The position numbers were made by a program, and so were the translations under genes. From NCBI GenBank assembly GCA_014871385.1, contig CM026426.1, positions 38,533,799 to 38,597,798 on the forward strand: a stretch of 64,000 bases of DNA, read 5' to 3'. Shown here one piece after another: positions 1-64,000 of this stretch (its first letter is position 1; the number at the start of each line of letters is the position of its first letter). Under the pieces are notes generated by a model, which was given only the letters and a program-made list of their open reading frames with translations, searched no databases and was not told the origin of the DNA. Source of the stretch: Ceratodon purpureus (Eukaryota; Streptophyta; Bryopsida; Pseudoditrichales; Ditrichaceae).

Positions 1-1567
1 ACTATCATGGGATGCAACATTTGGGACAAATGAACCACGGGTACGTATTTTCAATATTTCCATTTTTCTGTTTTGTTGAATTTGGTTTATGAAGAAGTAC
101 CAAACACGGTCTACCTTAATTCCTGTATTGCAATATTCGCATACTTACCTTCCTCTGTTTCGCATGAGGTGCAGTACCCTCTGTACACCATTATGTATTT
201 CGATGAATGGCATAATGGAATTCAAGTGGCATATATAATTACAAGCAAATGTGCTGAGGGTGATTTGGTGCCCTAGATGACGAAACTGCGAGACAAGCTT
301 CTGGAAGAGAATCCAAACTGGTATTCTGGCTCTGTTATTGTAGACTGCGCCTAGGCAGTGCTAAATGCTTTTACGTAAGTTTATTTCCCTCATTGTGCAA
401 GTATTATATTGGCAAGTCAGTTTCGGACGAGTACCTACTTTCTAACTGTTTCTTATACTAATGGCGGTTTTGTGGCTTATAGGAAAGTCTGGCCTAACAC
501 CCCGATTCACCTGTGCTTGTGGCACGTTTGAAAGGCTTGGGCGGAGAACATTGTCAAGAAGATAAAATCGCAGGAAGAGCGTGCGGAGATTCTGAAGGGA
601 ATTGCAGATGTAATGTATACAACAGACCTCAGTAAGGGTCCTGAGGCTGTTTCGCGGGCACGTGAGAAGTTCGAGAATCTGAAGCGACTCCACCCCAGAG
701 CAAAGACTTTCTTCAATTATTTTGAGAAACAATGGATGGGGAAGATGGAGATGTGGGTAACAGGATATCGCAATATACCTCACTGCGGACAAGACATGAA
801 CGCTGCCATTGAAAATTACCACCACAACCTGAAAGTTATTCTACTCATGTCTCGTCGACGTTTCAACGAAAGGCGGATGGACTGGCTTATTTATTACGTG
901 ACATGGGATGTTCTGACTCATTATTCGTATGGTGTGCAATGCAAACTATACGGTTTCGTTATGAACAAAAAACATGAACGCGTAGTTGCCAGTGCACTTC
1001 TGCAAGCACGCCAGATTCCTGATAATTTCGTTTCGCTGTACCCTAATGGAGAGGATGTGGCATTAGTTGGATCTGTGAACACTTCCCCCACGTGTACAGC
1101 GTTGTTGCTTCTGACAAAGAGTACGCCCAATGTGACTGTCCCCAGGCTAACCAAGGTAATCTTTGCAACATGTAATTAAGGTGTTCAGATTACTTCATCC
1201 GGATGTGCAGGAGGGGTATATAATTCGGGTTGCAGGGACACTTCACGGGACAATGGCGGGTGGAGGACATTGTTATGGTGTAGAGGCTTTTGGAGCTGGT
1301 AGACTGGTTCAAGCAAAAACCGGCAGCAAAACTGCACCAAGAATACACTCCATTGAGGACTGCAAAGACAAGGCACAGGCTGTACGAGACCTTCTTAAAA
1401 ACATTGAAGCTATTGTGACAAATAACGAGAGTCTTCAAGACGAGGCCATCTTTCTCTTAAGTGTATTCGTGGGAAACTGCTTGATATGGAAGCTAGATTG
1501 GAAGCTGGAACACAACATCCTCCTTTCCAAGCAAGATTTAGGCCTAATGAAGGTGATGATGCCATAA
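1..1567 (+). pseudogene. Broken MULE transposase, C-terminal half
   Basis: The conceptual protein reads like a Mutator-like transposase from the middle of the catalytic domain to the SWIM finger. A stretch ending HLCLWHV (C..H-type motif) is followed by AAIENYHHNLK, a likely catalytic Glu region, and then CDCPQANQGNLC plus H, a SWIM CxCxnCxH motif. An intron with GTAAGT donor at 375 and AG acceptor at 481-482 keeps the frame. The copy is dead. In-frame stops lie at 274-276 (TAG), 352-354 (TAG) and 529-531 (TGA), and a one-base shift inside the SWIM motif near 1168 moves the last Cys-His pair to another frame. The frame then runs on to 1567. The 5' part lies outside the window. It shares the dispersed GCGARAC 7-mer with the gene at 4.1-6.8 kb, so both may belong to one larger element. 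Confidence 0.75.
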
Positions 1568-3950
1568 AGCGCCAGAAGGGCATATTAGAAAGGCATGGAA
1601 CAAGTCAATGAGTGAATTGTATTGTAATGAACATGTCATGAAGTTGCTTTAATTTGAACGTTCTCAGTGTCAATACAAAGTTGTTTCTCCGGTTTTGCGA
1701 AACGGTCTTCCCCCACCATACATGTCTATTCAGCTTGTTTTGTTATGTCTCATTAAGTTGTTTCTGTTATAGGGTCATATTTCAGTCGAAAGTTACCTTG
1801 TTCATTATTATGTTAATTGGTTTTCCTGATCTCCAATGTCTCAATTATTTATATTTCTCGTATCTTATTTTGCTGTTCAAATTATCATGTACTTGCAAAT
1901 GTATTGTATCCAAATTTATGTTCCCCTTATTATTATTATAGTTCCTATTATTTAATTTAACTTCCATCTTTTTCTTGACAATTCATATTATATATCCTTT
2001 ATAACCTTGCACTACATTGTGTTTTAATTTTTTGTTTTTAATTTTTTTTTTCCTGTTCCTTTACATTGTTTTTGGTTTTTTCTCTCTTTATTCTTAATCA
2101 TTTATTTTATTTTCTTATCTTATTTATTTGTTGTAACTTCTTTTTTTTCTCTAGAATTTGTTTATGATTTTATTTTGATTTTCATCAAGAAATCACCTTC
2201 AATTTGTTATTTTTTTTTATTCTAACCGTTCTATTTTTCCTCTCTTCTTTTTTTTTTTCTTTTTTTCCTTTTTTTCTTTTTAAAATATTGGGTTGTTCTT
2301 ATACCCGTATTTGATTTAGAATTTATTTTCTGGCTAATAAATAAGGTTTTTATCACAATGACTTAGACAAAAGTAGTATTCTTCAGTTATGTAGGCTTGC
2401 AAAATTAATTTGCACATTACTTGAAAAAGTTTGCAAGCAATTATATAGTCACTTTATTATGGCATGATATGCTAACTAAGGTGTAAATTAGTGAAACCCA
2501 CCCACCTCCTTTACACTTGGCTTCCTGGTAATTACTCCAAACTTGAAGCTTACTTTACTTGGGGCTTACTACAAGCTTGAACTTTACTCTTTGCGAGGCA
2601 CAAATCTATGACCATTTGATCTAGGTTAACCTTCATCTAAGGGTCAGAGATGATTGGTCTTGCAAGGCTATTCATTTATACAAGCTCTTCATTTACAGAG
2701 ACTCTCCATATAATGAACAATTGAATCTCTAGAGACTACTTTGAGGGTATACAACCATGGGAGTTTCTTTGCCATATGCATCTGTTTACTTGTCTGCTTT
2801 GAAAGTAATTCTAGTTTGCTACATGTGTGTGAGAGATTTTAAGAGCTTGTGAAGTTTTGGTTTATGGTGGTGTGGAGCTGAAGCAAAGTGCAACATGGCT
2901 GAGTCTGGTGGAACTACTAGTCAGGTCCTCTAATTTATGTTTGCAATTAGACTCTTTCATCTCTCCCTTTGATTTGTATGTTTGGTGTAGGGTTTGATTT
3001 TTCTTGTGACTGCAATAACAAGTTGTAAAGGCTGTTGACACCTTGTCTACAAACATAATCCTTACTGTGGTTTTGGTTGTGTATATGGAGACAGGCGAGG
3101 TCCTTTACCTCTGGATTTTTCTTACTTTACTACACCAACATTCAAGGGATGAGAAGATTTCTGGAAACTCAAACTATTTTGTGTGTGATCTTGTATTGTC
3201 AGTTTTAAGACAAACTTTTCTCTACTATATGGATTGTTTTATCATACACTACTATTTGTAAGTAGTGAATTGATTGAGAATTCTTTGGTGTAAAGCACTA
3301 TTTTGGAACTATGTGACTATTTTGGAACTATGTGACTATTTTGGAACTACATGAGACTGTTTTGTCATAGACTACTATATTGTAAGCAGTGTGTTGATTG
3401 AGAATTCTCTAGTGAACAACTCTATGTGACTAAACTGGTAATTTGGAATTACAAAAGAGTGCATAGACTTGATTTGGTTTGAATTGAGAATTGGCTGATT
3501 TAGAAAGAAATTTGGTGAGGAAGGTGATAAAACCTGCCCTGTAAAGGGATGTCCCACCCGGAAGTTTTTTTTATTTTTTTTTATTTGTATAATTTGTGTA
3601 TGATTTTATTTTTTTTTCCTCGAGAAATCTCAAAGTTCTCACTTTCCAATTGTTTTGTTTTTTTTGTTCTATTCTAACTGTCCTTTTTTTTCCCCTCTTA
3701 CTTGTGATTCTTTTAATTTTTTTTTCTTTATTACCTGTTTTTTATTTATTTTTATTTTTTTTATTTTTTTTATTGTATCCGTTTTAGTTTTCCACTCGTA
3801 CCTCTTACTTTTCTTCAATTCTCTTTGACCTCGCTAAGCTTCAGTTTCAGAGTTTTATATTTCGTTTTTTTTTTTTTTTTTTTTTTAAAAGTTCAAAATG
3901 ATTTAGTTTTAAAGAAATACCTTTTTCCATTGCATTTTTTACAACAGCGA
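1568..3950. other. AT-rich, poly-T-rich spacer without a gene
   Basis: The stretch is dominated by T-runs and low-complexity pyrimidine tracts (about 1950-2290 and 3560-3890). Its open frames are short, hydrophobic and compositional, so I see no gene. It has no copy of the GCGARAC motif found on both sides after 1703, which suggests it was inserted into, or diverged separately from, the flanking element. A small tandem repeat lies at 3298-3352. Confidence 0.6.
3298..3352 (+). repeat. 19-bp tandem repeat, about 3 copies
   Basis: The unit ACTATTTTGGAACTATGTG is repeated head to tail, with the last copy diverging. No coding or structural role is visible. Confidence 0.8.
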
Positions 3951-4142
3951 GACGGATCACAGAAACAGCTGCCTGAGAAGACAAGAGGCAAGTATGTATT
4001 TATAATATAACCCGTACTCCGCGAAACGAAAACAACGAGACTGGTATTCATAATATACAGAGTCTGGTATAAGTCTCGCTACGAGACACTCAAAACTGCC
4101 TATCATACTCTGCACTACAGAAGGTAGATTTGCGAAACAACC

Positions 4143-6805
4143 TCAACCTGAACTTGCAATGTCCTCACAATCGCTATGACCTGGTGAATCTACATCTGGC
4201 TCCAATATCGTCTCGGAAGACTGCGTTGGGGCCTGTGATAGTAGGAGCTCATCCTGGAGGTCGCTCTTCTCCTCTGCGAAACCCGGTCCCAGAGCAAGCT
4301 GCTGCGTAGAGTACATCTGGCTTGGAAGCTCCATACCCTCCAAATCTGCTAGCCCCTCTCGCCCTGAAGACCTCCAGTTGTCGAGACGTCCAAGGCAGAT
4401 CGCCTTGCTCGCCATGTGAAAGGCTCCTGCACTGCGAAACAAGTCATTAGTAATGTGAGCCTTTGGCCACTCCTTCGTACAGTCCACGCTCCCCAGCTGC
4501 CAATGGAAATCTGTGTTATCCCGGAGGAGCATGACCCCTTGTAAAGCCTTCACAGCCTCATAATGATCCGGGCCCCCACCATTAGTCCACAGAACTGCCA
4601 AGTGATTCTGCATGCCAACATTACACATGTCCAAGCAAGATCTGAAAAAGACGAAACGGAGCCAGAAGAAAGCAGAGTCCAACATGACACTGGCCGAGTC
4701 GAAAAGAACGTCCTCGCTGGTAGATGCGTCGTGTAGAGCTTCACACTCTGCACTGTCCATCCCTGGAAATAGGAGCTGCCCCAGTAGACAAACATTTTGC
4801 ACAGCTACCCGCAAGTTGGTGTAATGGTCGCCCACTTCCTCTCGCGTCGGCCCACTGAGGGGGCAAATCAGAGGGGAAGACCCGCCTAAGGCTGCCCTGG
4901 TGTAAATCTTCAGTGCACGAGCTAGAGGGGGGCAGGGCGAGACAGCTGTCGAGGATTTCACCTCCTCTGCCATCCATGTTAGGAGATTGTTGAACTCAGG
5001 CATATCGTGTTCGAAGGGGGCGGACATGGACTTCGGTATTGGACCCCTGTACAGGACACGAAACAGGGGCGACCAGTTCTAGGTTGCCCACTCAACCTCC
5101 TCCCGCTCCTCCAGGTCAAACTTCTTCATCGCATCCTCCACGAACTCCTCGCGAGACTGATGGAGTATCACCCTCGCTATTGCAGCCTTCTCCTGCGCTT
5201 CGCGAAACGCCATAAGATCCTTCAAAAAAATCTTGAACTTTTGGATCTCCAACTGGACTGCCGTCTCGCCTACTCTGAATGCCTACAAGGTGTCCTGCAC
5301 GGTCTTTTCTACTTTCTTCGGAAGTGGATCCTCCAACAACCGCACATTCCCTGAAAATGACAACCCGAAACCAATAGAGTAAATTTATTTTAAGTACAAT
5401 TAAAACGAGCAGGTGAGGGTCTCGGAACTTACCGTCTCGCTGTGATCTCCTCTTAGGACACCGTCTGCCCCAAATGCTCTCTTCCTCAGCAGCTTTTCCT
5501 CGTGAAGCTGAGTAATGGCATCAGTAGCCTTCTGGACATCGCCCAGGAGCTCTAGAGGTATGACCTCCCCGGTCTGCTCTGCGAGGATATACAGCCCTGG
5601 AGGATCCGCGGGCTCCTTGGGGAAAGGGGCCAGATCCTCTTCCTGGAATCGTTTTGCGGCTTCCTATTTCGCCCGGAAGAAACAATGTTGCTTTGCAGAC
5701 TCCGGCGGCGGTTTCGTTGACACCGGAGCAACCCGAACTTCGTCCTCTTTTCGGTCCCGGTTGCTACTGCATGCTCCTTCCGAGGAATACCAGGGGCAGC
5801 AGATGCTGATGGCAGAGTCATGAACAACCCCTCGACGCCTCTGTCTCGTAATATCTCACTAATTGTAGGCCCCTCCTCCTCCGCCCTGAACTCCGTCTCG
5901 CCCTCCTCTAGTTTACCCTTTGCCTGCCCCCCCTTCACCTCCTTCCCCTTAGTTGCTGTACTCTTCCCCTCCTTTATGGCCTCCTTACCCTTTCCCTTCA
6001 AACCCCCCCTCCCCCCCATCCCCTTCTCCACTGCTGTAGCCTCCTTCTCCTTTCCAATCGCTGATCCCTTCCGTCCCTTCCCCGTCAATGCGGCCTCAAT
6101 TCCCTTGGCCGGCTTTTGCCTCGCGGCTTCCTTCGCCTTCATCGTTGTGGACTGCATTGGGGTCGCCTGTTTCGCACTGTCTACTGTCTCGCGCTGTCTC
6201 ACGCTGCTCCTTCGCAAGACGGAGGTCTTGTAAACCGGATCCCGTTTCTCCACCTTCCTTCTCTTCGCCTTTGGCCGCCTCGCGGTTTCAGTCCCGAGAA
6301 AAACTATGTCTTCGTCTTCTGCAACAAAGGAGTCATCATCCGTCGAGATCTCAATTGCTTCAGAACGGGGGCCGGATGTATCTGCAAATGGAGTGTGGGG
6401 ATCAAGCTCACCTTCGCTGTAATCTTCATCATCTGTTTCAAGGTCAAAGTTCTCTGAGTACCCCCTCTTCTTCTCAACATTACTGTCGACCCCGTCCTCT
6501 GTTTCGCTCTGCTCTTCTTCCTCCTCTTCCTCCTCGTCCTCAGCATCTGTCTAGTCTCCAGGCGGTTCCCCAGTTGGTTTCGGTGCCGGGATGTTCAACC
6601 TCTTTCAAACCCCCTGCATGATGGCCTGAGCACTCAAAGGTATCCTAAGCACCGGGTACATCTTCTGTTTCCCTCCTTTCCCTCCGTTGAATTCGGGGCA
6701 GCCTTCGTCTTGGCGATGGTGGTATAGGTCCCTTTTGTCCTTGCACTGCTTCTTGCAGTATATGCACCAGAAACCCCCTCGCCCTAGAGATCCATCCTGT
6801 CTCAC
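4143..6805 (-). pseudogene. Decayed zinc-finger/acidic/coiled-coil gene, probably element cargo
   Basis: Read on the minus strand, one frame runs from a C2H2-like finger (CIYCKKQCK...YHH...C, near 6740) through a glutamate-rich segment (about 6550-6480) and a long Lys/Gly/Ala-rich linker (6200-5880). A frame change near 5740 follows, then a charged segment ending at a GTAAG donor at about 5433, then a coiled-coil-like block (5340-5090) and the segment starting MSAPFEHDMPEF (5027) to the stop at 4143. The frame is interrupted only by single stops: TGA 6605-6607, TAG 6551-6553, TAG 5664-5666, TAG 5283-5285 and TAG 5079-5081. I do not recognise the family. It is best read as a pseudogene of a protein carried by the element marked by GCGARAC. 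The acidic and lysine-rich linkers suggest a nuclear, nucleic-acid-associated protein, which is inference. Confidence 0.55.
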
Positions 6806-7199
6806 TGTCGCCTTATCTCTTCGGTAGAGTAGATGTGCCTCAGCCAGCAGCCAATCAAACTCTGATTAAGTGTAGTAGGCCGTTATAAAATCCTTGTGAC
6901 TCCATTTCCCACGACACTTCCACACTTCTTCCCTGTCCTTACTAGGCCAAGTAATTTGTGAATTAAAAGAAGAACAGCATGAGAAACAATTGAAACATGT
7001 AAACAAATTTCAAGAGCGAGACAGCAAAACAGGATTAAAAAGGAAAAAAAGAGAATGCGGAAATGAATAGAGATACCAAAGAAAGATGCAACAGTGCAGG
7101 GTTACATGTAGAACGCAGCAACCAAAGAATAGAAATAATTTAGAAACTTTGATCGAGCCTTGTGAATAAAGAACCGGGAATTGGAGAAAGAGAAAAGCG
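6806..7199. other. Non-coding spacer
   Basis: This is A-rich spacer with one GCGAGAC motif at 7016. I see no gene. It may contain the right boundary of the GCGARAC-bearing element, but I could not find matching terminal repeats. Confidence 0.4.
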
Positions 7200-7599
7200 C
7201 ATTAGGAGAAAAATCAGGTCACAAAAAGGCCGTGTAAGCGGCACGTGAGAGAAAAAAACGGGCGCTGCCCGCGTACTTTTTGACATGGCATGTGAGGTGC
7301 CACCGTGGTGCCAGCAACCGCCACGGGGGCTCGAACCAATGACCTCCGAGGGAGGCGTGTGGAGGGCACATCTACAGTGTCGGGCTGACACAACCTGCCC
7401 ACTTGGAACCAAAGCCCGAGCCGAGGCATTCATGTCTCACCTGATATTCCGAGGACCTTTGTTGTGAGTGCGCCACGCAGTTCTGTGCGGGCAGCAACTA
7501 TGGCATCCGCTGCCAGCGGCAGAGGTGTCCAAAGTAGGGAGTTCACCTAGAAAGGGCAGGCTTACACGGCCTTATTTTGAGCTCATTTTTCTCCTAATG
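7200..7599. mobile_element. 400-bp inverted-repeat element, copy 1
   Basis: The element runs from CATTAGGAGAAAAAT to the complementary ATTTTTCTCCTAATG, with inverted ends of about 40 bp that also include GGCCGTGTAAGC/GCTTACACGGCC. It is exactly 400 bp, as are copies at 27848-28247 and 44572-44971. Copies 1 and 2 look about 97 percent identical. There is no coding capacity. On the minus strand the interior has GGTTCGAGCCC, which fits a Pol III B box, so part may derive from a tRNA-like sequence. I found no convincing target duplication. It resembles a MITE. It lies downstream of the second exon of the gene at 7791-8054, probably inside its next intron. Confidence 0.8.
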
Positions 7600-7790
7600 G
7601 AAACAACATCCCGAAACTACTAGGATGGTCTGAAAGGTTGACATGACAAACTGAAGCACATCAGTCGAATTCAGGGTACCATAATGCCTTCAACCCTAGA
7701 GAAAGGCAAGCTCTGAACTACACTAACAGCACAAAAAAACAACAACGTACTGAAACCCAAAACCGAATCAAGAAAAACAAAATTGCTTAC

Positions 7791-8054
7791 CCAAATGACC
7801 TTGCCAACGGAAGCGCGCTTTAGCAGTTTCTTCTGCTCCTTTGTGAGCTTTGAGTAGACCAGAGGCATTGCCATGCTACGGAGAGCATCGACGATCTCCT
7901 CGTTCTTCTTCCTCGCAGCCGACTTAGAGCCACCCTAACATACAGCAACAATCACCAGCCCTTAATCCCTTAGTCTATGCGAAACACATCAAGACCACGA
8001 TGGAAAACACAAATTACAACAACAACACGAGAAGGAACTCACCGAGCTTGCCAT
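7791..8054 (-). CDS. First two coding exons of a probable host gene (partial)
   Basis: The start ATG is at 8054. Exon 1 encodes MASS and ends at a GTGAGT donor (8042). Exon 2 (7934-7791) begins after a TTAG acceptor and encodes 48 residues including ARKKNEEIVDALRSM and KLTKEQKKLLKRASVGKVIW, ending at a GTAAGC donor (7790). All phases agree, giving a 52-residue lysine-rich N-terminus. I cannot identify the family. A telo-box-like AAACCCTAA lies about 45 bp upstream, common in promoters of plant housekeeping genes. No third exon is obvious before the 400-bp element at 7200-7599 and the decayed element beyond it, so the gene may have a very long intron or be truncated. Confidence 0.5.
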
Positions 8055-8094
8055 ACCTTTTGTCCAAGAACGCTTAAACCGGAAGTCTACTGCA

Positions 8095-8109
8095 CCCTAA
8101 AACCCTAAG
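8095..8109 (-). promoter_or_regulatory. Telo-box-like CCCTAAAACCCTAAG
   Basis: Two AACCCTA-type units lie about 45 bp upstream of the ATG at 8054, with another CCCTAAAAC near 8224. Plant telo-boxes (AAACCCTA) are typical of promoters and leaders of translation-related genes. That role here is inference. Confidence 0.4.
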
Positions 8110-8399
8110 CCCACCCGAACTTCAACAATATTTCCGCGCCTCCAAGCCAAACCTCTTCAACGACGTCGCCACACCGCGAACCCTGCAGCATGATCCCTCA
8201 CAACAAAGAGCTGCCCCCATGGAACCCTAAAACTCACGGCACGACGCCATAGCCGCAGGAGCTCGCGACGGAGAGAAGTAGAATGAGCGCCGGGAGGAGG
8301 AGAATGAACAGTGCCTGCGTTTCTCGGGGGGACGTCGGAAGGTCTGGACGGACGATGGAAAAGCGGCGTCCGACGGACGAGACGGGGTCTTGCGGGACG

Positions 8400-8462
8400 G
8401 CGGAGGGGTCTCGGGGACGTCCGGACGGGGTCTCGGGGACTTCCGGACGAGGTCTCGGGATG
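8400..8462 (+). repeat. GC-rich short tandem repeat with GGTCTCGGGGAC and CCGGACG
   Basis: Three imperfect copies of a roughly 22-bp unit sit in a GC-rich island (8230-8540) with many CGGACG words. It may be a promoter-type CpG-rich region between the divergent flanks. I see no gene in it. Confidence 0.5.
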
Positions 8463-8579
8463 GCGAGCAAAAGCGCTGCCCGGGTGACCCCTGACCCGCG
8501 GGAGCTTCCGGGTTCTTCTCGTGGGTCGAGAAAACCTGGAACTGGTGGAGATGCCCTTAGGTCACGTCTTTAGAACCTA

Positions 8580-10340
8580 GGTGGTGGCTTCATGAATAGG
8601 ACACAATGAACGTCTTACGTAATCCATCTTCCGGTAATGGCTATATTGATCTCATTTTTATTATAGGTTCTTCAGTCATGACGGCAAAGACGTGAAAAGA
8701 GATACTTCCTTAAATATAACATATTATGCACATTATATTAATACGCACCTCGGTCAGAGGAATAGCAGTGTCTATATTTGTATTCTAGTTGCAGAACAAC
8801 TACTTCATACGCTGGGCAAACACAACGTTGGGGTATCTCGCATGGGCTGTCTGTCGACACGTTTCGAGGAGGAGGTCTGATTTGTGCCGTTGTTGATTTG
8901 CAACTGCTACGGGATGTGATGCATAATTGAGAGGATGAATTTATAGGAAAGTGAATCCGTGTATTCTTTCGAGTTAATTTTTTTCACGCTATGTAGGACA
9001 GTTGCAAAGTCAGCGCTCAGAGGAAGGTTAATATCAGACTAACATGACCGGGTTCAATTTCTGCAGATATTCTTCATGAACTCTGAATACTCAGATTATT
9101 GAGCACGATCAAGAATGCATGCAGGTTTGGCGTATGGCGCTTGCATTTGAAGCCACACCTCAACTTAAGGACTTTTTTCGGTACGAAACATAACTTATAT
9201 GTACTTGATGACGTCGTGCCTTAATGGTTTGACGATCTGTCGACACATTTGGTAGAGCAAATGTTATTACAATTTTTAAATTGAATGTCATGAGATTGGT
9301 CATATGTTGTGTTTCAGAGGGTTCGCGATTGAATCAATTCAATAAGTCAGCGTTAACATTCCTACAACATCCAAGTCTCTCTACAACCGTGAACCAGTCT
9401 TGCATGCGGAAGAAATCAACGTCCATGTGAGTTTATCGACTGTGTTCCTGTATAAAAAATGGAAAAAAAAAATTGCAGATGATCATTATACATATGTTGG
9501 GGAACTATGCTTTTATATATACAATTGTGATCCAGTGATGAGAGCAGTTATACAATGCACATTAACATTGTATGACTACACATGAGCTGCAAAGGTCTAC
9601 CCGGAACTACTTGCGTCTCCCTTAATTTTTTGCTTTCTGAATCTAGTATTTGGGATAGTAGTTTGAGTTTAGAGCAACCTGCAAGTCTGTAGATTTTTTT
9701 TTCTCTTTTTTTTTCCCGAAATTCCTTTTCTTGATCTACTCTATTCCCTTGTTTCTGAGGTAGCAATCTTGCTCTTGTACATGCTCCACTCCCAACTCCC
9801 ATTCAAAATTTATTTTTTTCAATTTGAGTCAGGATCTTTCTGTTAACTCTACATCTTCCTAAGCACTAGTTCATTGAGTTTTTTTCCTTTGTTTTTAATT
9901 CACATCCCCTGGGAAAGTAAGCAGACTGCGGAAATTTTTTGCAGCTCGAATCTGAGGATCATAGTTAAGCCGAGTGCATGTTTTTTGTCATATGTCCACA
10001 TGTGTGTAATTTTAACAAAATCTGATGAACACAAGTCTCTGTTGGTGTATAATGTGAAGGATATGATGTAGAGTTGCGGTACAAGTAATTGCTCATCATG
10101 GTTGAGAACGTTTGATATCCCGACTGCAGGAAAAACTGGGCCCTAATCAACTGCTGGGGAAGAGAAAAGTGTTGTTCGGTGATGTTGAATTGGACGTCTT
10201 GATTCGGACGCGAGGAAGATGTATTAGTTGATGCAGTTCTTTGCTCTTGGTGGTCTTCCACGACGGAGTGCTGACCTGGTCGGGACGGTGACGACGCGGC
10301 CACGTCGGATGTTGACATGGGATGCATGCTAGGACAAATG
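8580..10340. other. Non-coding interval
   Basis: There are only short unconnected open frames and T-rich tracts (9690-9720, 9810-9900). I see no gene, RNA gene or clear repeat. Confidence 0.4.
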
Positions 10341-10373
10341 CATGACTGCTACGTGGCGCAACGCATCGTGTCA

Positions 10374-10633
10374 GGGTATAGTGGGACGGGCAGGGTCTCC
10401 GTGGCCGGGTATCACTCGCTTCACAGACTTCGGAGGGGTCGGGTATCTGGGGAGGCGGTCATCCGGTACGGGTCGGTGGGTATATATGTCGACGTTGTCT
10501 GTGGCGGACTTCAATCTCTCTCTGGGTATCGACGGACATACTGCCGGGTACTTGCAACCGATTATCCGGGTGTGGAAAACGTTCCCGACGGGTATCTCGT
10601 CGGTGCTCATCTGATACAGTTCACGGCGGGTAT
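10374..10633 (+). repeat. Cluster of direct GGGTAT repeats
   Basis: GGGTAT begins at 10374, 10407, 10441, 10478, 10524, 10590 and 10628, with near-matches GGGTAC (10546) and GGGTGT (10568). All are in one orientation with spacing mostly 33-46 bp. Such clusters are typical of subterminal transposase-binding regions, for example in CACTA/En-Spm elements. An En/Spm-like relic lies downstream at 11.5-15 kb, but I did not find CACTA termini. Confidence 0.6.
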
Positions 10634-10694
10634 TAAGTTCTATGGATGGCGTTTGCGGATGCACAGAATAATTGCATGACATCAAAAACATCGT

Positions 10695-10742
10695 TGCATC
10701 ATGCATGATGCATGATGCATGATGCATCATGCATCATGCATC
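10695..10742. repeat. Palindromic ATGCATGATGC short-repeat tract
   Basis: About 48 bp are built from GATGCAT and its complement CATGCATC arranged symmetrically around a centre, so the tract could form a hairpin or cruciform. It directly follows the GGGTAT cluster. Confidence 0.8.
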
Positions 10743-11491
10743 GCAGGTCCTCCCGTGACACAATAGCAGAGTTTTAAATTTTACTAGATCCTGTCACTTC
10801 TTCTGAGGTTCTCTCGGTTCGGATCAATGTGTGCAATTACGCAAAGATTTGGAATGTGCAAGGGTCCTGCAATGTCGCCTGACGGATTCAACGTGTTTTA
10901 CATACAGGTTAACAAAGACATCACGCCTCATGCAAAGCACAAAGCACTGCGAGAGTAGCAGCCGATTTCAACCTACAAAAATGCATACTGCATGTCCCCC
11001 ACTCAGGAAGGTCCTGTTCTCACATCGTGTCTTCGGAAGTTGAGTCCATTGTTGCTCTTCCTATCTACCTAAGTCCTGCAAAAACTGCTGATATAATTGG
11101 AGACATTGGAGGTGAGCCCCTACTTCCCAACCAGCTCTTTCCCAGAATCAGAGGAAACTGTGGTCGACCGTTACGCAGCTCGCAATTCAACTTGGATGTT
11201 GGAAGTGCACGACGTTTAGTAAAGTGCACCGCAATCGAGGGGATGTCCTTGCCATACTCCCGGACACCTGAAAATACATAACATAAGCGACACACACAAT
11301 AGTCACGTTTAGCAAGAATGACAACTAAGAGAAATGCAGTCCTACGAACGGAGGAATAGTACATGCCTGCTTACAATGACTGACCATATTTTAGCACAAA
11401 CAAGTCACGGGTGTTGAGAAGGTGCCGGCATATCTATTGGAAGTGCAAGGAAGAGTACCTGAAAACTCTCGATGGAGGTGTAATCTACCGA
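10743..11491. other. Non-coding interval upstream of the En/Spm-like relic's 3' end
   Basis: I see no convincing gene. AGGTCCT-type words occur at 10745 and 11009, part of a modest enrichment through 15.2 kb. Confidence 0.35.
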
Positions 11492-14400
11492 TTAACTGAA
11501 ATCATTCCGGGTATTTCGTTTTAATTTCCTCCCGCTCTTTCGAGTACCGGCAGTAGGCGGTGGAGGAGCAGACGTTGCGGGGTCCTCTCGTGCAGAAGTA
11601 GGGGGAGGACCAGAGTGGACCGTGTCGGCAACCTGGACAGAAGTTACGACGTCAGACCGGAGAGGGGGAAACAGTGAATTCAGTTCAAGGGATGTAGAGT
11701 AGGTGGAGACGGGGGGGGGGGGGGGGTGGGGGTACCTCTGCGGGCATGGTCTCCTTAAGATGTTCGTTGGCATGTACATTCCCCTCTTGGTTTTCTGTCA
11801 GTACAGCAGCAGGTGGCACTGGGGCCGCAACAACTTCGGGGTCCTTCTGGACAAGCGTGGACAGTTGTGCCTCTAATGCCGCGAGTAGAGCTCTTCTGTT
11901 TGCCGTTGATCCCACTGAACTGCTGCGTAACTCCGTTTGCCGTTGATCAGGTACACAGGATTAGAAGAAACCGATGGAGGAACAGACGGGTTACATGCTC
12001 CACCTGCAGGTGGAGAGTTAGGAATTGCTCTAACAGGGGGAGGAGGGTCAGCAGAGGCTGCGGGCGCTATTCCATGTGCAGTGCCCGAGTCGTCTCCAGC
12101 ATGCCTGTGGAGGTGAGAGGAGACCACATCGATTTCTTGGGCGTCTGTTTCATCTGCTCCAGATGCCGACTGTGAAGCAGGTCGGAGGGGGGCGCGCTTA
12201 CTCTTACCGGAGTAACCTTTGTCCCTTTCCATCTCCTCGTAAACCTCCTCAGGTTCCGGAGATCTACCCAGCTGTGCCCGAAGTCTCTCTCGGATTCCAA
12301 CTTCTCCGATGGGGCCGGTTCGACCTTTACTGCGCCTACACGAATTGGCGTATTTCATCTGTTCGCTCTTCGCGCGGAACTTGTCGCTGCTCTCCATCTT
12401 CACTAACTTCTGCCAGACAGACTCCGAGACCCACATCGGACGCGGCTCAGACGCCTGTATCATCTTCATCAGCTCATGCCTGTATGAGCATAGAGCATTG
12501 CCTATCCGACGTCTGAGCCACGACTGATTCACGTCGGCACTGTACTCGAAGTCGTCACTCAGTCTTTTGAAGAGAATCTGCATGAGCTCGAATGGCTGAT
12601 GACAAATGTCTATATATGAAGGATCGAGACCGCAAACCAGCTTCGCCAGGGCTTCGTTCCAGAATTGTATGCCCAGGCCGTACGGTCTCCCCTCTGAATT
12701 GACATGGACCAGATGAGGCTTTTTTCCCTCGGCTTCCCTCCTATCCGCATCTTCCTCGCGTTCTGTCTCGCGTGCACGTCGTTCTCGCATTGCAGCCGAC
12801 TCCCGGTTGAGTGACAGACTTTGGAGCAGTCGGTTTGACCGTTTATCAGCTGAGCCAAGGTCGACGGGCTCCGGGGGAACGCCCCCTTCCCTCCTCATAC
12901 GCGACGAGTCTAACAAGGACGAGGGATTGAAGGTCGACGCCGCGCCAGTGCGAGAAGGGGTCGGGGTTCTGGGTGGCGGGGAACCATGTGATCGAGCGGA
13001 TGCGCTCAGACTGAGACGTTCGTCTCGTCGAATGCGCTGCCAGCAGTGTCGAAGATCAAGATCTTCGTCGCTGAAATCAGAGTCACGACCCCGATGCTCA
13101 TCACTGCGACGTCAGTGGCGGTAGGAGCTCTGGCTGGAGCTTCGTCTACGTTGCCGACGTCTGCGCTCAGACGACAAATCCGAGGGACTGTAGCTCCGCT
13201 CTCTACGACGGTTTCGGCTTCGGTGACGTCCTCTCTGAGAGGAAACGGAGAGAGGTGAGAAATACATGGAGAGATTCTAACAACGTATTTGTCCTGAACA
13301 TGATACATTGAAACACTTCAAAAACAGAGTGATCTAGAATTTCAGTGATAGAAATGAAGCAGGTCCTCAGCTACTGTAAGTGATTAAGTAGTACCCAGGC
13401 ATATGAATGGGTGCGGATATGGCTTACGTCATCATTGTAATCTCTGTGGGCGGGTGAGTGCAGATCCGAATCACGACGTGTCCTCTTCGCATTCCGCTTG
13501 AAATGCCGGTCTTCTCGTTCATCTTCGGAGGGCAAGGCAAAGGAATCGTCACGACAGTCTGGCCTGTGTCCAGGGGGAACATTCCCTCCACGTGCGGTTT
13601 TCTCAGGGAAATCCAGGCGACTGTCCTGTCCGCCTGCCGGCGATTCAAGTGACACGCCCTTCAATACAGGCCACGGTTCTTCGGCGCTCCCAAGGTCATA
13701 AGGAGCACCGTCGTCCTCTGCAAAAGCTGCATTGGGTGCAACAGACGAAGGGAACGAGCCATGCGAGACGCGAACTCCCATTAGTAATTTTTTTTCTGGG
13801 TTATTAAATTGTGCTTTGTTTTCCCAAACAAACGAAGTCAATTCACTGCGAGGACGGAGCTGGGGAATATCCTCAACACAGAACTTCCTCCTTGGCCACA
13901 GCAGTCTCCTCACTGTACAGATTACGACATACACTGGAACTTTGTGACTGACACAGGATTCAACACGAGTACGGAATGTCCGGAACATAGAGGACATTCC
14001 CGTGATGCCTGCTCCCCACGGTCAGGGCCAAGCAGTCACTATCTCTACCGTGATATGCACATGTGAGCTGTGACGTACAGATGGGCGTGCAAACAAATTC
14101 TTGTTCCGTTTTTTGATTTTTTTCAGAGCAAACGAAGGAATTAATTGCTGGAAAAAGGTACAACCAAGCATCCGTCGACCGAGGTCCACTGTGAGGAAGG
14201 TAACGAGGGACATCAGGTCAAGTGACTAATTACTGCCAATTTCGAACTAATTCTTGTTTACCGGTTCCATGGCACTCAGTACTAACATCCGTACTCAGTT
14301 TTCGCACTTTGTGCCTTGATTATTGAGTAATTAAAACCATGTACTTGGATAATAAAAAACTTTGAACGTGGGGTGCCTCGCAATCGGTGCACGGCTTTAC

Positions 14401-14974
14401 TGCGTGACAGATGGGAATCCATGGGCTGGAGTGGCCATTAAGCAACAAATTGTGTCCGGGTACTGGCAAAACATAAAACCAACGACGAACGACAGGACAC
14501 ACGTGCCGACAGCCTTCAGAACGCAAACAGAATTTGCACAGGTGGTCATGACTGCTCCCCGGCTCCTTGGAGTCCCGAAAAAACACTTACCTAATTCCAA
14601 TGAGACGTGGATGCAATGAGCCACAAAATCTACGTACCTGGACGACTGCAGTTACCAGAGCTCTTCGATACAGGACCTGAAGATGGTACTGACGAAGACG
14701 TCGGCACAGAAGTCCTCGAAGACATGGCCTGGAACTCCGCGAGGACCTCCTCACAGACATCTTGGGGGGGCGGGAGTCTCTTGGTCACTCTGCCCTGGTT
14801 AGACGCCGAGGATGCATCTGACTTAGGCGCCGCTGAGGTCTTCGATGGTTGGGGACTCTCCTCTTCACGTATGCTTGTCTCCTCACGTTCAGGCCCGACG
14901 CTGCTCTTCTTGCTCGGAGGCTTAAATGCCCACGTCTCAGGGGCACGTTTCGGCTTCCCGCGGGAGGCCATCAC
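11492..14974 (-). pseudogene. En/Spm-like (Transposase_24-type) Arg/Ser-rich gene, decayed
   Basis: The core is a 347-codon frame from 12916 to 11873. Residues about 75-240 look like the plant En/Spm-associated family pfam03004: FWNEALAKLV, then KFRAKSEQMKYAN, SKGRTGPIGEV, and ELGRSPEPEEVYEEM-like spacing (here AQLGRSPEPEEVYEEM). Upstream in the same frame, from an AG acceptor at about 13235, is an Arg/Ser-rich segment (RRRERSYSPS, RRRSSSQSS) broken by TGA at 13112-13114. Another exon-like block runs 13.95-13.44 kb with a GTAAGC donor at 13437. A likely first exon begins MMASRGKPKRAPE at 14974 and ends at a GTACG donor near 14639. The 3' end is confused by a 14-bp direct duplication (GTTTGCCGTTGATC, 11899 and 11937) and a poly-G run (about 11710-11726) that shift the frame. 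Domain assignment is by eye and moderate. Confidence 0.45.
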
Positions 14975-16337
14975 GGAACGACTGCGGCACTTCCTCGACG
15001 AACGTTGCTGACTTTGGTGCTAGGTCCTACACGCGGACATTAAACTGCTTCTGAAATGTAACAGAGAAGACCACGGTTCATCGTCTTCTTGGAACGTGCC
15101 ATCTTCTAGGCGGCTCCATATGCAGTACAAAGTGGATCGAATATACCTAATCAGGAACTAGAACAAGGTGCTAGAAGGGTAGAAGAGAAACGCGTACCTG
15201 CAGGTCCTGATCCGAGTACTTGCTCATGCAATCACTGGATGCTCGAAACGTGGGCCTGGACTCCCTCGCGCAGCCTCGCTCCACTGTTTCTCTCTCCGGA
15301 ACGACGACGACAACGCTGGATCAGCACAGCTGGGGAGGAGTGCTGGACTTATTCTACTGACAGAGAACACATAACGCGCTAGGGTTTTCGTGAGGAACGA
15401 CAAGGGGCAAGAAAAGAACAATCATACAAAAGAACACATACTCGCATGGGGAGAGGAGAGAAGGGCATGGGAGAGTGACCGAGGTGACCTAAGGGAAGAA
15501 CGGGTGCAGCCATGAACCCATGGAGGCTCTAGCATGGGAAAATGAGGAAATGGCCTCCGGGAATTTGGTTGGCATGCAATCAGTGGCCAACGTCTACAGA
15601 ATGAATTGGTGCGTCCGAGATGTGTGGGAAATTTGGGAAATATGGGAGTACTTCCTACGTCTCGATAGTCTGCATGCACAGACGCAAACCTCTTTTCTAA
15701 TGCTAAGTCCCTACATCGAAGCGCAGACACAAAACTATGAAAAGCGCAGCACATTAAACTAGGAAGAACGCAGCACCCTGCGACGGCCCTTAGGTTTCGT
15801 ATGAGTCCCAGAGATGGGCGACTGTGAGAAGTCCGAGAATGAAAGCACGGAGAGAGGTAGCCTAATGTCGTGAAAAAACATCGACAACTGGGATCATTCT
15901 GGATAGAGGGAAACTAGCTAACGGAAATCAGCGCACTATGTGAAGTTGTAAGCCTCATCGCTTAGGCCTCTCTCCACCTATGTGTACGCATTGGGATTTA
16001 GTAGGTTCCATTGATAGCAAACATTGAAGGCACTTGAAGACATATAATGATATGCCGTTTAATCCGAATAATAATGCCATATGTGGCATGGTATCACCAT
16101 GTGAACAGTGCCATGCAGAACAGTTATCTTTAGTTCCATCTTAAATGACTCCGCCGCTTCTTTTAGGACTCAGCCATAGAGAGTACGCCGCCAATGAAGT
16201 TTTGTTATCTAACACAGTCCATTTGTAGATCATTTTTGGTGGGCAAAGTTAATGCACTGGCAACACTATATTGGCATCGTCATCCGCCATGTCACCATCA
16301 TCGGCAATCTTTGATATTCCTCGTCTCTGATCTAAGT
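14975..16337. other. Non-coding interval
   Basis: Open frames here are short and not consistent with each other. AGGTCCT words lie at 15022 and 15203. No gene can be supported. Confidence 0.35.
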
Positions 16338-16544
16338 GAATCCTTAATGCAAACGAAAAAAGAGCCCTCTAAAACTAAATCTATCTTTGGAGTGGCTAAA
16401 AATTAGTAATCAAAATTACCATCATTAAAAGCGCATTCAAGTAAAGGTGAGATATTTTTTAAGAAAAAAGAATTGTGAAATTAGCACATAGGTGAAATGT
16501 TCGATTGAAAATACCACACTTTCAAAATTTAAAGAGAGTGCACC

Positions 16545-16812
16545 AAATTCCCTCTATATTTCTAGAATTCCTTCTATATTTCTAGAATTCCTTGTATATT
16601 TCTAGAATTCCTTGTATATTTCTAGAATTCCCTCTGGATTTCTAGAATTCCCTTTGGATTTCTAGAATTCCCTTTGGATTTCTAGAATTCCCTTTGGATT
16701 TCTAGATTTCCCTCTATATTTCTATATTTTCCCTCTATATTTCTATATTTTCCCTCTATATTTCTAGATTTCCCGGCATATTTCTAGATTTCCCTGCATA
16801 TTAGATTTCTTT
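16545..16812 (+). repeat. 20-bp minisatellite, about 13 units
   Basis: Units of the form CCCTNTATATTTCTAGAATT (variants TGGATTT and ATATTTT, some 21 bp) are repeated head to tail between the two inner inverted arms. Neighbouring units share variants (three adjacent CCCTTTGGAT copies), as expected from local unit duplication. Confidence 0.9.
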
Positions 16813-16910
16813 ATATATTTAAATTTAGAGGGAGTGTAAGAGAATATTTATATTTTATGCAAAATTTGGTGCACTCCCTCTATAATTTGAAAACATGGTG
16901 TTTTCAATGA

Positions 16911-17333
<423 letters not shown>

Positions 17334-17477
17334 TAATTTTACTATTTTTTTTTTGTTGAGAAATATCTCACGTTTCTTTACATACGCTTCTAATTTTAAT
17401 TTTAATTTTAATTTTAAGGCAGACCAAAGATAACTTTTCATATAGAGGGCTATTTTGCCGTGTGCATTAAGGATGCC

Positions 17478-17922
17478 CTAAGGAGGCTTGGTAGTGAGAT
17501 AGGATTACCAAAAAAGGAATTGTAACTTATTTGGACTTTTTAATTAATTCAAATGAAGTGGTGAACTTGTTTATAAATAAATTCTAAAATTACTTAAATG
17601 TTTGCTATTGTGGCTTTGGAAAAGGCAATATGAAGTTGTGTGTTAATGTCATTCTGTTGTACAGTTAATAACCTGCTGAGACTGAGACATGATTCAAAGA
17701 AAGAGAGTCAAAGTTTACTTTCAATACCTCTGTATAAAAGTTTCAGAAAAGTATAACAATAGCCAACAAAATCACAATCCATTCAATCTACAAGGAGATT
17801 GATTGATCACATGGTAGAGTTTTCAAACTAATCAATTACGAGCTCATAAGCTCTTTAAAAATGTCTACCTCTACTTGGAAAGCTAATAACAAAAAACTTA
17901 GATGAAAAGTAAGATCAAATAA
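17478..17922. other. AT-rich spacer
   Basis: No gene or repeat was recognised between the foldback-like structure and the dioxygenase relic. Confidence 0.4.
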
Positions 17923-19547
17923 CTAACACTTGCTATATTTTTCATATGCACTATTGTTGGTAATCCAATGATTCACCAACTTCATCTTTAGTTCAGATAC
18001 CGGTTTACCACTCTGAATCAACCGCATATCTTCCTGCACAGTGCGCCACATAGGGAAGAAAGAAGCCTGCATGTACACACATAAAGCAAACTGACCCCGT
18101 GGGCCATTTGTGCGTGTTGCATGTTGCACTCAACTCGCTTTGAAAAGCATCACATCCCCAGCCTTGGGTATGAAATACTTTTGAAGCTCAGGTACATGGA
18201 AATGCACTCCTTTTCCATCTACTACACTACCTGTGCCAAAGTACACCCACAATGCACAATATGTAAGTCTATGTACAACAGACTATTAAATATTTATGAA
18301 TTGATGAAATTAATAAAGCACAACAGAATATAAGAGATGATATTAGCGTACCATCTCCAAGCCAAAGAAAGAAGGAATATGAGAAATCATTGGCATCATT
18401 GTGGACGCTACAGTTGTAGTCTCTAATAATAGAGACACCTGTGAAAGAGGAACCACCCATGCAGCCTTCCCCTTTGGCCACCCCTTCAACTTCCCTTATT
18501 TTGAATAGATGCTGAAAAATGGATTTAAAGCACCTCTCCAACCCCGCATAGACAGCAGCTACCAACAATTCAGATCTTGTATAACATTTAGGATTAGGGT
18601 GTTTGTACCTGCGCAGCACACGCAGAAACAATCTAAACAAGAAACAATAGCAACAAATTTGCTAAACAAGAAACAAGAGCACCAAACTAAAGAAGAAAGT
18701 AGAAACCACAGCAAACTAGAAACCATAAAAGCACAGCAAACTGGAAACCATAAAAGCACAGCAAAGTAGAAACTACAGCAAAGTGCTTACCATGAAAGGG
18801 TACCATATTTATAACGGATAACAAAGGTGACCATACGGCTCCCAGACTTGTGCATACCACGTCAACTTGGTTTGGCATGCTTTTCAAGCCAATGAGCTTC
18901 TTTAGAAATAAAATCCAACTCCAATGGTGTAAAAACACCATTGGTAAGGTAGACCAACTCACCAGTTGGGTCTACCAAGGATGCAGGTGCGAAAAGCTCG
19001 TCATGGTGCGCCCCCATCACCTTAGGCACAAAAGCGGACCAAAATTTCTTGGTTTGGATGCTTTGTGTAATATGGTGGATTGATGGTTTTACACCGTTGA
19101 CCCAATATGCTTGGGACGGATTGGGTGGTTCCGAAATGATAAAATGTTTTAAAGCATGCTCTAGTAAATTTGAACACTCAATGCTCAAATTTACACAGCA
19201 AAAAAAACAGTGGATAATTTGTTTAATTTTATCCACCCAATCTGCAAAATCAGCAAATCCATGAGTAAAGAAACTAGAAAAGAAATGAAAAGAGAAATCA
19301 ATAAAACACTCAATCAATAAGTACGAGTTTTAAAGAGTTCTTACCTACACCGTGCTGTTGCAAGTGTGGTAAAATTTCATCAACAGCTGCCAAAAGCCCA
19401 TGTCTGTAACTATTCAAATGTTCTTTGACATTGCTGAATGTTTTTTTGCACAAAATACAAAAAAACTGTCGAATTTTTTGCTTCGCGTAGCCTTTTGGTA
19501 ACAATTTGATTCAGAAGCAAGGGACTCAGAAGACTTGGAGGCAGCCA
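17923..19547 (-). pseudogene. TET/JBP-like 2-oxoglutarate/Fe(II) dioxygenase relic with N-terminal zinc finger
   Basis: TET/JBP enzymes oxidise 5-methylcytosine or thymine in DNA in the nucleus. On the minus strand, exons in order show a start MAASKSSES at 19547; a C2H2-type finger (CILCKKTFSNVKEHLNSYRH) ending at a GTAAGA donor near 19344; a long segment ending in YKYGTLSW (to about 18793); and the core with VHNDANDF (HxD iron ligands) and FLWLGDG before a GTACGC donor near 18350. A further exon has FHVPELQKYFIPKAGDVMLF, then QHAT (third iron ligand) and GPRGQFALCVY (the Arg expected to bind 2-oxoglutarate). This order fits TET/JBP well. TGA stops at 18862-18864 and 18130-18132, both one C-to-T step from CGA, and a frame change near 19500 indicate a pseudogene. 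All catalytic residues are still readable. Confidence 0.65.
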
Positions 19548-22500
19548 TCGATCATGCACCAGAGATTAAGTCTATGGGCTTCTTATCACCACTCAGCTGA
19601 AGCCGAGGTAACAATCTTTATCCCATAGCATACACCATGAGCTTCAAACAACTACTCAATACAAGCCGAGGTAGAAGTCTTTATCCCATGGCACAAGATT
19701 CAAAGGTAATGAACAAGATGCTGTGCCTCTCAATCTCAGCCCTACTGAATTTCAGTGCTCACTATTAGAGAAGATGCGCCTTATCAGACGCTAGAAAGCT
19801 CCCGCGTCCGATCCATGTCACGCCATTATTCAACACCTGCACAGAACACAAATCACTACTCCACAAAACTCAATCACACTCTCCACACGCAGGCGTCGAC
19901 CACTCACAACATCCTCCTGCTCCACTACAGTTCCCTCACACACAGAACCGCAAGACTTTACAGCGAAACCCTAACTACACAGATTTTGATTAAATTCTAC
20001 ACACCAAACTCCCTAGAAAGAATCCTAACCTAATCCAAACCTGGGCACAGATTCACAATTCCTTAGGTTGCTTAGTTTCAAAAACACCATAACTGCCCGC
20101 ATTGACAGTACAATATGAACTGACTACGAATCTAGGGTTAAACAAGCGACGCATGTAACCTAATGAAAGGATCAGCTTTTCTCAAATGCACACAACAACC
20201 GCCTAGACACTCACTCAGATAATCACATTTCAAAAAAGCAGCAGGCAGCCTCAACCACCATGGCTTAGTCAATGCACTCACGCCACAAAGACTCAATACT
20301 TTCCAATCCACCTCAACTTAAACCCGACCCGGAACAAAACACTGTAAACATCGAAACATGAAACTGCTACAACTCAAACCTAGAAACTAACAACCAGTAC
20401 GCCTAATCCACACCATCCGAACAAAAACTAAACTTGCTACATTCACAACCATCCAAAGACAACAAGCAAACACCTCCAAAAACATCACAAGATCAGCTGG
20501 CACCCTCTTCTAGTATCCCTTCCAAAATCCATCTTCCACATTCCGAATGCCGACACATGGTACTACCATAACAAACAAGAAGAAACATTCAACCTACATT
20601 CCAATAACAGGCACACACTCACCTACCCTAAAAACACGACATGCAAACCCAGATGTGTTAACCAACCTGAGCGATGGAAATGTATCCAAAGTGCGAGTTT
20701 TGGCAGAGAATGACGGAAACTAGTCTCGACTGGATGCACACTGCCTGTCGGCGGGTGTGAGATGATGCAAGGTACACGTCGTGGATTGCACTCCAGTGCG
20801 AGGGCAGCCGCAAAGTGGAGTTGTGGCGATGATTATGGTGATGTAGGAAGCCAGAGAGTTGACGGCGCGCAACGGCTCTCTCTGTGCATAGGTCCTAATT
20901 CCTCCAACTGAACCAGAAAAACCTTCCTCAAGCTCTAAAACTGCCGCTACAAAAACTGCAGCTCCTCAACTCTCCACTCAGAAGCCAAGAAAGTACTCCA
21001 AAAACGGCGCCCCCTCCACCGACTCCACCAACCCGCTGTCGCCGAAAGAAGCTCCCACTCCAATGCACGAACCCTCACTCCCGCAACGAGATCGAAACGT
21101 CCTCCACTGAAACTAACAAAGCTCCGCACCGAAACAAAACGCTCCCCCGAAACCACGCAATGCCACTGAAACCATCAACACACTCCCAGTGTACCCGCTC
21201 CACGAAACCAGAAAACCAAACTCCACCAACTTCCTCCGACGATCCTAACCTCGTCACAGAGCTCGTCTCAAACTCCCTACACTAATGCAAACCTCAACCT
21301 CAACCCACGCACCTCCACCTCCAACCTCGGAGCACATCAACCAGCGAACCAGCTTCCTGCACAAGGCCAAATACTAGCAACAAGACGCCACGAAATCTAC
21401 AGAGCACATGTCCCGGGCATCATAGCCACGTCCTGAGCTCGTATCAAAAGTCCACCAGCGACAAACTTCCTGCACCTTACTTGTGAAGCTGCAACCTCGA
21501 ACTGGCAACCTGGACCTGAACCCTGCGAACTGGAAGTGCAGGAGAGGCTGAGCCCGGAGGTACAGGAGATGCTGCACTGTGGTGCACTGCACTGTTGTGA
21601 TGAGCGTGCGATCCCGGCGTGTGCGACTAGACGAGGCTGGCAATGTGAGGAATGCGGGAGGCGCGGATCTGGGCGAGGGTGAGGCGAGAGAGCGTCGACG
21701 GTGGCGGCGATGGCGATGGAGATGGCGCGCATTGAAGGCTCTCGCAAATACAGTGCCACTTGACTCTCGATCGGGGCCTCCCACGCTCCTTCTGCTCATG
21801 CTCCCGTCTTCTCTTGGTACTAATCCGTCTTTATTTGGACTAAATGAGACGCTTACCTTCCGTCACGTCCATCTACCATATTCTAGTTTTTTTACTCCTA
21901 AATCTTGGTTAGAGGTAGATATTGGCAGTTTGGGGTGTAGTGACGGTTTTGGGAGTGAGGGTGGTTAATTTTGGTTTAGTTGGATTAATGAGGAGTAATC
22001 GGGGTTAGAGCAGGGCAGGAATGGGGATGCGGGAACTTGGGGGGCCCGGCGCTGAAGGAGTTGAAGGGAGGCGGTGGTTTATTTGATTAATTTGGCAGCT
22101 TCCTTCCGCTTTGGAGTTGAAGAGGGGGGGCTCTGTCCGAAACTTGCGAGGCTGATTGGATTTCTTGGTGGTTTCTGCCTATTTTATTCTCGTGTGAACG
22201 GGGGCCCGGGGGGATCCACTTGAAGGGCGTTTGGTCCATGCCTAATTCCAGAAAAGGCTATTCTTCAATAAATTCTCCTCTTTTTCAATTCTTCTTGAAT
22301 TCTTCTTCCTTCTTTTTTAGCACACTTAAAATACATTGTTCAACCTTTTCTAATTAAAGTTCAATTTCTTTTCTAAAACCAAGACAATTTCAATGTCATT
22401 TCATTAGTTTGATATCATTATGATAACAAAAATCTTGAATTCTCTCATAAAGGTTAGATGAATTTCATATTTAAAATACATCAATATTCTTGAATTTTAA

Positions 22501-23450
22501 AATGTTGAATTTATATATTTGAATCAATTAATGATTCTTGGCACATTGAAAGTTAAGTCATTTTTTCCTAGCGGCTAAAAAGCTATGGTGGGGATAATAT
22601 TATTTGAATCTTGTAAGATTATTTAAGCGTAATAAACAATGTTGGTTTTAAATATCGTGTTGGACGTGTGTAATACTAAGAAAACAAATATGTGTTGATA
22701 TTGAAATAATTGGTCATGAATATTGTAATATTATTTAGTGTCAATAATGAAAAAGTGAATTGTTGACACAAACATTTTAATCATCTAAATAATATCTATG
22801 AACAAGTCAAACAATGTTACTTAGGATTTGTACTGTCAATATAATACATTCATCATTTAAACATTATCATAGCTAATATAATTTAAACTCAATACAATTA
22901 TTGAAAGCTCAAACAATTATAGTTATTTTTTGGTCAAGACTTTGTGGCCCCATATTAAAAGAACATAATTGAGAAGTTCAATATTCAAACTTTTAATCTA
23001 ACATCACATTTTGTAAATTTGAGCACTGATTGTTGATGTAAAAGTTTAAAATGTTTATAAGAAGAAAGAATCATTAGTTTTTCCTACAATGATGAATTAA
23101 TTGTCTTTTTAATATATTGGCACAAATGTATGTTTGAACTATAAATTTAGTGTGATCCAAGAATCAAGTTATGGAAGCTACCATATTTGAAAGATGTTCT
23201 TCAATTCTTTTGTTGAAATTATTAAAAAAGAAAAAAGAAAAAGATATGATCAAAAAATGAATCAATAAAAGTAATAACAAAAGTCAAGTTATTATAATAA
23301 AAGTGGGTTTTTATATGATTTTTTAATAAGATTTTCTACATTGGTGATATAGAATAGCTTAAATAGAAACAACTCTAAATTTCAGTAATTTATCTTGCTG
23401 TAGTTGAAACCCATATTGGATATTTGAGTTCCTCATCAACAGAATTATAT
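19548..23450. other. Long interval without a recognisable gene
   Basis: The part 19548-22250 is CA-rich and GC-moderate and lies upstream of the dioxygenase relic, so it may hold its promoter and leader. A telo-box-like AAACCCTAA occurs near 19967. The part 22250-23450 is strongly AT-rich. Open frames are short and overlap in both strands, and I support none. Confidence 0.4.
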
Positions 23451-23454
23451 AAGT

Positions 23455-24255
23455 AGCATGTATGATTAGTTATGACTATGAGTTACTTCTGCAAGAAAAA
23501 TGGAGGAAAGGAGAAGAAACGAGAACTGATTTGTGCGATAGAATTTTATTTCATTCTTTCAAAGGAAATGAAAACTGTGCAATTTGTGCCATAGTGTCAA
23601 AAAAATTAAAATAAAAAGCCTTTATGATTAGTTATAATCTGGATTTGTTGTTGGATGTGTGCCAGAGAAACGGAGGAGGAAAGGAAAAGAAAAGATATCT
23701 GATTTGTGTGATTGTATTTTGTTTTTGTTTTTTTTTTTTTTTTGAAACAATGAAACATGATTTCATTGCAAGGAGAACCGGACAACAAGCCCCAGCCACA
23801 AGCGGCCTGGAGAGAACAAAACCAACGGACGGGACAGACCGGACAAGAGGGAAGGGGGAGGGGCGGCCACCGGGGCGCAGGGGAGGGCCGTTAGGCCCAC
23901 CGCGGCCCCGCAGGGGCGGCCGGGGCCTCCCCGGCCTCTCAGGCCGGGAGCTCAGGGCGGCTGAAGATTGTATTTTGTTTCATTCTGTGGAAGGAACTGA
24001 AACTGATTGGTTTGTGCCACCAGAATTAAGAAAATTAAAAATTAAAATAGATAGCCTGTGTGATTAGTTATGATTCTGGGTCTGCTGTTCCAATTCGTGT
24101 CAGAGAAATGAGTAGGAAAAGAGAAGAAAAGAAGAAAAGAAGACTACGGTAATCTGTGTGATAGTGTTGTATTTTATTCTTTGCAATTGAATGGAAACTG
24201 TTTGATTTGTGACTTAAAATGAAGAAGGGAGGAAAGAAAACTGGCTAATCTGTGT
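23455..24255 (+). repeat. Diverged tandem repeat, unit about 165-190 bp
   Basis: Blocks beginning TGATTAGTTATGA or similar recur near 23463, 23626, 24061 and 24246. Each is followed by GAGAAA(C/T)GGAGGA-type purine tracts, GATTTGTG(T/C)GAT and TTTTATTTCATTCT-like segments. The copy at about 23626-24060 is interrupted by the 241-bp retroposon at 23725-23965. Confidence 0.65.
23725..23965 (-). mobile_element. GC-rich poly-A retroposon with 15-bp target duplication
   Basis: The perfect 15-bp direct repeat GATTGTATTTTGTTT flanks the insert (23710-23724 and 23966-23980). Read on the minus strand, the insert is GC-rich and ends in CAATGAAATCATGTTTCATT followed by a poly-A tail (the T-run at 23727-23743). 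Long variable duplications plus poly-A mark target-primed insertion, so this is the 3' end of a LINE or a SINE mobilised by one. No protein is encoded. Confidence 0.8.
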
Positions 24256-25076
24256 GATTATGATTCAGGGTTAACTTAACTTAAGCTGGTTGCCAGGAAT
24301 CAAACCTGGTCAGCCAGGGTGGGGGGCTGTGAGCGGTACTTTAACTGAATTAAGGTTGTGGTGTATTAAATAGGTGGTTCAGAATTCTGTGCAGTGTAAC
24401 AACCTGGAGTTACATGAACAAGGGGGATTTAACCATATTGGGCCTAAGTATGATTGTAGTGGGAATTGGATCTGATTACCGTATATGAGATATTTTAAAG
24501 TTTTGGAAAATGAAATAAAATTTGTGGATCATTTTTTGAAAAGGGTGTTAGAGTGTGGTACTGTTTTGTTTCTTTGAAGTTTTGGGCAGTGGGGGTTATC
24601 GATCTGGAATTATGATGGAGAGTTTTCTATGGGTTGTCAGTTTTGTAGTTTTGCTAAAGAAACCAGCTTTAGAGCTATGGTTGTCGTAGGCTTTAGTGAA
24701 GTCAGGCTGATAGGGAGGATGACCACCAACTTGGACTTGAAGTGGAGAGGAACCAAGTTCCAACTTGTGTGGTATGGTACGAGAGAGCTTCTTCTGAGTC
24801 AGTTGTATTTTTCCTACTGTTTCCTATGGTATAAATTTAACATAAAAAGGGGCTTTTAAAGCATTGAAGATGGTACTGTAGGATAATCTTAATCTGCTTA
24901 AAAGGGTCTCTAAGTATAAATGGCCCACTGAGATGGGCAGGCGTCGTAAGTTATCATAATCATGTAGTACTTTGCCACCAACCTCTGCCATTTCAATCCT
25001 TCATTCTTTTCACATTAACTATGGTCAGTTACATGTAAATTTTTGCAGCCGGGAACCTGGGCAGCTGGGATGTATC
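24256..25076. other. Host flank left of the giant element
   Basis: I see no gene. A T-arm-like hairpin on the minus strand (CCAGG-TTTGATT-CCTGG near 24295-24311) is present, but the rest of a tRNA is absent. Confidence 0.4.
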
Positions 25077-25085
25077 GAATCTCTG
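25077..25085 (+). repeat. Left target-site duplication GAATCTCTG
   Basis: This 9-mer abuts the left terminus of the giant element and recurs in the same orientation at 59534-59542 next to the right terminus. Nine base pairs is the usual target duplication of Mutator-like elements. The match does not extend further on either side. Confidence 0.85.
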
Positions 25086-25132
25086 GAGGACAGACTTTCG
25101 GAGTGGGTCGTTTAGGGTGGACGAGTACGAAT
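25086..25132 (+). repeat. Left terminal inverted repeat
   Basis: From 25094 to 25132 it is the exact reverse complement of 59487-59525 (39 of 39 bases; it begins ACTTTCGGAGTGGGTC and ends GAGTACGAAT). The outermost eight bases match at only three positions. Confidence 0.9.
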
Positions 25133-26460
25133 CAACTGACAGGGTGGAAGTCCGGGGTAACGGGTGGCAGGCAACGAGAACCAACATCCGTAGGTGCAGA
25201 AATCAATCATCCAACTTCCGGCTACGTACAAATACGATACGACGCGACAGTAACGAACAATACCCCGTTGATGAATACATCATCCAGTATTACACGCGGC
25301 CGTCGTATAATATGAAAATACTGCATACTTAAATACAGATACGTCATATCGATAATTTTAGCAGACGTTCAGGTACCAGGCATGGAAAAGAAGGATGTGT
25401 TTCTCACCTCAGCAACGAAGCATAAAGATAAGACAATATATTCAGTAAAATGCAAGATACCGGGAACTAATGATCGACGGGATTAGGGTCTCCAGTACAA
25501 ACACCACAGAAGCCATGTGACCCGATGCAATAATAGCCGACATTAACTCCAGACTGCATAAATCTATGCAATTTGCATCGATATTAGAAATCAGTATGTT
25601 TTCGCAGTAATTGCAACTCAAAAACAAGAGACCACAACCTTGAATTGCAAATCAGAAGGCACCTGGCGCGGGCGCCATATGCGAAATCGGGCAGCAAAAA
25701 AGCAACAACAACCCAGGATCGTACGATACATTGAGGTAGATGACCCAACCCAGAACTCGAGGGAGCTGAATCAGAAAACTATCGTCCTTCGCAAAACAAA
25801 TCAATGCGAGCATATAATGGGGCCCGATATCAAGGAAATACAAATTATAATGGCGCCAGCGCCAATTGACCTCTTCACGAAGAATGAGATACTGGATCGT
25901 TGAAAATCGAAAGCAATCTATAAATGCCGTTCCCGAAGAAATGTAAAACATAAATGGAATCCACATATTACAATTTCTAGACAAGATATTCCTCCCAGCT
26001 AGAACATTTCGATTAATATAACGAGGGTCCTATTATGCGGATATTGAACCTGCGTAATTACTGCAGTCAGCAAGAAATATGGAGACAGATCATAAACTTC
26101 ATCACCTCTACGGGAACCCTATTATACCCAGCCGGATATTCGCGAGCATGTGTCTTAACCCCATTCGATAAAAGGTGAAAACGATAAAGGATAACGTTGG
26201 GGCACCGCAAGTAGAGCCCATCTACCCAATTCAAGGATGAGAGAATCGCAGATTACCCTAAAAAACTTGGTGCACAAATCGTCACTTATGACTCGTCGTT
26301 GTAGATACCGAGATGACCATTAACGAAATCAGTAACCACTTCAGAATTGGCGCTTCCATGATTATGACAAATGCAATCTTAGGATATCGCAGAGTAGACG
26401 CCGCGTCGTCCCCATGACCTTGTGATGGTGAACTCCAAGAGAGAACCAGTATAACTAGAA
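25133..26460. other. Left subterminal region of the giant element
   Basis: It contains palindrome copies at 25664-25678 (variant) and 25851-25864. A short open frame at 25640-25903 covers both, but I do not support it as a gene. No repeat of the right subterminal region was seen beyond the TIR. Confidence 0.4.
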
Positions 26461-26463
26461 AGA

Positions 26464-27028
26464 GTGCTCACTACAGCCACCCTGGGCTTAGAAGTTAAGA
26501 GGAGCCTCGTAATGGGCTTAGCTTATCAAATGGCACCGAGGAGGCACAGAGCACGGAAGGCCACGGGGCGTATGCGACGCTATGCATCGCGATGGGACGC
26601 CTCACTCAGCGCTCGAAACAGGCGATCTCTGAAGTTTGGACAGTCAGGTATGTTATTTGCCGTTCACATCATTTGTCTTCATCGCAGAGTCTAAGTTTGA
26701 CATTGTTGCAAGCTGTAGCATCGTTCGAATAATCAAACTTTCTGATTATCTTATCGTATGCGCAGAATGCGGCTGCGCATGGCACGCAGAGGTTAGCAGC
26801 ACGACTTGCTACTCACCCAGAATTCAGGACCTCCATACTGCCGAAAGGGTGAGCCTTGCATCAAGAGCCGACGTGACGTCTCTGGAGTTTCGGAACGAGA
26901 AGGGGTCCCTGATCGCCACAGATCCAAGCCACGACGCGGGCCAAACATCAGGTACAGCACTCAAGGACATCGACGTTATTTCGAAATTCTGGGCTGACAT
27001 AGTGAGTGACACAGACAGTGACAAGTAG
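26464..27028 (+). CDS. Unrecognised small cargo gene, probably spliced
   Basis: A basic segment (MAPRRHRARKATGRMRRY, after 26521) runs to a GTATGT donor at 26648. Possible acceptors lie at 26687 and 26782, and a second segment ends in the acidic tail DIVSDTDSDK with a stop at 27026-27028. A run SLASRADVTSLEF lies in between. The exon structure is not settled and I recognise no family. Arg-rich start and acidic end suggest a nuclear protein at most. It sits between the left end and the methyltransferase gene, which converges on it from the right. Confidence 0.3.
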
Positions 27029-27275
27029 GAAGTCATTTGTCCGATGTAAGTCTCCAATGGGGAACTTAGAATCCGAGAAAGTAAAACGCATAGACATATG
27101 TAATAGAGGATGGAACAAAACCAGAGGATGGTAGAACTTATATTTATTATGAGAGAGGTGTCAAGAATCATATATGGCGATCCCTAGTACGATCCCTCAC
27201 TGTCGAGTACGAATACTATAAGGAATACATCTCTGCAATGTTCGCAGGATCTGAATTGGTTTAACAATGAGTACA

Positions 27276-30200
27276 CTAGCTAGCCGTGCCACGTGAACTG
27301 CCACTTAATGAAGCCTGAGCACTCGTATTGTAGTAAGGACCGTCGAGTTCTTTGAGGTGCTGTTTAAGAGAAAGCATCCGATTATCCTCCCTTCCAATGT
27401 CGGCGCTAGGCTCCACAGCGAAGTCCGATAGGAACATGTTGAATGCAGATGGGTCCTCCTCAAGAGCTAGAATATGCCTGCCACTTAGTTCACATGCTTG
27501 CACCGACAATCCTGTGCAGAATGGTGAATTAATGTTGGAGGTCCACTCTGACGCAACTTTGCAAGAACTGAACGGTATGTTTGCATTCTGCTTACCCATT
27601 GCCCCAGTCAAGTCGAGAACGGCGCTCCCCTTTCCGGTGCAGATTTCAATCATAGACTCCATAAATGCAGGAGCCTTCTGTTTGGAACCTCGATAAGACT
27701 TAGTTCCCTTACATCGCAATAGGTTGTCATCGGTCACAACATTCTCAAGCACATCCGAGGATTCAGGATTCCAATCCATAACCTTGCTTGCGATTTCGTT
27801 AAATCGGAAGTTCACTTGGCTCATAGATCTGCGCCTGAAAACCTTAGCATTAGGAGAAAAATTAGGTCACAAAAAGGCCGTGTAAGCGGCACGTGAGAGA
27901 AAAAAACGGGCGCTGCCCGCGTACTTTTTGACATGGCACTGGCTGTGCCACCTTGCTGCCAGCAACCGCCACGGGGGCTCGAACCAATGACCTCCGAGGG
28001 AGGCGTGTGGAGGGCACATCTACAGTGTCGGGCTGACACAACCTGCCCACTTGGGACCAAAGCCCGAGCTGAGGCATTCATGTCTCACCTGATATTCCGA
28101 GGACCTTTGTTGTGAGTGCGCCACGCAGTTCTGTGCGGGCAGCAACTCTGGCATCCGCTGCCAGCGGCAGAGGTGCCCAAAGTAGGGAGTTCACCTAGAA
28201 AGGGCAGGCTTACACGGCCTTATTTTGAGCTCATTTTTCTCCTAATGCCTTGAAAAGGCGTTTCTGTAAAGCAGAAAAAACACAGGGTATTCAGTTGCAA
28301 GAAAACATTCTAACACAACTGGCAGTAGATGATTAAAAAAAACTTCCAATCTGTAGAGAAGGGGCTCTTACCCAAGTGGGAAAAAAGGGCCTGTGATTCA
28401 CCACATAGAACGTCCTTAAGCACTCCCACTCATTTATCCAAGTCCCTGTCGTCAGCAAGGGCTGCTCTTCAGCAGGAACAAATAGAAGTAGCACACCCGA
28501 GTCTGCCAATACAGCCTCTGCAATATGAAATATGGCTGGAAATGTAAGTTTCCTAATCATATTCGAGACCGGAACCTTCGATTCGTGTGGAAGGGCCGGG
28601 ACGACAAATCCAGGTACTTCAGCATTGTCTGGAGTATTGCAGATTATAAGATCCACGCAGTGCCTGCTCGCGACCTTGTTATGCATGCGAATTCTTCCAC
28701 CTGCAATCTGCAATCAAAAAAAATATTTGTCAAAATGACCTTAAATCAATTGGCGCCGGCGCCATCAGTGTGTCCTCAGGGAATAGACTATCGCTTCGAA
28801 AAACTGAGTAACACCGTGAAACGGTCGGTAAGCTTACACGGGAGCACAACATACTTTAGACGCTGAAAATTTCCCAAGCACAATTCTTACGGACATTTCA
28901 CGACAACGGACTTTAGCAACCAATGCAAAAAGCACCTACACGATTATGAAAAACAAATTTGGCAACAGAAGCTATTTAAGGCGTGGCGCTGGAGCCATTC
29001 AAGCATGACTCGTGATCAAGTTGAAATGGGTCAGGAGTCAATAAGCAGGATGTGGCGCCGGCGCCATTCGGGACGGACTGAATTGTCACGGTGCAGATGA
29101 TTACCTGCTTGATCGCGCTCAGAAATGTAGTGAACACTGATCGATCGATCCCTTCCAAGAAGCTCTCGATCGCAATATTCATCGACAGTTTCACAGTAGT
29201 TTCGACGCCCTCGATAGGGAGAGCTGCAAACTTTACTTGCTGAGATCCGTCTGGTCCTGGCTTTAAGTTTTTTTTCGATGACTTTGCCCCTGCCTTTTTT
29301 GGGACTGTAGCCCCCGGAGAAGGGGCGGGATCATAGTCCTCTTTTTGGGACTACTGCGTCACGTCCAGTAGCCTTGGTTGCAAGTCGTGATGCGATGTCC
29401 TTGGCAGCTGCTGAGCTGCAGTTGCACGGGTTATGGGGGTCTCATCATCTTTCTGGGGTTCGCTACTCATCGACTCGATAGCCCCTATAACATCCCTTAT
29501 AATAGAACTCGAACACTCTCCACCCGATGGCTGCGGAGGTATCTCCTGCCCAGATTTCGCAGCAATAATTTCCTGCAGCTCAGTAAACAATATCGGTCCA
29601 TAATAAGTGAGGATCCCATTGTTAGTAATTGGAACGTACACAGAGTCTGTCGAACCGTATAACGCAGAAAAAAGTACAGACGATATACTAGAAGAAGATC
29701 GTGCAACCGTATCAGTTCCACCATCCTGATCACCCACCGAATTTCGTGAATCTTTGACCTTGTCAAGTGTAGCCTCAAGAATCCGAGCCTTCTCCGCGAT
29801 CGGTGCAGTCGTCACCCCTTTAATCTCGTCTAAAACTCGATCGTAAGTTGCAATATTGCTGTTGTCTAGAAAGTATCGGTCACTTCCGATGTTCTCGATG
29901 TACCATCCCAGCCCTATGAGATGCTGCGAAGGTAGCTTCAGTTGGGACTCGGTGAACACACCCTCCTCTGAATGCTGAAGCCGGTCGGCAAAAACTGGGA
30001 AATTTCCGATATCTTGATCCTCTTTGGGCAGTAGAGAATGCACAACGCCGAGCCACCGCACAAACCTCATCACAAAGCGTCGAACTGCCTTCTCGCCTTC
30101 CATGTATGTCACATGATCCTCCCAACATTTGTGCCTTAGGGGTCCAGCGTCTGTGGTGAAGATTTCGGGGAAGTAATTCTCGAATCCAAAGACCATCACG

Positions 30201-33200
30201 GTTTCAAAGTAATCATCAAATAAAGGCCTTACTTCATCAACCCGTAAAATTCCTATCCCCTTCTCAGGTTTCGTCTTCCCTGCCAGCTCGGTAAACAAGT
30301 CTAACGCCCGGGTACCCATCTGCAAACCACGGATTCACTGATTTACTCGTCAACAAGATATGATATCGTGACACAGTAAAGCAACCAATGCAGTAAAAGC
30401 CCATAAATTCTGGAAAACTTAGCATATAATGGAATGGAAACACATTGTTTCGGGTCTTCAATGGGACTGGAAAGATTTAAAGTTCTATAATGTGTTAGTA
30501 TACCTGCTCCCACCAAGCTCGGCGGTTCAGCCATTTCTGAAAAGCAACCCTGGTAAAATTCATGTCGGGAAAGCGATACCGTTCCTTCTCCTTGCTGGAG
30601 GCATTCCACAGCTTGAGTACCCTTTTTATATCTACCCCTTGCACCCTAACAAGAATGCCGAGGTTGTCCACTGTCATAGCCCAAGGCTTCTTACTCGAAT
30701 TCCTTCGACTGTGGTAATCCAACTCTTCGGTAAGGTGGGGGTGGTACTTTGGATTGCATAGTCTAAAAATCTTCTTCATGTAGTCGATCTTCTCCTTTCT
30801 TACATCCTCAGCCGCATCGTGCTTTGCGGTCGCAATCGACGCAGGTGAGGGTGTCGGGTGTTTAGACATCAGGGCCTTGACAGCTTCACGCTCAGCAGCC
30901 AGTATTTTGCACTGAACAAATTGAAGAGCATCAATAGGTCAGTGCGCAATTAAAATACATCCATGTAGCGATTTTGAACCCTAAAACCAAAAAGCATCAT
31001 AGAAAGCAGCAAATGCAATATCAAAGGGATCTGAAGTGATTCGACACTGTTAGGAACTTAATCCCTTCTTAATACGAGGAGGTCAAAAGACAGGTCATTA
31101 CTAACGTTAAATGATACACTTAATATTTGGAAAGTCGACTACAGTAATTCAAGCATCGCGTAATATCTATGCAGACAAATAGTACTCCTTTGGACAACGC
31201 TATCCAGACAGACCACACTAGGAGAGTGTACACATCATAAAATCAATCTTGCATGAAATAACTGCGTAAATGGATGGAGAACAAGCGCACCTTGAAATAA
31301 ACTTCGACGACGGCATCACACGTCATTTTGTACCAACGTCCTTTGCAGACGTCTTTAATGCATTCTATTTCGCTTGCGGTGAAGTAGGGTTTATACTCCA
31401 AAGGGTCACGCCTAGCTATCTGCAAAACCTCATAGAGAACATGCGCAAGCTGCTTCTTCACGGTCGTGTTCGACGTTCCACTACAGCGACACAAGATAAA
31501 TTCGAATTAACGATCTGAAGCCAAGCATAAAGTCTACAGAGCTACTTCTGGAGACTCCAACAGACTCTCCACATCACAATCCAAGCCAGAACTCTACAAG
31601 AGCAACAAGGTACAATTCAAACGACCCTGAGACTCCATAAAATATTCCGAACTTACGGGCGAAAAAGAATCTGGGCACTACTCGCTTGCATAAGCGCAAA
31701 AAGAACAGCGACTGGAATTAACACTTACTCATTGATGTCCCTCATGAAATTAGAAATCCAGCCTCTGTCGGAGTCAGAATCATTGAGCACAAAGCAATTG
31801 ACTTTGATCGGATCTCCGTTGTGGTCCTTGATGTGTCGCATCCATGCCAATGCACGGTGATTGCCATCCCAGACATGGACATATCGACCGATCATTGCTT
31901 CATAGAGAATTCTATTCTCTGGATCGCTCTCGCACCTTTCTATCAGGTTCGAATCAAACTTTTCAGAAAATATTGACCATCGCGGCAAATCATCAAAATC
32001 AGCGCGGGGAATTACCCAGGGGAACCACAGCAAGTTACCCAAAAATTTGTACCCCAATTTCCAATATCAAACCCATCGTAGACTGTCTGTACGTCTGCTG
32101 GCAAGGCTTGCCGAACCCAGGTCGTGGGCATCAGTCCACATAATGGAATCTCCAACTGCAAAGGCTTGATTTTTCGACTCTCCAAGTGCTTGTGAATGTT
32201 GACCTCGCTAAATAAATTCGCCTGGAACTGCTCAAATGACGACACCGATGGGTTGGGGTCCACACTTCTCTCAATCACTTCCTTCCAGGCAATAGAGACA
32301 TCGTCGGGCACGGGCTCTTTCTCACCCAAGTCCACGCTCGTGCTCTATACAACGGCAGATCAACGAAGTTAAATTCCTCATCAAAATGCAACAGACCGAT
32401 CTGGGAATCCTGGGTAAACTCACCAGTGCAACCATGAACGAAGGCATGTAATTGTGACCTCAGCCAACAACACACACCGGAGCTTAATGAGACGATACAC
32501 CTTGCAAGTGGCGCCGGCTCCATCAGTCTCTATATACCTCGTAGACACAATCCTAGTATCCTCAAAGCTGCAGCATTAGGAAGAAGCGAACAGCGTTACG
32601 CAAAAAGAACCATAGATGCGGCGCCTTAATGGAAGAGACCAACTCACCGAGGACGGCCCAGAAAAATCCGAACCAAGCTAGTCACGTTTCAATGCTCAGT
32701 ATACCAGAAACATTACTCATCCAAATGGCGCCGGCTCCATCTGCATAATAGAATTGCTGGAAAGGCTCGAGAACGTGCATTAAGGCCCATCACCTACTAC
32801 ATTGAGAGTGCGGTATATCGACTGGTCGTTCAAGGGAAGGAGGCGAGAAAAAACATCACTGGATGTATAGATTCCTCGCTCGTAAATCGCGCAATGAGCA
32901 CCACAAACTACGATACCGTCCATGTGGCGCCGGCACCATATGCTTATCAAAGCTCATCACTACTGCTCTAATAGAATTTGTACATAAAACAGTTCCTAGC
33001 GTGTCTTTAAAAAGAACAAACCCGGAGGACCTGGTCCAGACTGCAAGCAAGACATATGGTTTAAGATTGTGGCTTTAATTTGTTTTGCTTGCCAGTCTGA
33101 ACCACATATACTAGTCAAAGATTATAACGGAAGCATATTACGCAATTGAAGACCAGTGCACTGGAAATCCAGCAATCACTCGACCCCCCTGAAATAAAGG

Positions 33201-34062
33201 CTCTGAGAAATACCTTTTAATCCTTTAGCAGCGGTTTGGTGCCAGCGCCATGACTAACCACCTTCGGTACTCAAGATTCAGGCATAAAAGAAAAACTTTA
33301 GCTAAAAGCATTAAGCAATCCACAGGAAGTGCAGATTCCCGGATTGCAAGAAACTATGTAGTTAAAACTAAAGCCCCGCTCGTGACGGCACCCAAACCAT
33401 TAACGTGCTCGGCTCGGGTCTAACTAGGGCAATAAACTGCGGACCTTCTACCGTTCTATGGCAACTTAATATCTCCAATGTGATTCTAAATATAGAGAAC
33501 AAAACTGAGTCAACATTGCTCATTTGTGGTCAAATAGCGCGTAACCGACTCGTAATACTAACGACGGCCCCTGGTGCTTCTCGGAAAACATGCAGCTGAA
33601 TTCGGATACCCTTACGAAATGTGAGGGGATTATGTCACAGTTTCTACCGCCGTAACCCTTAAAATATGAAACAAATCCAACCCATAAGCGACAATTAAAG
33701 GATCGAATGAAACAACGGGCAGGGGAATCATTGTACTACTTACAATCAACCCTCACGACAAGAGGTGACGCGAAATAAGAATCATTGCTACCCTAGGCAA
33801 GGGTATGGCGCCAGTGCCACGACCAACACGAAAAACCGAAACAGGCATATCAAACATCAAATCAACCATGCATCTGGAGGAAGAGGCTCACCGCCGTTTC
33901 AACCATCCCCGGTAAGGTTCCACGCTTTCGCTTGCGACTCCCGCTCATTGTGTCCCCGCTACGCCTTACTTTGCCAAAGCTTAGTAAGGATCCCTTCGCC
34001 GCAACCATAGAACCAGCTGAACCATCGAGGATGCTGTCAAGGAGAAATCCAGTGGACATCAT
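27276..34062 (-). CDS. ParB-like domain plus beta-class DNA methyltransferase, multi-exon
   Basis: The start is MMSTG at 34062; exon 1 (34062-33892) holds the likely nuclear signal SRKRKRG. Unresolved exons follow to about 32424. A ParB-like block (32344-31729) has KPLQLEIPL, then YVHVWDGNHRALAWMRHI (box II-like), with a one-base shift at a G-run near 32052. Exons 31480-31291, 30911-30504, 30319-29105 and 28707-28372 then join in consistent phase. The methyltransferase part has ADSGVLLLF and DLIICNTPDN (motif IV position), then in the last exons GKGSAVLDLTGAMG, which after an 84-bp intron (27595-27512) continues LSVQACELSGRHILALEED (motif I and following). Order IV then I is that of beta-class N6-adenine/N4-cytosine enzymes. 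A TAG at 29351-29353 interrupts an otherwise open exon, and the joint into the 27.8-kb exon is unclear. Motif IV lacks the usual PP(Y/W), so activity is uncertain. Confidence 0.6.
27848..28247. mobile_element. 400-bp inverted-repeat element, copy 2, in an intron
   Basis: It is 400 bp from CATTAGGAG to CTCCTAATG and nearly identical to the copy at 7200-7599. It lies between the exons ending at 28372 and starting near 27830 of the ParB/methyltransferase gene, so it probably inserted into an intron of the giant element's cargo after or independently of the giant insertion. There is no coding capacity. Confidence 0.8.
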
Positions 34063-34245
34063 TGTCCCAGAATTGAACAGATGAAAATGGCTTCAGATCT
34101 GGATGGATAAGACAGGAACTGTTCAGGATCTAAACCTAATGCATAGGGAACAGCAGGGCAACACGAGGAAGGAGCATGACGTGACAATGGTACAGCTTGC
34201 TTTGGAGGATATGGTCAACTGGACATCCCTATTTATTCCAGCGGG
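34063..34245. promoter_or_regulatory. Shared divergent promoter region
   Basis: Only 183 bp separate the start codons of the minus-strand ParB/methyltransferase gene (34062) and the plus-strand transposase (34246), so both are likely driven from here and co-expressed. No clear TATA box or palindrome copy was found in it. Confidence 0.5.
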
Positions 34246-37200
34246 ATGAACGGCACTGGAGATCGGTTTGAATCAGTTTTAATTACGGAGACATCCGTTG
34301 GGTACTCCAGCGACCATGTGGAACCGCCAAACGGCTTCATGATCTCAAATGAAATGTCGTCGCCGACTTTTGAGTGTTCCATTACCCATTCAGGATTTGA
34401 AATGATCTTCAAGCCTGAATTCGACGGCGACGATAGAACTTTTATAATCGGTCGACCGTTACTTTCGGGGATTGAAGTAAAGCTAATTCATGGCGGGAAA
34501 TTTAATACGTTAAAGTTCGGTGAACAGAATTTTCCTGAGGTTCTATAAAGCCTGTATGGAACATTGCGTTCATACCTCTGCTACATCACTTGAATACGTA
34601 ATCACGAATTGCTTGAGCTGTTAACATCTTAAACATTTTCTTATTCGTTTTCAGAGATCCTTACGATGGTAGTGTCAAGAAACTTCATTTTACGATTAGC
34701 GGGCGGGATTCAGCACGTGAAGTACTCAAGCGCTGATCCAAATATAGAAATTCCCGAGTTGGAGGTTGGAATGGCCTTTAAATTGGCAGAGGGTACAATC
34801 CATATTCAGCGCATAGATATGGAGGGTAGGCTGCGTGGAAACTGTTGGCCAGAGCTAAAGGATGGCCAAGCCATGTTCAATTTGCCGGTCGTTGATGGTG
34901 GGTCGTTCATTGTTTTTGGAGACAAAGGGAGCTACTTGCCAACAAAGGCGCCTGGTTGTCAGGTGAAAACCCCCACTCCTATGCCCGAATTAGCAGACAC
35001 ATCCATGGACACTTTGAATTCTGATAGCGAGTATTCCTCTGGAAGTCTGGAATTTCATGGACCAACTGTATTGCGGAATTCGAGTACCCTCCATAGGCAA
35101 CCTCTTCGACTGGAAGACTTCCCGGTTGAACCCATTGGGGAAACAGAAGTCGAATTAGGAGGCACTTTACCCGCGATTGGATCACCGCAGCCCAATTGTG
35201 AGTCATTTGTTATTGGGCTTAATTGTCCACAGTCGGACCCGGATGATCATGTTGAACTTCAGACTGGACACGATCAGGCGCCACAGTGTTCAGCCCAACC
35301 AGCCGCGCACATGCCTCGCCCTGCTTCAACATCCAGTCCATTAGCGTCGGAGGAGGGGAACTTTCCACCGCCGGAGGAGAGGAACTTGCCATCGCCGGGA
35401 GGTTTCTCAATCATCCCGCTCTTAATGGACCTGAACGCCCGCGGATGCACAGGTGAATTTGCCACTATCCCATTTGAGGAATTTCCTAGAATTAGGTGTC
35501 AGTATTTACCAAAGGTATACGTTGGAAATCACATCTTTGAAGTTCCACCTATTGTTAAGGATGATACCGTTTCGACCGATATATCCTTTGATGGACATCC
35601 CTGGGTTAAATCGAACAGTTATAAGTCAAACCCGTTGGCCGATGTTGGCATACGAGTTCGCAAATCGTTTTGCGGCGGGTCATTCTACTGTAGGAATGAA
35701 GAATGCAGCCATATCAGCATTCATGGTTCCACAAATACGCTGTACTGGGAAGGTCGTTGCCAGGCAAGACCAAAGCCCGGGGAAGCTCCAGTTGACGGAG
35801 ACTGGAGATGCGCGTTCTGCCGATGGACACCGATGTGCGTCAGTCAATGCTCGTGTGTTCTTTGGGTGGCAACTCATGAGTCGGATCAATATACCCGGGC
35901 AGTTGTTCACACGGGAAATCATAGCCATCCATCTGCACCAGGCAGAAGCCGCAGTGCATATGCCAACATGACAGATACGATACACCGTCACTTAGCCGAC
36001 CAGCCCAGGCTTATGAATGCCCCTGGTTGGGTTGGATTTCGATGTGCACACCGGAATTTCTTAGACCTCATTATGCAGTCGTCATCTGTCGAGCAGCAAG
36101 AATTACTAACGGAAGATCAACTCATGGAGCTACTCGAGAACGCACCGCCTTATCACGACAAACGCCGTGTTAAGTATGTGGTGACAAAGTTTAGGTCGGA
36201 CCAAGAGCGCTGCATCTTCACACTGAAGAAATACTCCCGTTACAGCTTCATCCAGGACAGCCATTTCCGAGGTCAGTCTCAAAGAGGGGTCAAATTTGTG
36301 TTCAAAATGTCCACGGTTAGAATCGGGAGTGGCGTTGCCCTAGTTAATTGCATGACCAGCGGGGATTTGAAGGACAATTTCGTAATGTTTGATCACATCA
36401 AGAGAGTTCACAATTGGACCACCATGGCTGCTCACGTTTACGACCATAATTTAGGGCGATTGCTAACGATAGCAGTGTGCGAAATGAAGTTGGAGAACAA
36501 GGAAAACCAGATAAAGTTTTGGGATCTGCTGAACGAGACGGTAGTTAACGCAGGCCATACCAAGCCAAGGTTTAGAGGCTTTATGGCGGATGCGGCACCT
36601 GCAAATTACAGCCCGGTGAAAGCTGTGTATGGGAACGTCGAGGGATTAAGTCCTGAGATTGAGAGCCAGCAAGAAGACGCGAACCCGGACAATCCCCTCT
36701 TACGTACATGCTATTTTCATTTTGTACAGAGTATTCGTGATCACAGTAATAAGTGGGTACTGGAGAAGTATCGAACCTACCATGCCGAATTGTGCAAGCG
36801 TTGGGCGGCAGCCCCAACTAACGAGGAATTCCTAAATATTGCTGACAAGCTCTAGAAATGGTGGGCAGAGTCCGGTGCAGTGCACAAGGACAACATAAGG
36901 CATATGCAAGGTTGGATGACATGGTGGATGGCACGGCGCACGCTCTTCGCTTATCACCATCTAAACGAGCTTGACCTTGACCTTGAAAGCGAGGCTCTGA
37001 TCCCAAATACAAACCTATGTGAGCCCGTCCATAGCTCAATGTGGGCTACTTCTGCGAGCGGGTTGAAAGTTAAAATGGACTTGTACACTGTTTGCGCTGA
37101 GGATATGACAAGGTCCCTCATTCAGCAACAATTTTGCCTTGCAGCATCTAAGGGTGAAGTTCACAGATCGGGACCCTCAAAGGCAGAGTTGATACTGAGA

Positions 37201-39792
37201 ACGGTGGCCAGATCCCACAAACCAGAGCGTGTTGCAATGGCAGTAAAGGCGGCCGTTGAAGGCACCCCGTTTCACTCAAGGGGATTGGGACTTGAAGGGG
37301 AGTTGGATAGGACGCAAAGTGTTAGATTCAGTTCGAAAGTTGGGCGGCGAAGGGCTGCGCGATCTCACAGGCCCGACAAGGACAGCCGTACAATCAGGAG
37401 GCCACTTAGATTCCAACCACCACTTCCAGGGAGCCCAGGTCAATTGAGACAAGAGCGGGACGAACCAACCCCAGTCGGAGAGCAACGAAATATTAATTCC
37501 AGCGCGCCTATGCGCCAGTCTGAAGATAGAGTTGCTGATCCACAGAGGGCGAGCTTCGTTTCACCGTTCCACACCGCTTCCCCATTAGAGAAAGAGATAA
37601 CAGCTCCCAACACAACATGTCAACCAACGCCAGCGTCTTTATCTCGTCCCAATCAAGAATACATGCATCGGAGCAATGTCGCAACTTCACGATCTCAAGT
37701 AGCGCCGAGGACATCACCTCGGCCTAACGTCGACAGCTCTTTGACACATTTCACCGACCTGCAGCAGCCGAGGATGCACCATTTGATGGCGCCGGCGCCA
37801 TCACCTCCGGCCAATCTTAGCAGCTCTCATCAAGATGTCAACCAACAATATAACTACCAAGCGGCGCCGGCGCCATCGACTCCGGCCACACTAAGCGGTG
37901 GCTATCAAGATTGCACCCAGCGGAATCACCGTCCTATGGCTCTGGCTAATCAAAGCAGAGCCCAGCAAGTAGACAACCAGGAGAGTCACCGACCAATGGC
38001 GCCGGCGCCATTGCCCCCGGCAGATCTGGATAGCCCTTATCAGGCTTGCTCGCAGCAAAGACATCCTTCAATTGCGAGGTTCGAATCCCCGCGTCCTGAT
38101 GGCTGTCCTCCCACCTATCAATCTCCTCTTGGTCAACAGGTGGCGCCGGCGCCAAAGGCAGATCCTATCCGGGACAGCTCTTTTCACAACAACTTTACAC
38201 CACCGTTTCCTCCAATGGCGCCAGCGCCACATCATGCCTCCCAATACGACACACATGACTCTGGGCGGTTTCCTACACAGCAGTCTACAATTGATCCGCT
38301 ACTTAGTGCAAGTTCCATACCAATACCTACGCGGAATCCTCTCGAATATGGGAGAAGTGCAAGTACCTGGGAAATTGGAGGAACGAATAATAGAAACATG
38401 ACCCAGCAATATGAGCAGAGTCATAGAGATCGGTACAATGATAGTTTGACGTATAGCCAGGCGACTTTGCATGCTCAAGGAAGTGCTTTACATCCACCCA
38501 TCGGACCTTCGAGGTACGAGCAGAGTCCCTACCCAAATGGGTATTCTGACCAAACGTATGCACATTATTCGAACCCCAGAGTCCGTTCATCTGCAAGGTT
38601 GCAGTCCATGGACTATCCGAGGGTAGGTCCATTCCCATCGAGTCCATTTCGTACACTGGACGATTCGCAGACACCTCCAAAATGGGAATCGATTCGTCAT
38701 TCGTATACTTCATCACCTTGCTATCTGCCAGAGACTGATACAAGGTCTGGCCAAGCGATGAATGCCAACGGACAACAATATGACCGTACTCCTCAACCTA
38801 GACGGCAGTCAGAAGATATGAACTGGAACACGCCTCCACCAATGTATTGTAACAATGACATTAACTCGGGAGCCCCTTCGAAGGATACGGGAGCACTTTA
38901 ATTTAACATGCCGGTGTACGAGATGGATACGGATCACAAGCTATGGGCAATTCGACCATGCCTTCCGCATGAGAATCCGCGATGTTCTGCTATGGTGTTT
39001 CGTAACGGCCGCTAGGAGACCTGCGGGCGAAACATCAAACCAGATGTCGATTCAAGTTTCGCAGCACCATGTTTTTATGGTTGTAGTGAAGTCCGGTATA
39101 AGAAGAGTTTCCAAAACTTCTGGTTCTGTGCAACTTCTGCACGAGAATGCGTTAGTTCAGACCATGTTCAGCTTCTCAAGGGAAGAAAACCACCTCCGCT
39201 GCCTACCATCTGGCGAGTCGAAAGTGGAACAAAACTGACAATTGCCGAGGCAGCTTCATTAGGGACCGCGGGGTTTACACTGGTTCACAAAGCAGCATCC
39301 CCTAATGGAATTGCAGGCAGTTCCCGTAGATGTCCAGATGATAATCGAAGGGCAACCAGACAGACGCCAAATGAATCAACCAAGAGGCCGCTGCTTCGTA
39401 ATGGCCGGCGAGTGATTAGGAGATCGATGAAAGAAGTGGGAGAAGCTCGAAGAAAGGAGGGCTTATTGATGCGGACACAGGTACAACTGATCGAGCAAGA
39501 CGACGGAAATTGTACATATCGATTTTCGTTGCACACTGTATCAAGGACATCGAACAAGCCCGTCACTTACACAATTTCGATTAGCGAATTTCCGTCCTGC
39601 ACTTGTGATTACTTTGTGGGCAGCATATCGGATATCAAAGCCGGTCATTTCTTCTCGACCTGTAAACATATGTATCATATTTAAAACGTTTACCTAGACT
39701 TGCCTTTAACGGATGAACGCCCTCATCAGGCCACACTGAGCAAATCTGAAGTGGAGGATATTATCACAACATGGAGAACGACTAGAAGCTGA
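34246..39792 (+). pseudogene. MULE transposase of the giant element (frame with four stops)
   Basis: Mutator-like transposases cut and join the element at its terminal repeats in the nucleus. Exon 1 (34246-34539) joins exon 2 at 34657 (GT donor 34540, AG acceptor 34655-34656), giving NFPE-ILTMVVS in frame. A Cys/His finger (about 35670-35940, ending HTGNHSHP) resembles WRKY/GCM-type MULE fingers. Catalytic residues fit D (36391, FDHIKRVHNW), D (36589, FMADAAP), CYFHFVQS and E (37021, NLCEPVHSS). A Pro/Gln-rich disordered stretch (about 37.4-38.9 kb) with MAPAP repeats separates these from the SWIM finger CTCDYFVGS...CKH (39.60-39.67 kb). The single frame runs to TGA at 39790 but contains TAG 36853, TAA 38899, TAG 39013 and TAA 39682. 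No frameshift occurs. It is either a recently dead copy or decoded by unusual means. Confidence 0.75.
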
Positions 39793-40923
39793 CCCCATTT
39801 TCAATATGTAGGTTTTTGAATGGCGCCGGCGCCATTTGAGTGCTCATTTATGTTATTGAACAAATTTTTATGAACTCGGTTTTATATTGGTTTACAGGTC
39901 AGGTATTGGTCCATTGTTGACGGAACCTGAATCAAGTTTTGGTTCATTGTTGAGGGAACCACTATCCTAAAGATCGAATTCAAGATTGTCTCTCATTCCA
40001 TTCTTTAGAAGATTAAAAACTTTTTAACCACGTACCTCTAGCGAAGATCCTGAAAATCCGAAGACAAGTATCTGATAGGAATATGCGGCGGGTATTTGGA
40101 ATCCCTTTAAACAAGCCAGAGTTAGAATCCTACCTCAGGGTCGAGATGGCGCCGGCGCCGTATAACATATTCTCCAAGGTGCCTTGATGAAGACGTGCAG
40201 AGACTCTGATGAACAAGCATGCCAAATCAACTGGTGGTCTGATTAAAATTTAAGAATTTCTGGCCCCAATCGGAATCCGAGCTCTCGTTGAGGATGGCGC
40301 CGGCGCCATTATTCCATCTGAGTTCAAATGAAATGACAAGACGCTACTTTAGAGTAATTTGAATTTATAGGATGCTTCATCGCAACCCTGGGATCAACGT
40401 CTGATGGACCTTAGGATAGGTCATAATTGGAATTCCTGGTGGCGACAAAAACTTCTCTCATATCCGCTATTTACCTTTTGTCCTTACCCTATGTTAGATC
40501 ATCATATTTGAACTACTGCACCGATTTGGATCCGTTAAGTTTTCCACCTGATACAATCGCTAACTCGTAGTGCTACTTTAAATTTCACTTTTCCTGAACA
40601 GGGAATAAATAGCGGGAGTCTAAAATAATTTAACAACTCTTAGTGTGTAATGAAATAAATTTGGCGCTGGCGCAGTCTCACACACTATCTTGGAGATTGA
40701 GCTCGATAATGGTTTGGAGAACTACGGCAGCATTGGTATACCAAGCGCTTCTCTAGTTACAATAAAAGCTCGGTAGTGTTCACTCATTCTCGGATTCTGG
40801 TCGACAATTGCCTTGATATAGTTCGATTGAGAGTTGCTGACCCTTATATTTGAGACCTCCCGCGTGCCTTAGCATTCTCCTTTCTGTTGTGAAGGAACTA
40901 GCATCCCGCTACCAGTACCCACC
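39793..40923. other. Spacer with four palindrome copies
   Basis: Palindromes start at 39821, 40147, 40295 and 40662 between the transposase and the first RING gene. No gene is seen. The last 200 bp probably hold the RING gene promoter. Confidence 0.5.
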
Positions 40924-41967
40924 ATGTCTTCGGACCTTTCGTTAAGGATTTCTCCTAGGCCGTCTAGGATTGCAGCGATTCTGGCTAACAAACTTAGACT
41001 AGCCAATGACGCCGGAGGAATGCCTGGGCGAGCGGAAGTGAGAGAGAGAATGTTGAGAGAGGAGTTGGAACAGCAGGATCCGACCCTTCCAGAGGAAGGT
41101 GAAGTGGGCTCGGAAGTAGCCGAGCTTGAGGGAATTCTCCGCGACACTCATAGTCGGTATCTATTATGCGCGAAATCGGTGAAGGCTGCATTGACCCAAG
41201 CGAACAACATTGATGCCACCACGGTCGACCATGAGGTTCGACGGGATACAAGAGCGAATCTCCTCAAGCTCCGGGAGAAGCTGGCCGAACTGAAGCATGA
41301 ACGGTCTCGAGCGGAAACTAACTTAAGGAACCACGAGGATTTTCCGGATTTTTATTCACTGATAATTGTTGCTCCTGGAGGCTGAACGGGAGACAGCGTT
41401 TTTAAGTGAGGTGTTAGATGAGCAACGGGCAGAGAACAAACTTGTCGAAGACGTTTTGAAGGACTATGGGCTCCACACGCACCTGACTCTGTCAAGGAAG
41501 GTCCATTATCCCAGAGTTCCCGCAGCCGATGACGGGCGCAGATGCAAAATTTGCAACCAAGGGTTTCCAGCAAAGGAGGTTTTGATTTCACCGTGTGGTC
41601 ATTTCTATCATATCTTCTGCCTGGCCATCCGAGTCGCTGTTTACAAAGATTGCTGCTGCCAGACTTGCAGGGAGCCATTTCCTCCATGCTGGTTGAGAAA
41701 TTTTGGATTTCCGTCAATTGTCCAGACGGAGACCGAGAGCGAAACCACCTCGGCCGGCTCGTCATCAGAGGACGGCAGTAGGAATGGTGCGATTAGATGC
41801 TTGCTTTTCTCATGTACATAGCATGTTTATATGACTTGCATGTTTCATCATATCAAATCACGTCTTATATTTCTATGGCTTCAACAGACGAGGACAGTGT
41901 CGGGAATGTATTTGCGAGTCAAGACAACGATGAGAGGTCCAACGGGGAGAGTCCTGACGCACCTTAG
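40924..41967 (+). CDS. Coiled-coil RING-H2 protein, cargo paralogue 1
   Basis: The start is MSSDLSLRISPRPS at 40924, followed by charged coiled-coil sequence (LREKLAELKHERSRAE). The frame changes by one base near 41365 and continues LLEAERETAFL with more coil to a RING-like finger: CKIC, then PCGHFYHIFC, then CQTC, a C3H2C3 arrangement (about 41540-41680), followed by a Ser/Glu-rich tail. A splice from 41777 (GTAGGA donor) to 41888 gives a consistent acidic end with stop at 41965-41967. RING fingers usually act as E3 ubiquitin ligases, but no substrate can be inferred. It resembles the gene at 54195-55598 (shared C..C.QGFP.K and PCW/PSPWL...FG). The one-base shift may be a real defect or an assembly error. 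Confidence 0.6.
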
Positions 41968-43202
41968 AGAAGCGCCGTAGGACACTTGATTGATTCTCCA
42001 TCATATGGTGTATCCCACTCTACCTGCATAAGTACTTGAAAGGGAACACTTATCGGAGAAGCAATGGACTCCCTATTTTGTCTCGACTGTAGCATAATTA
42101 TCAGTATCGGCGCTTTGTGTAGTTGGGTAATTTGTAGAGTGAAGTGAAGATTACTGGCCTCAGAATACTTCCCATTTTTTCACAGTTCTACATAAGTAAA
42201 GTTGAGCTCTACCAGCTATCTTAGTACTTATAAAGTTGATCATATGGTTACTCGTGACGGCTGAGAAGAGTGTTTTTTTAAATATTACATGTTACATTTC
42301 CTGGACTCCGATTTGCATTTATGTCGAAATACGTACGACGATATGCGTGATACAAGTAAACGCTTACTGATTTCAAATGACATTGATGCATGAATAGAGT
42401 GGTTCACCGTTATTGAATCGTTTTCAATCGCTATTTTTGTAAAAACTGTAACAGTCAAAAAGTCCGGCAGTGGACCCCTTTCCTCGCGGTTCAGCTCAGG
42501 TGCTTTATTCTCCACTTGAGGTATTGAACAGAATCACCATCTCCATGAAGGAGAATTGATAGTAATACATAAGAATCAAGACGAGATTTTATGATTCATT
42601 CCTGCGTTTGCAATGGCGTTTAATTCAAGAGACGCTGAGCAAGCGTGCCCTTTTATAAATCTTCAGAGTACCCAATCAAATCGGTCCAGTCAATAATATA
42701 TTACGAGTTTGGAGGATCTCATCCACAATTCATATCCACGGTAATTTGTTGTTGTTTGGTGTAGGATATGTTTAATAAGACCTTAAAGTAGAACACCATT
42801 CGTTTTCATGCCAGCTTCAGTAGGACTTTGTACATTCTTGAACTGAACGTCTCACTTGTGCTAATGTCTGAATTTAACAACCGTTCCCAGTTTATTGCCC
42901 AGGTTTCCAATTCGTGATCGGGGATATGATGTAACCAAGTACAGGGGAGGTGATGGCGCTGGCGCCATCACTGCGCGCTTATGAGCTGAACAATTGTAGC
43001 CAGCAACACGGCTTGGAACTGTAAATTTATTATATGTAGAAACGAGAAGTTGAACCACAAGACTGTTCAAATGACACTATTGCGACTGAGCGTGGTTCCG
43101 AAACCAAGCAACCGCTCTATGCGCTATTGCTTACAATAGCACGACACTTTGAGTGCAAGGGAATATTTTCGCTGCATTTACCCGGACGAAACTACCAAAC
43201 AC
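41968..43202. other. Spacer with one palindrome
   Basis: No gene is supported. TGGCGCTGGCGCCA lies at 42954-42967. Confidence 0.45.
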
Positions 43203-43963
43203 CTAATGATGCTTAGTCTCGGATTTCAAATTAGTCTGGATGCAAGCTTCGGAGAATCCGAGGTCCCGTGAACTGCGACACAGATTAGGATCACTTTGTA
43301 AGAGGCCCGTAATATCGGCTCCGTCATATGACATGTCTGCTTCAATGGTGCGTTCATACCCTGAGGACAACTTTGACTCACGAGCTCCGCTTGACTTGAT
43401 GATTAGCCTGTGTTTGCGTTGCTTGCATCTTACGGTGTGCTTGAGCTTGCGAAGCCACGACCCCGCCGGCTCATTGGGCAGCGTTGGTTCACGCACTACC
43501 ATTTCATCACTCCGATTGACATGGTTCGCACCAAACAGTGGCGGCGTCCCCAAGGATGACACTAGATGATCGATTCTCAACGAGGCCATTGCATCAGCAA
43601 GTGCAGCACTAGCATTGCACGACAGGTCCCCTACGATATACATCTCTTCCGTCTCTATCTTCTGCATGACTACTGGAGCATACAGCCCGAAACACTAGTT
43701 GGGTAACAATGAACACACTGATAGTGATATCGTCCCTAGCTTTATATGTGAAACTTATCGAATGAATTCGAAAATTGATACAGCTAATTTGTTCACCAAA
43801 CAAGATGTTCGGATCTGAGCTTCAATTTTGGAAACACGTAACATTTCATGACTAGATCCAGTTGATTACCTGCATTCAAAATTCTTAGGAACACCTCTTG
43901 GCTCGCACCTTGCGCCAATACACGCGACTTAATTGATGCCGTTTCAAGAATTCTAACCGCCAT
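43203..43963 (-). CDS. Unrecognised cargo gene, two exons likely
   Basis: A first exon MAVRILETASIKSRV starts at 43963 and ends at a GTAATC donor (43869). A palindrome copy (43968-43981) lies immediately upstream of this start. The main segment, 154 codons from 43667 to 43203, begins MQKIETEEMYIVGDL and contains a basic stretch (KHTVRCKQRKHRLIIK) and an acidic end. The joint between the two segments is not resolved. I know no homologue. Its position between cargo genes and its long open frame support a real gene, possibly a DNA-associated protein, but function is unknown. Confidence 0.4.
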
Positions 43964-44571
43964 GTCGTGGCGCCGGCGCCATCTGCACAAGCTCCATGAG
44001 AAGGTGCGTATATATTATATAGATTTCATTATTTTCGTAACTGCAATTCTGTAGCTTGTTTGCTCAGCAGTCTCTGGATCACTTTCATTGGGCACACAGT
44101 AGAGAATTTGTCTCAAAATTTATCCGTTTATTTACAATCCTGACACATCATTTGATGCGATAATAACAGCAAATGAGTCGTTGATCAGACAAATGCTGGA
44201 CCAGTGATAGTTCCAGATTTAAGCCGACTTTAGAATAACTAAGGCAAACGAAGTCATTCATCTTTTAGGCAAAGGGTGGCCATTGGAACTGAATTGAATG
44301 ATATATGATTTCCCAAATATAGTTTCTGCAGCAAACCAGCACGCACTTAAGATGTCCCGAGTACAATCTCTCGCTCACGGTATTGATCTGAATTATCTCA
44401 ATGAAATCAACGGGCCAGTTTGGCGAGCCCCGGTGTCTCGTTTAATCTATGATTTAAGAAATGTCCAACGACCACCACCGTAAGCACATCAAAGTTTTAT
44501 ATGCACTTAAATATTTTTGCTCGTACACATGTGGAAAGTAGGTGAACATTTTTGACGGCAACACTCATGAA

Positions 44572-44971
44572 CATTAGGTGTAATTTGGGGTCTCCAAAAG
44601 GCCGTGTAAGCGGCACGTGAGAGAAAAAAATGGGCACTGCCCGCGTACTTTTTGACATGGCACCGGCTGTGCCACCGTGGTGCCAGCAAGCGCCACGGGG
44701 GCTCGAACCAATGACCTCCCCGCGAGGCGTGTGGAGGGCACAAGCTACAGTGCCGGGCTGACACAATCTGACCATTTGGGACCAAACCCCAAGCCGATCA
44801 TTCATGTCTCAACTAATATTCCGAGGACCTTTGTTGTGAGTGCGCCACGCAGTCCTGTGCGGGCAGCAACTCTGGCATCCGCTGCCAGCGGCAGAGGTGC
44901 CCAAAGCAGGGGGTTCACCTAGAAAGGGCAGGCTTACACGGCCTTTTGGAGACCCCAAATTACACCTAATG
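44572..44971. mobile_element. 400-bp inverted-repeat element, copy 3 with different ends
   Basis: It is the same length and interior as the copies at 7200 and 27848, including GGCCGTGTAAGC and the B-box-like GGTTCGAGCCC (minus strand). Its outer ends read CATTAGGTGTAATTTGGGG and the exact complement, so both ends differ together from the AGGAGAAAAAT type of the other two copies. The TIR is about 40 bp and essentially perfect. No target duplication was found. Confidence 0.8.
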
Positions 44972-45563
44972 GTTGAGACTCGCAACTTCAAATTGTTCGA
45001 AATCAGAATGTGCACCAAAGTTAAGACCTACTTCGACTCTACACTGTTTATATCGAAACAGTGATCATAAAACTTTAATTCAAATGTGGTTTATACTCTG
45101 ATGCTGAGGCATAGTGATTCGGTATAGCTAAATCGAATGTAATTTACATTCTGCAAATTGTGTATATTCAGTACGTAGCATATTTATATAAGGGAATTTT
45201 GCGAGTTCGTCCGATATATTACGTTTTAAAAGTTGATTAAAAAGATGCCTAAATGAAATCAGCGATTGACGCCGGCGCCATCTCTCATTTCGTAATTGAG
45301 TTCATGAATACGCGATTCTGAGTATGACTTGATTGAATTTGTAGTTTTTTTATTGCATAAACTGCACCACATAACGACTGCACTGATCTTTACAATCGGC
45401 ATCTATATGGCGCCGGCGCCAAGTGGTTCAAAATATCAATTAGCGACTACGTATCACTAGTTCCAGAATCCGAGCGTCGACGCTTGTATTTAAAAGAAAA
45501 CAACTGCCTCGCATTAAAAAGCATATAGTTCATCTGAACTTAAAACCATGTAAGCCTTAGGTG

Positions 45564-46199
45564 CTAATCTAGCCTGTCTAGCGGGGTTACCCAGATTTGC
45601 CCTGTCGACTCCTTATCAACTCCTCTGACGGACTTAGTTAACACGTCGCGAAGTCTCACGAGCTCGGCTACTGTCAACGACGACAATGGGGCTTCCAATT
45701 CGCGTTGCGTAAGAGGCGGATGCCGCCTGTGGTGCACCCAAATTGCCTTGGACTTCACATACGCATTTAAGTTGATCTTGAAGTTTGCAAGGGGGTCTGA
45801 CTTTCCAAAGAGAGGGTGGCATGGATCGATGTCAATCAGCGAGTAACCTGGAGAAATCCAATCACCACGATATGAGCGAACATTCCTGGACAGATTGACT
45901 TACACGTTGCAATGGTTTTGTTCTGTCTGACCTGGCCCCGTGGATTCTACTCGGTAAACTTGCGCTTCCCATCGCGCTAATCTCCATGCCGCCCATTCTG
46001 CAGTCTCCTCAATGCTAGATTTCCACACAGACGATAACGCCCAGCACCTCCGAAGCCTATGCAGCATCTCCTTCATCGCCGCATCATCGAGGATGCATTC
46101 CTTTCGGCGATTGAGTGGAGCTCTGAGCTTCAGCAAGAAAGTTCGGACAACAACGTCGTCTGGTAATCCGTCTATGTAAGGCATGTCTACTACCTTCAT
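45564..46199 (-). CDS. Unrecognised cargo gene with two segments
   Basis: An upstream segment (46199 to about 45904) begins MKVVDMPYIDGLPDDVV and is followed by a Trp/Arg-rich helix-like region (EETAEWAAWRLARWEAQVY) ending at a GTAAGT donor near 45903. A downstream segment (about 45850-45564) includes YSLIDIDPCHPLF and IWVHHRRHPPLTQREL and stops at 45564. Phase at the junction does not fit the obvious splice sites, so the model is tentative. No family was recognised. Confidence 0.35.
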
Positions 46200-46765
46200 A
46201 ACAAGAATCTACTTCTACATGGAACCAAGAGAGGACAGACAAATGAAGAGCCTTGCAATAGCTTATATGGCTTTGTCCCACCCTGAGAAACATGCCAGCC
46301 TATAGCTGCCTTCCTAGTTCATATTAACTTGAAATACGTGAGCACTGATTGAGAAGTTCTAAAACAAGTTTAGTACAGATCCGTGGCATTACTCATCTGA
46401 GAATTGACGGTTTGGTATGCAGTGCCATGCGACGTGGCTTTTAATAGGCCTGACACTGACATTACTGTCATCGGACGTTAACTGCTCCTAGGATCTCGTT
46501 CCTGCTATATTGCGTAACGCGCCCCGACCTCGATCGTCGGACTCTGAAAAGTTACTGCCGTAGTCCAGACTTGCAGGCACAGTTTCATAGAGTAAAATAA
46601 CGATATTTAGTGGACAGACCGGCAGGCCCACCGTGACACTTCCCGGTTACACAATTCGTGGGATACCGTGTTTCGACCAATCACATTATTTGTTATTCTT
46701 TTTTAAAGTTTTTTTCTTGAAGCAAAATTCATTGCAGAGAGATAATATTTGTTAATTTTCAGCAG

Positions 46766-46981
46766 ATGAATGGCTTGCGATCACTGACATCTTGCAAGTC
46801 TCGCATGAAGGACGTGCTGCACCTTGCCGAGACATTGAGTAGTGCCGTGTATGGGTTTTTTATCGATTTTGAATATAAATTTCTCGCACCTCGGATTAGG
46901 CGTAGAGAAAGCGACCAATCATCATTCTACAGTCGGGGGTCGGAAGGCTATGCATTCAGAAACAATGGCGTGGTTCTGTAA
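46766..46981 (+). CDS. Possible small exon or gene
   Basis: A 71-codon frame follows a TTTTCAGCAG acceptor-like sequence: MNGLRSLTSCKSRMKDVLHL, then FEYKFLAPRIRRRE. It may be one exon of a gene I cannot complete. A T-run with a CATTGCAGAGAG motif just upstream (46700-46740) looks like an antisense retroposon tail. Confidence 0.2.
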   Translation: MNGLRSLTSCKSRMKDVLHLAETLSSAVYGFFIDFEYKFLAPRIRRRESDQSSFYSRGSEGYAFRNNGVVL

Positions 46982-47123
46982 CAGTAAAATACGAGTTTGA
47001 AGTACTCACAAGTTCGAGCAAATTATAAAACTTTATATCTATGAATGAACCGATCACAATGCAAGCTAAACAATGAAGAGATCCATATAGTTAACTGTTC
47101 AAGCAAACATTACGAGAGGATGG

Positions 47124-47657
47124 TCAAACTGAATTGCTTCCCCGACTTTTGACAACGTCATCGGCATTTGCAGTGGGTGGAGGATAAATGACGGTGCGAC
47201 CTGGCTGACCCTCGGCTCCTGGAAAGTACGACATCGTCAACCTCCGCCGCCCTTCAATCCTCGGAGCGTCGAGCGCCGCTGCAGATAGTCGCGTGGCCTC
47301 CGGGTGAGTCAGGTCCCTTACAATGGTATCGTGCAAGCTTAGTATTCTCTGCGCGCGTGATGGAGTGTAACGTCGCTGCATAGCGTTGCTACCTGAGAGT
47401 ACAGGTTCGAGAAGCCTTGGGTCGTCATTTGGATGAGCATCTCGCGGACTCTCCGGAGGAGTATGGTAAACCTCGTCTCCTTCCTCCAAGAACGATCGGA
47501 CCTCTGCCTCCTCCTCTTCAATCACCAATGTCCGCTTCAATGTCTTCCAGACGCCCACACTCACCTTCTGGTATCTTCGCTCCTCTAAGAGACTGACGCG
47601 GTTCACATTGCCGTGCAAACTCCGGGCGGTAGGAGAGTCCGGGTGGCGGCGATCCAT
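47124..47657 (-). CDS. Unrecognised 177-residue cargo protein
   Basis: This is a single uninterrupted frame starting MDRRHPDSPTARSLHGNV and ending KSRGSNSV. It has an acidic run (VIEEEEAEVRSFLEEGDE), a Pro-rich stretch (HTPPESPRDAHP) and charged, low-hydrophobicity composition, so it is probably largely disordered. No motif was recognised. It is one of the few cargo frames with no stop or shift. Confidence 0.4.
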   Translation of the reverse strand: MDRRHPDSPTARSLHGNVNRVSLLEERRYQKVSVGVWKTLKRTLVIEEEEAEVRSFLEEGDEVYHTPPESPRDAHPNDDPRLLEPVLSGSNAMQRRYTPSRAQRILSLHDTIVRDLTHPEATRLSAAALDAPRIEGRRRLTMSYFPGAEGQPGRTVIYPPPTANADDVVKSRGSNSV

Positions 47658-50600
47658 CTTGGAGATATGCTGACGGGAACCCCGTGATCGTGAATAAAGG
47701 AGTCTTTCCCAGAATTTCTAAAAAACGACTAGCAAACGTGCGGAGGTCGCCTTCAGCAATAGTTAGTGTATGCTAGATTTTAACCCACCAAGCGATTGGA
47801 GGCGGTACACCCGACATAATTGCATTTTGAGTTCAGCGCTCGCTAGGCTCGCACAGCCTCGCTCAGAAAGCAGGAAGTGCGCATTCATAGGCCGGAAGTG
47901 GCAAAACATGCGATACTCCTCTAAAACAATAAACAAAATGTGAGACTAAAAGAGGCATATCAAGAAAACATCCGGTTGAAAATCCAATTGGTGTTATCAT
48001 GCCTAGAGATTGTAATAACATGAACATATAAGAATTTTTGAATAAAAAAAAATTACACATGTAATTGAATTTTTGAAGTTCAATGTGTCCAATAAATTTT
48101 GGAAAGATTAACAATCCTAACACAATTAATCGCAAAATCTTGAAAAACTGAATAACTCTCTTTAAGGTGCTAAAAATACACCTTCATAGAAATATAAAGC
48201 GTCTGACCAAATTCTTAAAACTAGACTATATTACAATTATGGATTTTGGAGGTTTAATAACATGAATAATACACCAATTTAGCAAATTGTACAAAAGAAA
48301 ATTACTCACGAATGACAAGCTATTAAGCATGCAGAGAGTTTTTGTTTTGTTGAATTTTTTAATATTTTGATTATTTAAGCATTTTTTTATTAATTAGAAT
48401 ACAATCAGTTAAATGAGTAACTAATTAAGTAAAGGAGTACCAAGTTTTTTTTTTAATTATTATTATTTTTTTTAAGTTTTTAAATTTTTGATAGCAAAGG
48501 TGAATTTATTCCATTGCAAAGTAATACAAAAATACTAACTCCGGTGTACAATCGAGCCGGCATTGTAAATGATTAAATTAAGTCTCAAAAATAAAACTTA
48601 ATAGTCATAAAATTATATAATCAATCTACCGAGCGGGGTGAGACAAGCTGGAATAAAGGCAAAAGGTCATAGGTCGGACTTATTCATTGTTAAGTCATTA
48701 ACCTTCACCCAAAACAACGATATCGAGGTAGCTAGAATTGATCACAATCAATTTTGGATTTCATAGCCGTTTCTTTATTGTCCATATAATCTTTAAAATA
48801 AATAAAACTTTAAATTATCAAAATCAAGGAATTACGATGCAATAGGAGGACATATCAATATATAATCACTTGACCCAATCAATCCAATTAATTTTATATT
48901 TTTTGAAAGAATCGAATGTAATAGTTGAATTATTAATCGTCACTTAATAAATATTTTTTCTTTTTAGAATTATCATCAAAATATATAACTAAAATAATTA
49001 GTGTATGAATCAAGAAAAGGAAATAAAATCAATAGATAGAATAAAATATAAATTATGTGAATACCTAGATTTCAACCAAATACGAAAATGATAATGAACC
49101 TAAAAACTACCTGTTTCAATAACCATGACCTTTAAATTAAAATGCACGTCTTTTTTTTTGGGGAGCACATTCATATTCATTAATTTCAAGGACTCGTGTT
49201 TATACCATTTTAATTTTAAAAAAAAACCTAATGACTACGTTTTATAATAAGCATGAGGTTTAAACGAGATGTGTAAAATTCATTTATCGTACTTTCGTAA
49301 ACATGTCAAAATGTTATTAGTATTAAAGCTTGACACACTTAAGTCATAGAAATATGGTCTAAAATTAGCAGAAAATAAATTTCTTTTCAACAAATATTAT
49401 ATTTTTCAATGGAGTTGGTTTTTAAAAAATTGTCGTTTTATAAAACAAAAAATTATATTAAATCATACATTTAGATTTGATTAATACCAAGAAAAAATTG
49501 GTTTGTATGACAAATACGGTTTTACTACAAATTCATATGCATGATGTGGGATTTGAGACTTTAAAATAATATTTGATTTTACAAACTTAATGGCGTATTG
49601 CTAATTAAACAAATTCAACAAATATTAAACAACAACGTGCTTATTACAAATATTTTAAAGAGAATCAAAACTCAGTATCAGTTCATTTTTAAGACTTTTT
49701 TGTGACCTTAAATATACGAACCGAAATTGCATTTTGTAGAATCTTAAGAACTATAATTTGATTTGAATAAAAATGTTACAAAAGTCGATTCTGGTTGATA
49801 ATACAAGGCGATTTATTGTCTGTTTAACCTTTCACAAAAAAAATTAAAAAAATTATTGTCATAAAAAGGAACAGTAAGGGTTTTGTGATGTGCACTGAGC
49901 GAACTGAATATAGTGGTTAATACAAGATGTATTATTAATCTAGTTTAATTTCGAAGAATCTTAGCAATGGTCTGTAAAATCTGAATATAGTCCTTACAGA
50001 ATTTGCTCATTGTATTATTTGCAGTAATTGTATAGGAAACATAAAGTTACAATCTCGCTGATGGTTTCATTGTGAATCTAGAATTTAGAAAATGGAAGTT
50101 CTTGCATTGAATATGAATAAATGTAAATTCAAACGGTTTGTTTGGAGGAAAACATACAACGGATAGCCTTCTTCGCAACCCTCCTTTCCTTAGTAACTAC
50201 CAAAACTAAATAATAAATTTGTTTGCAGCTAAAATTAAAGTTTTTTTTACTGTAATGTTTGTTAGAATAAACGTTATTTAGCTATATAATAAGTCAAAAG
50301 TGTCTGCAAATCTTTAATTGCTTAAAAATTAGTATTGACAATAATTAAACAAAAATAATGTCTAAAAACCGACTGTAAATGACATTGTTGATAACAATCG
50401 GCGACGTATAAATCCAACCTCTAGATAGCCATCGCTACCTTAAAGCACACAATTGAAGTGATATGCTAACTAGTGAACATTTGTGAGTTAGAAAGTCGCA
50501 ATTTCAAAATTTCTAATACTCTTTTAAGGATAAATAAGTCAGCGTAAGTGATCTCTTTATGTGCAGTAGGTTTATTCAATTCGACATTTCATAGGGATTC

Positions 50601-52179
50601 ATATCTAGTCTTTCATATGAAAACTCGCGTTGGAATGAATGTTTGACTTTTAATAATTTATACATGACATCTGTTGGTAGTGTTCCACTGTTCACTGACT
50701 ATTTTTATCAAATCAAAAATGATATATCATGTCTTTTAATCTGATTTTCTTTGTTAAAAATTTAAACGCTTTAATATAATAATTGACTAAGAAAAATGAA
50801 TAAATTCATTTAACAAAAAAAATTCATTGTATTCTAAAACGCATAAAAAACTTTGAGGATAAAATGAGTAAGTGATTTCAAAAAACAAAAAGTATTTGGA
50901 GGGAAAAATTCATTTATTTCTTTTAGTAGAAATAAATTTATTGATTTGGAAAGATGAAGTATATAAATTAGAAAAATGAATGAATTGAATCTATAAATTG
51001 GCTAAATTGAACCCAAGAATTTGATTTAATTGAATAAAGACATTTTAATAAATTAATTAAATTTTATGCATTAATTGAAAATTGAATAATCTATTAATTT
51101 GTATTATTTTAAATTATATAACTTCGAGACTTCTAAGATCCAAGCAAGAAGCCCTTAAAAAATTTGTTGGAATAGATATGTTGCTCTTTAAATGATGTTG
51201 GCATTAAAAAAAAAAAACAGTAGGAATGTTATTTGAGTTGATTTCACCAGTTATTGAGTTTAAATGTGAAATGAAATTAATAACGCTTGACATATGTAAA
51301 AGCTATGACATAACATTCTTATACATGGATTACGAGGTAAATTAGAAAATATGGTTTAAATAAATGAAATTTACGACTATTGAATGGAGAATCATTGCGT
51401 TATGTTCTAAGTTCAAGATTTAATTTTATGTTATCTATATTATGAATCACAGGAAATAAACAAATTTTTTTTGAATATTTCAAAAGTGGTCGTGGTAAAG
51501 AATTAATTAAAAAATTGATTTTATGAATATACAAATTTATTAATTTAAATAAATTTAAACCAAATATTTTATGATTTATAAACTAGATCATATAATAAAT
51601 CTCAAATTTCGAGAAGGCTATGACTTCATTTTTAAATTATTATGGAGTGTGAATTTCTGTAGGAGTGGTGAGCTATCCAAGTATGTACTCAAGTATGTCT
51701 GTCAACTGTAGAATATGTTTTGAATTTTTGGAAAAAGATTTGAAAAAATTTGAATTTGTTGAATAAACTATCTTTCCGCATGTAACAATTACAATCTAAA
51801 AATTATCAAGACACTTAACCCTGAAAGTCTTTGAGTTGAGTTGTGCGACCTTGTACTTTCTTTACTTGGAATGGAAAATTCGTCCTTTCTTACAAAGAAA
51901 AAAAAAATAATTAAAAGGAACTCTAATTTAGTAATTTAAGGCATTTTATCGTAAAATACTATTACATTTAATGAGTTATATTTACTATTCATTCTAATTG
52001 CTTCTTGGACTTATTACTCCATCACAATATGAGAATTAACCTCAGCATCAGATCATATTGAGAATTTGCCAATCTAGAAATTGTACCACTTCATGCCATT
52101 CCTATGGTTTTACTTTGCAGGTCATTCGTGTAACATGAGCCATTTCCGTTAAAAACTACTATTTAAATGTCATCCTAGG

Positions 52180-52290
52180 CCCTACCGCCCTAAGACCAGG
52201 GCTCTTGGAGTCCCTTGGCAGTTGTACCTTTCTTTGCAGTAATTTAATGGATTACTTGTCTTCCAAAAAAAAATAAAAAAATGTAATCCT
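52180..52290 (+). mobile_element. LINE-type 3' tail, sense
   Basis: AAGACCAGGGCTCTTGGAG, then CCCTTGGCAGTTGT, then CTTTGCAGTAATTTAATGG, then an A-rich tail. The same series occurs in reverse orientation at 52990-53095, so these are two members of one poly-A retroposon family. Confidence 0.6.
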
Positions 52291-52989
52291 AAGTGAGAAA
52301 TATTCAAATATAATCCAATGTAGGGCTCTTTGAGGTCTTTGCAGTTGGACATTGTTTTACAACAATCTTATAAATTAGGTGTCTTGATAACAAAAAGAAT
52401 AACAAAATATAATCCAATAGACCCAACCGCCAATCCATACAATTTTTTTAACTTTTTTTTGACACAAACGAGAAAATTCTATTAACCGTTGCAGAGAATG
52501 GAAATTTCATACCATTTTGACGATGATGACGATGAATGAATGGTTACGATACTCATCCTAGTCACAAATTCATTTTGTTTCAATTCATTTTTATTTTATA
52601 TTATTATTTTTCTTTAAAGCCAATGGTGACTTTATTCCATAGCAAATTGACGAAAACAAGTAACCGTCGCGCAACTGGGAAGCAAGAAGCAACCGGCATG
52701 AACCAAACCATACCATTTCTAACCAAAAAGCAAATACCTTACCTACCTAAGACAGTAACGCCGGATCATTATCTAAGTCTGATATGGGCATGTAATGTTT
52801 TACTTTGAAACAACTGGAACCGTCACGAATTCATTTCCTACTCTACTACTTGTCATTATATTCATTCGTTACTCAGCACTAGCGATTGTATCTTGTCGAT
52901 TTTTACACATAAAGAAGAATGCTAGGACTATTCTAAATGTTACTTCGAAAATATACACTGAGCTAATCTAAACAAGATGACATGCACCG

Positions 52990-53095
52990 TAATTGTTTTT
53001 TTTGATGAAACGTATTAAAGTTGTTAACTGCAAATAAAGCAAACAACTACCAAGGGCCCAAAGAGGCTCTGGTCTTAACAGGAACAAGCAAAACT
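52990..53095 (-). mobile_element. LINE-type 3' tail, antisense
   Basis: On the minus strand it reads AAGACCAGAGCCTCTTTGG, then CCCTTGGTAGTTGT, then TTTATTTGCAGTTAACAAC and a poly-A tail. It matches the sense tail at 52180-52290. Confidence 0.6.
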
Positions 53096-53130
53096 TACTA
53101 AGAATCCAAAGTCAAAAGCAAAGAATTAAA

Positions 53131-54194
53131 TTAAGAGGACGTCGAGGAACCACTTGAGCACCAGTTGGCCACCATTCGTTGTCCAGAGCCCAGCCGGGTC
53201 TCAGACACCACTATACACTGATAATTTGGGAAATAGCCTGGGCAGCCTTCTGTAGATAGCGCCGGCGCCATGATAATGAACCTAAGGAGTTCCATATTGC
53301 ACTTATATGCATTGGACTGAATTAGGCCAAAGTAGTTAGAATTAATATGCGATAGTTTCAAACACACCAATGTTTACTTTTCATTTCTATGCAATGGCAT
53401 AATGTGATTTGTCTCGAATAGAAAAAAATTGAAAAAAACACACAAGTGTTATTATTTGTGACCTTGTCCTAAACTAGATACAGAACAATTCTACGTTGAC
53501 GAAGCAGAATTTGAAATCTAGTTCTGACGCGGAATTGGCCATATCCGTGATCAAACTGGAATAAGTTTTTTAATTTTTATTGGGCACACATACAACTCTC
53601 CGGCTGGTGGCGCCGGCGCCATTTCAAGTCTGGTATAATTTGTCAGTGAGTGATTCATCGACATGGTTCAGGTGCTAATCCAATACGATGATTACCCTGG
53701 GGGAATGGTTTAATATTTTTTCCACTTGTTGATGAGAGTTTAACGTGACTTAGTAGGGAGCCTCAAGTACTAGCCTACAAATTATCTGGCAGATTATTGC
53801 CAATGACGTAAACATTTTTTATTATCATGAGACAGATATCCGAAATGTCCAAATTTGTTGGGTAAATCTTCGATAACTTAAACTTATGTATTTCCTTGCA
53901 TCATTTGGAATGGACTTGTTGGGGTTCGTGAATGAGTTATAATCAATGTCGCCACTTTGCTGCATTATGTGCCTGAGGTTCGTTTTCAAATCACTCATAT
54001 CGTGAGCAGTCTGAGTTTTACACTTGGCACCCGTTTCTATACCGGGAGCAGTCTGAGTTTTACACTTGACACTCCTTTCCATACACTAGAGAGGAAGCGA
54101 CAAATGAACTTAGGGAGCTGTGGGAAACTGGGAGAGTTGAGGTGGGTGTGGTTGGTCGAGAAGCGTTCTTTGTTTAGCGGTCCAGTCTATCAGC
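53131..54194. other. Spacer with two palindrome copies
   Basis: Palindromes start at 53257 and 53608. A 30-bp-scale direct repeat near 54000-54080 (GAGCAGTCTGAGTTTTACAC twice) precedes the second RING gene. No gene is supported. Confidence 0.45.
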
Positions 54195-55598
54195 ATGGAC
54201 GAGTTGTGGAACGCAACGTTCTTCGCAAAGAGGATAGGCCTCCCTAATCTGGGTTTGGATCCGAGCAGGGATTGTAATCACGTGAGAGACGAGGAGTTGC
54301 GGTATATTTTTGGAGAGAGGAAGCAGGGGTCAGGGTACGACTACGTCAATGCAAGGTCCAAACGGGTGAAGGATCGGGTCGTGGAGCTTTATCTTGTAAT
54401 TTTCCACCCTACGTACCAGAGAGCTTTGCGAGGGCAGTTGTTTCCGAGGTCTGTCATCACACCCTGATGAATTGGGCCAAGTACGCGGAGGATCGCTGGA
54501 GTAAGGGCAAGAAGGTGCAGAATGGGGAGCCGCTAGTGCTCTACCGAGGAGACGACAGAAGGTTTACTTATTTCGAGAAGATTGATCGGCGACTAGAAGA
54601 GCAGATCCAGGAGGCAGAGAATCAGTGGAGGAACTCTGCGGCAGAGCATAGCAAACTAGTTGAGGAATTACAGAGTCTTTCCAGCGTTGACCGACTCCAA
54701 GGGAATGATCCTAAGAGGGCGATGTTGGAGATCGAACTCCAATGTCTAAGGGAGAGCTTGGGTGTGACCGAGCTACGGTATAGGAAGAGGATAGCAGTGA
54801 AGTGTAAGGTGGATGAGAGCACCGACGATCTCCTGAAGAAATGGTACTGCGAAGAAATTGAGTGTGATCTTAATCAAATGGCGGAGCTGCAGAAGAAGGT
54901 CTCGGAGAAGCACAACGAACTGCTTCATCTTGACCCTGAGCTCCAGCAGGCTGTTTTGAAGGAGCAGCGGCTCGATTTGGTGCAGCAGGAGGAGAGGGCA
55001 GTGCTCGATGACTTGAAGGCGTATCACAAGAAGCTCGTTGACCGGTCGACGGTTCCACTCCTGCGAGCTCCATCGCCACATTTGGAAGCTGACGATGAAG
55101 ACGATCAAGGTACAACGATCCACATCTCGAAGTGCGCATTATGTCACCAAGGGTTTCCGATCAAGGATGCTATCATCGCCCCGTGCAACTGTGCGTATCA
55201 CCCCTGGTGCGCCAGTATGCACTGCTGGATAAGTCCGAAATGTGCGACTGCTAGCTGCTGCAGTGTTTTTCCGTCTCCATGGCTCAAGAGCTTTGGGTAT
55301 TTCGATATTGGAGGTAAGATATTATCAACAAGTAATTTTCTAGAGAGATTGGGCTTCAATGTCACTCAACACTTTCCCTTGCATTAATGACCTGCAGTCA
55401 CTATGACCATTCTGTGTAAAATTTGAATTTTGGAACGCTGGTTGTCATTCTGTAGATCCAATCCAAGCAGAAGTTGCGGAAGGCAGCGGAGATCCGTCAA
55501 GGAAACGATCAAGGCACCTCAATTCCGCTATTGGAGGATATAACTACATTAAGAAGGAGAAGTCTTCAACCCCCGGCCGCAGAAAGAGTAAATCCTGA
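54195..55598 (+). CDS. Coiled-coil RING-like protein, cargo paralogue 2
   Basis: The start is MDELWNATFFAKRIGLPNL at 54195. Near 54434 the frame changes by one base at a GGG run, so that RALRG continues as AVVSEVCHHTLMNWAKYAED. A long coiled coil follows (EEQIQEAENQW, then ELQKKVSEKHNELLHL). The finger reads CALC, HQGFPIKDAIIAPC, NCAYHPWC and later Cys pairs, then PSPWLKSFGY. A GTAAGA donor at 55314 and an AG acceptor before 55456 join in phase to a basic tail (PSRKRSRH, KKEKSSTPGRRKSKS) ending at 55598, a likely nuclear signal. It is paralogous to 40924-41967, with the last metal-binding pair less regular. Role is probably ubiquitin-related or protein binding, by family. Confidence 0.6.
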
Positions 55599-57726
55599 AA
55601 CATCAGAGTTTTTCGAGGTCGGTTATCCAAGAGAATTAACTGTTATGGAAAAAGCTATTGAATAGAGTTGAGTTCAAGTGCGTCCCTGTTCCATGATTTC
55701 TGAATTCTGGGATTTAAAAATTATCTGTAGTTGGTCTTGTAACATGGTGATTCTCCTTTCCGAGGTAGCCTGAATTCTTTGGTCACTTAACTGGTACTGA
55801 TATTTGTATTGTTTTGTTTTTATTTTTATTTTATTAAGTCAGATGGTGAATTAATTCGTTTTTAACCTTTGCACGACGTTCTCTTTATACCTGATGTCCT
55901 CTACAGATAATAAGGTTTGTTTTGCAAATAATTTCGACTCTCTATGTTTTAGCCGATTGCTGTCCCTGCGCTTATTCTAATCCAAGATGTTTGTCATTTT
56001 TTGATCAGATGCTGAGGGGAGCATGGAGCATTTGAACTTTACCTTTCACTGATCTGGGAGATTTTTTGGGCAGTTGATTTTGACATGTACGCAAGGATAT
56101 ATAAGATCTTGAACGAATATTTTTTGAATGTTTTGACCATAGAATTTAGTTTCTCTACTTAATCTTGATGATATCTATGGAACTTTTTATTTGCCGGTTA
56201 CCACAAGCTAGGCAAACATTCTGGCCTAGAGAAGCGCTAATTTACTTTTTATTTTAAGACGCATACTGTCTTGAGACTACACAAACTTTGGATATTGTAT
56301 TTGTGACAGCTTGCTAAGGCCTTTAGCTAGTAAGTACTCCCTCTTACTCTTGAACCTTGAATCGTTGATTTTACAATTAACGTTGTCTGGAGAGAAAGCC
56401 GTATGCCAATCTTTTAACGTTATCCAAGCACTTGAAGTGTAATAGATACGTTGCTAAAGGTTTTAAATTTCACGTTTTTTGTGACTGGCACTTTTTTTTT
56501 TCTTTTTGAAGACACGTAATAAACTTCATTACTGCAACGACCGAATACACCTGCCAATTTATTGCAATGGAAGTTCACTATTTGACTCAAAAAAGAAAAA
56601 AATACACCGCAAGACCCTGGTGTTAAACATCTGCCACAAACTGAGATTATTGGAAGGAATGACAGACGCTTTTTCATGGACAAGTGCCTATATAGTTCAC
56701 AAGTTTGATTTTGTTTGCAGTGTGAGGTTGTGGCGCTCTTTCTTATTATTGCGCGACCGCTGGAAATATTTAATTGAACATCATGTGGCGCCAGCGCCAT
56801 ATGTGAGTCCACCACTGTTATTCTGAACTGCTGGTTACCATATTCTGACTGGCTTCTTTATTTCGTTCAGCATGACAGTGAGCATGGGCAGGTGGTCGCG
56901 AAGGCTACAGTATAGAAGGTGAAAATCACATTGAATTTCAATAAGTTTACTGCTTTAGCACGCGCCCTGGGCTTAAATCATGAGAATTCGACCACAACAT
57001 CTGAAATCTGCAGATGGCGCTGGCGCGGGTTGCAGTTTATGCTAGATGAGCGTGTGTATAGATGAGTGACAATGTTTCAAAATACATGTCAGTTTCGTAA
57101 CTATTTTGTTTATGGGGTGCTTATATTTCAATCCCCATACATATTGTGTTTAGGAACTAAGCCTAGCTTGGAACTACCAAATGTTTTTTTTTTTCTTATG
57201 AATCAAATGTTTTGGAGCTTTACTACCAAATTGTTTTGGAGTTCGAATTATCTTAATCACTGGGTTCAACTATATTGCTGTTACCCACTGTCAGTATGGT
57301 TTGAAATGAGTTTCTTCTAGTATATGATCTATTACGCTTGGTTGAAAGTGATGATTTCCATTCAGCTAGTCATTGATCATTCTTTCTTCTGGGGTAACAT
57401 CGTACTGAAATGGAAATTCCGGCGCATTAAAGCCTGGTCCGGGTCATATCGAGTGGAAACTGAAGTCTTCTAATTTCTTGTGCTTTCGAGAGGCCACTGC
57501 TGTTCCCTTCTGGTAGATAATGGTCACTGTTTCCGTTGCTTGTGATATCTACAGAAATCTAAAGCGGCCCCACCTGCAAGTCCATACAAATTCTCGCTGA
57601 GAGTCTGCTCATTCTCATCATCAGTGTTCAACATCTCAGGCTGTTCGTGGAGTAGATTTTGGTTTAGAAAGTTCAGTCTTCAAACGGAGTGAGCATTGGA
57701 GTTTTTCCGGGGTCGCAGCAGTCATT
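55599..57726. other. Spacer with two palindrome copies
   Basis: Palindromes start at 56786 and 57015 (variant). A T-run with ATTACTGCAACGACC near 56490-56540 looks like an antisense retroposon tail. No gene is supported. Confidence 0.45.
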
Positions 57727-58694
57727 ATGGAAGGAGTTGATAGGCGGAAGTGCAAGAAGAGAACATCTGCTGTATTTGAGTGTAATTTTGAGTGTGTGGG
57801 TGTCAGTGACTGGGAAGAACCTGATTTACCTGTATGGATTGGTTCCGCATTTCGGCGATCTGATGAGTTTCAGCATCTTCGGGATGCCCCAAAGACGTTG
57901 CCCGATTTGATGCAGTGGTTGGAAGGTATTTCGGAGTTTGAAGTAGTGTCCGGGTTGGAGTGCCCAAATTTGAAGGCGGTGTGGGACCTTGCAGCTCCTG
58001 CTTGGTCCGGAGTATGGACGCCGAAGGCGATTCTTTGCTTCCAGGCTGCAGCTAACGCCTCCGGCGTAATGCATCCTCCACTAGGGGTCCGCCTTGCGGA
58101 AGAGTCGACCCGGCCCCAAGTGAGCATGTCTCCTCGATTCGAGAGACGACGCCGAGATCTTTGGGCGCTTGATATCGTTAATGTTCGTCAGCATTGCGAG
58201 TGTAAAACTCGATCGAAAGGAAGGTGCGCACCTCCTCGGGCAGGCGTTTCATCCCCGAATTCGATTCCCGTGATTGTTCTCTCTGACTCTGGGGATGATT
58301 GTGATGGCGCCAGTGAAGAATTGGACGACCGCGTCGACGATGAGTCGGAGAAGCAATCCGAGGATGAACTGTCGTTTCCTGACCCTGCCGGTCATTCATG
58401 CCCAGACAGTTCGCTTGGTAAGTTCACATGTCCCGCCATGTGTTTAATGTTTGTAATATTTTATTTTTTTTTGTCTTTTCAGTTTCGGCATTTCGTGAAC
58501 TCATCACCTCGAGAAACTATGTATTCGTTTGCAGGCGGCCCTTCTTGATGTGGTTAGTGAATCGACGACGTCTGGTGGTGTTTTTTGAACCCTGTGTCTT
58601 GTTAGTACTCTTGGCGCTGGCGCCACACCTATTACACTCTGTTGGGCTAAGTGTTTTAGTTTCGTCCTTAAGTAGTATGCAGTCTCGAGGTTAG
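57727..58694 (+). CDS. Unrecognised cargo gene with acidic C-terminal half
   Basis: The start is MEGVDRRKCKKRTSAVFEC at 57727. A Trp-rich region follows (DLMQWLEGISEFEVV, AVWDLAAPAWSGVWTPKAIL), then a basic stretch (RFERRRRDLWALDIV), then VIVLSDSGDDCDG and an acidic run (DDESEKQSEDELSF). A GTAAGT donor at 58418 and a TTTTCAG acceptor (exon from 58493) join in phase, with the frame then open to 58694; a second possible splice after 58533 would end it near 58590. VIVLSDSGDD resembles SUMO-interacting motifs (hydrophobic core plus acidic residues), which is inference. No family was recognised. Confidence 0.45.
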
Positions 58695-59486
58695 ATTTCG
58701 CTCCAGTATAATTCGGGCCTCAGTTGTTTTTCATTTATAATGACACATTTTGGGAGGATTTTTGCTCCGTTTTATTAAGAATTCCCCTTGCACCAGGCTG
58801 CACCAGGCTATTATTGTATGCTCCATCAGTATATATCTTGTTCGTCTGTTGGGTTAATTTGGGCATTGCTTTGCGTTTTCATTCCTTGTAGTTTGATGAT
58901 TAGACCTAGAACAGAACCTGTGAAACCTTATTTCGAGGATCACCTTCGGTCTTTGGACTTCCTGAATGGCGCCGGCGCCAAATCACGCTTTTGTATTTGA
59001 TCACCTTTATTAATTTTTGGAATTTGCTATGTCGCATGTCGCACAAGATGGCGCCGGCGCCATCTTTCAGATATTTGTATTTCTTCTTTCTGGTGATTGA
59101 TGCTGTCGGCGGTCGGAATCGAACTCGTGTACTACGAGTTATGGAACATCGGTGCAGCCATTTCATCCATTGTATGTTATCAATAACGAAAGCCAGAGCC
59201 CTTCGTCAACCTCCTATACGTTCAGAGGTGTATTACGTATTGTACTCGATTTCTGTATAATACCCAATTATACGTATTTTGGATGAATGAGTTTACTATC
59301 ATTGAACGTGTACTCGTCGTATTCGTCTTGGCACATGTATATGTTAACTCTGAATTCAATTTCTGTACCCTTCTCGGATGAATGATTATCGGCGAGCGCG
59401 TTTCTCATGCTGACACAATTCCAGTCACTTACATACTGGTCCATAGTTCTTACCAGGTAGTCTACATTCTAACAGAATCTGCCTAA
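58695..59486. other. Right subterminal region of the giant element
   Basis: Exact palindromes lie at 58967-58980 and 59049-59062, the closest copies to the right end. The minus strand at 59105-59125 has a B-box-like GTTCGATTCC but no complete tRNA. No gene is supported. Confidence 0.5.
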
Positions 59487-59533
59487 ATTCGTACTCGTCC
59501 ACCCTAAACGACCCACTCCGAAAGTACTACCTT
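59487..59533 (-). repeat. Right terminal inverted repeat
   Basis: The region 59487-59525 is the exact complement of 25094-25132. The terminal eight bases (59526-59533) are only weakly similar to the left end. Confidence 0.9.
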
Positions 59534-59542
59534 GAATCTCTG
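59534..59542 (+). repeat. Right target-site duplication GAATCTCTG
   Basis: Direct repeat of 25077-25085. Joining the flanks at one copy would restore an uninterrupted host site. Confidence 0.85.
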
Positions 59543-62500
59543 CATTTGAACTAAAAAACTCAAATGGCTAGTTCAAATTACAGTTGGGCTGCATACTTTG
59601 CTTCCTTCTCGGACCTGATCAGAGCTTCCAAATGGCTGTCAGACTGTTGATGGGATGATGGAAATTTGAAAATACAAACTGTACAAATGGAGAACCAGCT
59701 TTTGAGTGTCTGGGTAGAAGTGCAGACTTGATGCCAGAATTCATAGTCGTTCATGTTGGGACAGTTTCCAATACCCGTACATTGTATATTGGCATTGCAC
59801 GAGTTTAATCAAATAGTATGCCTTGTTTGTTATATTTTTTGTTAACAGTGAAAACATATTTCAGTCCTAAGGCGTCACTGCTCACATAGCTTGCTGCCCT
59901 TCTGCACAAAGCAGCTTACTATCACATATTTATTACTCCTACAACACAACTCATACTCTAGTTTCAATGATCAATACCATATTACTTAGAGACATAAGTC
60001 CCGGAACACACTGTAATGGAAACCCAGTGAGTAAAGTTGAAATATGTATGATTAGCGTTGCATTATGAACCCAGTTGGCACATTCATCAGTGAACAATGC
60101 ATACCCATGGCACAGCAATTTCTCCCAACTGACCAACAAGCAGCACAGGATATTATTCAAGCTTTAAGCACGAAGCTGATTACCAAATAAAATAAACTTG
60201 CTTTCTTTGAAATTAGGTGGGAAACTCACTCCCTTAAAAATTCTTTCTTCAACACTATATTTAACAATTCTAAGGTTCTCTCCTAATTTCATACGCCCTG
60301 GAATTTCCCTAATTCTTACTTAATTCTTACTTAGGAAGGTCATTGATTGGATTCCAGTGAAATGGGCAGGAGAATCCTATTTCCCTCAAAATGCTTGCTA
60401 TTCATATCCAATTTCTAATCACCAATGCAAATATACATCTCCAGCGAATTCACATGGCGGTTCAAGCCTTCAAAGTCTTCAAGTTTAGTGGTAGTTTTAG
60501 ATAGGGTACCTTGCAAGTAACTATTGTTTAGCTGATGCTTCGGAATCTCCCAGTGATTCTCATGCAATGTACTAAATTTGTTGCACTAGGATAAAACACT
60601 TAAAAATATATGTATTCTGTGTGTTATTCTTGTATTTATCGTACTAAAATTTACGCTGATATTTTTCAGTAACTTAATTTTTAATTTTGCAACTGTTATT
60701 TTATTTAACCTGTTACCCTAAATATTTGAAAACAGAATTGAAAGTTCTGGCAATTGAAATATGACCTGAACAGTAAATACTAAAGAGGTAAAAGGAATTT
60801 ATAAATATACCAGGAGCAATAAGATTGCTTGAGATTTTTGTTATTTTTGGACACAAATGAGGTATCTTACATCTGGTATAACTAGTATCTTTTTCTTTTT
60901 TTTTTAATTTATTTTGAGACAAGTGGTGCAATTTATTTGTATTTTTAAGCAAACAAATTATAATCTCCCTTGTCCTAGGATATAAATATCAACCTTTTGT
61001 TTAACCGTTTGAAGTTTAACCTCGCAGGTCTTGGGTTTTATGAAAAATGGTTCCCTTGTTGCAGTGATAGATTTATTACGTGTCTTCCAAAAAAATAAAA
61101 TTGAAAATGGAAATAAAATTTGCATTGGAAATGATGCAAACATTAGAAAATAGTTTTTGAAAATGTCACATACCTTTAGTTAATCTAAGGTTTTGTATAA
61201 GTGTAGCTAATATGCTTTTTTTTTTTTGAAGGTGGTAAAATCTCTTCCAATGATATTATTTCGAGATTCCTATCAATTTATGAAACAAAATGTGGTTATC
61301 TCATGTACCATGCCCTACCCAAAAAAATTCTTCGATTCAAACACTTTAATCCCTAAAGGTTCAAGCCGTTTTGGGACCTCCAAAACCGAAAATTGTGATT
61401 TTGGACAACTTTGTAGAAGTTGGAGTATGATTCTTATCTTTTTACTTTTTTGATACATCCAACCGTAAGATCTTGATACAAAATTCAAATTAAAATCACC
61501 AACAACGAATCCCCCAAATCCGAAGACCAGCAGATTCTCCTCACTCTACGGCTCCCGGAGCTGCGACCGTCAATCTCTCCCTCCACAGATCCACTCTCCA
61601 GCCTTGCCAATAACATGCAGAGAATGGCAAAGGAACACAAACACCAACACAAAACACAATGGCAGGGCGTAGGGTTTGGTTACAGCGACTGTTTTCGAAT
61701 TCTGCAGCAAATGCATCAAAACTGGCCTCCGCGACAAGCTCGTTGCAAAAGGAGACCAAACTACATCTACATTTTTTTCACGTTTGTTGGAAAGAATGTT
61801 GAAAATGCGTAGATTACGTTGGTTTTGAAATTAGTGACGGTTTTGGAGAACAAATTCGTTGCAGAAAGAGAGCCGACAGGCGGGAGAGAGACGACTAGGG
61901 ATGGATGATGACAGTCTTTTTGCGTCAGATTGGAGTGTATTCATCGAGCTTTAGATGTGAATCCTCTTCTTTTGGAAGAATGGCGACGGAGTTGGATGAT
62001 AGGATTCATTTGGCGACTCAGGAATTGATGGTATTCGTTGGTTGTCAGAATTCTGCAGGGAAATAGAGTTTGTTGCTGTGTTTGAAATTGGTGAGGTGGA
62101 ATAGGAGTTGAGTGTGAACAGGGTTAGTTCGTCGCTGAGAATGAGCGGAGTTGGATCTAAATTCACGAGTCTCCCAACAAACTTCCAAAATGTTCAACCA
62201 GGTATGAAGCTATGGCAAGTAGCAGAAGGGACCTTCGACTTTAGCCCTAAAAACCCTGTCACTTTTAGAGCCATTGTGGTACTATCTTGTTGTTTTTAGA
62301 GCTTTCTCCCTTGGGTTGTCCTTAAACCATTGCACGTTGTTCCACCAATACAAGATTTTACAACAATTAAAATTCAAAACGAAACTTATATGTTTACAAA
62401 TGAAAGTTGTTTTGCATGACGATAATTAGTGGTTTTATATGTGGGTATCCAAAATTTGTAGTGATATATAATCTGAAATTGTTATTCGAATCCAATTCGT

Positions 62501-64000
62501 TGTCTACCATATTTAAGTATACCTAACACATATAATTTTTTTTTACATTAGTATGACTCCTAATAGCTTTATTCAATACAACTTTAAGTATTACAATACC
62601 CCATGTTTAGTTTTAGTGTATTTATTAATGTATTGCTTATTCCTGATTTTATATCTTTCACATGTATTGGATTTTCCAAACTTCGCTTTTGAAATTCAAA
62701 ACAAGACTCCAGGAACCCATGTGAAAGCAAGAGTTGTAGTGGTTTAAAAAACATAATTATGGATACAAACTTGTTTCAACTTTAAAGCTACTTAAGAGAC
62801 CATCCACAGTCTTTTGAACAATAGTAAGGTACTTTTGAATATTTTTTTATTTTTTTATTTTAACAAGTAAAGAATTTAATAACCAAAAAGCACTTTAAAA
62901 ATACATGTCCACAAATCACAACCTGGGTGCATCTGTTTTTGAACATGATATGCTTCAGAAAACCTGTCAAGTTTGTTTTACAGTGTTTATAATATATGTT
63001 GCAAAAACATATAATTTTTTTATTTTTTTTTTGAAAATTATGAATTAACTCTTAGAATTAAAAGATGACATTGCAGATTAGAAACATCTCCAACTCAAAT
63101 CTTTTTCAAGAATTTTTTTTTGCCACTGTTGTAACTATTGATCTTGCGCCATCTAGATATTTTTTACCTCATGTATATTTGGAAAAATTGTAAACATTGC
63201 GTATCTTTTCATACCATTACTAATTCGAGGAACATAAAATCATATTTAAGAACGACAAAAGTAAATTCTATTATGAATTACTCCTTCAATAACAAAACAA
63301 CATCTAATCCACCAAATTAATTAAGCTGTGTTATTTTCTTTTTATTTCTTTGAAAAAATAAAACATTTTCCAACTAAATCATCAAAGTTATGTTGTAAAT
63401 ATTCATGATCAATTATAATTTCTAATTTTCATTTGAATAGCTAATTAAATATCAATTGTAAGTTAGAAATAACTATACAGTTAGATACTTAATAAATTCA
63501 AACTTATACTACATTGGACTATATTCATTATATAATCATTTAAAAAAAAAATAACATGACCCATATCATTCTTCTTTCCAAGTAGATTCGCAAGAACTTG
63601 TTAAGTCATTCAAATTTATTCTTATACAATCTTCTTAAAATTTCATTGAAATGCAATCTACATCACATTTAGCACAATATATTCCATTTTAAATTAAAAT
63701 CATTAATAACATAGTGCAAGGAATATAAAAATATTTGAATTATTATTTGGCAAAATTATACAAATTAAGTTTTTTAAAGTGATTATTTACATATGTAACT
63801 TAAATATACCTTTTCCACCTAACAATTCAATAGTCAAAATTGTATTCTTTTAGAGCCATTGACCTCATAATTCAAATCGAATTCTATGCAACTTCCATTG
63901 AATAAACGTCTTATGTTTTCTTAATATAAAATCTTACCCACGTATTTTTAATATATTTTGATAAATTCTTACCAAATTCTACAAAACGTTTTAAAGAGTC
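59543..64000. other. AT-rich host flank, no clear gene
   Basis: The palindrome is absent, confirming the element's boundary. Poly-A retroposon-like words occur near 60895 and 61217. The part 62300-64000 is strongly AT-rich with no supported frame. The only gene hint is the short frame at 61659. Confidence 0.5.
61659..61803 (+). CDS. Possible first exon with mitochondrial-type presequence
   Basis: A frame from 61659 reads MAGRRVWLQRLFSNSAANAS, then KLASATSSLQKET, and stops at about 61803. It is Arg/Ser/Ala-rich with no early acidic residues, as in mitochondrial targeting peptides, and follows a GC-richer leader (61500-61650). No continuation could be assigned, so it may be an exon of a host gene, a fragment or chance. 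Confidence 0.2.

Follow-up and report, generated by a model that had tools for sequence, protein, structure and literature searches.

The interval 25086-59533 of the window (the window being the whole 64,000-nucleotide stretch of Ceratodon purpureus DNA that was analysed) is a complete DNA transposon of 34,448 bp, here called copy A, which was inserted as one unit with a 9-bp duplication and belongs to a family in which both the element and its gene order recur. Copy A is very probably a decayed giant cut-and-paste DNA transposon with its own DDE-type transposase and a set of conserved genes, among them one for a putative palindrome-reading methyltransferase-like protein. Its features are collected in Table 1.

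Table 1. Features of copy A and its borders (positions in the window; B, R1 and R5 are other members of the family)
Feature	Position	Strand	Remark
Target-site duplication, left copy GAATCTCTG	25077..25085	+	present once at each of two empty sites
Left end of element: GAGGACAG followed by 39-bp inverted-repeat arm	25086..25132	+	end type common to family
Probable small gene, conserved stretch	26506..27016	+ (strand, structure uncertain)	50-56% at protein level in R1, R5
ParB-like / DNA-methyltransferase-like gene	27279..32338	-	7 exons; 1,089-1,110 aa in B, R1, R5
Nested ~400-bp insert, ~40-bp inverted repeats, MITE-like	27847..28248	.	copy A only
Palindrome TGGCGCCGGCGCCA, exact copies, n=12	28751..59062	.	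exact-match count
Transposase frame	34633..39786	+	copy B: 1,718 aa, single exon, open; copy A: in-frame stops
RING/coiled-coil gene 1	40921..41818	+	315-aa frame in B; 70% identical in R1, R5; copy A frameshifted
Second nested 400-bp MITE-like insert	44572..44971	.	copy A only
Conserved two-exon gene, function unknown	45567..46193	-	73% identical in R1, R5, inverted there
RING-like gene 2	54222..55351	+	35% identical in R1, R5, inverted there
Right-end gene	57601..58548	+	0.98-1.5 kb from right terminus in ten duplication-proven elements
Right end of element: reading inward, AAGGTAGT followed by 39-bp inverted-repeat arm	59487..59533	-	
Target-site duplication, right copy GAATCTCTG	59534..59542	+	abuts element

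Element ends, target duplications and related copies

The identical 39-bp inverted repeats that the first-pass annotation had placed near both ends are present and perfect, with arms at 25094-25132 and 59487-59525 that lie 8 bp inside the termini. The outermost bases of copy A are GAGGACAG on the left and, read inward, AAGGTAGT on the right (in copies B and C the right outermost bases are GAGGTAGT); because the end bases differ and the arms start 8 bp inward, the outer 8 bp form only an imperfect repeat. The flanking 9-bp direct repeat, likewise described earlier, is GAATCTCTG, which occurs exactly twice in the window, both times directly at the element borders (0.56 chance matches expected in the whole window). 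The proposed search for empty sites found two in the same genome, each with one GAATCTCTG at the join: C1:10642805-10643204 matches the joined flanks of copy A over 400/400 bases at 99%, with 79/80 bases agreeing at the join, and C6:9461311-9461596 matches at 96%, with 77/80.

Other paired copies, as anticipated in the annotation, were also found. Allowing up to three mismatches, the 39-mer occurs at six places in the genome (0 in the mirrored control) that form three inverted pairs, that of copy A (34.4 kb apart) and two others (33.4 and 37.5 kb); their duplications are perfect and differ from pair to pair (GAATCTCTG, ATGACATTC and TAGAAAAGT). A fourth pair spans 43,008 bp and has the duplication GCCCCATGG; six more, selected solely on the criterion that the ends flank a transposase, have perfect duplications as well (9/9 in five, 8/8 in one). 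In total, ten elements have a transposase enclosed by inverted repeats and a perfect duplication, of 9 bp in nine and 8 bp in one; these ten measure 33.4-53.9 kb. Target duplications are also present at two short derivatives of 3,051 and 882 bp. The family's terminal pattern, GAGG....TTTCGGAGTG(G)GTCGTTTAGGGTG, occurs at 88+99 places in the genome (mirrored control, 0).

The family comprises at least 60 transposase loci, the 60 that were scored being the best of 2,174 first-look candidates. No enrichment was found on contig C6, which holds 20 of these 60 best-scoring transposases and 30.5% of the genome. In a listing of 100 of the 187 ends, at least three transposases (C11:16.1M, C6:76.0M and C6:84.7M) have one end only. 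More distant subfamilies exist, at 53-58% transposase identity. No movement of the element has been observed.

Transposase, accompanying genes and palindrome

The open frame of the copy A transposase is broken at 36855 and 38901. Residues D587, D653, C693 and H696 are invariant in 14 aligned members, C693xxH696 being a CxxH after the second aspartate; E797 is conserved in a 20-row alignment, and the DDE-like triad was assigned by eye. A SWIM-like CxC...CxH lies near the C end in B, R1 and R5. These residues suggest DDE chemistry and, together with the duplication length, a possible kinship with Mutator. Pfam gave no match, SWIM included, for the 1,718-aa copy B protein, and Pfam and PDB profiles returned nothing useful for the transposase, for which PHROG and NCBIfam supplied no name either. 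The MULE profile PF10551 has 93 genome matches at E<=0.001, with 0 at the 60 transposase loci, and in a Pfam scan of 14 members neither PF10551 nor a KDZ model was matched up to E 10; Pfam includes a KDZ model. Single-sequence structure prediction for the catalytic core of copy A gave a mean pLDDT of 35.7 and a pTM of 0.27. Of the "MULE transposase" annotated earlier, the transposase-like frame inside the element therefore stands; the MULE label, based on duplication length and a few residues only, is unsupported as worded by PF10551, Pfam or PDB.

Upstream of the transposase and divergent from it lies the methyltransferase-like gene, at 55/60 loci (0.002 expected per locus; 80 of 202 matches used, one place per locus, weaker matches excluded), no match being present in the searched range at the other five. 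Its six introns are shared by B, R1 and R5, and it is under purifying selection, with dN/dS between B and R1 of 0.13 for the whole and 0.07 for the C-terminal part. The amino-methyltransferase profile PF01555 matches R1 at E 1.5e-4 and B at E 9.8e-4, neither of which reaches the curated cut-off; PHROG DNA methyltransferases match at E 3.7e-5 and weaker, and a phage DNA methyltransferase does so in tblastn at E 4e-5 over 87%. The methyltransferase-like motifs look altered. Motif IV reads CDTPDN in B, R1 and R5 vs CDLPYN in the phage enzyme, a pairing made only by eye, since the BLAST alignment introduces a gap and places the phage LPYN against LPHE, 15 residues further on. The ParB-like part has a DGNHR-type stretch, seen by eye only, and received no profile name from Pfam, PDB, PHROG or NCBIfam.

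Downstream of the transposase a RING gene is found at 54/60 loci (0.002 expected per locus; only the stronger of 146 matches used), with no match in the searched range at six. Methyltransferase-like and right-end genes occur together at 25/60 loci, the whole span being 29.5-57.2 kb (31 of 127 right-end gene places used, weaker matches excluded). Neither the right-end gene nor the conserved gene at 45567-46193 received a name from Pfam, PDB, PHROG or NCBIfam. Across the family the transposase is accompanied by methyltransferase-like, RING and right-end genes, which therefore belong to the element itself; the nuclear-gene cargo of the earlier annotation is better understood as this set than as genes captured from the host.

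Copy A is decayed, and dead as it stands: of the earlier description as intact, the ends hold, and the genes do not, having in-frame stops and frameshifts. Its methyltransferase-like gene is broken by frameshifts and a 400-bp insert. Copy C is damaged, and a 229-bp insert near 33,000 is in copies A and C and missing from B. Among copies A, B and C many frames have dN/dS of 0.3-0.8, as in decaying copies.

The private sequence motif reported for the interval was recovered, 44/46 window occurrences of GGCGCC and 14/14 of GGCGCCGGCGCC lying inside the element. Exact copies of the 14-bp palindrome TGGCGCCGGCGCCA start at 28751, 29053, 37787, 37997, 38141, 39821, 40295, 43968, 45408, 53608, 58967 and 59049; with up to one mismatch copy A has 25. 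Four or five fall within the transposase frame, where they could reflect an encoded MAPAP repeat. Genome-wide there are 793 sites (mirrored control, 0; ~0.3 expected from base composition). Of the 50 listed, all on C1, 47 are near the five C1 transposases, within 1.8% of the stretch listed; within this part of the genome the palindrome is concentrated in these elements.

Known systems and competing explanations

The first-pass annotation had likened the element to the giant cargo elements of fungi, a likeness that holds for size and for nothing beyond it. Starships use a tyrosine recombinase captain and are not known to make a target duplication of this kind. They are giant, carry genes and move as single units; the moss elements, unlike them, have inverted repeats, target duplications, a DDE-like enzyme and a conserved, not variable, gene set, and no recombinase domain was present in the frames scanned with Pfam.

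Another giant DNA transposon, the 21.5-kb Sola1-1_Ec32 (from the brown alga Ectocarpus, with related elements in green and red algae; PMC12477816), encodes on the strand opposite the transposase a protein of 1,104 aa with a ParB-like and a DNA methyltransferase domain; its putative moss counterpart has the same orientation and a similar length. The moss family differs in its land-plant host, 33-54 kb size, 9-bp duplications, RING and right-end genes and palindrome; its motif IV is DTPDN, not the aromatic DPPY type, and its ParB part is without profile support. Pack-MULEs are also plant elements with extra coding sequence enclosed by inverted repeats, but they hold captured host gene fragments, whereas the moss family has whole, conserved genes that are the same at most loci.

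With MULEs, VANDALs among them, the moss elements share the duplication length and the inverted repeats, and apparently also a SWIM-like motif and a CxxH that follows the second aspartate (PMC6446971, PMC5735166): the duplications fall within the 8-11 bp of MULEs, and the 39-bp arms are short for a MULE but inside the published range (PMC6446971). They differ from MULEs in being 10x the Pack-MULE range (up to 7 kb, PMC6431247), in their multi-gene set and in the missing PF10551 match. That the element is a giant transposon of another or new superfamily (KDZ, Sola or unnamed) and not Mutator-like is accordingly an alternative to be weighed, which we consider rather unlikely. KDZ elements, which reach 30.3 kb in Ectocarpus and 31.7 kb in Chlamydomonas, share the giant size, the accessory genes and a very long transposase that can exceed 1,300 aa, and the ParB-methyltransferase gene already published is carried by a Sola-1 element (PMC12477816). 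However, KDZ lineages make 7-8 bp duplications (Zisupton 8 bp, Kyakuja 7 bp; PMC12730594), unlike nine of the ten moss elements, and the KDZ model went unmatched; MULEs often have SWIM fingers (PMC6446971), and both CxC...CxH and CxxH are found in the moss transposase.

The existence of short elements with the same ends, and the small inserts nested in copy A, might suggest two separate small elements that supply one end each, or copies that stem from segmental duplication; this reading is weakened by the ten whole outer pairs, whose matching duplications vary from locus to locus, is refuted by the empty sites, and has a negligible probability. Other copies, an empty site and whole pairs all exist, so that nothing the annotation had named as counting against a single large element was encountered. 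An integrated virus or virus-like (Polinton-like) element would account for the large size, the multiple genes and the resemblance of the methyltransferase-like domain to phage enzymes, but is very improbable: the Pfam scan of frames recognised no capsid, polymerase or packaging gene (a search that is not exhaustive, because many frames match nothing), and no relative of the transposase was found in IMG/VR (16 candidate stretches, 0 confirmed).

Proposed mechanism and significance

In the mechanism we propose, the element-encoded transposase (1.4-1.7 thousand aa), probably of DDE type, would act on the inverted repeats and insert the whole 33-54 kb unit through a 9-bp staggered cut, and the divergent methyltransferase-like protein, RING proteins and right-end gene would move with it as a conserved set. 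The methyltransferase-like protein would recognise the TGGCGCCGGCGCCA palindromes scattered in the elements, and this recognition would mark or shield the element from host silencing. More specifically, and tentatively, these land-plant giant transposons may use a ParB/methyltransferase-derived protein of bacterial ancestry, perhaps non-catalytic, that binds TGGCGCCGGCGCCA in the manner of ParB-parS and maintains the expression of 33-54 kb of foreign genes despite silencing. It is also possible, though we do not favour it, that the accessory genes serve transposition (e.g. target choice or complex assembly) and that the palindrome is a transposase site, as the altered methyltransferase-like motifs and the palindrome's recurrence in A, R1 and R5, both beside and within the transposase frame, might suggest. 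However, the methyltransferase-like gene is as widely spread as the transposase and more strictly conserved, and a role against silencing has a precedent in VANC21 of VANDAL21, a protein that binds the dispersed private motifs of its own element (PMC5735166); the moss palindrome is similarly dispersed, with the methyltransferase-like protein as its putative binder.

ParB-methyltransferase proteins have already been published on giant algal transposons (PMC12477816), and the apparent novelty here lies in a larger lineage in a land plant, together with its candidate site for self-recognition. The literature search found no giant element in a moss (in PMC13317346 the terms giant, Starship, moss, bryophyte and methyltransferase do not occur), and the family may be known in Repbase. 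A size limit of a few kb is thought to hold for eukaryotic cut-and-paste transposons, for reasons discussed in PMC6431247; the ten elements of 33-54 kb with clean duplications make this limit testable in a plant. Ceratodon can be grown and transformed, so that what the accessory genes and the ParB-methyltransferase proteins do can be tested there as well, and the palindrome TGGCGCCGGCGCCA offers a ready test of binding and methylation. The family also carries a warning, in that thousands of "genes" in a genome of this kind, including methyltransferase-like and RING genes, may be owned by transposons.

Ends, duplications and empty sites

The inverted arms and flanking 9-mer reported by the first-pass annotation lie, when checked against the sequence, exactly at the positions given there. 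In the element of this window (copy A) the 39-bp arms are perfect and start 8 bp inward of each end; at the very ends stand GAGGACAG (left) and AAGGTAGT (right; GAGGTAGT in the sister copies). The genome search for paired arms that the annotation had proposed (39-mer, up to 3 mismatches) found six places, which make up three inverted pairs with spacings of 34.4, 33.4 and 37.5 kb; the mirrored 39-mer, searched likewise, was found at none. The three copies, A, B (contig C9) and C (contig C6, inverted), have perfect target duplications (GAATCTCTG, ATGACATTC and TAGAAAAGT, respectively) and pairwise identities of 97.0, 94.0 and 93.5%.

Empty sites had likewise been proposed as a check, and two are present in the same genome. 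When the flanks of copy A are joined with one GAATCTCTG, they match C1:10642805-10643204 over 400 of 400 bases (99%), and their first 286 bases match C6:9461311-9461596 (96%), the match resuming 360 bp on. Read directly across the join, 79/80 (C1) and 77/80 (C6) bases agree, with a single GAATCTCTG in each; copy A therefore jumped into one copy of a three-copy repeat, and these two other copies are without it. It is one mobile unit, inserted whole with a 9-bp stagger.

A wider end pattern occurs at 88 + 99 places on the two strands, and its mirrored control has no match in the genome. Further pairs were picked from 100 listed end places as those flanking a transposase. They comprise a relative, R1, and six others, of which five match at 9/9 duplication bases; in the sixth (C6:51646126-51695430) the duplication is 8 bp long (CATGCAGT) and the 9-bp frame shows no match. 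The lengths of the ten elements are 33,372, 34,448, 37,494, 42,280, 43,008, 43,529, 45,097, 47,889, 49,305 and 53,921 bp. Duplications of 9/9 are likewise present in two short pairs (3,051 and 882 bp) that have no transposase match, and at least three other transposase loci (C11:16.1M, C6:76.0M, C6:84.7M) have one end only among the end places listed. At C11:16.03-16.13 Mb a right end with the right-end gene (16027790) and a left end with a transposase (16114193) do not form an inverted pair, and we read this as a rearranged or split element. About 50 places of the wider pattern belong to an end type present in high copy number, GAGGCTGTCTTTTCGGAGTGCGTCGCTTAGGGTG, frequently solitary or with a second one at about 1 kb, and not near the transposases listed; it is perhaps a non-autonomous relative.

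Contig C6, which holds the window, is 110.5 Mb long, 30% of the 362 Mb searched in 151 contigs; the U and V chromosomes of Ceratodon purpureus are each >100 Mb, about 30% of a 360-Mb genome (PMC8000587). The family is found on autosome-like contigs as well as C6. Of the small inserts nested in the copies, the two in copy A are related to each other, and the three in copy C look piggyBac-like from their sequence, with a TTAA target.

Features of the window and related elements
Feature	Position	Description
Copy A	window 25086 to 59533	inverted arms and flanking 9-mer
Right-end gene	window 57601-58548	distance to right terminus 0.98-1.5 kb in the ten duplication-flanked elements
Two ~400-bp inserts	window 27847-28248, 44572-44971	~40-bp inverted repeats GCATTAGG.../CATTAGG...; copy A only
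Three inserts (932, 936, 661 bp)	C6:21.68-21.72 Mb	copy C; start TTAACC(C/T)..., end ...GGGGTTAA
R1	C1:675407-718414	43,008 bp; GCCCCATGG at both sides
Second transposon, left flank (frame)	window 11873-13111	Transposase_24 (Ptta/En/Spm) match, E 1.9e-5, below curated cut-off
Tandem repeat	window 16886-17433	translation gives repeated TNVANV / CRQCHQ in several frames

Gene content and superfamily

The transposase has at least 60 genome matches at 53-100% identity (those scoring highest among 2,174 candidates). Recent spread is suggested by eight loci at 53% identity whose scores are nearly equal (863.7-864.6 bits). At 55 of the 60 loci (expected, 0.002 per locus) the strand opposite to the transposase carries a methyltransferase-like gene, 5.2-10.3 kb upstream; one of the five loci without it, C11:17224532, stops 2.7 kb short of the end of its contig. 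At 54 loci the transposase is followed on its own strand by a RING gene, 2.5-4.6 kb downstream. At 25 loci, spanning 29.5-57.2 kb, the methyltransferase-like and right-end genes stand on the expected sides of the transposase. Gene order is conserved across the family, and what had been taken for a cargo of nuclear genes belongs to the family itself. Fifteen of these full-span loci are not among the ten elements with duplications; giant size is therefore not peculiar to the ten. A stretch of about 100 residues in the right-end gene has matches at 40-50% in many other dispersed frames, so this gene has a domain in common with a further repeat or gene family. Near one contig end, C9:0.04-0.72 Mb holds a cluster of diverged matches, methyltransferase-like at 60% and RING-like at 29-31%, possibly another, subtelomeric subfamily.

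The earlier assignment to MULEs is consistent with the structural traits but finds no support in profiles. The 9-bp duplication, the inverted repeats and the transposase residues (D587, D653 and C693xxH696 invariant, E797 conserved, CxC...CxH present) fit Mutator-like elements as characterized in PMC6446971, and KDZ elements fit worse by duplication length; however, 14 transposase members match no MULE model, and none of the 93 PF10551 matches in the genome falls at any of the 60 loci.

The methyltransferase-like gene and the palindrome

Comparison of copy B with R1 and R5 (another relative) predicts seven exons with six GT-AG introns alike, encoding 1,089-1,110 aa. For the C-terminal part, PF01555 is hit at E 1.5e-4 and 9.8e-4, both short of the curated cut-off; there are also matches to phage DNA methyltransferases (E 4e-5; 21% identity across 87%) and to PHROG methyltransferase families, with a motif order that we take to be that of the beta class. 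At the place of CDLPYN in the phage enzyme the moss proteins read CDTPDN, but BLAST gaps phage LPYN to a later LPHE; from sequence, the protein may lack catalytic activity. By eye the N-terminal part resembles ParB, and profile searches gave this no support. Codon comparisons indicate that selection acts on the gene (B vs R1, dN/dS 0.13 over the full gene and 0.07 in its C-terminal part). In the transposase, B and R1 are saturated at synonymous sites, and R1 vs R5 gives dN/dS 0.23. Counting against selection, many frames are at 0.3-0.8 among A, B and C, which are young copies, and A and C are damaged. Copy B has open transposase and RING frames.

The 14-bp palindrome TGGCGCCGGCGCCA has 793 sites in the genome (about 0.3 expected from base composition), and its mirror has none. 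On contig C1, 47 of 50 listed sites lie within 50 kb of the five transposases there, a zone making up 1.8% of that stretch of C1. Copies A, B and C hold 12, 11 and 12 sites; R1 has 7 over 33.1 kb, R5 has 9 over 32.5 kb, and the window flanks have none over 29.6 kb. With up to one mismatch, sites in A, R1 and R5 alike fall in introns of the methyltransferase-like gene, in the interval separating it from the transposase, within the transposase frame, and in the interval from there to the RING gene. At window 37787-38216 the palindrome lies in the coding sequence for a long proline-rich linker of the transposase and yields a MAPAP repeat, so a coding reason is possible for those sites.

In size, orientation and methyltransferase domain the moss gene resembles the ParB-methyltransferase protein of giant algal transposons, as presented in PMC12477816, and to that extent the accessory protein class is already known; the land-plant host, giant size, 9-bp duplication and family-wide palindrome are features we have not seen described. 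A precedent for a role of the palindrome is VANC21, which binds a private dispersed motif in VANDAL21 (PMC5735166). By this analogy the methyltransferase-like protein would bind the palindrome and such binding would serve anti-silencing. Transposition itself would probably proceed by DDE cut-and-paste.
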